Shown: piece after piece, positions 1 to 46,981 of the stretch
Layout: every line of letters starts with the position of its first letter
How positions within the stretch are numbered: the stretch's first letter is position 1
Origin: Verrucomicrobiota bacterium
Lineage (GTDB): Bacteria > Verrucomicrobiota > Verrucomicrobiia > Opitutales > Opitutaceae
Length of the DNA stretch: 46,981 bases
Reading direction: 5' to 3'
NCBI GenBank assembly: GCA_025361935.1
Contig: JANYJB010000085.1
Location: 1-46,981, forward strand
The notes under the pieces: generated by a model
Database searches by the model: none
What the model was told of the DNA's origin: nothing
The model's input: the letters and a program-made list of their open reading frames with translations, nothing else
Made by a program: the position numbers and the translations under genes

Positions 1-2342
1 GCAACTCCCGCTTCGCCTACGACTGTTACCGCCGCTTCATCCAGATGTATGGCGACGTCGTCATGGGCGTCCAGAAGCGCGAAGGCGAAGACCACGATCC
101 CTTCGAGCACACGATCCACACCTTCAAACACGAGACCTACCACCGCGACATCATCGACTCCGAGCTCACCGCCGCCGACCAGCAGGAGCTCATCAAGCGC
201 TTCAAGGCCCTCGTCAAAGATCGCACCGGCAAAGCTTTCCCGAACAACGCCTGGGACCAGCTCCGTGGTGCCGCCGGCGCCGTGTTCTCCTCCTGGATGA
301 ACGACCGCGCCTGCGTCTATCGCCGCAAGTATAACATCCCCACGGAATGGGGCACCGCCGTCAACGTGCAGGCCATGGTCTTCGGCAACACCGGCGAGAC
401 CTCCGGCTCCGGCGTCGCGTTCACCCGCAATCCCGCCAACGGCACCAACGAATTCTACGGTGAATTCCTCGTCAACGCCCAGGGCGAAGACGTCGTCGCC
501 GGCGTCCGCACCCCCGAGCCCGTGCTCAAGCTCAAGGACGTCATGCCCAAGAGCTACGCCGAACTCCTCAAGGTCCGCTCCACCCTCGAAAAACACTTCA
601 AGGACGTGCAGGACGTCGAGTTCACCATCCAGGAAGGCAAGCTGTTCATGCTCCAGACGCGCAACGGCAAACGCACCGCCGCCGCCGGCCTGAAGTTCGC
701 CGCCGACATGGTTCGCGAAAAGCTCATCGACTGGGAAACCGCCGTTCTCCGCAACCCGGCCGACCAGCTCGAGCAGCTCCTCGCCCCCATCTTCGACCTC
801 GCCGAGGTCAAGAAGGCCAAGGTCATCGCCACCGGCCTCCCCGCCGGCCCCGGTGCCGCCACCGGCAAGATCTACTTCAACGCCGACCGCTCCGTGCAGG
901 CCGCCGAGAAGGGCGAGAAAGTTCTCCTCGTCCGCGTCGAGACTTCCCCCGAAGACCTGCGCGGCATGATCGCCGCCGAAGGCATCCTCACCGCTCGCGG
1001 TGGTGTGTCCTCGCACGCCGCCCTCGTTGCCCGCCAGATGGGCAAGGTCTGCGTCTGCGGCGCCGCCGGCGTCACCATCGACTACGACAAGAAGATCGCC
1101 GTCATCGACGGCCAGACCTTCAAGGAAGGCGACTTCCTCTCCATCGACGGCACCTCCGGCCTCGTTTACGCGGGCCAGATCAAGACCGCCCCCTCCGAGA
1201 TCATCTCCGGCCTCCTCTCCGACGACAAAGAAGCCCAGAAGACCGAGAAGTATAAGAACTACGTGCAGCTCATGAAATGGTGCGCCCAGTCCACCAAGAT
1301 GAGCGTCCGCACCAATGCCGATACCCCCAAGCAGGCCGCCGAGGCCATCGCTTTCGGTGCCGTCGGTATCGGCCTCGTCCGCACCGAGCACATGTTCTTC
1401 GAAGGCGACCGCATCGACGCGATGCGCGAGATGATCCTTGCCGATAATCTCCCCGCCCGCGAAACCGCCCTCGCCAAGCTCCTCCCCTACCAGCGCGACG
1501 ACTTCTACGGAATCTTCAAGGCGCTCAAGGGCTTCCCCGCCACCGTTCGCTTCCTCGATCCCCCACTCCATGAGTTCCTCCCGAACTCCAAGGAAGCCCA
1601 GATGGACCTCGCCCGGAAACTCAACGTTCCCGTCGAGAAGATCATCCACCGCGTCCACGAGCTGCATGAGTTCAACCCCATGCTCGGCTTCCGCGGCTGC
1701 CGTCTCGGCATCAAGTTCCCCGAGATCACCCGCATGCAGGCCCGCGCCGTTCTTGAGGCCGCTGCTGACGCGACCAAGGCCGGCTTCAAGGCCAAGCCCG
1801 AGATCATGATCCCGCTCGTCGGCTTCAAGAAGGAGCTCGATCTGCAAGTGGCCATCGTCCACGAGGTCGCCGCTCTCGTTCAGAAGGAAAAGAAGGTGAA
1901 GATCAGCTACTCCGTCGGCACCATGATCGAAATCCCGCGCGGTGCCCTCACCGCCGACGAAATCGCCCAGACCGCCGAGTTCTTCAGCTTCGGCACGAAC
2001 GACCTCACGCAGACCTGCTTGGGCATGTCCCGTGACGACTCCGGCAGCTTCCTCGGCACCTACACCGAAAACGAGATCGTGAAGAAAAATCCCTTCGCCT
2101 CGATCGACCAGACCGGTGTCGGCCAGCTCGTGAAGATCGCCTGTGAGAAGGGCAACCAGACCCGCCCCGGCATCAAGCTCGGCATCTGCGGCGAACACGG
2201 CGGCGATCCCGACTCCGTGAAGTTCTGCCATAAGGTGGGCCTGACTTATGTCTCCTGCTCGCCCTACCGCGTCCCAGTCGCCCGCCTCGCCGCCGCCCAG
2301 GCCGCCATCGAGGAAAAGCGCGCCGCCGCTAAGAAGAAGTAA
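1..2342 (+). CDS. ppdK: Pyruvate, phosphate dikinase (5' end cut off by window)
   Basis: Interconverts pyruvate, ATP and phosphate with phosphoenolpyruvate, AMP and pyrophosphate in cytosolic glycolysis/gluconeogenesis. The reading frame is already open at base 3 (N-S-R-F-A-Y), so the first 120-odd residues of a normally 870-900 residue enzyme are missing; the Met at base 45 is internal. The visible part holds the end of the ATP-grasp domain, the swivelling phosphohistidine domain with GGVSSHAAL (the His is the phosphocarrier, about base 1014) and the C-terminal PEP/pyruvate barrel with [12 protein letters not shown] and [10 protein letters not shown], whose Cys is the catalytic acid in the family. 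The tail is Lys/Ala-rich. A strong intrinsic terminator follows 32 bases downstream, so it is the last gene of its transcript. Identification is firm. Confidence 0.97.
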
Positions 2343-2374
2343 TTCTTCTGGCTCACGCCCTCGTCAGTCTTCAA

Positions 2375-2405
2375 GCCCCGCGTCCTCACCGGCGCGGGGC
2401 TTTTT
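2375..2405 (+). terminator. Intrinsic terminator of ppdK
   Basis: Perfect 8-bp stem GCCCCGCG (2375-2382) / CGCGGGGC (2393-2400) with a 10-base loop, followed directly by five T. It lies 32 bases after the ppdK stop codon. Confidence 0.9.
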
Positions 2406-2527
2406 CATGTCCCGCTCATGCTCACCGTTGACGTCAGTCGACGAAAAACGCTTCTTCAAAAGATAGGGGGACTCATCCCGCCCATGCCAATCGACGTCCG
2501 TAGATAAATTCGTCTGCACACACCACA

Positions 2528-4462
2528 ATGCCCACCACCAATCCGCTCAGCGAACCGTGCGTCATGATCATCTTTGGTGCGTCAGGCGATTTGACGAAAC
2601 GCCTGCTGGTCCCAGCCCTCTACAACCTTGCCTGCGACGGCCTGCTTTCCGACAACTTCGCCGTCCTCGGCGTGGGCCGCAGCGAGATCAGCGATACGCA
2701 GTTTCGCGAATCAATGACCGGCACAGACGACGGCCTGCCCAAGTTTCACACGCGCAAATCCTACGATCAGGTCCAAACCGACAAGCTCATCAACCGCTTT
2801 CACTTCTCTTCCGCCAACATCGCGGTCGAAGATTTCAAGAAACTCAAACAACGCGTCGGCGAACTCGCCGCGCAATTCGGAGCCAAGGGCAACGTGCTCT
2901 TCTATTTCGCCATGTCGCCGCGTTTTTTCGGACCGCTGTGCGACACCTTGCACGCCGCCGGCTTCCAAGACGGCCCGGGCTGGAAGCGCATCATCGTCGA
3001 GAAGCCGTTTGGCACAGATCTCGCGTCCGCGCTCAAACTGAACGACGAAATCCTCCGCCACTGGCGCGAAGACCAGATTTTCCGCGTCGACCATTACCTC
3101 GGGAAAGAGACGGTGCAGAATCTCCTGGCATTCCGATTCTCCAACGGGATGTTCGAGCCGCTGTGGAACAGCCACCACATCGACAACATCCAGTTCAACG
3201 TTTGCGAATCGGTAGACGTGCAGGGGCGCGGCGGCTACTACGACAGTTCCGGCGTGCTGCGCGACATGATCCAGAATCACATGTTTCAGATGCTGGCTTA
3301 TCTGTGCATGGAAGCCCCGGGCTCGTTCGAAGCCGACTCGATTCGCAACGAAAAAGCCAAGCTGCTCGAATCCGTCCGCATATATAAGCCCGAGGAAGTG
3401 CCGCAGTATGTGGTGCGCGGCCAATACGGCCCGTCCTTCCATGACAATGGCGAGGTCAACAAGCCGGGCTACCGGCAGGAAAAGGACGTCAAACCGGATT
3501 CGGGAACCGAAACATTTGCGGCGATCAAACTCCACATCGACAACTCGCGCTGGCAGGGCGTGCCGATCTACCTGCGATCTGGCAAAGCACTGTGGAAGCG
3601 AGGCACCGAAATCGTAGTCACCTTCAAGCATCCTCCCGCCGCAATCTTTCGCGGCACCCAGGTGGACAAGCTGGAGCCCAACCGGTTGATTTTCCACATC
3701 CAGCCCAAGCAGGGTATCGAGCTCGTCTTCCAAGCCAAGGTGCCGGGACCTGCCCTCCAGCTCCAGAAAGTAGACATGAGCTTCAATTACGGGAATGCAT
3801 TCAAAGCATCCCGCTACACCGGCTACGAGGTCATGTTTTATTCCTGCATGCGCGGCGACGCCACTTTGTTTTCCCGGGGCGACCTCGTGAAAGCGGCCTG
3901 GGAAATAGCCCAGCCTTTGCTTGATTACTGGCAAGCCACTCCGCCCGGCAATGAATTTCCAAACTACGCACGCGATTCGTGGGGCCCGCCGGCCGCGAGT
4001 GCCTTGGTCGAACGCGACGGACGGCGCTGGTATGAGGTCATCACGCCCGAGGTGCTGGAACTCTCCCCGCTCTTCAAGGGCGGCGAACTGGTGTTCCTCA
4101 ACGCGGTGATTATGGCCCTGCAGTCGCGCTCTTTCGCCGCCGGAGAGACCATCATCCGCGCGGGCGATCCCGCCGCCGAGATGTATCTCATCTGTCGCGG
4201 CGAGGTCGAAGTGACCGACAAGGCGGGCAAGCATTTGCAGCGGCTGCACGAGGGCGGGTATTTCGGCGAAATCGGCCTGTTGATGCCGACGCCCCGCACG
4301 GCCAACGTGAAGGCCGTCACCCAGTGCGACTTGTTTGTTCTTGAGCGGTCGGCTTTTCACCGGATCACGCAGGACAATCCAAATTTCGCGGAGTCGATTG
4401 TAGTGCTTGCCCGGGAGCGTTACAATATCGTGATTTCGGGGGCGGATTTAACGAGTGCCTGA
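2528..4462 (+). CDS. zwf: Glucose-6-phosphate 1-dehydrogenase with C-terminal cyclic-nucleotide-binding domain
   Basis: Oxidises glucose 6-phosphate to 6-phosphogluconolactone with NADP+, the entry to the oxidative pentose phosphate pathway. The N-terminal Rossmann motif is FGASGDLTKRLL (residues about 16-27) and the active-site signature is RVDHYLGKE (186-194, catalytic His in it). The catalytic part ends near residue 490-500, the usual family length. The remaining ~130 residues (about 511-640) form a cNMP-binding domain: GDPAAEMYLICRGEVEV, then the phosphate-binding cassette FGEIGLLMPTPRTANV (579-594) with both ligand-contacting residues, Glu581 and Arg590, in place. This suggests direct allosteric control by cAMP, cGMP or a similar ligand, which is inference. 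Start ATG 2528 gives a good N-terminus; upstream 122 bases hold no clear promoter. Confidence 0.95.
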   Translation: MPTTNPLSEPCVMIIFGASGDLTKRLLVPALYNLACDGLLSDNFAVLGVGRSEISDTQFRESMTGTDDGLPKFHTRKSYDQVQTDKLINRFHFSSANIAVEDFKKLKQRVGELAAQFGAKGNVLFYFAMSPRFFGPLCDTLHAAGFQDGPGWKRIIVEKPFGTDLASALKLNDEILRHWREDQIFRVDHYLGKETVQNLLAFRFSNGMFEPLWNSHHIDNIQFNVCESVDVQGRGGYYDSSGVLRDMIQNHMFQMLAYLCMEAPGSFEADSIRNEKAKLLESVRIYKPEEVPQYVVRGQYGPSFHDNGEVNKPGYRQEKDVKPDSGTETFAAIKLHIDNSRWQGVPIYLRSGKALWKRGTEIVVTFKHPPAAIFRGTQVDKLEPNRLIFHIQPKQGIELVFQAKVPGPALQLQKVDMSFNYGNAFKASRYTGYEVMFYSCMRGDATLFSRGDLVKAAWEIAQPLLDYWQATPPGNEFPNYARDSWGPPAASALVERDGRRWYEVITPEVLELSPLFKGGELVFLNAVIMALQSRSFAAGETIIRAGDPAAEMYLICRGEVEVTDKAGKHLQRLHEGGYFGEIGLLMPTPRTANVKAVTQCDLFVLERSAFHRITQDNPNFAESIVVLARERYNIVISGADLTSA

Positions 4463-4465
4463 TCA

Positions 4466-4905
4466 ATCAGGACCGCGGCTTGAGCCGCTTTCACCGTATT
4501 CACCCAAATACCGATGCCGGCAACGCCAACATCGAAACCGCGAATAGTGATGTAACTACAATCGATGAACTGCATACAGTAACCATCGCGCGGGAGGTTT
4601 CGCACAATTTTCGGTCGTGCCGGGTCGGTTCCATAGCAACCGAAGATGACGTAGCCAGAGGACGTTCCCTTAATGTTGGCACCGCAAGACTCTCGCCGCT
4701 CCACACACTTCCCTTTTAAAACAGCACTGAATCTCCCGGACCGAGTGTAGTCGCGGCCACCTTGGTAAGAGACGCTCACGGATTCGTATCGTCCAAACCG
4801 CGGCTGTTGTCATTTCCGCCGTTCCTGACATAATATGTGGCAGCCTTTTCCAACAAGCCCAGCAAGACTCAGCCGATTGCGAATGATAAAATCCGCCAGC
4901 GAAAG
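4466..4905 (-). pseudogene. Decayed right-handed beta-helix (pectate-lyase-like) secreted protein, N-terminal remnant
   Basis: Read on the minus strand from about 4905, one frame gives a hydrophobic stretch and then ATYYVRNGGNDNSRGLDDTNP, a stop (TGA, 4776-4778), ASLTKVAATTLGPGDSVLF, a stop (TAA, 4716-4718) and KGSVWSGESL. The second frame then continues with GTSSGYVIFGCYGTD, DGYCMQFIDCSYITIRGF and VGVAGIGIWVNT. Joined, this is the typical start of secreted parallel beta-helix proteins (YYV..xGxD, W-A-SL.KV, GPGD.v.f, then helix coils). At least two in-frame stops in the mature region, a further stop at 4869-4871 in the presumed signal peptide and one frameshift show it is dead. It is truncated at its C-terminus, tail-to-tail with zwf. 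Family assignment is by eye. Confidence 0.7.
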
Positions 4906-4967
4906 GTAAGAAAACTGGACGGGGTTTTCACGGGGAAAGGCACGAAAGACAGGGGATTCTTCAGCGC

Positions 4968-4987
4968 TAAAAGGAATCATTCTTTTA
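4968..4987. promoter_or_regulatory. Imperfect palindrome upstream of the TPR-like membrane gene
   Basis: TAAAAGGAAT-C-ATTCTTTTA is an inverted repeat with one bulged base and a one-base centre, too tight for an RNA hairpin and so more like a protein-binding site. It lies in the AT-richer gap between the beta-helix remnant and the gene starting at 5142, where the promoter of that gene would be expected. The rest of the gap (4906-5141) shows no gene. A binding role is a guess. Confidence 0.25.
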
Positions 4988-5141
4988 TGCCTTAAAGTAA
5001 ATAGAAACGGTTAAATTGAGCCGGTTCACAATTTTTTATTAAGCAAACAACTTCGGGGCCTGCGTCCGGAAAGTTATTACCTTGAAGTTTGCCTTCGTTA
5101 CACGCGTAGGACATTCACACTTTCGAGTGAAAGGCTGGCTA

Positions 5142-6656
5142 ATGGATCTATTTAGGTTGGCGTGGGCGTTCCCTTACTGGAACGCGCGCAAAACGCTATA
5201 CCGGTTGCGCGGCCCACATGGCACTTGCCCGTGCCAATCTCCCAGCGACTCGGGAAAGGCCCACGTCACAGGCTGCGAGGCGGTGTTTGATTGGCATAAG
5301 CCCGAACGCTTCCGCAAGGCATGCCCGTTGCTGGAACGCGGAGCAGGCGGACGCTGGTGCTGCAGCGTGGATGCCGCCGAGGTAAAACCTTTTTGGGGAC
5401 TGGCGGCGAAGGCTGCTGCGCTCACGTTGGTGACGGCCATTGCGATCACCATCCTGGGAACTTGGACCAGTATGCGCATCGTCGGTTATCCCGTAAGTCT
5501 ATACCAAGTGGCCTGGCCGCCATCCTGGCGCGAGCTGGGCGTGGTGAGATCGGAGTATTTTCTGAGCAAGGCCCGCAAGGCTTATACGGAGGGACACATC
5601 AAAGAGTCGATGATTTCCCTAACAATCGCGTATCAGTTAAATCATGACAACTACGCGGCCGGAATGATGCTCGCGCAATTCCGCCAAGCGGACAATCCAA
5701 CCTTGGCCGACAAACTTTACCGGCAGTTGCGGACAAGCCACCCGGACAAACACGATGCAACCACACAGGCATGGCTTTACCATTTATTAGCCCACTCAGC
5801 CTACGCGCAGGTCGTGGCATTGGCCCGCGAAGAACTGGCACGTTCCCCGCACGAGGCGGCGTGGATCCACGCGCTGCTATTTGCCTCCCGCCAATTGAGG
5901 GACCCGACACTTTTAGATGACGGCGTTGCCGGACGGGCGGAGTTAGCGCTGGAGTGGCGTCCGATCATGGAAATCGAGGCGGCGACGTTGCGCGGTTCAC
6001 TGAAGGGCGAGCCGTTGCAAAACCAATTGCGCTCGCTCGCATCCAGGACGACCAACAGCTACGTGCTTTATTATGCGCTCGACCGGCAGATCGCTTTTGG
6101 CGGTGGAGCAAACGTGCTGGCTCAAGTGCGTGCAGCACGTGGCCGACTGCCGGGACGCACGGTTTTATCGCTGGGACTCGCAGCGTATGCAGTCGCGAAG
6201 GACGACGAAGGGCGTAGTCGCGAGATCAGCGCTTTGCTGTCAAGCCGGCCAAAACTCAGCGATCCGGAGATCGAGGTTTTATGCAATCACCTCATCCGGT
6301 ATCCCCATCAAGTTTCACTCCACGCATTGATGGAAGCATGGCGTCGCAATCCCTCGGTGCCCCGCACCGAACAGATGCCATTGTATATCGCTCTTTTCTG
6401 CGCGGGATCGACCGGCGAAGACAACGAAGCCAAAGCACAGGCCAAAACTTGGATCAAATCCGCCGGCATAGAATTACCGCGGGTTTTGCCCCTGTTGGAT
6501 CAAGCGCTGACTTTAACAGGTAATAATAGGCCTCGGTCTGGTCTGTTGTCAGGCTTACCAACACTACCGATTGAAGTAGCCTATACCATCTTAGAAAGAA
6601 TAGGTTATACATATTCTAATCGCAGCATTTCCAGCGACACAGATAACTTAAAATAA
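5142..6656 (+). CDS. Cys-rich, single-span membrane protein with helical (TPR-like) repeats, function unknown
   Basis: Not assignable to a named family. The frame is open from TTG 5082, but ATG 5142 is preferred because it has an AAGG eight bases upstream and begins a plausible protein, MDLFRLAWAFPYWNARKT. Residues ~30-75 contain six Cys (CPC, then single Cys, C, CC), which could bind metal or form a redox site. One hydrophobic span follows at about residues 88-110. The remaining ~390 residues are helical with A/L/Y spacing of tetratricopeptide type (for example YLLSKARKAY-like and AYAQVVALAREEL). This would place a helical-repeat domain outside the cytoplasm with the Cys-rich part inside, or the reverse. 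It sits 77 bases upstream of the giant PEP-CTERM protein on the same strand and in the same lower-GC patch, so the two may be functionally paired. Confidence 0.6.
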   Translation: MDLFRLAWAFPYWNARKTLYRLRGPHGTCPCQSPSDSGKAHVTGCEAVFDWHKPERFRKACPLLERGAGGRWCCSVDAAEVKPFWGLAAKAAALTLVTAIAITILGTWTSMRIVGYPVSLYQVAWPPSWRELGVVRSEYFLSKARKAYTEGHIKESMISLTIAYQLNHDNYAAGMMLAQFRQADNPTLADKLYRQLRTSHPDKHDATTQAWLYHLLAHSAYAQVVALAREELARSPHEAAWIHALLFASRQLRDPTLLDDGVAGRAELALEWRPIMEIEAATLRGSLKGEPLQNQLRSLASRTTNSYVLYYALDRQIAFGGGANVLAQVRAARGRLPGRTVLSLGLAAYAVAKDDEGRSREISALLSSRPKLSDPEIEVLCNHLIRYPHQVSLHALMEAWRRNPSVPRTEQMPLYIALFCAGSTGEDNEAKAQAKTWIKSAGIELPRVLPLLDQALTLTGNNRPRSGLLSGLPTLPIEVAYTILERIGYTYSNRSISSDTDNLK

Positions 6657-6668
6657 GAATGCATGAAT

Positions 6669-6684
6669 TAGGGTATAAACCCTA
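6669..6684. promoter_or_regulatory. Perfect 6-bp inverted repeat in front of the PEP-CTERM surface protein
   Basis: TAGGGT (6669-6674), loop ATAA, ACCCTA (6679-6684). It starts 12 bases after the stop of the preceding gene and 50 bases before the surface-protein start. No T-run follows, so it is not a standard terminator. It could be an operator or an RNA stem near the ribosome site. Function unproven. Confidence 0.3.
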
Positions 6685-6733
6685 GATACTGACTTGACCC
6701 AAACGCCATTTGGGGGATTCTAGCACTAGCTTA

Positions 6734-9700
6734 ATGGTCACAGCAGTTTCAATTCTCCGCGGACTCTCTACGGCAATCACGTCAATCCCGCGTTTGCTTC
6801 GTGCAGGTTTCGAGCGCTCAACTTATGCTGCTGAGCTGTGTTTAGAGATATTTCCAAGCGCTTCTAAAATCCGTTTAATAGCGTCACTGATCACGTGCTT
6901 AATCGGGTTCAGTTACGCATCCGCACAGGTCCAAAATATCAGCGCGTGGACACTGCAAACTTCTGATACTACGGATATCACCGTAGGAGGCATCACATAT
7001 CTAAATAACTACGCCACGCCTCTTACCATCACTACGGCCGTAGGCACCTACGACGCCGGCACCGCCGGCGCAGGTGCCGACGATGTATTCATCCGACGTA
7101 ACACCGCCACGCCCACAGGCACCACGAACGTCGCCGGCCAAGCCGTCAGTTCTCTATCATCGGCCTCCGGTGGCACGACCGTCTATGGCACCTACAATGC
7201 CACCATGAAGGACCTCCTGCTTGGTGGTAACGTCCTCAACTCTACCTGGGACACCTTCGCCAATACCACCAGCGGTGCAGGCGGCGTCGGCCATAATATC
7301 GAGCGCATCGATTTCGTCTGGTCCACCGGCTACACTGTTGTCGGAGACGAAGTATTAATCGTTTTCAATTTCGACCCCGTAGGCGGCCAAGACGATTTCC
7401 GCGTCGCCGTTTTTACCGGCATCGACAACAGCGCGAACAAGCTCCCCACCGCCTACGCCAACACTGGCGTCCTCGTCACCGGCACCTCGTATCCCGACAA
7501 GCTCCCCCTCCCTCTTTCCGGCAACCCCATCACCTCCACCTCGACCGGTTTTCGCACCACCGCCACCGACAACCTCTCAGGCACCGCCCTGAACATCGGC
7601 GACTCCCAGACAGTCGGCATCGGTGGCGTCGCCATAAGTCTCACCAGCCTAGGCATCACCGCCGGCCAGACCATCTTTGGTTATTCGCTAATCTCGGCCG
7701 ACACCGCCGTCACCACCGCCGCCAGTCTCGTCGATTTCACCAATTCCAGCATCTACCCCACAAGCACCCCCAACGCAGATGCCAGCGGCACCGCCGACTT
7801 CTCCACCTTCGGCGGTAAGATCGCAACCATCCAGACCACCAGCATCGGCTCCGCCGCCTACGAGTGGAGCGGCAACGCCGGCACCACCAAATGGGGCTCC
7901 ACTGCCGGCGGCGAATCCAACACCAACTGGTATTCCCCCGTCTCAACCGAAACCAACCGCACTCCCTTCAAAAACGCCGACGTGATCTTCGGTGGCATCC
8001 CTTCCACTAATCAAACCGTAGATCTCGATAACAACGTCGCGGTCCGCTCTATTACCTTCGACGGTCGCGCCAACTACACCATCGGCTTACCGGGCGACAC
8101 ACCCACCATCACACTCGGAGATCCAAACCTCGCCGGCAGCCCTTCCGTCAATGTCACCAACGTCAATGGCGACTATAAACAATACGCCATCAACTCCAAT
8201 GTCATCCTAGCCGAAAACTTGGCCATCACCAACAACTCCAACTCCAGCATTTGCTTCGACGGCACCATCACCACCAACTCCACCGTCTTCCCCAGCGGCA
8301 GTGATATGACCGTGACAGGAACAGGCTCGGTGAACTTCGACGGTGCCATCTCCGGCTCCGGCAACCTCATCGTAAACACCTCCGCCATTGCCACGCTCAA
8401 CGCCAATAACTCCACCTCTACCTGGATCGGCAACGCTGATGTCCAAGCCGGCCAGCTGGTCGTCACCGCCGACGGTGCCCTCGGCGGTTCCGTCTCCCGC
8501 ACCAACGACCTCGCCCGCGTCCTCGGCGACACCAGCCTCCAGATTGTCAACGCAAGCGCCGCCGATCTGAAGGTCGGCCAGCTCGTCACCGGCACCAACA
8601 TTTCCGCAGGCACCTACATCACTGGCGTTACCATCGGTGTCACTGAAACTACCATCACCTTATCCAACGCCCTCACCGGCGCCGTCACCAACGCCGCCAG
8701 TATCACCTTCGCCGGCGCCACCACCGTTGAAAACGGCGCCACCCTCACCATCCGCCCCAGCACCACCGGCACCCCTCTCAGCTACACCGCCACCGAGACG
8801 ATTACCCTCAACGGCAACGGCGTCTGGAACGGACCCAGCACCGCCGGCGCCCTCTACAATGATGGCGGTAACAACACCCTCGGCACCAACGTAAGCATCC
8901 GCCTCGGCTCCAACTCCGCCATAGGCTCCCGCGATGCCAACCTCACCATCAACGGCGTCGTCAGCGAAGCCACCTCGGGTCTCAATCTTACCAAACTTGG
9001 CGAAGGCGTCGTCACTCTCACCAACGGCTCCAACAGCTACACCGGCGCGACTATCATCATGGACGGCGCCCTCCGAATCAGCGGCAACACCAACGCGCTC
9101 TCCGGCGGCTTCGCTACCGGCGCTCCCTCCGGCGGCAGCCTCACACTAAGCGGCGGCGTCCTCGAAATCGGCCAAAACACCGGAGGCAACGCAACCCTCG
9201 GCACCTTTACCCGCCAGCTCGGCACCGGTTCAGACAAGGTTCAATGGACCGGCGACGGAGGCTTCTCCTCCTTCGGCTCCAACGCCACCGTCACCCTCAC
9301 CAACTCCGGCGGCACCGCCAACGGCACGCTCACATGGAATGCCGGCAGTTTCGTTCCCACCGGCAACGCCCTCCTGCTCTCCTCAGCCTTTTCCAACTCC
9401 ACGGTCACCCTCACCAACGCCATCGACCTCGGTGCCGCCCAACGCGAAGTCCGCGTCGCCCACGGCTCCGCCGCCATCGACGCCATCCTCTCGGGTAACC
9501 TAACAGGCGCCGGCGGTGGCCTCGTCAAGACCGGCAACGGCACTCTCAATCTCATCGGCACCAACACCTACACCGGAGCCACCGAGATCAAAGCCGGCTC
9601 TCTTCGCGGCAACGTTTCCGCCTCCTCCAACCTCCAGCTCAATGGCGGCGTCCGTGACGTTTCCGCCAATACCACGCTCACCCTCGGAACCGCCGCAGGC

Positions 9701-11512
9701 AACGTCCAGTGGACCGGCGATGGCGGCTTCGCCGCCGTCGGTGGTGCACGCACTCTCAACCTCAGCTCAGGTGCCAATCTGACTTGGGGAGGCGCGAGCC
9801 CCACCTCCGGTTTCGTCGGCGCCAACAACACCCTGATCTTCGGATCCACCGGCGCTGATAACACCCTCACGCTGACCAACAACCTTGCCCTCAGCACCTC
9901 GGGCAACCGCACCATCCAGACCATCGCTGGCACCGCCAGCCTCTCCACCACCGCCACCGGTGCCATCTCCGGCGTCGTCTCCGGCGCGGCCAACCTAGTC
10001 GTCATAGGCAACGGCCGCCTCGATCTCACAGCAAACAACACCAACACTGGCACGGTCACCGTTAAGGGTGCTGAACTCCGGTTGCAGGGGGCCGGTAATA
10101 TGAGCTCCATCACCGGCCTCACCGTAAGCCAAGGCGGCACGTTTACGATGGACAATTCCGGCACCAATAACACCAACCGGGTTAACAATTCGGCCAACGT
10201 ATCCATGTCCGGCGGGTCGCTCATATTCACTGGCAGTGCAGGCGGTGCCTCTACTGAAACCGTAGGAGCCCTGACACTTTCTTCCGGTGCCAACGTCCTA
10301 AACAACACCAATGGCTCGGGACGTAGCAGCGTCCTCACCTTCGCCTCACTCACCCGCAATGCCAGCGCCACCGTTGATTTCACCAACAACACCGGCACCG
10401 GAACTCTAGGCACCACCGGCAGCAACCCCCGCACCATTTTTACAAGCGCCCCGACCCTGACCAACAGCATCCTCGCCTACGCCACGGTCAACGGCACCGC
10501 CTTCGCCACCTACGGCGCCAACGGGATCGCCGCGTTCACCAGCACCAACACCACGCAAAGCAGTTGGAACTCCACCGTCAACGCCGCGCCGACCACCAGC
10601 CAGACGCTTTCCGCCAACCGCACCGTCAACTCCCTGCTCCTTGGCAGCGGCATCAACACCGACGCTGGCGGCTTCACCCTGAACCTGAACAGAGGCGGCC
10701 TGCTCTCCACGGGCGCCACCGCGAGCACCATTTCCAACGGCACCCTCACCGCCGGCGGCACCGGTGAAATCATCTCCCACGTTTACGGCACCGGTGGCCT
10801 CACCATCAACGCGACCATCGCCAACAACGGCGCCAACGTTGTCAGCCTCACCAAGACCGGCAACGGCACCCTCACCCTTTCCGGCACCACCGCCAACACC
10901 AACAACGGCACCACCACCGTCAACGACGGCACCCTCATCCTCGCCAAAAGCGCCGGCGTCACCGCGCTTGCCGGCGATATCGTCGTAGGCGATGGCAGCG
11001 GCACCGACATCCTGCAAATCAACGCCAGCGAGCAAATCGCCAACACCGCCAACGTCACCCTGCGCGGAAATTCCAGCGGCGGCACCGGCGAAACTAAGCT
11101 CGTCCTTAACGGCACCACGAGCAGCGGCGTCACCGAAACCTTCGCCAACCTGACAATCGATGGCACTGCCGTCATCGACTTCGCCGGCGGTGATGTTTGC
11201 TCCCCCAATTACCTTTTCTTGAGCGCCCTTAACATTCCTTCCGACGGCAAGCTCCTCATCCGAAACTGGAACGAGTTCACAGATTTCCTCCTCGTTGACA
11301 GCTCGTTCGACGTCACCAGCGTTCTCCCCCTCATCGAATTTGAAGGCTACGCGGATAAAACCTATGCGAGCGCCTACGGCACCGGCTGGAAGCAGATCCG
11401 CCCCGTGCCCGAGCCCTCCACCTACGGCCTTTTCATGATGGGCGGCGGTCTCGCCTTCTATGGCCTCCGTCGCTGGCGCCAGTCCAAGACTCCGGCCAAG
11501 GCCCAAGCTTAA
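6734..11512 (+). CDS. Giant surface protein with autotransporter-associated beta-strand repeats and PEP-CTERM sorting tail
   Basis: The frame is open from TTG 6710; ATG 6734 is taken as start (1,592 aa). A long charged N-terminus precedes a signal-peptide-like stretch, IRLIASLITCLIGFSYASA. The body is Thr/Asn/Gly-rich beta structure with repeats of the TIGR02601 type: NLTKLGEGVVTLTNGSNSYTG, GLVKTGNGTLNLIGTNTYTG and SLTKTGNGTLTLSGTT. A second unit beginning VQWTGDGGF occurs twice. The C-terminus is VPEPSTYGLFMMGGGLAFYG followed by RRWRQ: the PEP motif, hydrophobic helix and basic end of exosortase-processed proteins. No beta-barrel is present, so this is not a true autotransporter. It is probably exported, cut by an exosortase and displayed or built into extracellular matrix. 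No exosortase lies in the window. Confidence 0.9.
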   Translation: MVTAVSILRGLSTAITSIPRLLRAGFERSTYAAELCLEIFPSASKIRLIASLITCLIGFSYASAQVQNISAWTLQTSDTTDITVGGITYLNNYATPLTITTAVGTYDAGTAGAGADDVFIRRNTATPTGTTNVAGQAVSSLSSASGGTTVYGTYNATMKDLLLGGNVLNSTWDTFANTTSGAGGVGHNIERIDFVWSTGYTVVGDEVLIVFNFDPVGGQDDFRVAVFTGIDNSANKLPTAYANTGVLVTGTSYPDKLPLPLSGNPITSTSTGFRTTATDNLSGTALNIGDSQTVGIGGVAISLTSLGITAGQTIFGYSLISADTAVTTAASLVDFTNSSIYPTSTPNADASGTADFSTFGGKIATIQTTSIGSAAYEWSGNAGTTKWGSTAGGESNTNWYSPVSTETNRTPFKNADVIFGGIPSTNQTVDLDNNVAVRSITFDGRANYTIGLPGDTPTITLGDPNLAGSPSVNVTNVNGDYKQYAINSNVILAENLAITNNSNSSICFDGTITTNSTVFPSGSDMTVTGTGSVNFDGAISGSGNLIVNTSAIATLNANNSTSTWIGNADVQAGQLVVTADGALGGSVSRTNDLARVLGDTSLQIVNASAADLKVGQLVTGTNISAGTYITGVTIGVTETTITLSNALTGAVTNAASITFAGATTVENGATLTIRPSTTGTPLSYTATETITLNGNGVWNGPSTAGALYNDGGNNTLGTNVSIRLGSNSAIGSRDANLTINGVVSEATSGLNLTKLGEGVVTLTNGSNSYTGATIIMDGALRISGNTNALSGGFATGAPSGGSLTLSGGVLEIGQNTGGNATLGTFTRQLGTGSDKVQWTGDGGFSSFGSNATVTLTNSGGTANGTLTWNAGSFVPTGNALLLSSAFSNSTVTLTNAIDLGAAQREVRVAHGSAAIDAILSGNLTGAGGGLVKTGNGTLNLIGTNTYTGATEIKAGSLRGNVSASSNLQLNGGVRDVSANTTLTLGTAAGNVQWTGDGGFAAVGGARTLNLSSGANLTWGGASPTSGFVGANNTLIFGSTGADNTLTLTNNLALSTSGNRTIQTIAGTASLSTTATGAISGVVSGAANLVVIGNGRLDLTANNTNTGTVTVKGAELRLQGAGNMSSITGLTVSQGGTFTMDNSGTNNTNRVNNSANVSMSGGSLIFTGSAGGASTETVGALTLSSGANVLNNTNGSGRSSVLTFASLTRNASATVDFTNNTGTGTLGTTGSNPRTIFTSAPTLTNSILAYATVNGTAFATYGANGIAAFTSTNTTQSSWNSTVNAAPTTSQTLSANRTVNSLLLGSGINTDAGGFTLNLNRGGLLSTGATASTISNGTLTAGGTGEIISHVYGTGGLTINATIANNGANVVSLTKTGNGTLTLSGTTANTNNGTTTVNDGTLILAKSAGVTALAGDIVVGDGSGTDILQINASEQIANTANVTLRGNSSGGTGETKLVLNGTTSSGVTETFANLTIDGTAVIDFAGGDVCSPNYLFLSALNIPSDGKLLIRNWNEFTDFLLVDSSFDVTSVLPLIEFEGYADKTYASAYGTGWKQIRPVPEPSTYGLFMMGGGLAFYGLRRWRQSKTPAKAQA

Positions 11513-11524
11513 ACCCGGCGCGGC

Positions 11525-11543
11525 GACGGCATCAGCCGTTTTT
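11525..11543 (+). terminator. Possible intrinsic terminator of the PEP-CTERM gene
   Basis: GACGGC (11525-11530), loop ATCA, GCCGTT (11535-11540; one G-T pair) running into TTTT. It lies 12 bases after the stop codon and overlaps the last codons of the convergent uup gene. The stem is short, so confidence is moderate. Confidence 0.45.
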
Positions 11544-13346
11544 GGCGGCTTCCAACTCCTCCCAACGGGCAAACGCGGTCGCGTGCTCGGCCTCGATTTC
11601 ATCGAGGCGTTTCTTGGCTGCCGTCGCCCCCGCGGGGTCTTTGCGGTAAATGGTCACGTCACCCAATTTCGCCGTCAGCTCGGCCTGCTCGGCTTCCAGT
11701 TTCTCGATCTGCGCGGGCAGCTCGGCGAGCTCGCGCTGCTCTTTGTTGTTCAGCTTGCGGGCGGTCTTAGGCACCACGCCGGATTTGGAAATGATGGCTC
11801 CAGACTTGGGGGCCGCGACCGGCTTCGCGGCAGCGGCGGCGATTTTTTCCTTTTCTTGAACCCAGTCGGCGTAGCCGCCCACGTAATCGCCGATGATGCC
11901 GTTGCCCTCGAACACGAACGTGCTGGTGACGACGTTGTCCAGAAAGTCGCGGTCGTGGCTCACGATGAGGAGCGTGCCCTGATACTCGACGAGCAGGTCT
12001 TCGAGCAGGTCGAGCGTCTCGGCGTCGAGGTCGTTCGTCGGCTCGTCCATCACGAGCACGTTGGCCGGCTTCGTGAAGAGGCGCGCAAGGAGGAGACGGT
12101 TGCGCTCGCCGCCGGAGAGCACGCGGGCCGGAGTGCGGGCGCGGTCGGGCGTGAAGAGGAAATCCTGGAGGTAGCCGATAACGTGGCGCGAGCGGCCGTT
12201 TACCGTGACGGTGGTGTTTCCGTCGGCAATGTTATCGGCCACCGTCTTGTTGTCGTCGATCTGGTCGCGGAGCTGGTCGAAGTAGACGACCTCGAGCTTG
12301 GTGCCGAGCTTGAGCGTGCCACTCGTGGGTTTGAGCTGGCCGAGGAGGAGCTTGATGAGCGTGGTCTTGCCCGCGCCGTTCGGTCCGATGATGCCAATCT
12401 TGTCGCCACGCGTGATGACGGTGGAAAAATCGTGCAGCAGCACGCGTCCGTCGGGATAGGCGAAAGACACGTTTTCGGCATCGAGCACCTTCACGCCGGT
12501 CTTTTCGGCCTCGGCAAGACGCATGGTCACGTTGCCCGTGCGGTCACGGCGGGCGCGGCGTTCCTCGCGCATCTTTTCGAGGGCGTGGATGCGGCCGACG
12601 GCGCGGGAGCGCTGGGCTTTCACGCCCTTGCGAATCCACACTTCCTCCTGCGCAAGTTTTTTGTCGAAGAGCTCCTGGTTGCGCTCCTCGGCGGCGACGA
12701 CCTCTTCCTTGCGCACGAGGTAGGTGTCGTAGTCGCAAGCCCAGCTCGCGAGGCGGCCGCGGTCGAGTTCGACGATGCGGGTGGCCAGCTTGCGCAGGAA
12801 GGCGCGGTCATGGGTCACGAAGAAAAGCGTGATTTTTTCGCTCAACAGGAAGTCTTCGAGCCAGAGGATGGACTCGAGGTCGAGATGGTTAGTCGGCTCG
12901 TCGAGGAGGAGCAGGTCCGGCTGGCCGGCAAGGGCGCGGGCGAGGAGCGCGCGGCGCTTGAGTCCGCCGGAAAGCGCGGTGAACTCAGTCTGGCCGGGAA
13001 GGTTGAGCTTCTCGATGAGGGTGTCCACGCGCAGGTCGCGTTCCCAGTCCTCCTCGTGGTCGCCCTGGGGGCGGAGCCCGGAGGTGATGATCTCGGTGAC
13101 CGAACCGGTGAGATCGGTGGGGATTTCCTGCACGAGCCGGGTGAAGACCGCGCCTGGCTGGCGGAAAACGGCGCCGGTATCGGGCTTCATCTCGCCGGCG
13201 ATGATCTTCATGAGGGTGGACTTGCCCGCGCCATTGCGGCCGACCAGACAGAGCCGTTCGCCGGGATCGACCTGGAAATTCACGTTTTCCAAAATCGCCG
13301 GACCACCAAAGCAGAGATTGACATCAAGAAGACTGAACAAAGCCAT
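11532..13346 (-). CDS. uup: ABC-F family ATPase, Uup-like
   Basis: Soluble protein with two ATP-binding cassettes and no membrane segment, acting on ribosomes (ABC-F) or, for Uup, also linked to DNA branch processing. Cassette 1 shows GRNGAGKSTL, LSGGLKRRALLARAL and LLLDEPTNHLDLESI. Cassette 2 shows GPNGAGKTTLIKLLLG, LSGGERNRLLLARLF and VMDEPTNDLDAETL. A Lys/Arg-rich inter-domain linker and a C-terminal coiled coil (AELPAQIEKLEAEQAELTAKL and following) match Uup rather than EttA. The frame extends to 13400, but the Met at 13346 (MALFSLLDVNL) begins the conserved fold and is chosen. It converges with the PEP-CTERM gene and diverges from the lactonase gene. Confidence 0.93.
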   Translation of the reverse strand: MALFSLLDVNLCFGGPAILENVNFQVDPGERLCLVGRNGAGKSTLMKIIAGEMKPDTGAVFRQPGAVFTRLVQEIPTDLTGSVTEIITSGLRPQGDHEEDWERDLRVDTLIEKLNLPGQTEFTALSGGLKRRALLARALAGQPDLLLLDEPTNHLDLESILWLEDFLLSEKITLFFVTHDRAFLRKLATRIVELDRGRLASWACDYDTYLVRKEEVVAAEERNQELFDKKLAQEEVWIRKGVKAQRSRAVGRIHALEKMREERRARRDRTGNVTMRLAEAEKTGVKVLDAENVSFAYPDGRVLLHDFSTVITRGDKIGIIGPNGAGKTTLIKLLLGQLKPTSGTLKLGTKLEVVYFDQLRDQIDDNKTVADNIADGNTTVTVNGRSRHVIGYLQDFLFTPDRARTPARVLSGGERNRLLLARLFTKPANVLVMDEPTNDLDAETLDLLEDLLVEYQGTLLIVSHDRDFLDNVVTSTFVFEGNGIIGDYVGGYADWVQEKEKIAAAAAKPVAAPKSGAIISKSGVVPKTARKLNNKEQRELAELPAQIEKLEAEQAELTAKLGDVTIYRKDPAGATAAKKRLDEIEAEHATAFARWEELEAAKNG

Positions 13347-13424
13347 AAGCGGCCCAACGTGGGCGGCGCGCGGCTTGCATGCAACCCTCGTGTCGGCCAC
13401 TCATAAAGTCCGCCGCCCCACCCC

Positions 13425-14528
13425 ATGCGCCTCATCCTGCACCTTTGCTTGCTTGTGATTACCATCACCACCATCTCCGCCCGCGAACTCGTTGTTCACA
13501 TCGGCAGTTATAAAGCCGGGAGCATCGACGGCATTCTCACCGCGAAATTCGACACCGAGACCGGGATGCTTTCCCACTCCGAACTCGCCTCCTCCGTAGG
13601 CAATCCATCCTTTCTCGCACGTTCACCGGATGGCCGCACCCTTTATGCCGTCAGTGACCCAACCCGCAGCGTCCACGCCTATGCGGTCGCCGCCAATGGC
13701 AACCTGACAAAACTCAACGACCTGCCCTGCGTCGGAGCAGGCCCCTGCGATGTCGCCACCGACGCCACCGGTCGCACCCTGGTCATCGCCAACTACAACG
13801 GCGGCAGCGTCACTGTCTATTCGTTGGGTATGGACGGACGGTTGGACGCACAGACATCCTTTCATCAACACACGCACTTCAGCGGCGCGAATCCCAAGCG
13901 GCAGGATAAACCCCATGCCCACGGCGTGACCTTTTCTCCGGACAACCGCTTTGTGCTCGTGCCCGACCTCGGCGGCGACCGCGTTTATATTTACGCCCAC
14001 AACCCCGCCACCCACGTCCTCACTCCCCATGCCGCCCAGCCCTGGCTTGAATCGGCTCCAGGCAGCGGACCGCGTCACGCCGCTTTTTCCACGGACGGAC
14101 GGCAACTCTACATTATCAATGAACTGGCGAACACCGTGGACGTAAGTTCATGGGATGCAGCAGCAGGCACACTTGCCCACGTGCAAACCATTTCCACACT
14201 GCCGGCTGGTTTCAAGGGAACCAACACCACTGCGGAGATCGCCGTCTCACGCGACGGGCGGTTTGTTTACGGCTCGAATCGCGGCCACGACTCCATCGCG
14301 GTGTTTTCCCGCTCCGCAGCGGACGGGCAGCTCGCCCTACTTCAAAACGAAAGCACCAGAGGCAAAAACCCGCGCCACTTCACGCTTTCTCCGGACGGCT
14401 GCTGGCTGTTGGCCGCTAATCAAGACACGCTCTCCATCACCGTTTTCCGCGTGGGGGAAGATGGACGGCTGACCTTCACCAGCCAGATCCATGACCTTCC
14501 GGTCAAACCGGTCTGCGTGCGTTTTTGA
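13425..14528 (+). CDS. Secreted lactonase of the 6-phosphogluconolactonase (YbhE-type) seven-bladed propeller family
   Basis: A 19-residue signal peptide, MRLILHLCLLVITITTISA, precedes ELVVHIGSYK. The body repeats propeller blades with recurrent SPDGRTLYAVS, SPDNRFVLVPDLGGDRVYIY, STDGRQLYIINEL, SRDGRFVYGSNRGHDSI and SPDGCWLLAANQD. Family members hydrolyse 6-phosphogluconolactone or related sugar lactones. The predicted export is unusual for the pathway enzyme and suggests a periplasmic lactone or carboxymuconate-type substrate instead. Start ATG 13425 is well defined by the signal peptide. It is divergent from uup with 78 bases between starts. Family is firm, substrate is open. Confidence 0.88.
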   Translation: MRLILHLCLLVITITTISARELVVHIGSYKAGSIDGILTAKFDTETGMLSHSELASSVGNPSFLARSPDGRTLYAVSDPTRSVHAYAVAANGNLTKLNDLPCVGAGPCDVATDATGRTLVIANYNGGSVTVYSLGMDGRLDAQTSFHQHTHFSGANPKRQDKPHAHGVTFSPDNRFVLVPDLGGDRVYIYAHNPATHVLTPHAAQPWLESAPGSGPRHAAFSTDGRQLYIINELANTVDVSSWDAAAGTLAHVQTISTLPAGFKGTNTTAEIAVSRDGRFVYGSNRGHDSIAVFSRSAADGQLALLQNESTRGKNPRHFTLSPDGCWLLAANQDTLSITVFRVGEDGRLTFTSQIHDLPVKPVCVRF

Positions 14529-14570
14529 CCGGCATTTTCACCTCGCCGCTCCGGGGCTGTAACCCCGCAT

Positions 14571-14678
<108 letters not shown>

Positions 14679-14739
14679 GCGAACTGTGGGCGGCACGGAT
14701 GCCGATTCAACGAGAATCTTTCCCCCTTGTCTGAAGATG

Positions 14740-15192
14740 TCAGACCTTGGTTTTCACCCAGGTTTTCAGTTCCTTAAGGTAGGCAGACGGAAACCCGTTT
14801 CCCTCAGCACCCGCGATGATGCGAGCCATATACCCCTCTGAACTCACTCCAATCGCATCATCTGGCAAACCGACATACATCATAGCCTCGGTGCGAGGCC
14901 CCGCCGGAGAAACGATCCGTTTCGTGGTGCGTTCACTGCGGCCTTCGATTACACCGGCAAACTTGTCCAGAGACGACAATTCATCGGCTGGCACGAGCCA
15001 CAGAACCCCCCATACGACGGTGTCTTTTGCCGGTTTCACAGTGGCAGCACCGTGCGCGCCGATCACAAAACGATATCCTTCAAGCTTGGCCGGCCCCAGC
15101 CAGTCCGCGCCGGGGCAACGATGCACAAAATCTTCGCGTGATACATCCGCGCCGTAGGCAAAATAGAGGAGTTGTCCGGAAAGGCCGCCCAT
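14740..15192 (-). CDS. Gamma-glutamylcyclotransferase-fold (AIG2-like) protein lacking the catalytic Glu
   Basis: 150 residues with the fold's nucleotide-like loop YFAYGADVS near the N-terminus, LEGYRFVI, VWGVLWLVPADELSSLD and a C-terminal YMARIIAGAEGNGFPSAYL typical of the AIG2-like/GGCT family. In enzymes the region after LD reads x-x-E-G-V, where Glu is the general acid/base. Here it is LDKFAGV, with Ala79 (codon 14956-14958) in its place, so standard cyclotransferase activity is doubtful. The family otherwise cyclises gamma-glutamyl amines to 5-oxoproline. Start at 15192 fits the domain. It lies between the SRP RNA gene and the sigma factor operon, same strand. Confidence 0.8.
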   Translation of the reverse strand: MGGLSGQLLYFAYGADVSREDFVHRCPGADWLGPAKLEGYRFVIGAHGAATVKPAKDTVVWGVLWLVPADELSSLDKFAGVIEGRSERTTKRIVSPAGPRTEAMMYVGLPDDAIGVSSEGYMARIIAGAEGNGFPSAYLKELKTWVKTKV

Positions 15193-15247
15193 TAAAAGAA
15201 TCGACCCTTAAATCCTCCCAAGCTCAAGCCCTCCTCACAATGCAAGA

Positions 15248-15742
15248 TTAAGGAGTGTCGGGGGAGGAAGGCGTCGGGCCGCCGGTTGGCGCAGGATGAT
15301 CCCGTAAAAAACCACGCTGCGGTCCATCACCCGCGGATTCGGGGGGCCGGGCGTCCCCTCGCTGCTGCTTGGGGCGTTCGACGATCCATTGTTTGCGCCG
15401 CTCGCGTTCCTGAGCCTGCATTTCACCAAAGCGGCCGCGCTGCGCATCCGTCAGTTCGTTGGCGATGGACGCCTCCATTCGTTCAAGGATTTCAGTGGTT
15501 GATTTGAAGGCTTCCTTGCGGGTTTTGCGAAGGTCTTCGGTCGCCTGCTTCAAGATCGGCCTGATCTTGTCGCGTTGCGCGGAGGATAAATCGAGTTGAT
15601 CTGTGATTTTTTTGAGCTGATCCGCCATAATCGGCTTTGGCGCCACACGATGCAGCAACGGCACCCCGACAAACGTGCCCGTAACCACCCCTGCGGCGAA
15701 AATGCCGGTGAAAGCGAAAAGGACTTTCCAGCTAATTTTCAC
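15248..15742 (-). CDS. Membrane-anchored periplasmic Spy/CpxP-like protein
   Basis: 164 residues. One N-terminal membrane span (about residues 6-28, VLFAFTGIFAAGVVTGTFVG) is followed by a helical domain, LKKITDQLDLSSAQRDKIRP to NELTDAQRGRFGEMQAQ, with two L-x-x-x-Q-R repeats as in LTXXQ-type periplasmic metal-sensor/chaperone proteins. The C-terminal 45 residues are Pro/Gly-rich and probably disordered. It is the last gene of a three-gene operon behind an ECF sigma factor and a small membrane protein (3 bases between genes). It is likely a sensor or regulator of envelope stress controlling that sigma factor; this role is inferred from context. Confidence 0.75.
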   Translation of the reverse strand: MKISWKVLFAFTGIFAAGVVTGTFVGVPLLHRVAPKPIMADQLKKITDQLDLSSAQRDKIRPILKQATEDLRKTRKEAFKSTTEILERMEASIANELTDAQRGRFGEMQAQERERRKQWIVERPKQQRGDARPPESAGDGPQRGFLRDHPAPTGGPTPSSPDTP

Positions 15743-15745
15743 AGT

Positions 15746-16048
15746 TCAAGAAAGGTTCAGCCATTCACCGACCGGGTCGTTCAGAGCGGTGTCCGCGTCT
15801 CGATCAAGCGAGGAAAGCAAAGGTTTAAAATTAGCCGCAACCGTCACCGCCATCACGAGCGCGGCGACAGTGAGGGCGCGCCAGGAAAGACGCGCCAGCA
15901 TGGACGAAAACGAAGCATCGGCGGAGGCAAACGCGAGCGCCGCCACGCGGGTGGAAAAACCGGACGGTGCGGCGACGTCACGTGCATCGGCGGGCGCGAG
16001 CCGCGCGGCGCGCACGAGGCGGAACCAGAGGGATTGGGATGGGTTCAT
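15746..16048 (-). CDS. Small membrane protein, putative anti-sigma factor
   Basis: 100 residues from ATG 16048, whose ATGA overlaps the stop of the sigma gene by four bases, showing translational coupling; the frame extends further upstream but that part is inside the sigma gene. A soluble N-terminal half (residues 1-48, no Cys-His zinc motif) is followed by one membrane span about residues 50-66 (ALTVAALVMAVTVAANF) and a short acidic periplasmic tail. Gene order and topology suggest an anti-sigma factor that holds the ECF sigma at the membrane, but no known anti-sigma domain was recognised by eye. Confidence 0.65.
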   Translation of the reverse strand: MNPSQSLWFRLVRAARLAPADARDVAAPSGFSTRVAALAFASADASFSSMLARLSWRALTVAALVMAVTVAANFKPLLSSLDRDADTALNDPVGEWLNLS

Positions 16049-16638
16049 GAGTGTTCCTTTTTCTGTAGATCTACGAACAGTTTTTGCAGTTTTCGGCGGG
16101 CGCGGAAAGCGCGGACTTTGATGAGAGTGATGTTCCATCCGGTGATATCCTTCACTTCGGCGAGGGTTTTTTGTTCGAGGTCGAGCAGTTGGAGGACCAT
16201 GCGGTCCTCGGGCTTGAGCTGGTCGAGCAGCTTGTGAACCAGTTCGTGGGCGGCGAGCGCGTCCCCTGCGGTCACGTCATTCTCGCTCGTCAGCACGGCA
16301 TCAAGCACATCGGCCTCGTTTTCGGAAAGATCAGCCCAGCGGAACTCGGGACGGCGTTTCTGCGCGCGAAGGTGGTCGATGCAGGTCGTCACTGCGATGC
16401 GCGAAACCCAATGGGTGAAGGGCACGTTTCCCTGATACTGGGCGATGCGCGTGAACATTTTCAGAAAAATCTCCTGGGTGAGGTCTTCCTCCGCGACGCG
16501 GCGTGGCAGGCGGGCGCGCACGATGCGGACGACCATGGGGTGAAGGTGCTCGACGAGCTCGCGCGCGGCCCTCTGGTCGGAGGCTCGAACACGTTCGAGG
16601 CAGCCGGCGAGGTCAAACGACTCGTCGTCAGGGGACAT
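16045..16638 (-). CDS. ECF-type RNA polymerase sigma factor
   Basis: 197 residues. Region 2 shows AEEDLTQEIFLKMFTRIAQY and THWVSRIAVTTCIDHLR (core binding and -10 recognition). Region 4 shows LEQKTLAEVKDITGWNITLIK and VRAFRARRKLQKLF (helix-turn-helix for -35). There is no region 3 or sigma-1.1, as in extracytoplasmic function sigma factors. The stop overlaps the start of the putative anti-sigma gene. It probably directs envelope-stress genes and its own operon; target promoters cannot be read from here. Start at 16638 gives a normal-length N-terminus. Confidence 0.92.
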   Translation of the reverse strand: MSPDDESFDLAGCLERVRASDQRAARELVEHLHPMVVRIVRARLPRRVAEEDLTQEIFLKMFTRIAQYQGNVPFTHWVSRIAVTTCIDHLRAQKRRPEFRWADLSENEADVLDAVLTSENDVTAGDALAAHELVHKLLDQLKPEDRMVLQLLDLEQKTLAEVKDITGWNITLIKVRAFRARRKLQKLFVDLQKKEHS

Positions 16639-16694
16639 ACAGCGATGGAAGAAGCAACATACACGACAGGCAAGACGTTGATGCGAAGGGAGGG

Positions 16695-17399
16695 TTACAG
16701 CGCACGTTCACCATCGGCCGCGCCCTCCTCCGGCGCCAGCCGCGCGCGCCGCGCCGCCAGGAGTTTTTTTCGCAGCCTGTGCAAGCCCGCCCCCGCCAAC
16801 AACACGACCGCGCCGGCCGCCGCCAGCGCGCCCTTGTCACCCCGCATCAACGCGTCGCCCGCCAGGATCGTCCCCGCGATGTAGGCCGCCGGCACCAGCG
16901 TGGACACCACCATATAAACGCCGAAGGGCACCCGCGCCAGACCTAGCAGGTAGCTTTGCAGGAAAAACGGCGTGCCCGGCACAATGCGCATCAACAGCGC
17001 CGCCTCCCACGCCGTGCCCGACGGCAATCGCGGCAATTCATGGCCAAGCCACCTCATCAGCCTCTCCATCAACGGCCGCAAGCCCCGCGCCGCGACCCAG
17101 TAGGACAGCGCCACGTTCACGACCGTCGCCGCGATCGCGCAGGTCACCACCGCGCCCGCGCCGAGGCGCGGCCCGAACACCGGCCCCGCCGCCAGGGTAA
17201 AAGGCGACAGCGGAAACCCAAACACCGGCAGCACCGCCATCGCCGCAAAAAACGGCCCCGGCCCCGCCTCGCGCAAAACCGCCACGCACCGCCCGATCCA
17301 CGCCCCCGCGTCCGCGTGCCGCGCGAGCAAGCCGATCCCTACGGCCATAACGCCGACCCCGAGGACGATCCGACCCGACCTGCTTTTGAACACGCTCAT
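16695..17399 (-). CDS. TVP38/TMEM64 (DedA-like, VTT domain) membrane protein
   Basis: 234 residues with about six hydrophobic segments. ATG 17399 is chosen because GGGAGAA lies five bases upstream; the frame reaches 17438. The VTT-domain signature is seen in PVFGFPLSPFTLAAGPVFG and RIVPGTPFFLQSYLLGLARV, including the re-entrant Pro/Gly loops. Family members are linked to lipid flipping or membrane homeostasis. The C-terminus is Arg/Glu-rich and cytoplasmic. It is transcribed divergently from the pigment-type cluster, 190 bases apart; no promoter could be recognised in that gap. Confidence 0.85.
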   Translation of the reverse strand: MSVFKSRSGRIVLGVGVMAVGIGLLARHADAGAWIGRCVAVLREAGPGPFFAAMAVLPVFGFPLSPFTLAAGPVFGPRLGAGAVVTCAIAATVVNVALSYWVAARGLRPLMERLMRWLGHELPRLPSGTAWEAALLMRIVPGTPFFLQSYLLGLARVPFGVYMVVSTLVPAAYIAGTILAGDALMRGDKGALAAAGAVVLLAGAGLHRLRKKLLAARRARLAPEEGAADGERAL

Positions 17400-17589
17400 T
17401 TTCTCCCGATCATGCGAATAGTGGACGGCATTGTGCAACCCGCCGGTTAAACATCGGTATGCCCCCGCACTCTTGACGTGTTTATTTTCGCCAAACCTCC
17501 TCTGTTTTCATACGCAAACCAATCTCACCGCAGAGCTTGACCCGCCGTGAAATTACGCATTCCCTAAACCGTTCGGTCGCATCCATCCC

Positions 17590-18888
17590 ATGACGATTTA
17601 TGATTACGATGTGCTGGTGATTGGTGGCGGTCCCGCCGGGAGCAACGCTGCCTGGCGCACCCGTGGCGCGGGACTGAGCACGCTCGTCGTCGAGAAGGAC
17701 GCCTTTCCCCGTTTTCGCATCGGCGAGTCCCTGTTGCCCCACGGCAACGCCCTCCTCCGCGAAACCGGCGTGTGGCCCAAGATCGAGCGGGCCGGCTTCA
17801 TCGAAAAATACGGCGCCAGTTTCCATCTCTCCAACGGCGCGGCCGACAAGCACGTCGTCTTCTCGCAGGCTCTCGTCCCGGGCCTCGAAAAAACCTATCA
17901 GGTCGAGCGTGCAAAGTTCGACGCGCTCCTCCTCGACCACGCCCGCGAAGCTGGGGCTGAGGTCCACACGCAAACCATCGTCCGCGCCGTGACCGCCGAG
18001 GGCGAAGGCCACCGCGTCGCGCTGGAGACGACGACCGGCGGCACCGAGGTCACCGCCCGCTGGATCATCGACGCCAGCGGGCGGGATCAGTTTTTTCCGA
18101 GCGAAATCAAACGTGCGCTAGAGCCCGCGCGCACTCCCAAACGCATCGCGATTTACAACCACTTCCGCGGCGTGGCACGCGCCGCCGGTCCGGTCGGCGG
18201 AAACACCGTGGTCGTGCGCCTGCCGGACGGCTGGTTCTGGATCATCCCCATCGACGCGGAGCGCACGTCCGTCGGACTCGTCACCACCGTGGAGGCGATG
18301 CGCCAGACCCGTGCCGAACCGGCCGACCTCTTCCGCCAAACCGTCGCCGCTTCTCAGAAATTGAGCGAGCTGATGGCCGGGGCCTCGCCAGTCATGGATT
18401 TCCATGTGACGAGCGACTACAGCTATTTCCGGAAAAATCTGGCCGCTGACAACAGGGTGCTCGCAGGCGACGCGGGCGGTTTTTTCGACCCGATTTTTTC
18501 GTCGGGCGTTTATATGGCGACCTATTCCGCCAAGCTCGCCGCCGAACTCGTCGTGCGCGCCCACCGTGAAAAGCGCGCCATTACTCCCCGCGAAGGCCAC
18601 CGCTACTCCCGGCGCGTCAAAGCCCACGCAGGCGTCTTTCAGAAACTCATCACCGCGTTTTACGACAACGACAGCTTTGCCGTTTTCATGTGCCCGCAGC
18701 CGCCCATGAACCTCAGCCCGGCGATCACCGCCATCGTCGCCGGCCACGCGCGCCTCATCTGGCCGATCCGCTGGCGGTTCTACGTTTTCCTCCTCGTCTG
18801 CCGGTTGCAGCACCGCATCCCGCTGGTGCCGCGCATTGATTTCACCGGCATGGACGCCGTCGCCCCCCAACCCCTCGCCGCCCGATGA
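17590..18888 (+). CDS. FAD-dependent oxidoreductase of the flavin halogenase / geranylgeranyl reductase superfamily (1)
   Basis: 432 residues, first gene of the cluster. FAD-binding motif YDVLVIGGGPAGSNAA (residues 6-21), RFRIGESLLP after it, and GDAGGFFDPIFSSGV for the flavin ribityl region. It carries a Trp-x-Trp-x-Ile-Pro motif (W215-F-W217-I-I219-P220) and Lys73 in EKYGASF, the positions used by flavin-dependent halogenases to guide and hold hypohalous acid. Related oxidoreductases that do not halogenate also have parts of this pattern. Halogenation or oxidative tailoring of the aromatic head group is plausible; xanthomonadins are brominated and some flexirubins chlorinated. The stop overlaps the next start (ATGA). 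Confidence 0.85.
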   Translation: MTIYDYDVLVIGGGPAGSNAAWRTRGAGLSTLVVEKDAFPRFRIGESLLPHGNALLRETGVWPKIERAGFIEKYGASFHLSNGAADKHVVFSQALVPGLEKTYQVERAKFDALLLDHAREAGAEVHTQTIVRAVTAEGEGHRVALETTTGGTEVTARWIIDASGRDQFFPSEIKRALEPARTPKRIAIYNHFRGVARAAGPVGGNTVVVRLPDGWFWIIPIDAERTSVGLVTTVEAMRQTRAEPADLFRQTVAASQKLSELMAGASPVMDFHVTSDYSYFRKNLAADNRVLAGDAGGFFDPIFSSGVYMATYSAKLAAELVVRAHREKRAITPREGHRYSRRVKAHAGVFQKLITAFYDNDSFAVFMCPQPPMNLSPAITAIVAGHARLIWPIRWRFYVFLLVCRLQHRIPLVPRIDFTGMDAVAPQPLAAR

Positions 18889-20477
18889 ACGCCGATCCGG
18901 CCACATCCTCGCCCCCGTGGGATGTCATGATCGTCGGAGGCGCGCTTTCCGGCGCCGCCACCGCCTGCCTGCTCCTGCGCCGCAACCCCAAGCTGCGCAT
19001 CCTCATCCTCGAACGCAGCGGACACTTCAAACGCCGCGTCGGCGAATCCACCGTCGAGATCAGCTCCTATTTCCTCGGCCGCGTGCTCGACCTTACCGAG
19101 CACCTCCAAGAAAAACACCTCGTCAAACAGGGCCTCCGCTTCTGGTTCAAAAACGAGCATACCACCACGCTCGATCAGTGCAGCGAAACCGGCCCCGGCT
19201 ACAACGTCCGCCTGCCCGGCTATCAGGTGGACCGCTCTGTGCTCGACGAGGAAGTCCTCGCCCGCGCCGTCGCCGCCGGCGCCGTGCTCAAGCGTCCTGT
19301 CAACGTGCGCATCCTCGTGCTCGCGGCGGGCGGCCTGCAAACCGTGACGTGGGAAAACACTGACGGCCAAAGCGGCGTCGAGCAGGCGCGCTGGCTGGTG
19401 GACGCCTCCGGCGTGGCCGCACTTCTAGCCCGAAAAAACAACTGGCATACGCCCAACGCCGAGCACCCCATCGCCGCAGTCTGGAGCCGCTGGAGCGGCG
19501 TTAAAAACTGGGACTCCCGCGAGCTCGCCGAAAAATTCCCCGCGTGGGCGGCCCGCACCAAGGCCATTCGCTTCACCGCCACCAACCACCTCGTGGGACG
19601 CGGCTGGTGGGCGTGGTTCATCCCGTTGAAAGGCGGCGATGTGAGCATCGGCGTGGTGTTCGACCAACGCCTCGTCGATCTTCCGGAAGGCGACCGGCTG
19701 GGGCCGCGTTTGCAGGCGATGCTCATGGAGCACCCCGCCGCACGCGAACTCCTCGCCGGCGCCTCGTGGCACCCGGGCGACGTTCATTTCCGCCGTAATC
19801 TCGCCTACCGCTCGACGACGTTTGCGGGCGACGGCTTCGTGCTCGTGGGCGACGCCGCCGGGTTCATCGACCCGTTTTATTCGCCTGGCCTCGACTGGAT
19901 CAGCTACACGACGAGCGCGGCTTCCGCGCTGATTGACGGCTCCCTCCTCGGCAAGCCCAAGGCCCCGCGCATAGCCCGGCATAACCAATTTTTTTCCACC
20001 AGCTACGATCGCTGGTTCCGTGCGATCTACAAGGACAAGTATTTCTACATGGGCGACCACGAGCTCATGACCCTGTCCTTCCGCCTCGATCTCGGCCTCT
20101 ACTATTTCGGTGTAGTGTCTCAGCCCTTCAAGCACGGCCCGGGCGCGCTCGAAACCCCCTCGTTCTCGGGTCCGAGCACCCGTCTGCCCGCCAGCCTGAT
20201 TGCCTTCTACAACCGCCGCCTCGCCGCCATCGCGCACTCCCGCTGGAGACGCGGCACATGGGGCCGCAACAACACCGGCCGCCACTTCGGTTTTCGAAGC
20301 TACGAACTCACCGGTGCGCTCCCCTGGAGACTGCTGGCCGCCGTCGCCGCCTACCTCGCGCTCGAACTCCGCGAAGGCTGGCGCACCTGGCTGCCGTCCG
20401 CCCACCCCGTTAGCTCTGATCTTCCCAACCATGCCCAATCCTTCGCCTCAACCTCCCCCGTCGACGCCCACTCCTAA
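18885..20477 (+). CDS. FAD-dependent oxidoreductase of the flavin halogenase superfamily (2)
   Basis: 530 residues, starting in the ATGA overlap with the previous gene. FAD motif WDVMIVGGALSGAATA (residues 12-27), RRVGESTVEIS, and DAAGFIDPFYSPGLDWIS. It also has the halogenase-type motif W242-A-W244-F-I246-P247 and Lys81 in VKQGLRFWF. The second FAD Gly triad is GGALSG rather than GxGxxG, as in many halogenase relatives. It is about 100 residues longer than its neighbour at the C-terminus, with a helical Arg/Trp-rich extension. The two are homologues rather than a recent duplication (low identity by eye). The 3' end overlaps the ACP gene by 47 bases. Confidence 0.85.
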   Translation: MNADPATSSPPWDVMIVGGALSGAATACLLLRRNPKLRILILERSGHFKRRVGESTVEISSYFLGRVLDLTEHLQEKHLVKQGLRFWFKNEHTTTLDQCSETGPGYNVRLPGYQVDRSVLDEEVLARAVAAGAVLKRPVNVRILVLAAGGLQTVTWENTDGQSGVEQARWLVDASGVAALLARKNNWHTPNAEHPIAAVWSRWSGVKNWDSRELAEKFPAWAARTKAIRFTATNHLVGRGWWAWFIPLKGGDVSIGVVFDQRLVDLPEGDRLGPRLQAMLMEHPAARELLAGASWHPGDVHFRRNLAYRSTTFAGDGFVLVGDAAGFIDPFYSPGLDWISYTTSAASALIDGSLLGKPKAPRIARHNQFFSTSYDRWFRAIYKDKYFYMGDHELMTLSFRLDLGLYYFGVVSQPFKHGPGALETPSFSGPSTRLPASLIAFYNRRLAAIAHSRWRRGTWGRNNTGRHFGFRSYELTGALPWRLLAAVAAYLALELREGWRTWLPSAHPVSSDLPNHAQSFASTSPVDAHS

Positions 20478-20808
20478 TCCCCTCGCGAAGTTCCCCGCGA
20501 CCATCCGGGCCAGCCACGAACGCTTCCTCTCCACGCGCGATGTCGCCGCACTGGACGCCGTCGTGCTCGCAGTCGTCCTCGACCACCAGCCCGCCCACGC
20601 CAAAAAATCCGGCGAGATGATCGCGCCCGACACCGCGCGCCTTATCGCCGACCTCGGCTTCGACTCGCTCGCCCTCGCCGAAATCGTGTTCTTCCTCGAA
20701 GACCTCTACAAGGTCACCATCACCAACGAAGAGCTCATGCGCATAACCACCGTCGGAGAACTCCGCGCCTTCGTCCGCACCAAAGTCGCCGCCACCCGCG
20801 GCGCCTGA
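20431..20808 (+). CDS. Acyl carrier protein (1) with Pro-rich N-terminal extension
   Basis: 125 residues from ATG 20431, inside the 3' end of the upstream flavoprotein gene in another frame. After ~45 extra residues (Pro-rich, then ASHERFLSTRDVAALDAV) comes the carrier fold with the phosphopantetheine site LGFDSLALAEIVFFLED; the Ser carries the prosthetic arm. The length is above the usual 80 residues because of the N-terminal extension. It directly precedes a ketosynthase gene (4 bases), as in aryl polyene clusters with two carrier proteins. The start could be later, but no other Met occurs before the fold. Confidence 0.85.
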   Translation: MPNPSPQPPPSTPTPNPLAKFPATIRASHERFLSTRDVAALDAVVLAVVLDHQPAHAKKSGEMIAPDTARLIADLGFDSLALAEIVFFLEDLYKVTITNEELMRITTVGELRAFVRTKVAATRGA

Positions 20809-20812
20809 CCGT

Positions 20813-22138
20813 TTGCCCCGCGCCCCGCCGCCCGTGTCACGCGAAGCTCTCATCACCGGCCTCGGCTTCATCACCAGCATCGGCAACGACGCGGCCGCCG
20901 TCGTCGCCAGCCTCCGCGAGGGTCGCCACGGCATGGTGCCCTGGGACTACTGCGGCAACACCGCCGTCCCCATAAAAGTCGCCGCGCCCGTCCGCGACTT
21001 CGCGGTCGATTCGCCGAGCTGGCGCGACTGGACCTGGCCCGCCCGCTACTCCATCCCCCGCGAAACCCTGCGCGGACTCGCGCCCCACGGCGTTTACGCG
21101 TTTTGCGCGCTGGAACAGGCGCTCGCCGACGCCGGCCTCGCCCGCACCGATCTCACCGACGGCGGCACCGGGCTTTTCTGCGCCTCCGCCGGCTCCGCGT
21201 TCATGCTTCACCATCACCTCGCGCAGGCCCGCGCGAGCAACTACGAACGTGGCAACCCCATGGGCGTCGTCTCATCCATCGCCGGCACGCTCAATTTCAA
21301 CCTCGCCGCACACTACGGCATCACCGGTGCTGTCACCGGCTTCGTCTCCGCCTGCGCCTCGTCGAGCCACGCCCTCGGCTACGCCATGGATGAGATCCGC
21401 CTCGGCCGCCAGACGCGCATGATCGTGGTCGGCGCCGAGGAACTCAACGCCGACACCCTTCTTCCTTTCGCGCCGATGCGCGCTCTCTCGACGAACATCA
21501 ATCCCGCGACCGCTTCGCGACCATTCGACACCGCGCGCGACGGCTTTGTCGGCACCGGCGGCGCTGCCGTCATCATCGTCGAGGAAGCCTCGCTCGCCCG
21601 CAAACGCGGTGCGCGCGCCTACGCCGAACTCATCGGCTGGGGCCAGGCCTCCGACGGCCACAGCGTGGCCACCTCCCACCCCGACGGCGCCGGTCTGCAC
21701 GAAGCCATGCGCCGCGCCCTCCGCGACGCTGGCGTCACCCCGGCGCAGATCGACTACGTCAGCGCCCACGCCACCTCCACCCCCATCGGCGACCGCGCCG
21801 AGGCCCTCGCGTTGCGCGCCGTTTTCACCGCCACCGACGCGCATCCCGCCGTCAGTGGCACGAAGGGCCTCACCGGCCACGGCCTCTCGATGGCCGGCGC
21901 GATGGAAGCGGGCTTCTGCGCACTCGCCCTCCGCGACGGTTTCACCCCCGGCAATGCCCACTTGGTCAACGCGGACCCGGCCTGCGAAGGGTTGAACCTC
22001 CCCCGCGAAAGTCTGTCTGCCCGTCCCGCCCTCATTCTCAACAACAGCAGCGGCTTTGGCGGCAGCAACGTCTGCCATGTGTTGCGTCGAGCCGCCGTTA
22101 AAAAATCTTCTTCTCGGCCCAATTTGCACCATGCCTGA
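20813..22138 (+). CDS. Beta-ketoacyl-ACP synthase, FabF-like (1)
   Basis: About 441 residues from TTG 20813, four bases after the ACP stop; GTG 20834 is an alternative start and no ATG is available. The fold begins REALITGLGFITSIGN. The catalytic triad is complete: Cys in TGFVSACASSSHALGY, His in YVSAHATSTPIGDRAEA, and Lys/His in GTKGLTGHGLSMAGA. It condenses malonyl-ACP with the growing chain. The 3' end overlaps the second ACP start by eight bases (ATGCCTGA). Confidence 0.9.
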   Translation: MPRAPPPVSREALITGLGFITSIGNDAAAVVASLREGRHGMVPWDYCGNTAVPIKVAAPVRDFAVDSPSWRDWTWPARYSIPRETLRGLAPHGVYAFCALEQALADAGLARTDLTDGGTGLFCASAGSAFMLHHHLAQARASNYERGNPMGVVSSIAGTLNFNLAAHYGITGAVTGFVSACASSSHALGYAMDEIRLGRQTRMIVVGAEELNADTLLPFAPMRALSTNINPATASRPFDTARDGFVGTGGAAVIIVEEASLARKRGARAYAELIGWGQASDGHSVATSHPDGAGLHEAMRRALRDAGVTPAQIDYVSAHATSTPIGDRAEALALRAVFTATDAHPAVSGTKGLTGHGLSMAGAMEAGFCALALRDGFTPGNAHLVNADPACEGLNLPRESLSARPALILNNSSGFGGSNVCHVLRRAAVKKSSSRPNLHHA

Positions 22139-22406
22139 TCCGCTCATAGCCCAACTCAAAGTCCTCGTCGTCGAAACCCTCCGTCTCGAAGACGTGACCC
22201 CGGCGGAAATCCCCGACGACGAGCCTCTCATCGGCGGCGGCCTGAGCCTCGACTCCATCGACGCCCTCGAACTCGTCGTGCGCCTGGAAAAAGAATTCGG
22301 CATCAAGATCGCCAGCAGCGAGGAATCTCGCACCGCCCTCGCCAGCATCAAGACCCTCGCCGCCTTCATCCGCGAACGCGCCGATCCATCCCGCCTGCCC
22401 TCCTGA
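22131..22406 (+). CDS. Acyl carrier protein (2)
   Basis: 91 residues. Start ATG 22131 overlaps the ketosynthase stop. Phosphopantetheine site GGGLSLDSIDALELVVRLEK; the Ser in LDSID is the attachment residue and EKEFGIKI the typical following helix. Standard length. Aryl polyene systems use two carrier proteins, one for loading or starter and one for extension; which is which cannot be decided here. Confidence 0.9.
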   Translation: MPDPLIAQLKVLVVETLRLEDVTPAEIPDDEPLIGGGLSLDSIDALELVVRLEKEFGIKIASSEESRTALASIKTLAAFIRERADPSRLPS

Positions 22407-22437
22407 ACGCCATCCCGCGTCGGCCGATCCCCACGCC

Positions 22438-23547
22438 ATGAGCGCACCCCTCCCGTCCATCCGCCTCGCCGCCTGCGGCGGACTCACCGCTTTTGGCGAT
22501 GAATCCGCCACGCTCTCCGCGTTGCTTGAAGGACGTAGCGCACTCGCCGCCATGCCCGTGCTGGGTCGCGAAGGTGGCGACCCCGTGGCCCTCGCCCTCT
22601 GCGCAGGGCGCAGCTACGACGAAACCTCCCCGCCCAACTGGCTCCCCTGGGCGCGCCAACTCGCCTCCCGCATCCCCGGCGAAGGCTGGGGTTCTCCCCG
22701 CCGCCCGGTCTTCGTCACGAGCAGCAATTTCGGCGTAGGCAGCCTCTACGCGTTTCGCCGCACCGGCGACGTCTCGCATCTCGCCTACGGCACGCCCGCC
22801 ACTTGTGTTGACTGGCTCGCCGCCCAACTCGGCTGGGGTCCGAACATCACCACGTTTTCCCATGCCTGCGTCTCCGCGCACCTCGGGCTGCTGCAAGCCT
22901 CGCGTGTCCTCGCCGCCGGCCTCGCCGATGAAGCGCTCGTCTTCTCCTTCGATTTCCTCAGTCCGTTCGTCGCGGGCGGTTTTCACGCGCTCAAAATCCT
23001 CAACGCCGAGTTGCCCGCGCCCTATCAGGACCGCCCCACCGGCTCCATCGGCCTCGGTGACGGCGCCGCCTTCGCCGTGCTCACGCGCGACCGCGGCGAC
23101 TTCGTTCTCGCCGCCCAAAGCCTGCACAACGAGATGCACCACTTCACCGCCAACCGCGCCGACGGCGCCGGCTTCGAAGCGTGCCTCGCCCCGCTCCTCG
23201 CCGCGACCGGCGGACGCCGCCTCTGGCTCAAAGGCCACGGCACCGGCACCCTCGAAGCCGGCCGGCTCGAAGCCTCCACCCTCGCCCGCCATTTCCCCGG
23301 CGCGCCGCTCGTCTCCTGGAAAGGCAGCCTCGGCCACACGCTCGGCAGTTGCGGACTCGTGGAACTCTCGCTCGCCCTCGCTGCCATCCGCGCCGGTCGC
23401 GCGCCGGGCACGGTCGGCGGCACCGCGCCCGGCTTCACGCCCGAGGTCGCGTTCGCGCCCTTCGACCTCTCCGCCTTCGACAGCGTCCTCTGCACCAGCA
23501 ACGCCTTCGGGGGCGCCCACGCCGCCCTCCTCCTCTCCCATGCTTGA
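22438..23547 (+). CDS. Beta-ketoacyl-ACP synthase-like protein (2)
   Basis: 369 residues, shorter than FabF-type enzymes (about 410). It keeps Cys in FSHACVSAHLGLLQASRVLA, His in WLKGHGTGTLEAGRLEA and Lys/His in SWKGSLGHTLGSCGLVE, so it looks catalytically competent rather than a chain-length factor. The N-terminus is reduced. It starts 31 bases after ACP2 and overlaps the next gene by eight bases (ATGCTTGA). It is likely the partner ketosynthase of the cluster. Confidence 0.85.
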   Translation: MSAPLPSIRLAACGGLTAFGDESATLSALLEGRSALAAMPVLGREGGDPVALALCAGRSYDETSPPNWLPWARQLASRIPGEGWGSPRRPVFVTSSNFGVGSLYAFRRTGDVSHLAYGTPATCVDWLAAQLGWGPNITTFSHACVSAHLGLLQASRVLAAGLADEALVFSFDFLSPFVAGGFHALKILNAELPAPYQDRPTGSIGLGDGAAFAVLTRDRGDFVLAAQSLHNEMHHFTANRADGAGFEACLAPLLAATGGRRLWLKGHGTGTLEAGRLEASTLARHFPGAPLVSWKGSLGHTLGSCGLVELSLALAAIRAGRAPGTVGGTAPGFTPEVAFAPFDLSAFDSVLCTSNAFGGAHAALLLSHA

Positions 23548-24196
23548 ACGCTGGATCACCGCCCTGCACACCGAAGACGCCGGCACCGAGGAAACGTCCG
23601 CCACCCGCGAGCGTTTGAAAGAACGTTTTCCGCGCGGCGCGACCCGCCGCATGACCCAGCTCGGCATGCTCCTCGGCGTCACGCTGGAACCGCTTGGTCT
23701 CAACGAAGACGACACCGTGGTTTACGCCTCCGGCTACGCCGAGACCCGCGCGCTTGAAGGCTACCTCGACAGCTTTCCCTCTGCGAGCCCCACGCTGTTC
23801 CAAACCTCGATTCACCCGAGCGCCGTCCAACAGGCGCTGATTCTCCGCCAGCAGCCCGTGCGTCAGTTTTTTCCCATGACCGGCCGCGCGTGCCTACCCG
23901 CCCAAGCCCTCCAGGTCGCCCTGCTTGCCGAAACCCCTCGCGCCATCCTTTGCGGCGGCGAGGAACGCGGCACCTGGCTCCTCGAAAAAGGCACCGCCAG
24001 CGACCGCTCATTCGCCTTCGCGCTCGCCCTCTCCACCTCGCCGGCGAGCGCCGTCGGTCGTCTCACGCTCTCGTCTTCCGAGATCAACGCATCCGCCAGC
24101 CTCACGTTGCCCGCTTTCTTCGATCTCCTCCACGCCCGCCAGCCCTTCGACGCGCCGATTTCCCCTTCGCGGCGACTCACCCTCACGTGGTCATGA
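23540..24196 (+). CDS. Short ketosynthase N-terminal-like protein (Ketoacyl-synt_2 / chain length factor type)
   Basis: 218 residues from ATG 23540 (the frame is open far upstream but that overlaps the previous gene). RRMTQLGMLLGVTLEPLGL, VVYASGYAETRALEGYLDSF, then SPTLFQTSIHPSAVQQALIL resemble the PF13723 proteins of aryl polyene clusters, where a half-length ketosynthase pairs with a full one. No active-site Cys is evident in the expected place. The role is therefore probably structural or chain-length control. Assignment is by pattern, without alignment. It overlaps the next gene by ATGA. Confidence 0.7.
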   Translation: MLERWITALHTEDAGTEETSATRERLKERFPRGATRRMTQLGMLLGVTLEPLGLNEDDTVVYASGYAETRALEGYLDSFPSASPTLFQTSIHPSAVQQALILRQQPVRQFFPMTGRACLPAQALQVALLAETPRAILCGGEERGTWLLEKGTASDRSFAFALALSTSPASAVGRLTLSSSEINASASLTLPAFFDLLHARQPFDAPISPSRRLTLTWS

Positions 24197-25107
24197 CACC
24201 GCCTGAAACCGCGCCCTCCACTCCTCCGCGCAACCCCGGCCCGAGCTGGGGTTATCGTTTCATGCGTCTCTGCGACCGCATCGTGCCCGAGCCGCTTTTT
24301 CGTCCCGCCCGCGCCGTCGGCACGTGGATCGCGCTGCTCAATATGCCCGTCCAACGCCGCCACTCGCGCGACTACCTGCGCATCGTGTTCCGCCGCGAAC
24401 CCACGCACCGCGAAATCTTCCGCCATTTTTTCGCCTTTGAGGAAGTTCTCATGCTCAAGCTCCGCGTCGCCAACGGCCGCCCCCATCGCGGACGCCTCGC
24501 CGACGGCGCCCCGGATTTTCACCGCTTTCTCGACTCCGCCAAACCCGCCCTCCTCGGCACGTTTCACGTCGGCCACTCCGACTTGATCGGCTTCATCCTC
24601 GGCGGACAGGAAAAACGCCGCGTCTCGATGATCCGGCAGCGCGTCGCCAACTCCCACGACACCGAAAAGCTCGGCCAGCTTTTCTCGCAATGGGTTTCCT
24701 TTATCTGGGTCAACGAAGGCGAAAGCCTCCTCTTCGCGCTCAAGGAAGCCGTCTCCGCCGGCGACTCCATCGCCCTCAAATGCGACCGCCTCGAATTCAG
24801 CGCCAAGACCGAAGCCTTCGATTTTCTCGGCGCGCGCCGCGCGTTCCCCTTCACCATTTACCACCTCGCGCTGATCTTCGATTTACCCGTCCTCCTCACC
24901 GTCGCCGTGCCCGGCGCGCCCGGCGAATCCATCGTCCACAGCGCTCCGCGCTGGACGCCCGACGCCTCGCTAGCCCGCGCCCAGAACATTGTGCGCGCCC
25001 GCGCACATTTCCAAGGCTTCCTCCGACAAGTCGAGACGCTCCTGCGCGCCGAGCCGTATTGGTGGTTCAATTTTCTCCCGCTCAACCCCGAGGTCTCCGC
25101 CGCATGA
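24193..25107 (+). CDS. LpxL/HtrB-type lipid acyltransferase
   Basis: 304 residues, start ATG 24193 in the ATGA overlap. HX4D catalytic motif in GTFHVGHSDLIGF; WVSFIWVNEGESLLFALKEA and SIALKCDRLE follow, matching the lauroyl/myristoyl acyltransferase-like proteins of aryl polyene clusters. It probably transfers the ACP-bound polyene to a lipid or glycolipid acceptor at the inner membrane. N-terminal amphipathic region rather than a clear membrane span. It overlaps the following acyltransferase by ATGA. Confidence 0.85.
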   Translation: MTPPETAPSTPPRNPGPSWGYRFMRLCDRIVPEPLFRPARAVGTWIALLNMPVQRRHSRDYLRIVFRREPTHREIFRHFFAFEEVLMLKLRVANGRPHRGRLADGAPDFHRFLDSAKPALLGTFHVGHSDLIGFILGGQEKRRVSMIRQRVANSHDTEKLGQLFSQWVSFIWVNEGESLLFALKEAVSAGDSIALKCDRLEFSAKTEAFDFLGARRAFPFTIYHLALIFDLPVLLTVAVPGAPGESIVHSAPRWTPDASLARAQNIVRARAHFQGFLRQVETLLRAEPYWWFNFLPLNPEVSAA

Positions 25108-25847
25108 AAACACTGCGCGCACTCTGGCTTCCCTTCGCCTATTATTTATCGTGGGCCCTGTTCGGACTCGGCGGACTCACCCTCAACCTCGCCTGCGTCC
25201 CGTTGCTGCTCGCGCCCGACCGCGAACGCTTCGGCCCGCAGGCGCGCCGCGGCACGCGCTGGATGTTCGACCTCTGGCTCCGCTGGATGCACGCCTCGGG
25301 CATCGTGCGCGTCACCTGGCGAGGCTTCGACCGCCCGTTGCCCACCGGCGTCGTGTATGCGGCCAACCATCCCACGCTCGTGGACGCCCCCTTCCTCCTC
25401 GCCCGCCTGCCCGACGCCGTGTGCATCTTTAAGCCCGCCCTCCTCCGCCACCCGCTCATCGCGCCCGCCGCGATCATGTCCGGCTACGTCTCCGGCGACC
25501 AAGGCGTGGACCTCATCCGCAACGCCGCCGCCCGCGTCGCCGCCGGCCAGTCCCTCCTCATCTTTCCCGAAGGCACCCGCACCACGCCCGCCGCCGTGCT
25601 CAATCCGCTCAAACCCGGTTTCGCCCTCATCGCCCACCGCGCCCGGGCCGCCGTGCAAATCATCGAGATCCGCTCCGGTCCGCTCATGGCTCGCAAAGGC
25701 CACGCCTGGTGGCGCCTCCCGCCCGTCCCCGGCTGGTTCGAGTTCACTCTCGGCGAACATATCCCCGCCGACCTTCTCGGCTCGCCCACCGCGCTCACCG
25801 AACGCCTCGCCGCCCACTTCCACGCCACGCTCCCTCCCGTCGCATGA
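25104..25847 (+). CDS. PlsC-type 1-acyl-glycerol-3-phosphate acyltransferase-like protein
   Basis: 247 residues, start in the ATGA overlap. An N-terminal hydrophobic segment (FAYYLSWALFGLGGLTLNLA) is followed by the acyltransferase motifs NHPTLVDAPF (HX4D), IFKPALLRHP and FPEGTRTTPA. Likely builds the lipid anchor of the pigment, using an acyl donor on ACP or CoA. Together with the LpxL-type gene upstream and glycosyltransferase downstream it forms a lipid-assembly trio. Confidence 0.85.
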   Translation: MKTLRALWLPFAYYLSWALFGLGGLTLNLACVPLLLAPDRERFGPQARRGTRWMFDLWLRWMHASGIVRVTWRGFDRPLPTGVVYAANHPTLVDAPFLLARLPDAVCIFKPALLRHPLIAPAAIMSGYVSGDQGVDLIRNAAARVAAGQSLLIFPEGTRTTPAAVLNPLKPGFALIAHRARAAVQIIEIRSGPLMARKGHAWWRLPPVPGWFEFTLGEHIPADLLGSPTALTERLAAHFHATLPPVA

Positions 25848-26614
25848 CGCCCTCCTCCACCCACCTCGTGCTTATCCCAAGCTACAACACCGGCGCACGA
25901 CTCCTGCCCACGGTCGAGGAAGCCCTTCGTCATTGGCAACCCGTCTGGATAGTGATCGACGGCAGCACCGACGGCAGCGAAAAAAATCTCGCCGCCCTCG
26001 CCGCCCGCGAGCCTCAACTCCGCATCATCCGCCGCCCGAGCAACGGCGGCAAAGGCGCCGCCGTCCTCACCGGCACCGAAGCCGCCCTCGCCGCCGGCTT
26101 CACCCACCTCCTCGTGATGGACTCGGACGGCCAACACCCCGTCACGCGCGTCTCCTCCTTCATGGCCGCCTCGCAAAACTCGCCCGCCGCCCTCGTCCTC
26201 GGCCTGCCGGTCTTCGGGCTCGAGGTTCCCCTCGAGCGCCTGCACGGACGCAAACTCAGCGTCGGCCTCGTCCACTTTGAAACCTTCAGCGACACGCTCA
26301 TCGGCGACCCTCTCTTCGGCTTCCGCGTCTATCCCGCCGAGCTTCTCCGCCGCGCCCTCTCGCAAACCCGCGCCGCCCGCGGCTTCGACTTCGACCCCGA
26401 GATCGTCGTGCGCATGGTCTGGGCCGGCGTGCCCACGCTCAACATCCCTGCGCCCTGCCGTTATCTCTCCAAAGCCGACGGCGGCGTCTCCCATTTCCAC
26501 TACCTCCGCGACAACGTCAAAATGGTCTGGCTGCATACCCGCCTCATCACGCAACTGTTACTTTGGCGCTGGCCCGCTGTCCGTCGTTTAAACAAACGCC
26601 CACGCCATGATTAA
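25844..26614 (+). CDS. Family 2 glycosyltransferase
   Basis: 256 residues, start in an ATGA overlap. GT-A fold: LVLIPSYNTGARLLPTVEEAL, IDGSTDGSEKNL, RPSNGGKGAAVLTG and the metal/nucleotide-binding MDSDGQH. No membrane span apart from a weak C-terminal hydrophobic patch. It resembles dolichyl-phosphate mannosyltransferase-like enzymes and probably adds a sugar during assembly of the pigment lipid. It overlaps the next gene by eight bases. Confidence 0.88.
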   Translation: MTPSSTHLVLIPSYNTGARLLPTVEEALRHWQPVWIVIDGSTDGSEKNLAALAAREPQLRIIRRPSNGGKGAAVLTGTEAALAAGFTHLLVMDSDGQHPVTRVSSFMAASQNSPAALVLGLPVFGLEVPLERLHGRKLSVGLVHFETFSDTLIGDPLFGFRVYPAELLRRALSQTRAARGFDFDPEIVVRMVWAGVPTLNIPAPCRYLSKADGGVSHFHYLRDNVKMVWLHTRLITQLLLWRWPAVRRLNKRPRHD

Positions 26615-27272
26615 CCGCCTTCTGCTCCTTGGTTTCTCCCTCACGCTCGCCGCGCTTCCTCTGCGTGCCGAGTTGCCCCCGTCGCTCATCGCGCCCGCCT
26701 ACCAACTCGTGCCCGGCCAAAACGACGCCGCCTGGCAACCGCTCCTCGCCGCCCTCAAGGCCAAGAGCCCTATCCTGGCCACCTTCAAGGAACGCCGCTT
26801 CTTCCCCTTCAAAAAAAATCCCGTCGTGCTCACCGGCGAGATCCGCCTCGACCCCGCGCTCGGCCTCAGCCTCCACTATCAAGTCCCCGAAGAACGCATC
26901 CTCGTCGTTGATGATCGCGGCGGTTTCATGCGCAACGGCAAAGGCCAGCGCCTTCACGATCTCCCCGACGACCCCCGCGCCCAGGCCGCCACCCGCGCCC
27001 TCCTCCACGTCATGCGTTTCGAGCTGGGTGAACTCGCCCGGGATTTCTCCGTCTACGCCGCCCGCGACGGCGCCGACTGGCGCTTTGCCTTCGTCCCCTT
27101 GCCCGGCCCGCTCGCCAACGTCCTCCAACCCATCACTGTCACCGGCCAAGACGAACTCGTGCGCACCCTCGAAATGAAAAAATCCGCCGCCGAGCGCGTC
27201 TTCATCCAGATCGGCGAAACCCGCACCCATGTGACCTTCAACTCCACCGAGCTCACCCGCTTCTTCCGCTAA
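26607..27272 (+). CDS. LolA-like outer-membrane lipoprotein carrier protein
   Basis: 221 residues. Signal peptide MINRLLLLGFSLTLAALPLRA, then a periplasmic beta-rich domain: ILATFKERRFFPFKKNPVVL, GEIRLDPALGLSLHYQ and a second half ending THVTFNSTELTRFFR. LolA-like proteins are a constant part of aryl polyene and flexirubin clusters and are thought to ferry the hydrophobic product across the periplasm. Assignment by fold pattern and context. Confidence 0.8.
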   Translation: MINRLLLLGFSLTLAALPLRAELPPSLIAPAYQLVPGQNDAAWQPLLAALKAKSPILATFKERRFFPFKKNPVVLTGEIRLDPALGLSLHYQVPEERILVVDDRGGFMRNGKGQRLHDLPDDPRAQAATRALLHVMRFELGELARDFSVYAARDGADWRFAFVPLPGPLANVLQPITVTGQDELVRTLEMKKSAAERVFIQIGETRTHVTFNSTELTRFFR

Positions 27273-27284
27273 GCCTCCGCCCGC

Positions 27285-29633
27285 ATGACCCCCGATCACC
27301 AAACCAGCATCGCCCGCGTCCTCCTCCTCTTTTTCGCGGTGACGGGTCTGTCGTGGCTTTCGGGCCTCAACTTCTCCGAAAAAATATCCACCAACGTCGC
27401 CGACCTCATCCCCACCGACGAACGCTCTCCCGAAATCTCCCTCCTCCGCTCCCTCGCCGACGAACGCCAGGCCCGCGTCCTCCTCTTCGCGCTCAACGCC
27501 CCCGCTTCGTCCGCCACCCCGCCTGACGCCGCCGCTACCCTCTTCGCAGCCACCCTCCGCCAGTCCCCGCTCTTCACAGAAGTCGCCCCGCTCCGCGACA
27601 CCGCCTCGCACGACGCCCTCGGCCGTTTCATCTACGAGCGCCGCCTCGACCTGCTGCTCCCCACCTGGCTCGCCACCCAGAAAAAAGCCTACGCCACCAC
27701 CGGCCGCCCAGCTTCCGACTACACTGCCTGGCTCGCCCAAAAAACCGTCCAGTCCCTTGACGCCTTCCTCGCCCAGCCCGAAGCCTCCGCCTTCCAAGCC
27801 CTCGTAAAAAGCGACCCTCTTCTCCTCGTCCCGACCCTCGCGCAACAATCCCAATCGCTCGCGCCCTCCACCTCCGCCGCCACCGGCCAAGCCCTCGTCT
27901 GGGCGCGGTTGTCCGTCTCCCCGCTCGCCGACGAAGGCCAGGACCCCGTCTTCGCCGTGATTGACCAAGCCCTCTCCACCGTTCGTCTCGCGCACCCCGG
28001 CGTCACCTTGGAATGGTCGGGCGTCAACCGCTTCGCCGCCGACAGCAAACACCGTATCCGCGCCGAACTGTCGTGGCTCAACACCCTTTCGCTCCTCGCC
28101 GTCCTCGCCATCGCGCTCCTCTTCGTCCGCCAAGTCTGGAAAGCCCTGCACCTCGTCCCTGTCATCCTGTTCGCCATTCTCGGCGGCTGGGTCGCGGTCA
28201 CTCTGTTTTTCACGCACGTCCACATCCTCGTCTTCGTCCTTGGCGCGCTCCTCGCCGGCGTCGCCATCGACTACGGTTTTTATCTCTACCTCCAGCCGCC
28301 GCTCCGCCCCGGCGAGCCCTATCGCGAAAAACTCGACCGCCTCCTCAAGCCCCTCCTCACGAGCTGCCTCACCACTGTCATCGGTTTTTCATTTCTCCTC
28401 TTGTCCGAACTCCCGCTCATCCGCCAGCTCGGCGTCTTCGTCAGCGCCGGACTCCTGAGCGCGCTTGCCGCCGCGATCTTTTACTTCGCACAAATCAAAA
28501 ACCCGTTTCTCCAAGCCCGCGTCCTCTCCCTCCCGAAAACCCCCACGCCCGCCAGCCGCCGCCTCGTCCGCGCCCTCGGCCTCCTCGCCCTCGCCGTCGC
28601 CCTCACCGGCCCGTGGTTCCTCAAGTGGCACGACGACATCCACCAGCTCGACGTGCCCAACCCCGCGCTCGTCACCAACGACCAGCGCCTCCGCACCCTC
28701 TTCGGCGACACCGAGGGCCGCTCGATCTACATCACCCGCGCCGATTCCCTCGTCGCCGCCCGCGACCGCCTCGCCGCCTTCCAAACGTGGCACGACCACG
28801 CTTTCCCCGGCGCCGCCCTCGCCAGCGTCGGCCTGATTCTCCCCACCGAAACCGATTATCTCGCCCAACCCGCCCGCCTCGCCGCCCTCCAAGATTTCGA
28901 ACCCCGCCTCCGCGCCGCCCTCGATCAAAACGGCTATACCCCCGACTCCTTCGCCCCCTTCTTCCAAGCCTGGCGCCAACACCTCTCCGTTCTCTCAACT
29001 CTCAGCCCTCAACTCTCAACTTCAGCCTACACCTCCCTCGGCGCCGATCTCCAAGCCCGCCTCACCGGCCCGCTCGGCATGCTCTTCTTCACCGGCGGCA
29101 AACAAGTCTGGTTCCTTTCCCTCGCCGATCACCCGCCCGCCGTCCAGCCGCCCGCCGACCTCGGCACCGTCGGCACCGACCAGCTCCAGACCCTCAACAC
29201 CCTTTTCTCCCGCTACCGCGCCAGCGCCCTCCGCCTCAGCCTCTGCGGACTCGGCCTCATCGGCCTCAGCGTGTTCGTCCTCTACGGCCTTCGCCGTGGC
29301 CTGCGCATTTTCATGATCCCGTCCGGCGCGTGCTTCCTCGCCTTCGGCCTGCTCGGCCTCACCGGCCACACCCTCAACCTCTTCCATCTCCTCGGCGCCT
29401 TCCTCGGCGTGTGCCTGAGCCACAACTACGCGATCTTCTCCGCCGAAAACGCCGGCCGCGGCGAACCTCCGCCCATCTCCATCCGCCTCTCCGCCCTCTG
29501 CACCGCCGCGTCCTTCGGCGTGCTCGCACTCAGCCACATCCCCGTCGTCGCCGCCTTGGGCTCGACTGTCGCCCTCATCGTGCTCACCGCCCTCATCATG
29601 GTTGAACTGGAACCGCTGAGCCGAAAAAACTGA
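27285..29633 (+). CDS. MMPL/RND-superfamily exporter
   Basis: 782 residues with about 12 membrane spans in two halves: an N-terminal span, a large periplasmic domain (residues ~35-255), spans with LVFVLGALLAGVAIDYGFYLY, a second periplasmic domain and a terminal bundle with LFHLLGAFLGVCLSHNYAIF. This is the pigment-cluster type of hydrophobe exporter that loads LolA-like carriers. Start ATG 27285 lies 12 bases after the LolA-like gene. A tandem heptanucleotide repeat (28993-29020) lies in the second periplasmic domain, encoding LSTLSPQLSTS. Confidence 0.88.
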   Translation: MTPDHQTSIARVLLLFFAVTGLSWLSGLNFSEKISTNVADLIPTDERSPEISLLRSLADERQARVLLFALNAPASSATPPDAAATLFAATLRQSPLFTEVAPLRDTASHDALGRFIYERRLDLLLPTWLATQKKAYATTGRPASDYTAWLAQKTVQSLDAFLAQPEASAFQALVKSDPLLLVPTLAQQSQSLAPSTSAATGQALVWARLSVSPLADEGQDPVFAVIDQALSTVRLAHPGVTLEWSGVNRFAADSKHRIRAELSWLNTLSLLAVLAIALLFVRQVWKALHLVPVILFAILGGWVAVTLFFTHVHILVFVLGALLAGVAIDYGFYLYLQPPLRPGEPYREKLDRLLKPLLTSCLTTVIGFSFLLLSELPLIRQLGVFVSAGLLSALAAAIFYFAQIKNPFLQARVLSLPKTPTPASRRLVRALGLLALAVALTGPWFLKWHDDIHQLDVPNPALVTNDQRLRTLFGDTEGRSIYITRADSLVAARDRLAAFQTWHDHAFPGAALASVGLILPTETDYLAQPARLAALQDFEPRLRAALDQNGYTPDSFAPFFQAWRQHLSVLSTLSPQLSTSAYTSLGADLQARLTGPLGMLFFTGGKQVWFLSLADHPPAVQPPADLGTVGTDQLQTLNTLFSRYRASALRLSLCGLGLIGLSVFVLYGLRRGLRIFMIPSGACFLAFGLLGLTGHTLNLFHLLGAFLGVCLSHNYAIFSAENAGRGEPPPISIRLSALCTAASFGVLALSHIPVVAALGSTVALIVLTALIMVELEPLSRKN
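28993..29020 (+). repeat. Tandem heptanucleotide repeat inside the exporter gene
   Basis: Four consecutive 7-base units: TCTCAAC, TCTCAGC, CCTCAAC, TCTCAAC, followed by TTCAGCC. Each differs from TCTCAAC by at most one base. The surrounding gene is GC-rich, so the block stands out. A unit of seven is not a multiple of three, so gain or loss of one copy would shift the frame. Confidence 0.8.
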
Positions 29634-29638
29634 CCCGC

Positions 29639-30955
29639 ATGGCCACCACGTTGACCGCCACCTGGGCCGCCTTGGTCCACGCCCATCCCGACGCCATCGC
29701 CCTCGTCGAAGCCGCCAACGCCCGCTCGTGGACACGCGCCGAACTCAACGCCCACGCCGAGAAATGGCGCGCCGGCCTCCCTGCTTCTGTCATCGGCCGC
29801 CGCGTAACCTTCGCCCTGCCCAACGGCCCTGATTGGTTCGCCGCCTTCCTGGGACTGCTCCTCGCCGACGCCGTCCCCGCTCCCCTCGATTCCTCCGAAC
29901 CCGCCTCCGCGCAACGCACCCTCGCCCTCGCCGCAGGCGCCGCCTTCGCCTGGATCGACGGCCGCCTCGAATCCGTCCAAAGTAACCCAATAGGTTACTT
30001 TGATCCGGCGACCTGCCTTGTAAAACTCACCTCCGGCAGCACCGGCCGCCCGCACGCCCTCGCGTTCACGCATGCGCAGATGCTCGCCGACGGTCGCCAA
30101 GTCTGCGCCACCATGGGCATCACACCCGACGATCTTAACTTCGCCGTCATCCCCTTCGGCCACTCCTACGGCCTCGGCAACCTCGTCGTTCCCCTCCTCG
30201 CCCAAGGCACCGCCATCGTCTGCGCCGGCGTGCCGCTGCCCCACGCCCTCGCCGCCGACATCGCCCGCTGGAAACCCACCGTGTTCCCCGCCGTGCCCGC
30301 CCTCTTGCGCGTTCTCGCCTCCGCCGATCTTCCAGCCAACGCCCTCGCACCACTACGCACCATCATCTCCGCCGGCGCCCCGCTTTCCCCCGAAATAGCC
30401 CAAGCCTTTCACGCCCAATTCTCGCTCACGCCGCACAGCTTCTACGGCTCCAGCGAAACAGGTGGCGTCACCTACGACCGCTCCGGCGAAGCCACCCTCG
30501 CCGGCCACAGCGTCGGCACCCCGCTCGACGGCGTCACCCTCGCGCCGATCTGCGGCCGACGCATCCGTGTGACCAGCCCCGCCGTTTTCCAACGCGGCTC
30601 CTTCAGCCCCGCCGACCAAGCCTCCCTCAACGCCTGCGGCGAACTCGTCCTCCTCGGGCGCACCGGTCGCCTCGTCAAAATCGCTGGCCGCCGCCTCGAC
30701 CTCGCCGACCTGGAGCACACTCTCCGCGCCCTCCCCGACATCCGCGACGCCTTCGTCGTGCCCCACCCGCAAACCCCCGAAGAACTCGCCGCCGTCATCG
30801 CCACGTCCCTCCGCCCCGACGCACTAAAAACCCTCCTGCGCACTCGGCTCGCCTCCTGGAAAATGCCCCGACGGCTCGTGATCATCGCCGAGTTTCCCCT
30901 CACCGCGCGCGGCAAGCCCGACACCCGCGCACTCCGCGCCTTGCTCGCCTGTTAA
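29639..30955 (+). CDS. AMP-forming acyl/aryl-activating enzyme (adenylation domain)
   Basis: 438 residues, shorter than typical acyl-CoA synthetases (500-600), as in the ligases of aryl polyene clusters. Core motifs: LVKLTSGSTGRPHALAFTH (A3, with His where Lys is usual), VIPFGHSYGLGN, FYGSSETGG (A5), ELVLLGRTGRLVKIAGRRLD (A7-A8) and the catalytic Lys in LTARGKPDTRAL (A10). It probably activates hydroxybenzoate and loads it onto an ACP. It starts five bases after the exporter stop. A perfect 25-base palindrome is embedded at 29978-30002. Confidence 0.85.
   Translation: MATTLTATWAALVHAHPDAIALVEAANARSWTRAELNAHAEKWRAGLPASVIGRRVTFALPNGPDWFAAFLGLLLADAVPAPLDSSEPASAQRTLALAAGAAFAWIDGRLESVQSNPIGYFDPATCLVKLTSGSTGRPHALAFTHAQMLADGRQVCATMGITPDDLNFAVIPFGHSYGLGNLVVPLLAQGTAIVCAGVPLPHALAADIARWKPTVFPAVPALLRVLASADLPANALAPLRTIISAGAPLSPEIAQAFHAQFSLTPHSFYGSSETGGVTYDRSGEATLAGHSVGTPLDGVTLAPICGRRIRVTSPAVFQRGSFSPADQASLNACGELVLLGRTGRLVKIAGRRLDLADLEHTLRALPDIRDAFVVPHPQTPEELAAVIATSLRPDALKTLLRTRLASWKMPRRLVIIAEFPLTARGKPDTRALRALLAC
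29978..30002. repeat. Perfect 10-bp inverted repeat within the adenylating-enzyme gene
   Basis: CAAAGTAACC (29978-29987), loop CAATA, GGTTACTTTG (29993-30002). It is markedly AT-richer than the flanking codons and encodes the unusual stretch QSNPIGYF just before the A3 motif. It may be an inserted palindromic element, an internal regulatory site or chance. Confidence 0.85.
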
Positions 30956-30964
30956 CATCATCCG

Positions 30965-32342
30965 GTGAAAAGCCCCGATTTTCATCCGTTCTTCCCCGCC
31001 CCAAAGCCCATTTCTGGCTCAAGCACTGGGGCCCCTGGATCGGCATTACCGGCTTTTTCGTTCTCTACTTTGCAGTTCTCAACCATCCGGTTTTCCGCGT
31101 CACCACGATGCCACTCAGCATCGTTGACCGCTGGATTGGGTTTCAACCCGCTCTCTCGTTCTCTACGTCTCGCTCTGGCTCTACGTGCCACTTCTGCCCG
31201 CACTCATCACGGACCGCCGCGAACTCCTCCGCTACGCCCTCGCGGCCTTCGCGCTGAGCGTGATCGGGCTCTCGATTTTCATCCTCTGGCCGACGACCAT
31301 CCTCCGCCCCGACATTGATTGGTCTCAGTATCCCTCGCTCGGGTTTCTCAAAACCATCGCCGCCACCGGCAACGCCTGCCCGTCTCTCCACGTCGCGTTC
31401 ACCGTCTTCACCGCGCTGGGATTTGAACGCCTGCTCCGCCAACTCCGCGCGGGCCTGCTCATACGCACGGGCAACTTTCTGTGGGGCACCGAGATCGTTT
31501 ACTCGACCCTCGCCACCAAACAACATCTCGCGATCAACGCCCTATCCGGCGCCCTCCTCGGAACCGCCGTGGCCGGCGCGTGTTTTTCCCGCCGTCCGCT
31601 CTTCAGCGTCGCCATCATCACGAAGGTTGCCGCCGTGGTCCTTTGGCTCTCGGGCCTGCCGCTCCCGTGGGCCGTCGTGTTGTTTGTGAGCATGGATGCC
31701 GTGGTGCTCTACCATCTGTTCACGCCCAATTCCCAGGGGCTCCGCCGCGTCTTCACGCACTTCCAAACCGACCAGCCCGAAATCTGGCTGACCATAGATG
31801 ACGGGCCCGACACCCCGCGCCTCCTCGACCTGCTTGATCGCCACCACGCCAAGGCCACCTTCTTTCTCATCGGCGAAAACGCCGCCCGTCACCCCGGACT
31901 GGTCGTCGAAATCCAACGACGCGGCCACGAAATAGGCCACCACACGCAGACTCATTCGCTGGCCGGATTTTGGTGCGCGTCGCCCAATCGCCTCCGGCGC
32001 GAACTCGACGAGCCCCTTGTCGTGCTGTCAAAAGCGGCCGTGCGCCCGCAACCCTTTCTCGCCCCCGCCGGCATCAAAAACCTCTTCCTCGGCGGCGCGC
32101 TTACCGCCCGCAATCTTGCCTGCATCGGCTGGAGCCTGCGCAGCGGCGACTCGCTCGCCCGCGATCCGCAAGTCGTCGTAAATCGCATCATGAAACGCCT
32201 TTATACCGGCGCCATCGTCCTGCTGCACGAAGGCCAAAAACTCGACGTCCGCGTGCGTGTCGAAGCGATTTCCCTGCTACTTGATGCCCTCGCGAAACGC
32301 GGCTTCCGCTGCATCGTGCCCGCTCAAGAGCGGCTGCGTTAG
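30965..32342 (+). pseudogene. PAP2-type phosphatase / polysaccharide deacetylase fusion with two apparent frameshifts
   Basis: The 3' part (open from GTG 31185) reads LLPALITDRRELLRYA, membrane spans, GNACPSLHVAF and TLATKQHLAINALSG of a PAP2/Aur1-like domain (the usual Asp after the His is Asn), then a NodB-type deacetylase domain: IWLTIDDGPDTP, HEIGHHTQTHS, PFLAPAGIK and VLLHEG. The N-terminus continues upstream in another frame as LPRPKAHFWLKHWGPWIG... to DRWIGFQPALS (about 30985-31157), and the likely start GTG 30965 (M-K-S) is in a third frame. One extra base in the CCCC run near 30974 and one near 31158 would give a single ~459-residue protein. Either the gene is broken or the sequence has two indel errors. 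It is the last plus-strand gene of the cluster; its stop overlaps the convergent chorismatase stop. Confidence 0.75.
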
Positions 32343-33283
32343 CCCACTGCCACTAGAGTGGCCTCGATCTCTATCGTTAACGCCGCGCGGCAGATGTCGC
32401 TGCGCAGCCACGTCACCTTATCCCCCGGTAGAAACAGCCGGTCCGCCAACGCCAACGCCGCCGCTTCGTAATCCGCCGCATGCCGTAGATACACTTTGAA
32501 ATGCCGCTCCCAACCGCCACCCGCGCCGAGGTGGTCGCCCAACCCGCAGGCCCGCGCAATCAGACGCAGATTGTCCAGCGTGCAGTCGATCTGCCCAGCC
32601 AGATCATTGGGCGCGATGGTCGCGTGACCCTTGATCGCGGCCGTCCCCGAAATAAAAATCCATGGACGCCCATCACCCTCCACGCGCGTCGCCCGCGAAA
32701 AACTCGGCGACCGCGGACCATGCTCCGCCGGATATTCGTAGGCCGGCACCTGCTGGGGATTTTCGAAATGGAGCGGCGGCGGCGTCGTAGCCGCAAAAAT
32801 CACCGCCAGCATCTCATCCGGACCGCCCACCCCGGAGGCCGAAGGCATGTGCTGCTCGCAGGCCTTCCCGCGAGCCTCTTCAAACGCCCGCGCACGCCCT
32901 GCGCAAAACGCCCGGTAATTTTCCATACCCTCGGCCGACAGCGCGTTGATTTTTGGAACGTAGTTCCAGATGCGCACCAAGTGCCGCCCCTGCGCGACGC
33001 GCAGCAACCGCCCGTAAAGCCTCCGTGTTTGCCCGGCCAGATCCGCTTCCGCCGGCTCGACCACCGCCCCGATCAAAAAATCCCCCTGCTGAAACAGCTG
33101 AAACCCTTCGCCCAATCCCACGCATTGAGCGCCGCGAAAAAGCGTCTCACTCGCTTCGCCCGCCAGCACCGGAATGGAAACCGCCAGAGTATCCGCCGAT
33201 GATCGAATTCCAAAAAACTTCACCTCAAAACCGCTCGTAGAAGCGGAAGCCGCCGCGATTGGCGAATGAGATGAGCGGTTCAT
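32339..33283 (-). CDS. Chorismatase (FkbO / Hyg5 / XanB2 family)
   Basis: 314 residues from the Met at 33283 (frame open to 33316). VRIWNYVPKINALSAEGMEN, YRAFCAGRARAFEE, PSASGVGGPDE, NPQQVPAYEYP and a C-terminal RidA-like half (WIFISGTAAIKGHATIAPND, QIDCTLDNLRLI, FKVYLRH, WLRSDICRAALTIEIEAT) are the chorismatase pattern. The family hydrolyses chorismate to 3-hydroxybenzoate, 4-hydroxybenzoate or a dihydroxycyclohexadiene carboxylate. Xanthomonas XanB2 supplies 3-hydroxybenzoate for xanthomonadin, so here it most likely makes the aryl starter for the neighbouring cluster. It is convergent with the cluster, overlapping the last stop by three bases. Confidence 0.85.
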   Translation of the reverse strand: MNRSSHSPIAAASASTSGFEVKFFGIRSSADTLAVSIPVLAGEASETLFRGAQCVGLGEGFQLFQQGDFLIGAVVEPAEADLAGQTRRLYGRLLRVAQGRHLVRIWNYVPKINALSAEGMENYRAFCAGRARAFEEARGKACEQHMPSASGVGGPDEMLAVIFAATTPPPLHFENPQQVPAYEYPAEHGPRSPSFSRATRVEGDGRPWIFISGTAAIKGHATIAPNDLAGQIDCTLDNLRLIARACGLGDHLGAGGGWERHFKVYLRHAADYEAAALALADRLFLPGDKVTWLRSDICRAALTIEIEATLVAVG

Positions 33284-33417
33284 GTGAACTAAGAATGAAG
33301 GATTCTCGGCAGACAATACGAGGGCGGTTTTTCTCCGCTAAAAATTAAAACGCCATGCAGGGGAGTTCACCCTTGCGGCAGCTCTGCACGTGCTTCGGAC
33401 TTCACTCACGCCCGCGC

Positions 33418-34659
33418 ATGACGCCCTTCGAACTCTCCGTCCGGTTCTTTCTTCAGTTGGTCGTCATCCTCAGCGTGTGCCGCGCGGTGGGCTGGATCGC
33501 CTCGCGGTTCGGCCAGCCTCCGGTCGTCGGCGAGATGATCGCCGGCGTGCTCCTCGGGCCGTCTCTTTTCGGTCTGCTCGCCCCTGAATGCCAGGCGATG
33601 CTGTTTCCGAAAAACTCCAAACCCATCATCTTCGCCGTCGCCCAGATCGGCCTGGTGCTCTATATGTTTGTCGTCGGGCTGGAGTTTCGAATCGATCTCG
33701 TGCGCAGCCGTCTGCGCAGCGCGATCACGGTGTCGCTTTCGGGCATTATCGCACCGTTCGCGCTCGGCTGTCTGCTGGCGACCTGGCTGCTCCGGCGCGG
33801 CGGTTTTTTTAGCCCCGGAGTGACCCCGCTCCAAGCCGTGCCCTACCTCGGCGCGGCGATGGCCATCACCGCGTTTCCCATGCTCGCGCGCATCATCGTC
33901 GAGCGCGGCCTCACCGGCACGACCGTCGGCGCGCTTTCCCTGGCGGCCGGCGCGATCGACGACGCCGCCGCGTGGTGCGTCCTCGCGCTCGTCCTCGCGA
34001 GCTTCGCCCACGATCCCCAAATCGCCCTCTTCGCCATCGGAGGCAGCGTGCTGCTGGTCGTGGTGCTCTTCACGCTGGGTAAACGCCTCCTCGGGGCCAT
34101 GTCTTCTCGCGCCGAACGCAGCGAAAAGGACAACCACCAGATGTTTGGCTGGATGCTCGTTCTCCTCATGCTCGCCGCGTGGTTTACGGACAGCATCGGC
34201 ATCTACGCGGTGTTCGGAGCCTTCGCCCTCGGCGCCGCCGTCCCGCGCGGAACGTTCACCGAATCCCTTCGCGCCAAGATCGAGCCGCTCACCACGTGGC
34301 TGTTGCTCCCGCTTTTCTTCATCTACTCTGGGCTCAACACGCGCTTCGACCTCGTGAACGACGCCGGCCTCTGGCTGGTCGCCATCGCCGTGCTGGCCGC
34401 CGCCGTCATCGGCAAGACCGGCGCGTGCTACCTCGCGGCGCGTGCGTGCGGCGAGTCGCACCGCGAAGCCCTAGGCGTGGGCGCGCTGATGAACGCACGT
34501 GGTCTCATGGAGTTGATCATCCTCAACATCGGCCTCGAACGCGGCCTCATCACGCCCACGCTGTTCACGATCATGGTGTTCATGGCCATCGCCACGACGC
34601 TCATGGCCACGCCGATGTTCAACTGGGGCTACGGGCGACGCGTCCAAGGCGTTTCTTGA
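33418..34659 (+). CDS. Kef-type (CPA2) cation:proton antiporter
   Basis: 413 residues with about 12 membrane spans; ATG 33418 is chosen (the frame is open from 33355 without a plausible extra domain). QPPVVGEMIAGVLLGPSLFG near the N-terminus and AAGAIDDAAAWCVLAL (the paired acidic ion-binding residues) are the family signatures; NARGLMELIILNIGLERG closes the core. No TrkA-N or universal stress domain is attached, so it is the transmembrane module only. Exchanges Na+ or K+ for H+ in the inner membrane. It may be monocistronic. Confidence 0.92.
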   Translation: MTPFELSVRFFLQLVVILSVCRAVGWIASRFGQPPVVGEMIAGVLLGPSLFGLLAPECQAMLFPKNSKPIIFAVAQIGLVLYMFVVGLEFRIDLVRSRLRSAITVSLSGIIAPFALGCLLATWLLRRGGFFSPGVTPLQAVPYLGAAMAITAFPMLARIIVERGLTGTTVGALSLAAGAIDDAAAWCVLALVLASFAHDPQIALFAIGGSVLLVVVLFTLGKRLLGAMSSRAERSEKDNHQMFGWMLVLLMLAAWFTDSIGIYAVFGAFALGAAVPRGTFTESLRAKIEPLTTWLLLPLFFIYSGLNTRFDLVNDAGLWLVAIAVLAAAVIGKTGACYLAARACGESHREALGVGALMNARGLMELIILNIGLERGLITPTLFTIMVFMAIATTLMATPMFNWGYGRRVQGVS

Positions 34660-34695
34660 CTTAAACGACGTCCGGCGGATAACTGTCGCTTCTTG

Positions 34696-34731
34696 ATGCA
34701 CGCCATCATTCAGACGCTTCGACTTATCTAG
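34696..34731 (+). CDS. Possible leader peptide of leuA (MHAIIQTLRLI)
   Basis: An 11-codon frame, ATG 34696 to TAG 34729-34731, encodes three Ile and two Leu, with Leu-Arg-Leu-Ile directly before the stop. It is followed at once by a strong stem (34731-34774), the arrangement of branched-chain amino acid attenuators. It lacks a run of Leu codons and a clear ribosome site, so this is tentative. Confidence 0.3.
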   Translation: MHAIIQTLRLI

Positions 34732-34774
34732 ACGCACGATCCGAGAGGGCCGCGTGCGCGGCTGATTGTGCGTC
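34731..34774 (+). promoter_or_regulatory. Stem structure in the leuA leader, possible attenuator
   Basis: GACGCACGATC (34731-34741) pairs with GATTGTGCGTC (34764-34774), 11 bp with one G-T pair. Inside, GCCGCG (34749-34754) pairs with CGCGGC (34757-34762). A further small stem CCGAC/GTCGG (34799-34811) is followed by GAGGTTTT. The stems lie between the small frame at 34696 and leuA and could alternate as in transcription attenuation. No strong T-run terminator is visible. Confidence 0.4.
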
Positions 34775-34866
34775 CGCTGTAAAGTCCCGCGCCTGCTTCC
34801 GACTCCGTCGGCAGTGAGGTTTTGACCGTATAAACCACTCTGTTTTAATATTTCATCGTTTTGCCC

Positions 34867-36534
34867 ATGCAACCCGCTCCCGTTAAGAAATACCGCCCGT
34901 TCCCTCCGGTTGATTTGCCCAACCGCCAGTGGCCTTCCCGCGTCCTCAAACACGCCCCCGTCTGGTGCAGCGTTGACCTCCGCGACGGCAACCAGGCGCT
35001 CGCCCAGCCCATGAGCGTCGAGGAGAAGCTCGAATACTTCGCCATGCTGGTGAAGATCGGCTTCAAGGAAATCGAGGTCGGCTTCCCGTCCGCCTCCCAG
35101 ATCGAATTCGATTTCTGCCGCCGCCTGATCGAGGAAAACCGCATTCCCGCCGACGTCTCCATCCAGATCCTCTGCCAATGCCGCGAGGAGCTCATCACGC
35201 GCTCGCTCGAGGCCTTGAAGGGCGCGAAGAACGTCATCTTCCACCTCTACAATTCCACCTCGCCCAAACAGCGCGATTACGTCTTCGGCGCGACTAAGGC
35301 CGACATCGTGGCCATCGCCGTCAAGGGCGTCACGTTGCTCAAAAAGCACGGCCAGACATTGATCGACGCCGGCACGCGCCTGCGCCTGGAGTATTCGCCC
35401 GAGAGCTTCACGAGCACCGAGTTGGAGTTCGCCTTGGAGATTTGCGAGGCCGTCACCGACGCCTGGCAACCAACGAAGGCCAATAAGATCATCCTCAATC
35501 TCCCCGCCACCGTCGAATATGCGACGCCCAATATCCACGCCGACCAGATCGAGTGGATGTGCACGCACCTCACGCGTCGCGATCTCTCCATCATCTCGTT
35601 GCACACCCACAACGACCGCGGCACCGGCGTCGCCGCCACCGAACTGGCGTTGCTCGCCGGCGCTGACCGCGTCGAAGGCACGCTCTTTGGCAACGGCGAG
35701 CGCACCGGCAACCTCGACTTGGTTGTGGTCGCGTTGAACCTCTACACCCACGGCATCCACCCGGCTCTCGATTTCTCGGACATCAATGGCATCCGCGAGA
35801 CCTACGAGCGTTGCACGCGCATGCAGATTCACCCGCGCCATCCTTACGCCGGCGAACTGGTGTTCACCGCCTTCAGTGGCTCCCATCAAGACGCCATCAA
35901 AAAGTCGTGGCCTTTCCAAAAGCCCGACCGCGCCTGGGACGTCCTCTACATCCCCATCGACCCGGCGGACATCGGCCGCAGCTACAAGGCGATCATCCGC
36001 ATCAACTCGCAGTCCGGCAAAGGCGGCGTCGCCTACATCCTGGAAAACGACTTCGGCTACCAATTGCCCAAGCTCATGCACAAGGAGATCGGCAAGGTCG
36101 TCAACGACCTCGCCGACTCGAAGGGTGCCGAACTCACGCCGCAGGACATCCACGATGTGTTCGTCCGCGAATACATCGAACGCTCCACGCCGGTCGTGCT
36201 GAAGGAATTCCGCACGATCGAGCGCACCAGCGCGGTCACCTGCCAGGCCGACCTGCTCGTTTACGGTCAGGAGAAAATCGTCACCGGCGCAGGCAACGGC
36301 CCCATCGACGCGTTTGTCCAATCGCTGCGCGCCGCCGACCTGCCGAAGTTCGAGCTGTTGAGCTACTCCGAGCACTCGCTCGGCAGCGGAGCCGAGGCGC
36401 GCGCCGTGTCCTACATCCAGATCAAAACGGAACGCGGACACACGTTCTTCGGCGCGGGCATCGACACCAACATCGAGCTCGCCTCGATCAAGGCCGTCGT
36501 CAGCGCCCTCAACCGAGCGCTGGCAAAGGGTTGA
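34867..36534 (+). CDS. leuA: 2-isopropylmalate synthase, long (LeuA2) type
   Basis: 555 residues from ATG 34867 (a TTG two codons earlier is unlikely). Condenses 2-oxoisovalerate with acetyl-CoA, the first step of leucine synthesis. The catalytic barrel carries VWCSVDLRDGNQALAQPM with the metal Asp, IEVGFPSASQIEFDF, SLHTHNDRGTG (metal His pair) and EGTLFGNGERTGN. The C-terminal ~130 residues form the leucine-binding regulatory domain. This is the Actinobacteria/fungal-type sequence class, not the E. coli type. A leader with possible attenuator precedes it and a terminator follows. Confidence 0.96.
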   Translation: MQPAPVKKYRPFPPVDLPNRQWPSRVLKHAPVWCSVDLRDGNQALAQPMSVEEKLEYFAMLVKIGFKEIEVGFPSASQIEFDFCRRLIEENRIPADVSIQILCQCREELITRSLEALKGAKNVIFHLYNSTSPKQRDYVFGATKADIVAIAVKGVTLLKKHGQTLIDAGTRLRLEYSPESFTSTELEFALEICEAVTDAWQPTKANKIILNLPATVEYATPNIHADQIEWMCTHLTRRDLSIISLHTHNDRGTGVAATELALLAGADRVEGTLFGNGERTGNLDLVVVALNLYTHGIHPALDFSDINGIRETYERCTRMQIHPRHPYAGELVFTAFSGSHQDAIKKSWPFQKPDRAWDVLYIPIDPADIGRSYKAIIRINSQSGKGGVAYILENDFGYQLPKLMHKEIGKVVNDLADSKGAELTPQDIHDVFVREYIERSTPVVLKEFRTIERTSAVTCQADLLVYGQEKIVTGAGNGPIDAFVQSLRAADLPKFELLSYSEHSLGSGAEARAVSYIQIKTERGHTFFGAGIDTNIELASIKAVVSALNRALAKG

Positions 36535-36539
36535 TCAAG

Positions 36540-36569
36540 GCGGACGCCGCTTCGCCCGACGTCCGCTTT
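36540..36569 (+). terminator. Terminator between leuA and the convergent permease gene
   Basis: GCGGACG (36540-36546) / CGTCCGC (36560-36566), 13-base loop, followed by TTT. It lies six bases after the leuA stop and three bases before the end of the convergent gene, so may act in both directions. The T-run is short. Confidence 0.6.
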
Positions 36570-36572
36570 ACC

Positions 36573-37694
36573 TCAAGCTCTACCCACCCGGCGAAAGAGC
36601 CAGGTTCCCAGCGCAATGGTCAGCACAGGCGCAACCCACAACAGCAAGTCGGGCCGAAGCGCGGGCTGTTTGTCCAGCCAGCCCACGATCACATTTACAA
36701 AATAGTAGCCAAGCGCGAGACCAAGTGCGAGGCCGAGATTTGCGGTGGTTTCCTTGCGTGAGATTTTTATCCCCAGCGGAATCGCGATGATCGTGAACGC
36801 CAAAATCGTAAACGCGTTGGCGATCTTCTCGTGCAATGCGATCGAAACCGGCATCCGCTGCTCCAGAGGTGCATTCGCGTCGTCGAGCCGCTGCCGCTCG
36901 GCAAGCAGTTCACGAAACGTCAGCCAGCTTAGCTTCCGATTAAAGCTCTGCTTGCCGAAAATGTTGTCGAGCTTGAGATCCACCGACATCTGGTCGGAGG
37001 TTGCGATGGGATGCGGGGCGGAAAAGTCCTCCGGATTTTTTCCATCACGGCTCTCGACCGAGATATTGGACAAGGTGAGCACCATCTTGTTTTCCGCCTC
37101 CAGGTAGTCCACATGGCCTGACTGGGCGCGGGCGAAGAGCTTGACCCTCTTCTGGTCGTCAAGCTGCCACAGCCAGAAATCCTGCATCTGCTCGCCTTTC
37201 TTTTGGTCAACATAGACCACCACGCCCGGAAAATCCCGGATGAAAGTCTTGGGCACGATAAAACTCAGCGGGTTCTTTCGCACCGCCTCGCTCAAGGTAT
37301 CGCGGTAGGCGGTGCGCGCCAGCGGCATATAATAACAGTTGATCGCCAGCCCTGCGGCCACGCCTAGCAAAGCGATGAAAAAAATCGGCCGCGCCGCGTA
37401 ACCCAGACCCAGTCCGGCGGCGCGCATCGCGGTGATCTCATGCTGCGACGACATGCGCCCGAGCACCAGCAACACCGCCGTCAACATCCCCATCGGCAAC
37501 GCGTGGACGCATACATAAGGCACCAGCAACACGAGCAGCTTCATGACCGCAAATACGGAAAGCTGCCCCGCCAGCATGTAGCCGATCAAATCCTTGAAGG
37601 CGTTGCCCACGAGCAGCACAAAGGCAAACAACCCCGCCGCCACCAGGCAGGAAAACAGCACGCTCGCAAAAATATGACGGTGGAGAATTTTCAT
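36573..37694 (-). CDS. LptF/LptG-family lipopolysaccharide export permease (YjgP/YjgQ)
   Basis: 373 residues. The Met at 37694 (MKILHRHIFASVLFSCLVAA) is the standard start of this family, although the frame is open to 37859. Six membrane spans: three before and three after a periplasmic beta-jellyroll domain (~residues 110-270). PMGMLTAVLLVLGRMSSQHE-ITAMRAAG is the conserved coupling-helix region that contacts LptB. It extracts LPS from the inner membrane together with LptB2 and a partner permease. Whether it is LptF or LptG cannot be decided. Divergent from rlmN with 109 bases between starts. Confidence 0.9.
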   Translation of the reverse strand: MKILHRHIFASVLFSCLVAAGLFAFVLLVGNAFKDLIGYMLAGQLSVFAVMKLLVLLVPYVCVHALPMGMLTAVLLVLGRMSSQHEITAMRAAGLGLGYAARPIFFIALLGVAAGLAINCYYMPLARTAYRDTLSEAVRKNPLSFIVPKTFIRDFPGVVVYVDQKKGEQMQDFWLWQLDDQKRVKLFARAQSGHVDYLEAENKMVLTLSNISVESRDGKNPEDFSAPHPIATSDQMSVDLKLDNIFGKQSFNRKLSWLTFRELLAERQRLDDANAPLEQRMPVSIALHEKIANAFTILAFTIIAIPLGIKISRKETTANLGLALGLALGYYFVNVIVGWLDKQPALRPDLLLWVAPVLTIALGTWLFRRVGRA

Positions 37695-37803
37695 CGGACC
37701 CAAAACAGAGTTGAGAGCCTGCGCATGAGTGGAAAGCCCAAACGCAGGCACTCGGTCGTTGCCGTCCGGCTGCCCAGCCCTCCACTCTCTTCCCACGTCC
37801 CAG

Positions 37804-38919
37804 ATGAAATACTCGCCCGCCAAGCCGCCGCTCACCGGCGAAACCCTCGACTCCCTCACCGCGCGTCTGCGCGAAAAGGGCGAGCCGGCTTTCCGCGCGA
37901 AACAAATCCTCGAGTGGGTCTACAAAAAACGCGCCCGCACTTGGGACGACATGACCAACCTCTCCAAGCCGCTCCGCACGTGGCTCGACGAGACGTTTGA
38001 ACTCATGCCCGCCTCCCTCGTCCTCGGCAAACAGTCCACCGACGTCACCGACAAACTCCTCCTGGAGATGGGCGACAAATCTCTCATCGAGACGGTCATC
38101 ATCCGCGTGCCGCAGGAAGGCGTTGGCCTCGATCAGTCGCGCAAGACCATCTGCATTTCCACCCAGGTCGGCTGCGCCATGGCCTGTGCGTTCTGCGCCT
38201 CCGGCCTCGCCGGACTCAAACGCGACCTGAACGCCGGCGAGATCGTCGCCCAGCTCCTCCAGGTTTGCTACCGCGAAGACGCCCGCACGCCCCGCGCCCG
38301 CATGGAACTTGCTTCCTTCGACAACATCGTGGTCATGGGCATGGGCGAACCCCTTGCCAACTACGACAACATCATCCGCGCTCTCACCATCGTGAACGCT
38401 GATTGGGGTCTCGGCGTCGGCGCCCGCCGCATCACCCTCTCGACCAGCGGTCTCGTTCCCAAGATTCTCAAACTCGCCGACGAACCCCTCGGCATCCGCC
38501 TAGCGATCTCGCTCCACGGCGCGACCGACGAGGTCCGTGAGAAGATCATGCCGGTCAACAAGGCCTACCCCCTCGAAAAACTTCTGCCCGCGATCAAGGC
38601 GTTCAACGAGAAGCACGGCCGCATGGTGACCCTTGAGTTCATCCTCATCGAAGAGGTCAACGACATGCTCGACCAAGCCGAAAAACTCCGCGACATCGCC
38701 CGCGACCTGCACGCACACGTCAACCTGATCCCTTACAACACAGTCGAAGGCCTGCCGTGGAAACGACCCTCCGCCACGCGCCAAGAACGCTTTGCCGACG
38801 TCCTTCGAGCCGCCCGTATTTCCGTGACGCTCCGCCGAGAAAAAGGCCACGACATCGACGCCGCTTGCGGCCAGTTACGCCTGAAGACCGAGAAAGACCG
38901 CGAGCTGACCAACAACTGA
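37804..38919 (+). CDS. rlmN: 23S rRNA (adenine(2503)-C(2))-methyltransferase
   Basis: 371 residues from ATG 37804. Radical-SAM enzyme that methylates A2503 of 23S rRNA and A37 of some tRNAs. The cluster-binding Cys triad is CAMACAFC; MGMGEPLANYDNIIRAL and TLSTSGLVPKI bind SAM; the methyl-carrying Cys lies in AACGQLR near the C-terminus and the second catalytic Cys is the middle-region one of the family. N-terminal helical domain EPAFRAKQILEWVYKKRA is typical. Start chosen at the Met directly before the conserved region; the frame runs further upstream. Confidence 0.96.
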   Translation: MKYSPAKPPLTGETLDSLTARLREKGEPAFRAKQILEWVYKKRARTWDDMTNLSKPLRTWLDETFELMPASLVLGKQSTDVTDKLLLEMGDKSLIETVIIRVPQEGVGLDQSRKTICISTQVGCAMACAFCASGLAGLKRDLNAGEIVAQLLQVCYREDARTPRARMELASFDNIVVMGMGEPLANYDNIIRALTIVNADWGLGVGARRITLSTSGLVPKILKLADEPLGIRLAISLHGATDEVREKIMPVNKAYPLEKLLPAIKAFNEKHGRMVTLEFILIEEVNDMLDQAEKLRDIARDLHAHVNLIPYNTVEGLPWKRPSATRQERFADVLRAARISVTLRREKGHDIDAACGQLRLKTEKDRELTNN

Positions 38920-39205
38920 AGAGGACTTCTTTCTCCGCCTAGCTGACGAATCCATTTTGTTCCAAAGTAAGCCCACGAATATGAGCGCCATACGACCAGC
39001 GTTCCGTCTGCGCCCCCCCCCTGAACCGCATCACCTTTATCTGCAGCCAACGTGTAGAGGCTCCATATTTAGCGCCAATCACACCTGTCATTTTTGACGG
39101 CTGCCTCCCACCGAATCTCCCTGGTCTCGCAATCGATTTTTCATTTTATTTTACAACGTTTTTCAAAATTTCGGATTGAGCTTAACTGGTTATCTTTGAC
39201 TCCAA
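38920..39205. other. AT-richer intergenic stretch upstream of the galactosidase gene
   Basis: 286 bases with no supported gene. It contains a run of nine C (39013-39021) and an AT-rich section (about 39130-39200, with TTTCATTTTATTTTACAACG) that is the likely promoter area for the downstream gene, though no confident -35/-10 pair was found. Small frames in it show no similarity to anything recognised. Confidence 0.5.
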
Positions 39206-41815
39206 ATGCCAATTCCCAACCTCATTTTCGGCAGTCGCGAGAGACTCAATATCTTATACTCTACAGCTCTCTTTCTCTTCACACTCCTCGGTTCCGGCCA
39301 CGCAGCGGAGTCCTTGCCTAAGCTTGAAGCGTCCCTAGCCGGAGCCAGCGCTCGCACCGACGGTGACCAGCTCATCATTTCTACAGGGGGAATCGAACGG
39401 CGCTGGCAATGGACAGGGCACGGACTGGCCACCGTCGGGCTCAAGGACCAAGCCCGAGGATGCGAGTGGGCTGATCCAGCGCTCGCCGTAGGCTGCGATT
39501 GGTCGTGTCCCAGCATGATTGGTCCGGACACGCCCGCTCGGCTGATCTCGCTTACCGCCCGTTCAGGAGATGACGAAGGATTCACGTCCCGGCACCTCGA
39601 AGTTACGGCGGAAATTAGTTACCCGGACCTGATCCTGCGTTATGTAATTTGGGCCTATCCAGGTGCGCCGGGTCTTCGCTCCCAAATATGGGTCAAAGGG
39701 GCGAGGCAGGCATCGGCCCCAATAGCTCTCTCCCCGCAGTTTCAGACACTCCGGGGCAAGGCATCTCTTACTCAGGTCGCAACGCAAGCTGTCCCATCGT
39801 GGTTCGCTACCACGTTGACCGATACCAAGGAATTGGTGTTCCGCGTCGGTCATTTGAAACCGAATCGCCAATATACCCTCGGCCTGAGTTGGTGGGATTT
39901 CTCCGGAGAAGGACGGACGCAGTCACTGAGCCTGACAAGCATCGACGGCGAATCGGTGGTGCAGGCGCTGTCGCAAAAGCCACTTCCCAAGTGGTCAGGC
40001 GACCAACCCGGCCGGGAAGCAATCAACGTGGATATCCCCGTCGCGGTCCGCCCCGATGGCACGGCAACCGTCCGCATCGCCGCCGCAAACAATGCCTCCG
40101 CTGGCGTGAGTGAGCTGTGGTTGTATGAATCCGGCGACACCACCGATGTCAAAATCACCGGAGATGCCGGACGACTCCGCGAACTTGCGATAGCCGCCCC
40201 GAAAAATCGCCACTTGGTGGCCTATCTCGATGCCGGAGACGCGAGTGCCACCGCGCCGACACCCGCAGACAACGCAACCGAGAGCGGGCGCGTGGATTTT
40301 TTGCCAATCAACGCGACCCGTCACACTCGCCGTGCGTTCGGTTACTACAACGATACCCAGAATCGCAACAAGGCCGCCACTCCGGTCCTGCGCGACGAAG
40401 TCATGACCGGCGATCGTGTTGATTGGGCCAGTGTGTTGGCGGTTAGTTCTGCAGGAGCGGGGTTCTCAATCGTCAAGGAATCCCATAAATGCGTGAACCA
40501 AAGCGGCGTGGATACCGGCGTGTTTCTAAGCGACACCACCGGCCTACAGAACACGGGTTGGGCGCTGAAACCTGCGGAAATCGGACCGGACAAGTTCCGC
40601 TGGTGCTGGGCATCGTGGATCGTCTGCGATGATGGAACACCGGATGGCGCAGAACTTGCCTTGAAACAATTCGACCGCCTTCGCTACCCGGTCATTCCCG
40701 AGCGCGACATGTGGAGTCTCGTCTGCACCTGGGGCCACTCCCTAAATCCCCGTGACGGGCGCAACTACGCCTCTGAAAAGGAAATTCTGCGCGAAATGAA
40801 GCTCACAAAGGAACTGGGTGTAGACATGCTGCTGATCGACGACGGCTGGCAGGTCTCCCGTGTAGCCACCGGAGCGATCCCCGACGCCGGCATGGGCTGG
40901 TGGCCGCACCCTGAAATCTATCCACAAGGCTGGCGAAATGTCGTTCGCGCCAAACAGGAACTCGGCCTGCGCGTCGGCCTTTGGGGCGTGGCGCAGGTGA
41001 TGCCGCTGGAAGACATGAAAAGAAATTTCGACGCACTTGGCATATCACAACTCAAGCTGGACTTCGCGAGTTACCACAACCAGCAGGAACTCGATGAGAT
41101 GATGACCCGCGCGCGAACCTTCATGCACTACAGCGGCATGCGCTGCATCATGAGCTGGGACGCCACAGAGAATGCTCCGCGTTACGGCTACTGGTGGGCC
41201 CGCGAATACGGCAACGCTCACTTCATGAACCGCAAGCCCGAGTCCCCGGAGAAGGTGGTTTATGTTCCTTGGCTGGCGCTGCGCGATTTCTGGCAACTGG
41301 CACGTTACCAAAACCTAAACAAGTGGCAGCTTGTCATCCATAACCCCGAAGTGACCAACCGGAAAATTTCCGACGCGTGGAAATACCGCGCGGACTACTG
41401 CGCGGCCACGGCGCTCATGGGAATCCCGGAATTCATGGCAATGCCGCGCTTCTACAGCCCGGAAGCCACGCATGATATCCGGACGCTGCTGGATACGTGG
41501 AAAAAATGCCGTGAGGAAATGTTCAACGGCTACGTCTATCCCATCGGCGACGAGCCGAGCAATGCGTCGTGGACCGGATTCCAATGCGTTTGCGCCGACG
41601 CGCAGCGCGGCTACCTGACTGTTTTCCGAGAAGTGAACAACAGCGAACAGACTCACCAGATTAAATTACATATCGTGTCCGGTAAAGACATACAACTCAC
41701 CGACTTGATCTCGGGTGAAAAACGAACGTGCAAAACTGACGCGGATGGCACGGTGGATTTCGAACTAGCGCAGCCAGCACAATTCCAGTTCCTCCGCTAC
41801 GAGGTGATACCATGA
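39206..41815 (+). CDS. Secreted alpha-galactosidase-like glycoside hydrolase (clan GH-D, GH27/GH36 type)
   Basis: 869 residues. The signal peptide (ILYSTALFLFTLLGSGHAAE) precedes a beta-sandwich N-terminal region; a malectin/carbohydrate-binding-like insert with LKPNRQYTLGLSWWDFSGEG follows around residue 215-310. The catalytic barrel starts MWSLVCTWGHSLNP and holds DMLLIDDGWQVS and SQLKLDFASYHNQ, where Asp of KLD is the expected nucleophile; CIMSWDATENAP and YNGYVYPIGDEPSNA-type segments complete it. It should hydrolyse alpha-galactosides or related glycans in the periplasm or outside. GC and codon use are lower than in neighbours, hinting at acquisition. Exact substrate unknown. Confidence 0.85.
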   Translation: MPIPNLIFGSRERLNILYSTALFLFTLLGSGHAAESLPKLEASLAGASARTDGDQLIISTGGIERRWQWTGHGLATVGLKDQARGCEWADPALAVGCDWSCPSMIGPDTPARLISLTARSGDDEGFTSRHLEVTAEISYPDLILRYVIWAYPGAPGLRSQIWVKGARQASAPIALSPQFQTLRGKASLTQVATQAVPSWFATTLTDTKELVFRVGHLKPNRQYTLGLSWWDFSGEGRTQSLSLTSIDGESVVQALSQKPLPKWSGDQPGREAINVDIPVAVRPDGTATVRIAAANNASAGVSELWLYESGDTTDVKITGDAGRLRELAIAAPKNRHLVAYLDAGDASATAPTPADNATESGRVDFLPINATRHTRRAFGYYNDTQNRNKAATPVLRDEVMTGDRVDWASVLAVSSAGAGFSIVKESHKCVNQSGVDTGVFLSDTTGLQNTGWALKPAEIGPDKFRWCWASWIVCDDGTPDGAELALKQFDRLRYPVIPERDMWSLVCTWGHSLNPRDGRNYASEKEILREMKLTKELGVDMLLIDDGWQVSRVATGAIPDAGMGWWPHPEIYPQGWRNVVRAKQELGLRVGLWGVAQVMPLEDMKRNFDALGISQLKLDFASYHNQQELDEMMTRARTFMHYSGMRCIMSWDATENAPRYGYWWAREYGNAHFMNRKPESPEKVVYVPWLALRDFWQLARYQNLNKWQLVIHNPEVTNRKISDAWKYRADYCAATALMGIPEFMAMPRFYSPEATHDIRTLLDTWKKCREEMFNGYVYPIGDEPSNASWTGFQCVCADAQRGYLTVFREVNNSEQTHQIKLHIVSGKDIQLTDLISGEKRTCKTDADGTVDFELAQPAQFQFLRYEVIP

Positions 41816-41910
41816 AACCTGCAATAAAAATGCTGATAACCCTCGCATACGAATCCCTCGGCAAAATCCAGTTTCCTATCAGTAACAAATGCGCATACGT
41901 TGATGAGTAA
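41812..41910 (+). CDS. Small open frame between the galactosidase and metF, doubtful
   Basis: 32 codons (MKPAIKMLITLAYESLGK...) starting in an ATGA overlap with the galactosidase stop and ending with TAA directly before the metF ATG. The start looks like the beginning of a signal peptide. It may be the residue of a deleted secreted-protein gene, or non-coding. Nothing supports expression except its exact fit between the two genes. Confidence 0.3.
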   Translation: MKPAIKMLITLAYESLGKIQFPISNKCAYVDE

Positions 41911-42789
41911 ATGACCCCCGACCTTCCTATCTCCGCTCTTTTCGCTGAAAAACGCCCCCTGCGCTCCTTGGAATTTTTTCCGCCCAAGGATGACGCTGGT
42001 GTCGAGGCTCTCCGCCAGACCGCGTCCGCACTCAAAAGCATTCCCTGGGATTTCGTTTCCGTCACCTACGGCGCCGGCGGCACCACCCGCGAACGCACGG
42101 CCCAAGTCAGTCGCCTCCTCAAAAACGAGCTCGGCTTCACCGTGATGCCTCACCTTACCTGCGTGGGTCATAGTCGCACGGAACTCATCAAGCTCGCCGA
42201 CCAAATTTACGAAGGCGGTTTCCGCAACATCATGACCCTACGCGGCGACCCTCCCAAGGGTGCCACCGAATTCACCGTCGCGCCCGACGGACTGCGCTAC
42301 GCCAACGAGCTCGTCACACTTCTTAAAACTTGCCACCCCGACTTCTGCCTCGGTGTCGGCGGATATCCCGAGAAACACCCCGAAGCCGTCTCACTCGAAA
42401 CCGATCTCGAAGCCCTCAAGCGCAAAGTGGACGCTGGGGCCGCCTTCATCACCACGCAGCTCTTCTTCGACAACGCCATCTACCACCGCTTCGTCGATAA
42501 ATGCCGCGCCACCGGTATCACGGTGCCGATCGTCCCCGGCCTCATGCCGGTCCTCTCGGTTAAACAAATCCAGCGCATCGCTACGCTCTCGGGATCGGTA
42601 TTGCCCGCGCAACTCGCCCGCCGCCTCGAAGTCGCCGAAGTGAATCCCGATGTAGTTGAAATCATCGGCATCGACTGGGCTCTCACTCAGATTCGCGACC
42701 TGCTCGCCCATGGCGCACCCGGCTACCATCTCTACATCTTAAACCGGGCCAAGAGCGCGCTTGCTTTGGCCGCCGGACTTTCAGCCTGA
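41911..42789 (+). CDS. metF: 5,10-methylenetetrahydrofolate reductase
   Basis: 292 residues. Reduces methylene-THF to methyl-THF with FAD and NAD(P)H for methionine synthesis. Family motifs: LRSLEFFPPKDDAG, FVSVTYGAGGTTRERT (catalytic Glu region), PHLTCVGHSRTEL, NIMTLRGDPPKG and LGVGGYPEKHPEA, then ITTQLFFDNAIYHRF and VPGLMPVLS. Full length for the bacterial enzyme. No SAM riboswitch or MetJ-like box was seen upstream. Converges with the SUI1 gene, four bases apart. Confidence 0.96.
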   Translation: MTPDLPISALFAEKRPLRSLEFFPPKDDAGVEALRQTASALKSIPWDFVSVTYGAGGTTRERTAQVSRLLKNELGFTVMPHLTCVGHSRTELIKLADQIYEGGFRNIMTLRGDPPKGATEFTVAPDGLRYANELVTLLKTCHPDFCLGVGGYPEKHPEAVSLETDLEALKRKVDAGAAFITTQLFFDNAIYHRFVDKCRATGITVPIVPGLMPVLSVKQIQRIATLSGSVLPAQLARRLEVAEVNPDVVEIIGIDWALTQIRDLLAHGAPGYHLYILNRAKSALALAAGLSA

Positions 42790-42793
42790 TCCC

Positions 42794-43189
42794 CTATCCG
42801 CCCGCCATCACCGGGCGGAACCCCGCCTCGGTCAGGATGCGCGCAACAACCTCGCGTTGGTCGCCCTGAATCTCGATCTGTCCGTCCTTTACGGTCCCCC
42901 CGCACCCGGCGGCAGACCGCATTTTTTTGCATAGCAACTCCTTTTCAGGTATACCAATGCCAATAAAATTTTTGGCGACTGTCACTGTCTTGCCCCCACG
43001 TCCTGCGGTCGAACGTAAAACATCCACACGCCCTCGATTGTTCGTGGTTGAAGGGACCACCTCCTTCTTTTCTTGAGACTGCGCAACCGGCCCCGCAGGT
43101 AGATTGGAGAGCCCCAAACCACCCAGCGAGGCAAAGGGATTGTGCGCCAAATCTCGTCCGCCATCCGTCGGAATTTTGTCTTTGTTCAT
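42794..43189 (-). CDS. SUI1/eIF1-like translation factor (YciH type)
   Basis: 131 residues. A disordered N-terminal ~50 residues are followed by the SUI1 domain: GRGGKTVTVAKNFIGI, LLCKKMRSAAGCGGTVKDG and QIEIQGDQREVVARIL. The E. coli relative YciH affects start-site fidelity and initiation under stress. It is the second gene of a minus-strand pair with the small unknown gene upstream (38 bases apart). Confidence 0.88.
   Translation of the reverse strand: MNKDKIPTDGGRDLAHNPFASLGGLGLSNLPAGPVAQSQEKKEVVPSTTNNRGRVDVLRSTAGRGGKTVTVAKNFIGIGIPEKELLCKKMRSAAGCGGTVKDGQIEIQGDQREVVARILTEAGFRPVMAGG
42798..42818. terminator. Hairpin between metF and the SUI1-type gene
   Basis: CCGCCCG (42798-42804) / CGGGCGG (42812-42818) with a 7-base loop, within the last codons of the minus-strand gene and nine bases after the metF stop. 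No T-run follows on either strand, so it would be Rho-assisted or merely a 3' stabilising stem. Confidence 0.3.
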
Positions 43190-43227
43190 AATTCGAGAAC
43201 TAGCTCGGCGGTATCTTTTCTCCTCTT

Positions 43228-43485
43228 TCAGGACTCCTTACGGCCAGCCCGGCCTCCGCAAATTCCGACCGGAATATCACTCTCGCCACCCAAAAACATA
43301 ACCGCTTTCGCATAACTTCTTTTTTCCAGAAAATGAACGAGTTGCGGATGAAGCGTGATTCTCCCTTTCTTCAAAAAATCGTCCAGCCGCATCATTTCAG
43401 AGGCAATCACAGCACCATGAGAAGATTTAATACCAGACAAGAGTGCCATAAGCGCCGCTTTGATCTCTGTTTCTAGCTGAGTCAT
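43228..43485 (-). CDS. Small conserved-looking hypothetical protein
   Basis: 85 residues, not recognised. Predicted helical N-terminus (MTQLETEIKAALMALLSGIK), then HPQLVHFLEKRSYAKAVMFL and a Gly-rich end with GICGGRAG. No signal peptide or membrane span. Codon use is less GC-biased than neighbours. Probably co-transcribed with the SUI1-type gene downstream. It resembles small cytosolic proteins of unknown role; no function is proposed. Confidence 0.6.
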   Translation of the reverse strand: MTQLETEIKAALMALLSGIKSSHGAVIASEMMRLDDFLKKGRITLHPQLVHFLEKRSYAKAVMFLGGESDIPVGICGGRAGRKES

Positions 43486-43528
43486 AATAACTGATTACGT
43501 TTGCTTGTCGGTGGTTTAGAAAATTTCA

Positions 43529-43585
43529 CATCGCATGAACCAAAGCCAAAGTCGAGTGAACGCGCTTGAGTAAAGAAATGCGATG
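43529..43585. promoter_or_regulatory. Separated inverted repeat upstream of sucA
   Basis: CATCGCAT (43529-43536) and ATGCGATG (43578-43585) are perfect 8-base inverted copies 41 bases apart in the gap between the divergent small gene and sucA. Distance fits two operator half-sites or a looping regulator rather than a hairpin. No -10/-35 pair was identified with confidence. Confidence 0.3.
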
Positions 43586-43681
43586 AATCACAGTTAAGGT
43601 AATTTTCCATCATTATTGTGCTCATAAGCAAGCCGCGCTTCTACCCCTAGGTTGCGCAGGTTTGCTTTTCTTTTCACCTCC

Positions 43682-46429
<2,748 letters not shown>

Positions 46430-46466
46430 AACCAGCAACTCCTAGCTTTAAAACCCAGTCTCTTTC

Positions 46467-46981
46467 ATGTCCCTCATCGAAGTCAAAATCCCGCCCCTCG
46501 GCGAATCCATCAGCTCCGGCGTGCTCGCCAAGTGGCACGTCGCCGACGGCTCCGTCGTCAAAAAAGACCAGCCCCTCTTCGAGCTCGAAACCGACAAGAT
46601 CACCTCCGAAGGCGTAGCCGAGTCCGCCGGCAAGATCACCTTCAAAGTCCAGCCCGGCACCGAGGTCAAAATAGGCGAAATCGTCGCCGTGATCGACACC
46701 GCCGCCGCCGGCGCCGCACCCGTCTCTTCCGCCGCTCCGGCTCCCGCCACCGTCGCGAAATCCGCCGAGCAATCCCCCGCCGTCCGCCGCGTCGCCGCCG
46801 AAACCGGCATCGACCCCGCCACCCTCTCCGGCACCGGCAAAGCCGGTCGCGTCACTAAGGGCGACGTCCTCGCCGCCGCCGAAAAACCCGCCGTTGCTCC
46901 GGCTCCGGCCCCTGCCGCCACCGCTCCGGCTGCTCCCGCACCCAAGCCCGCCACTCCCGTCGCCACCGGCGACAAGCAGAC
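46467..46981 (+). CDS. sucB: Dihydrolipoyllysine-residue succinyltransferase E2 (3' end cut off by window)
   Basis: Start ATG 46467; the frame stays open to the window end (171 codons). The lipoyl domain, [18 protein letters not shown] to VIDTAAAG, has the lipoylated Lys in [11 protein letters not shown]. An Ala/Pro-rich linker follows, then the peripheral subunit-binding domain [15 protein letters not shown] and [16 protein letters not shown], and a second Ala/Pro linker. The acyltransferase core lies beyond the window. Order sucA-sucB and the lipoyl sequence argue for the 2-oxoglutarate rather than the pyruvate complex. Confidence 0.95.

Follow-up and report, generated by a model that had tools for sequence, protein, structure and literature searches.

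A polyene cannot form without a reductase and a dehydratase. Which enzymes, then, would carry out these steps for a gene cluster of the aryl polyene (APE) kind that encodes neither? The question is raised by a stretch of 46,981 nucleotides (the window) from a bacterium that an earlier, sequence-only reading had taken for a probable Verrucomicrobium; it is a verrucomicrobium, but of the family Opitutaceae (order Opitutales) and not of that genus. In the window, 14 close-packed genes occupy positions 17590-32342 of the plus strand and converge on a chorismatase gene at 32339-33316 of the minus strand, and all 15 were found where that reading had placed them. Together with a neighboring exchanger gene, the features are:

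17590-18888, plus strand: f1, FAD enzyme, flavin halogenase-like (PF04820, 102.8 bits)
18885-20477, plus strand: f2, second FAD enzyme, halogenase-like paralogue (PF04820, 53.4 bits)
20431-20808, plus strand: acpA, acyl carrier protein with an N-terminal extension (PF00550)
20813-22138, plus strand: ksA, ApeR-like ketosynthase (both ketosynthase domains, PF00109/PF02801)
22131-22406, plus strand: acpB, acyl carrier protein, ApeE counterpart (PF00550)
22438-23547, plus strand: ksB, elongating ketosynthase, ApeO counterpart (Ketoacyl-synt_C)
23540-24196, plus strand: ksn, short ketosynthase-like protein, chain-length factor and ApeC counterpart (PDB profile, fold)
24193-25107, plus strand: LpxL-like acyltransferase (family profile)
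25104-25847, plus strand: PlsC-type acyltransferase, ApeD counterpart (PF01553)
25844-26614, plus strand: family 2 glycosyltransferase (GT2), corresponding to the GT2 part of ApeJ (PF00535)
26607-27272, plus strand: LolA-like carrier, ApeL counterpart (family profile)
27285-29633, plus strand: MMPL/RND exporter, ApeM counterpart (PF03176)
29639-30955, plus strand: AMP-forming ligase, ApeH/ArcT counterpart (PF00501/PF13193)
30965-32342, plus strand: PAP2-polysaccharide deacetylase fusion gene, frame broken (PF01522, PF01569)
32339-33316, minus strand: chorismatase (PF21168, chorismatase N-domain, 81 bits, over the cut-off)
33355-34659, plus strand: Na+/H+ exchanger (PF00999)

At eight of the 13 plus-strand junctions the genes overlap, by 4-47 bases, and nowhere are they separated by more than 31 bases, in agreement with the earlier description of mostly overlapping genes. 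The PAP2-deacetylase does carry both of its predicted domains, but it is split over two frames near 31125-31150 and has no single intact ORF in the present assembly; the remaining ORFs of the cluster are open. The LpxL-like, LolA-like and short ketosynthase-like genes had no Pfam match of their own and were identified through family profiles and fold. The first in-frame ATG of the chorismatase lies at 33283.

All 14 genes were matched in named APE-type clusters (E. coli, Azospirillum or Roseomonas), the weakest matches being those of acpA to E. coli ApeF (20.5 bits) and of ksn to E. coli ApeC (23 bits). With family profiles, the GT2 protein scored 212-359 bits, the PlsC-type acyltransferase 156-195 bits, the MMPL exporter 140-220 bits and the ligase 73-110 bits against the reference clusters; the LolA-like carrier matched the LolA-like proteins of three of them (40-71 bits), and the PAP2-deacetylase the deacetylases of two (154-155 bits). 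The LpxL-like profile matched a Roseomonas protein with PF03279, an Azospirillum relative and E. coli ApeJ. Among solved structures, the best relatives of f1 were ChlB4 and CmlS, with PltA lower in the list, and those of f2 were 3e1t, radH and CmlS. The f1 profile matched an Azospirillum FAD enzyme and a Roseomonas "tryptophan 7-halogenase" with 317 and 311 bits, respectively, and the f2 profile matched the same two proteins with 216 and 201 bits; judged by sequence, f1 and f2 are the counterparts of the halogenase-like flavin gene of xanthomonadin-type clusters. The Na+/H+ exchanger (152 bits to a Roseomonas cation:proton antiporter) recurs in 6 of the 40 loci of relatives, among them the three fetched from the same genus, and is probably an accessory cluster member, as in the arcuflavin and Roseomonas clusters. 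Overall, genes for lipid attachment and LolA/MMPL export, dedicated carrier proteins and a putative aryl-activating ligase place the cluster among the APE type, while the predicted halogenase-like enzyme and a chorismatase adjoining the ligase and ketosynthase (KS) genes tie it to xanthomonadin and arcuflavin.

The core of this assignment is the KS pair. ksB, in which the Cys-His-His residues are readable, had 7f28_B and 6qsp_A as best solved relatives and scored 86-110 bits against the APE KS of three reference clusters. The only PDB chains matched by the ksn profile were 6qsp_B and 7f28_A, and the best fold match of the ksn model was 6qsp_B, titled chain length factor ApeC. ksB and ksn thus pair with the two partners in the solved APE complexes of KS and chain-length factor (CLF), 6qsp and 7f28, and homology and modeled fold place them with KS-CLF heterodimers of the ApeO/ApeC kind. 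Moreover, acpB matched E. coli ApeE (85 bits, 49%) and ksA matched E. coli ApeR (209.9 bits).

That these are ordinary genes of fatty acid or lipid synthesis is suggested by ksA, which resembled FabF/FabB when searched against Pfam, NCBIfam and the PDB. We reject this explanation, whose probability we consider negligible, because ksB and ksn match the 6qsp/7f28 partner chains. In addition, the genome has a separate fabG-acp-fabF run on contig C68, and ksB is patchily distributed: among 200 Opitutaceae genomes, ksB was found in 65 (match threshold E < 1e-60) and the chorismatase in 64. The two genes are tied to each other, with both present in 59 genomes, ksB alone in 6, the chorismatase alone in 5 and neither in 130; the chorismatase was present in all 17 full named clusters. 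Conservation of ksB in 65 genomes of the family at this threshold excludes chance, and its identity to the window was 56-89% in the 40 loci read. Neither of the outcomes held to be damaging to the sequence-only reading, namely KS/ACP genes of ordinary fatty acid synthesis or a lack of co-occurrence in relatives, was therefore observed, and its proposal of a cluster of the APE/xanthomonadin type that includes a chorismatase is borne out as far as sequence comparison goes.

The chorismatase matched 5ag3 with an E value of 1.7e-40, and its Glu316 aligns with the catalytic Glu of Hyg5, its Gly224 and Cys309 with the Gly/Cys pair of that enzyme; its score against TIGR04444 (188.8 bits) was under the NCBIfam cut-off of 325. 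In an unrooted tree with 26 proteobacterial and 4 other sequences, from which XanB2 and ArcB were left out, the Opitutaceae chorismatases formed a separate clade and did not group with the proteobacterial pigment chorismatases. In the bacterium's own genome, which is 88% complete, a search for aromatic ammonia-lyases (PF00221) gave no match. This agrees with the proposed supply of the starter from chorismate and not from an ammonia-lyase, although the feed from chorismatase to ligase is inferred. The likeness to flexirubin clusters that had also been proposed is unsupported, as no such lyase was found, and Pfam scans of 40 ORFs of the window showed no darA/darB dialkylresorcinol genes.

Among known systems, the arcuflavin clusters of Azoarcus sp. 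BH72, compared through their published gene table and not by direct sequence comparison, share the XanB2-type chorismatase ArcB, the ligase ArcT, the halogenase-like ArcA, the KS ArcK, the N-terminal KS-domain protein ArcJ, a glycosyltransferase, acyltransferases, LolA, an exporter, a deacetylase and the Na+/H+ antiporter ArcG (PMC3949708). They also contain the reductase ArcH and the dehydratases ArcI and ArcS, none of which occurs in the Opitutaceae cluster, and Azoarcus has a dialkylresorcinol cluster as well (PMC3949708). The plasmid-borne xanthomonadin-type clusters of Azospirillum ramasamyi and Roseomonas haemaphysalidis share the FAD enzyme, GT2, acyltransferases, LolA, MMPL, ligase, deacetylase, KS, CLF and ACP, with an antiporter in Roseomonas; unlike the window, they include reductases named FabG and genes resembling dehydratases, whereas the stretches read have no annotated chorismatase and no genes that are best matched by the acpA and ksA profiles as a pair. 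From apeA-R of E. coli CFT073, the window has counterparts of ApeC, D, E, F (weak), H, L, M, O and R, and ApeJ corresponds to two separate genes; the E. coli 4-hydroxybenzoate starter comes from UbiC.

The full APE parts list that the sequence-only reading had seen here is, however, not present, a point which that reading missed. Neither an ApeQ-type ketoreductase nor the dehydratases ApeI and ApeP were found in the window, nor any counterpart of ApeB, G, K or N. All three enzymes were likewise absent from the 17 full named verrucomicrobial clusters (ketoreductase threshold, 300 bits), whereas at least one was present in each of 37 long proteobacterial loci. Lowering the ketoreductase threshold to 150 bits recovered none in 40 Opitutaceae loci. 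Among the 65 ksB-bearing genomes, ApeI exceeded the Pfam cut-off once (by 0.1 bit, in a 481-residue frame) and ApeP never. In eight loci from other families of the order, an ApeI-like dehydratase was found inside the cluster in five and an ApeP-like one in three, with a ketoreductase in none; in those families reduction seems to be needed, yet to be done in trans.

Such losses might reflect a decaying pigment cluster whose function is gone, as would the broken PAP2-deacetylase frame and the one stop codon inside the chorismatase match of a same-genus genome (G190). We regard this as very unlikely: the other cluster ORFs of the window are open, ksB is 56-89% identical to that of the window in the 40 loci read, and the form lacking both ketoreductase (300 bits) and dehydratase was seen in all 22 named verrucomicrobial loci carrying ksB. 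The lack could also mean a changed product, namely an aryl polyketide left unreduced or reduced only in part, which the same machinery would anchor to a lipid and export. The near-absence of ApeI and ApeP from the ksB-bearing genomes fits this, as does the failure to recognize an APE-type reductase in the clusters or in the sampled genomes; FabG, moreover, was nearly inactive in place of ApeQ in a published Acinetobacter in vitro assay. We nevertheless hold a non-polyene product to be improbable, as the KS-CLF, export and attachment genes are closest to those of polyene clusters and some loci of the other families keep dehydratases in reductase-free clusters. Opitutales strain ASA1 (Congregicoccus parvus), which has the same cluster type, also speaks for a polyene, as it forms whitish yellow colonies that later turn slightly yellow (PMC10927696, PMC12193912).

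With no such enzymes in the cluster and none of the APE type recognized elsewhere, the reductive steps would therefore be done in trans. The closest matches to the missing enzymes found in the genomes were FabG and an LpxC-FabZ fusion, and these housekeeping enzymes may act on carriers that they accept. This version, which takes part of the probability of the in trans reading, has somewhat less than an even chance. Against it stand the Acinetobacter result and the reductases themselves, which in the bacterium's own genome and in ten sampled cluster-bearing relatives were plain FabG of the FabG clade keeping the FabG-type Phe; the position of ApeQ Leu185 was Phe in 10 of 10 sampled cluster-bearing genomes. 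In Lysobacter, a published ketoreductase mutant lost its pigment.

A second locus, with an ACP-dehydratase fusion and a KS, is family-wide (181 of 200 genomes) and does not track the cluster. In most relatives it also has a short-chain dehydrogenase/reductase (SDR) and a thioesterase; the three loci read from the window's own genus lack the SDR. Its ACP resembles acpA (43% over 49 residues, E 2e-12), and its KS is a paralogue of ksA (59%). Tentatively, and with rather low probability, we propose a split system in which the operon provides starter, KS-CLF and export, this locus provides the reductive loop, acpA-ksA were copied from it as a docking adaptor, and loss was stepwise (the reductase in the order, the dehydratases in the family).

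We consider it probable that this Opitutaceae locus is an operon for an aryl polyene pigment, fed from chorismate and lacking its own reductive enzymes. Chorismate would be converted by the chorismatase to a hydroxybenzoate, most likely 3-hydroxybenzoate, which the ligase would activate and load onto acpB. The putative ksB-ksn complex, aided by ksA and acpA, would extend this starter with malonyl units, and each keto group would be reduced and dehydrated in trans to yield the polyene. For the dehydratase, our first guess is the ACP-dehydratase/KS locus, given the resemblance of its ACP to acpA and of its KS to ksA; reduction may fall to FabG or another SDR. By analogy, f1 and f2 may halogenate or hydroxylate the ring, the LpxL-, PlsC- and GT2-type enzymes may join the acid to a lipid anchor, and the LolA-like and MMPL proteins may bring the product to the outer membrane. 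The wide occurrence of the second locus and the lack of its SDR in the window's genus, the published results on FabG and on the Lysobacter mutant, the plain FabG of the sampled genomes, the chorismatase score under the NCBIfam cut-off and the incompleteness of the genome count against this reading.

The ASA1 cluster was already known as an antiSMASH "Arylpolyene" region (5,402,678-5,443,805; PMC10927696, PMC12193912), inside which ksB of the genome taken to be this strain (G013) lies at 5,422,702; in the portions of these two papers available, the region is an antiSMASH listing and neither its genes nor the missing enzymes are discussed. What is new is the proposed chorismate-fed variant that would borrow its reductive steps, together with a separate chorismatase branch tied to pigment clusters in Verrucomicrobiota. 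Many Opitutaceae keep the cluster without enzymes thought to be dedicated to it, including a reductase thought not to be replaceable by FabG. The identity of the reducing enzyme would reveal how parts are shared among type II polyketide systems and would test that non-replaceability.

The window is contig C58 of its genome assembly (2.48 Mb, 115 contigs, 88% complete), and its genes were taken from ORF lists and their translations. All of the genes named in the sequence-only reading were found there by Pfam and family profiles. The following features were observed:

6710-11512: a protein of 1600 residues that has passenger-associated repeats and carries a PEP-CTERM motif
16045-17438, minus strand: a sigma factor of the ECF type and a membrane protein with a VTT domain, immediately upstream of the cluster
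17590-32342, plus strand: 14 genes, overlapping at 8 of the 13 junctions, with gaps all of at most 31 bases
31125-31150, plus strand: the region near which two frames of the PAP2-deacetylase meet, one encoding its N-terminal membrane part and the other the rest
32339-33316, convergent: the chorismatase ORF, overlapping the last plus-strand gene by 4 bases

The frame split could be either an artefact of assembly or a genuine disruption; PAP2-deacetylase matches in relatives score high (384 bits in L176 and 404 bits in L205). The sigma factor and VTT-domain protein pair was also observed upstream of the cluster in the nearest relative (L036). A promoter scan was at chance (2 found versus 1.3 expected), and terminator-like sites, mostly located within genes, numbered 22 versus 12.7 in shuffled sequences (sd 3.5).

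Family profiles, based on the window sequence plus as many as 40 relatives, were searched against the proteins of three named clusters: apeA-R of E. coli CFT073 (gene names as in the gene table of PMC8253772) and those carried on plasmids by Azospirillum ramasamyi and by Roseomonas haemaphysalidis. Counterparts were identified for all 14 genes as well as the antiporter, the weakest being the E. coli matches of acpA (20.5 bits) and ksn (23.0 bits). No protein of the three clusters corresponded to the chorismatase. The decisive point for cluster identity is the pair formed by a ketosynthase and its chain length factor. The best solved relatives of the ketosynthase ksB were 7f28_B and 6qsp_A, and the ksn profile retrieved only 6qsp_B and 7f28_A from the PDB at E <= 1. 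Moreover, the ksn model (mean pLDDT 81.8) had 6qsp_B as its best fold match (E 2.2e-11, TM 0.65, rmsd 6.2), from an entry entitled 'Ketosynthase (ApeO) in Complex with its Chain Length Factor (ApeC)'. Since ksB and ksn match these aryl polyene structures, the cluster does not correspond to fatty acid synthesis. The genes fabG, acp and fabF stand in a row elsewhere, on contig C68. Both flavin enzymes, f1 and f2, were nearest to flavin halogenases and contain a readable WxWxIP motif, which we take to be typical of that class. Halogenation should not be assumed, because arcuflavin is described in PMC3949708 as nonbrominated, though its cluster has a halogenase-like gene.

Some ksB match was present in 176 of 200 genomes of the family, most of them FabF-like at about 28% identity; counted at E < 1e-60, ksB was present in 65, and the chorismatase in 64 (E <= 1e-20). 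The two were found together in 59 genomes, ksB alone in 6, the chorismatase alone in 5, and neither in 130 (Fisher p = 1.7e-37, a value that overstates independence as the genomes are related). Together with the KS-CLF structures, this co-occurrence in 59 genomes bears out the original claim of an aryl polyene/xanthomonadin-type pigment cluster with its own chorismatase: the finding was confirmed, and its main interpretation is correct. The surroundings of ksB were compared in 40 family loci, in stretches of 8-20 kb that contig ends truncated in some cases. The ligase was found in 27 and the chorismatase in 25, with both in 25 and neither in 13; the chorismatase and ligase therefore travel together. 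In the same loci, ksA was present in 25, f1 and f2 in 12 each, and the antiporter in 6, so that f1, f2 and the antiporter are optional. Several arrangements were observed in passing: a protein resembling (by eye) a B12-binding radical SAM enzyme, its gene lying downstream of MMPL in L050, L054, L055 and L056; a UbiE-like methyltransferase upstream in other relatives; and ksB, ksn and a LolA-like match separated from the remaining cluster in three genomes of genus g8 (L044, L047 and L048), with ksA and the chorismatase on other contigs in G007 and G183.

When named genomes were scanned with the GT2 alignment, the best 80 matches comprised 27 loci classed as verrucomicrobial from their titles or gene content and 53 from Proteobacteria. 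The closest among the matches listed was a Verrucomicrobia MAG with 90% GT2 identity, which is the genome G190 already represented among the 40 family loci; other named loci may overlap too. Named relatives among the matches listed include Opitutus, Lacunisphaera, Oleiharenicola, Ereboglobus and Opitutaceae MAGs. In a sample of the phylum, ksB was found at E <= 1e-40 in 21 of 387 genomes, all of the same order.

No ORF of at least 50 residues in the window was matched by ApeQ-, ApeP- or ApeI-type profiles at E <= 0.01. Among the 80 best GT2 matches, 17 verrucomicrobial loci had the full core (ksB, ksn, lpxL, gt2, mmpl and amp). All 17 contained the chorismatase. With thresholds of 300 bits for the ketoreductase (KR) and 25 bits for ApeP- and ApeI-like dehydratases, none of these enzymes was found in any of the 17; downstream in L186, one of the 17, lies a 91-bit SDR. 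In the proteobacterial loci longer than 20 kb (n = 37), the KR was found in 30, an ApeP-like gene in 27 and at least one of the three enzymes in all 37; the 4 proteobacterial loci out of 53 with none of the three were all shorter ones. KR-profile matches in the 40 family loci did not exceed 118 bits and occurred in 4 loci. With only 91-118 bits, the SDRs that lie close to L044, L047 and L048 (reduced loci) and downstream in L075 were rejected as the KR. A single family locus, L057 (G158), kept ApeI-like (53 bits) and ApeP-like (29 bits) genes. When the whole genomes of the 65 ksB carriers were searched, an ApeI-like match exceeded the Pfam cut-off in one (28.6 versus 28.5 bits, in a 481-residue frame) and an ApeP-like match in none; weaker matches were nearly all in frames of at least 440 residues, which in the window's own genome, as read by eye, is an LpxC-FabZ fusion. 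Eight loci of the order came from outside the family; in these, the cluster contained an ApeI-like gene in 5, an ApeP-like gene in 3, the chorismatase in 6 and the KR in none. Set side by side, the loci form a series: throughout the order, the clusters sampled lack the reductase, and nearly all those of the family also lack the dehydratases.

Contig C12 of the window's own genome was seen by eye to carry OleA/OleB-like genes beside FabI-like, FabZ and carotenoid-desaturase-like genes (L090:1604-6415 and L091:239-2120) and, further along, a ketosynthase with an ACP, perhaps belonging to another hydrocarbon or lipid pathway; the FabZ, FabI-like and OleA-like genes were set aside on that ground.

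With the KR of the Azospirillum cluster as query, a match at E <= 1e-40 was found in 188 of 200 genomes, usually one and at most two (among the matches listed, identities of 42-49% and up to 196.5 bits); the 65 ksB genomes had one match in 56 cases, two in 6 and none in 3. However, a true aryl polyene reductase (G005) scored 196.5 bits and FabG up to 195, and this single query therefore cannot separate the two. A three-sequence KR profile and a tree did separate them in the 21 genomes on which they were run. The profile gave 329-394 bits for 40 proteobacterial cluster KRs, 335 and 309 bits for the KRs of different aryl polyene clusters in G005 and G053, and 238-252 bits for 20 FabG proteins (one from the window's own genome, 10 from cluster-bearing genomes and 9 from others). 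In the tree, these 20 FabG formed one group (100/100), separate from the cluster KRs. A FabF-like ketosynthase adjoined FabG in 9/9 of the cluster-bearing genomes compared (of ten sampled). The closest reductase is thus the housekeeping one in the genomes sampled.

An adapted FabG in the cluster-bearing genomes was considered and rejected, as Phe was kept at the position of ApeQ Leu185 in all 10, a residue also found in 9 of the 10 other genomes sampled; the exception, in G005, is not FabG but the 335-bit reductase of the different aryl polyene cluster. According to PMC8041823, L185F lowered ApeQ output. The cluster of G005 and G053 (L278 and L279, one genus of the family), with its own KR and an accompanying ApeP-like dehydratase (54 bits in G005; likewise in G053), served as a positive control for the reductase search. 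Near-identical fabG copies were observed on contigs C8 and C68 (L096 and L093), one at a contig end, and would point to either a duplication of recent date or an assembly that mixes strains. The C8 copy was rejected as a dedicated reductase: it is by eye nearly identical to that of C68 and is therefore not a separate enzyme class.

A second locus, outside the pigment cluster, encodes a fusion of an ACP with a FabA-like dehydratase (e.g., L127:6941-7963) and a ketosynthase 59% identical to ksA; among the matches compared, the best for acpA was the ACP part of this fusion. These likenesses suggest common descent of the two ACP-ketosynthase pairs and make the dehydratase a candidate for a step performed in trans. 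Of the 200 family genomes, 181 contain the fusion, both cluster-bearing and cluster-free ones, so co-occurrence neither supports nor excludes such a role. As an obvious home of the missing enzymes the locus was rejected, given this uninformative spread and an SDR far below FabG: the SDR following the ketosynthase in 15 of 20 loci scored 29-69 bits against the ApeQ profile, versus 238-252 bits for FabG, and the KR profile detected no SDR in the three second loci of the window's genus (L127-L129). A thioesterase-like gene was present in 11 of the 20, and glycosyltransferases were often seen there too (L127-L146). In the window's genome, the end of contig C52 carries the ketosynthase and the dehydratase portion.

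The chorismatase matched Hyg5- and FkbO-type structures, its Glu316, Gly224 and Cys309 aligning with Glu334, Gly240 and Cys327 of 5ag3; subfamily residues are those given in PMC7170507, and the offset of nine from 5ag3 to Hyg5 numbering is a step of our own. Position 162 is Gly in the window, but Ala occupies it in 45 of 52 aligned sequences. Opitutaceae chorismatases, including those of L178 and L180, formed one clade (100/99), and 26 from proteobacterial pigment loci another (100/96). The product is only likely to be 3-hydroxybenzoate, because the reaction of a chorismatase is not predictable from sequence alone, as stated in PMC3949708. The nearest relative, L036 (G190), has one stop codon inside its chorismatase match, which may indicate a broken gene or a match running past the start.

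Aryl polyene regions in Verrucomicrobiota are already known: two have been described in turtle-ant Opitutales (PMC8277422), one in the soil isolate ASA1, Congregicoccus parvus (PMC10927696; PMC12193912), and, in an abstract, one in Oceaniferula flavus. The cluster of G013, inferred to be the ASA1 genome, falls within the ASA1 antiSMASH aryl polyene region. Among the titles and abstract openings retrieved in literature searches on these clusters and on pigment chorismatases, none describes a chorismatase or missing reductive enzymes for verrucomicrobial aryl polyene clusters.

The interesting part of the finding is the absence of reductive genes from the cluster. This absence matters: in published work, most core gene deletions were colourless in E. 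coli (PMC8253772), purified Acinetobacter FabG in place of ApeQ gave almost no aryl polyene (PMC8041823), and a Lysobacter KR mutant lost its pigment (PMC3691225).
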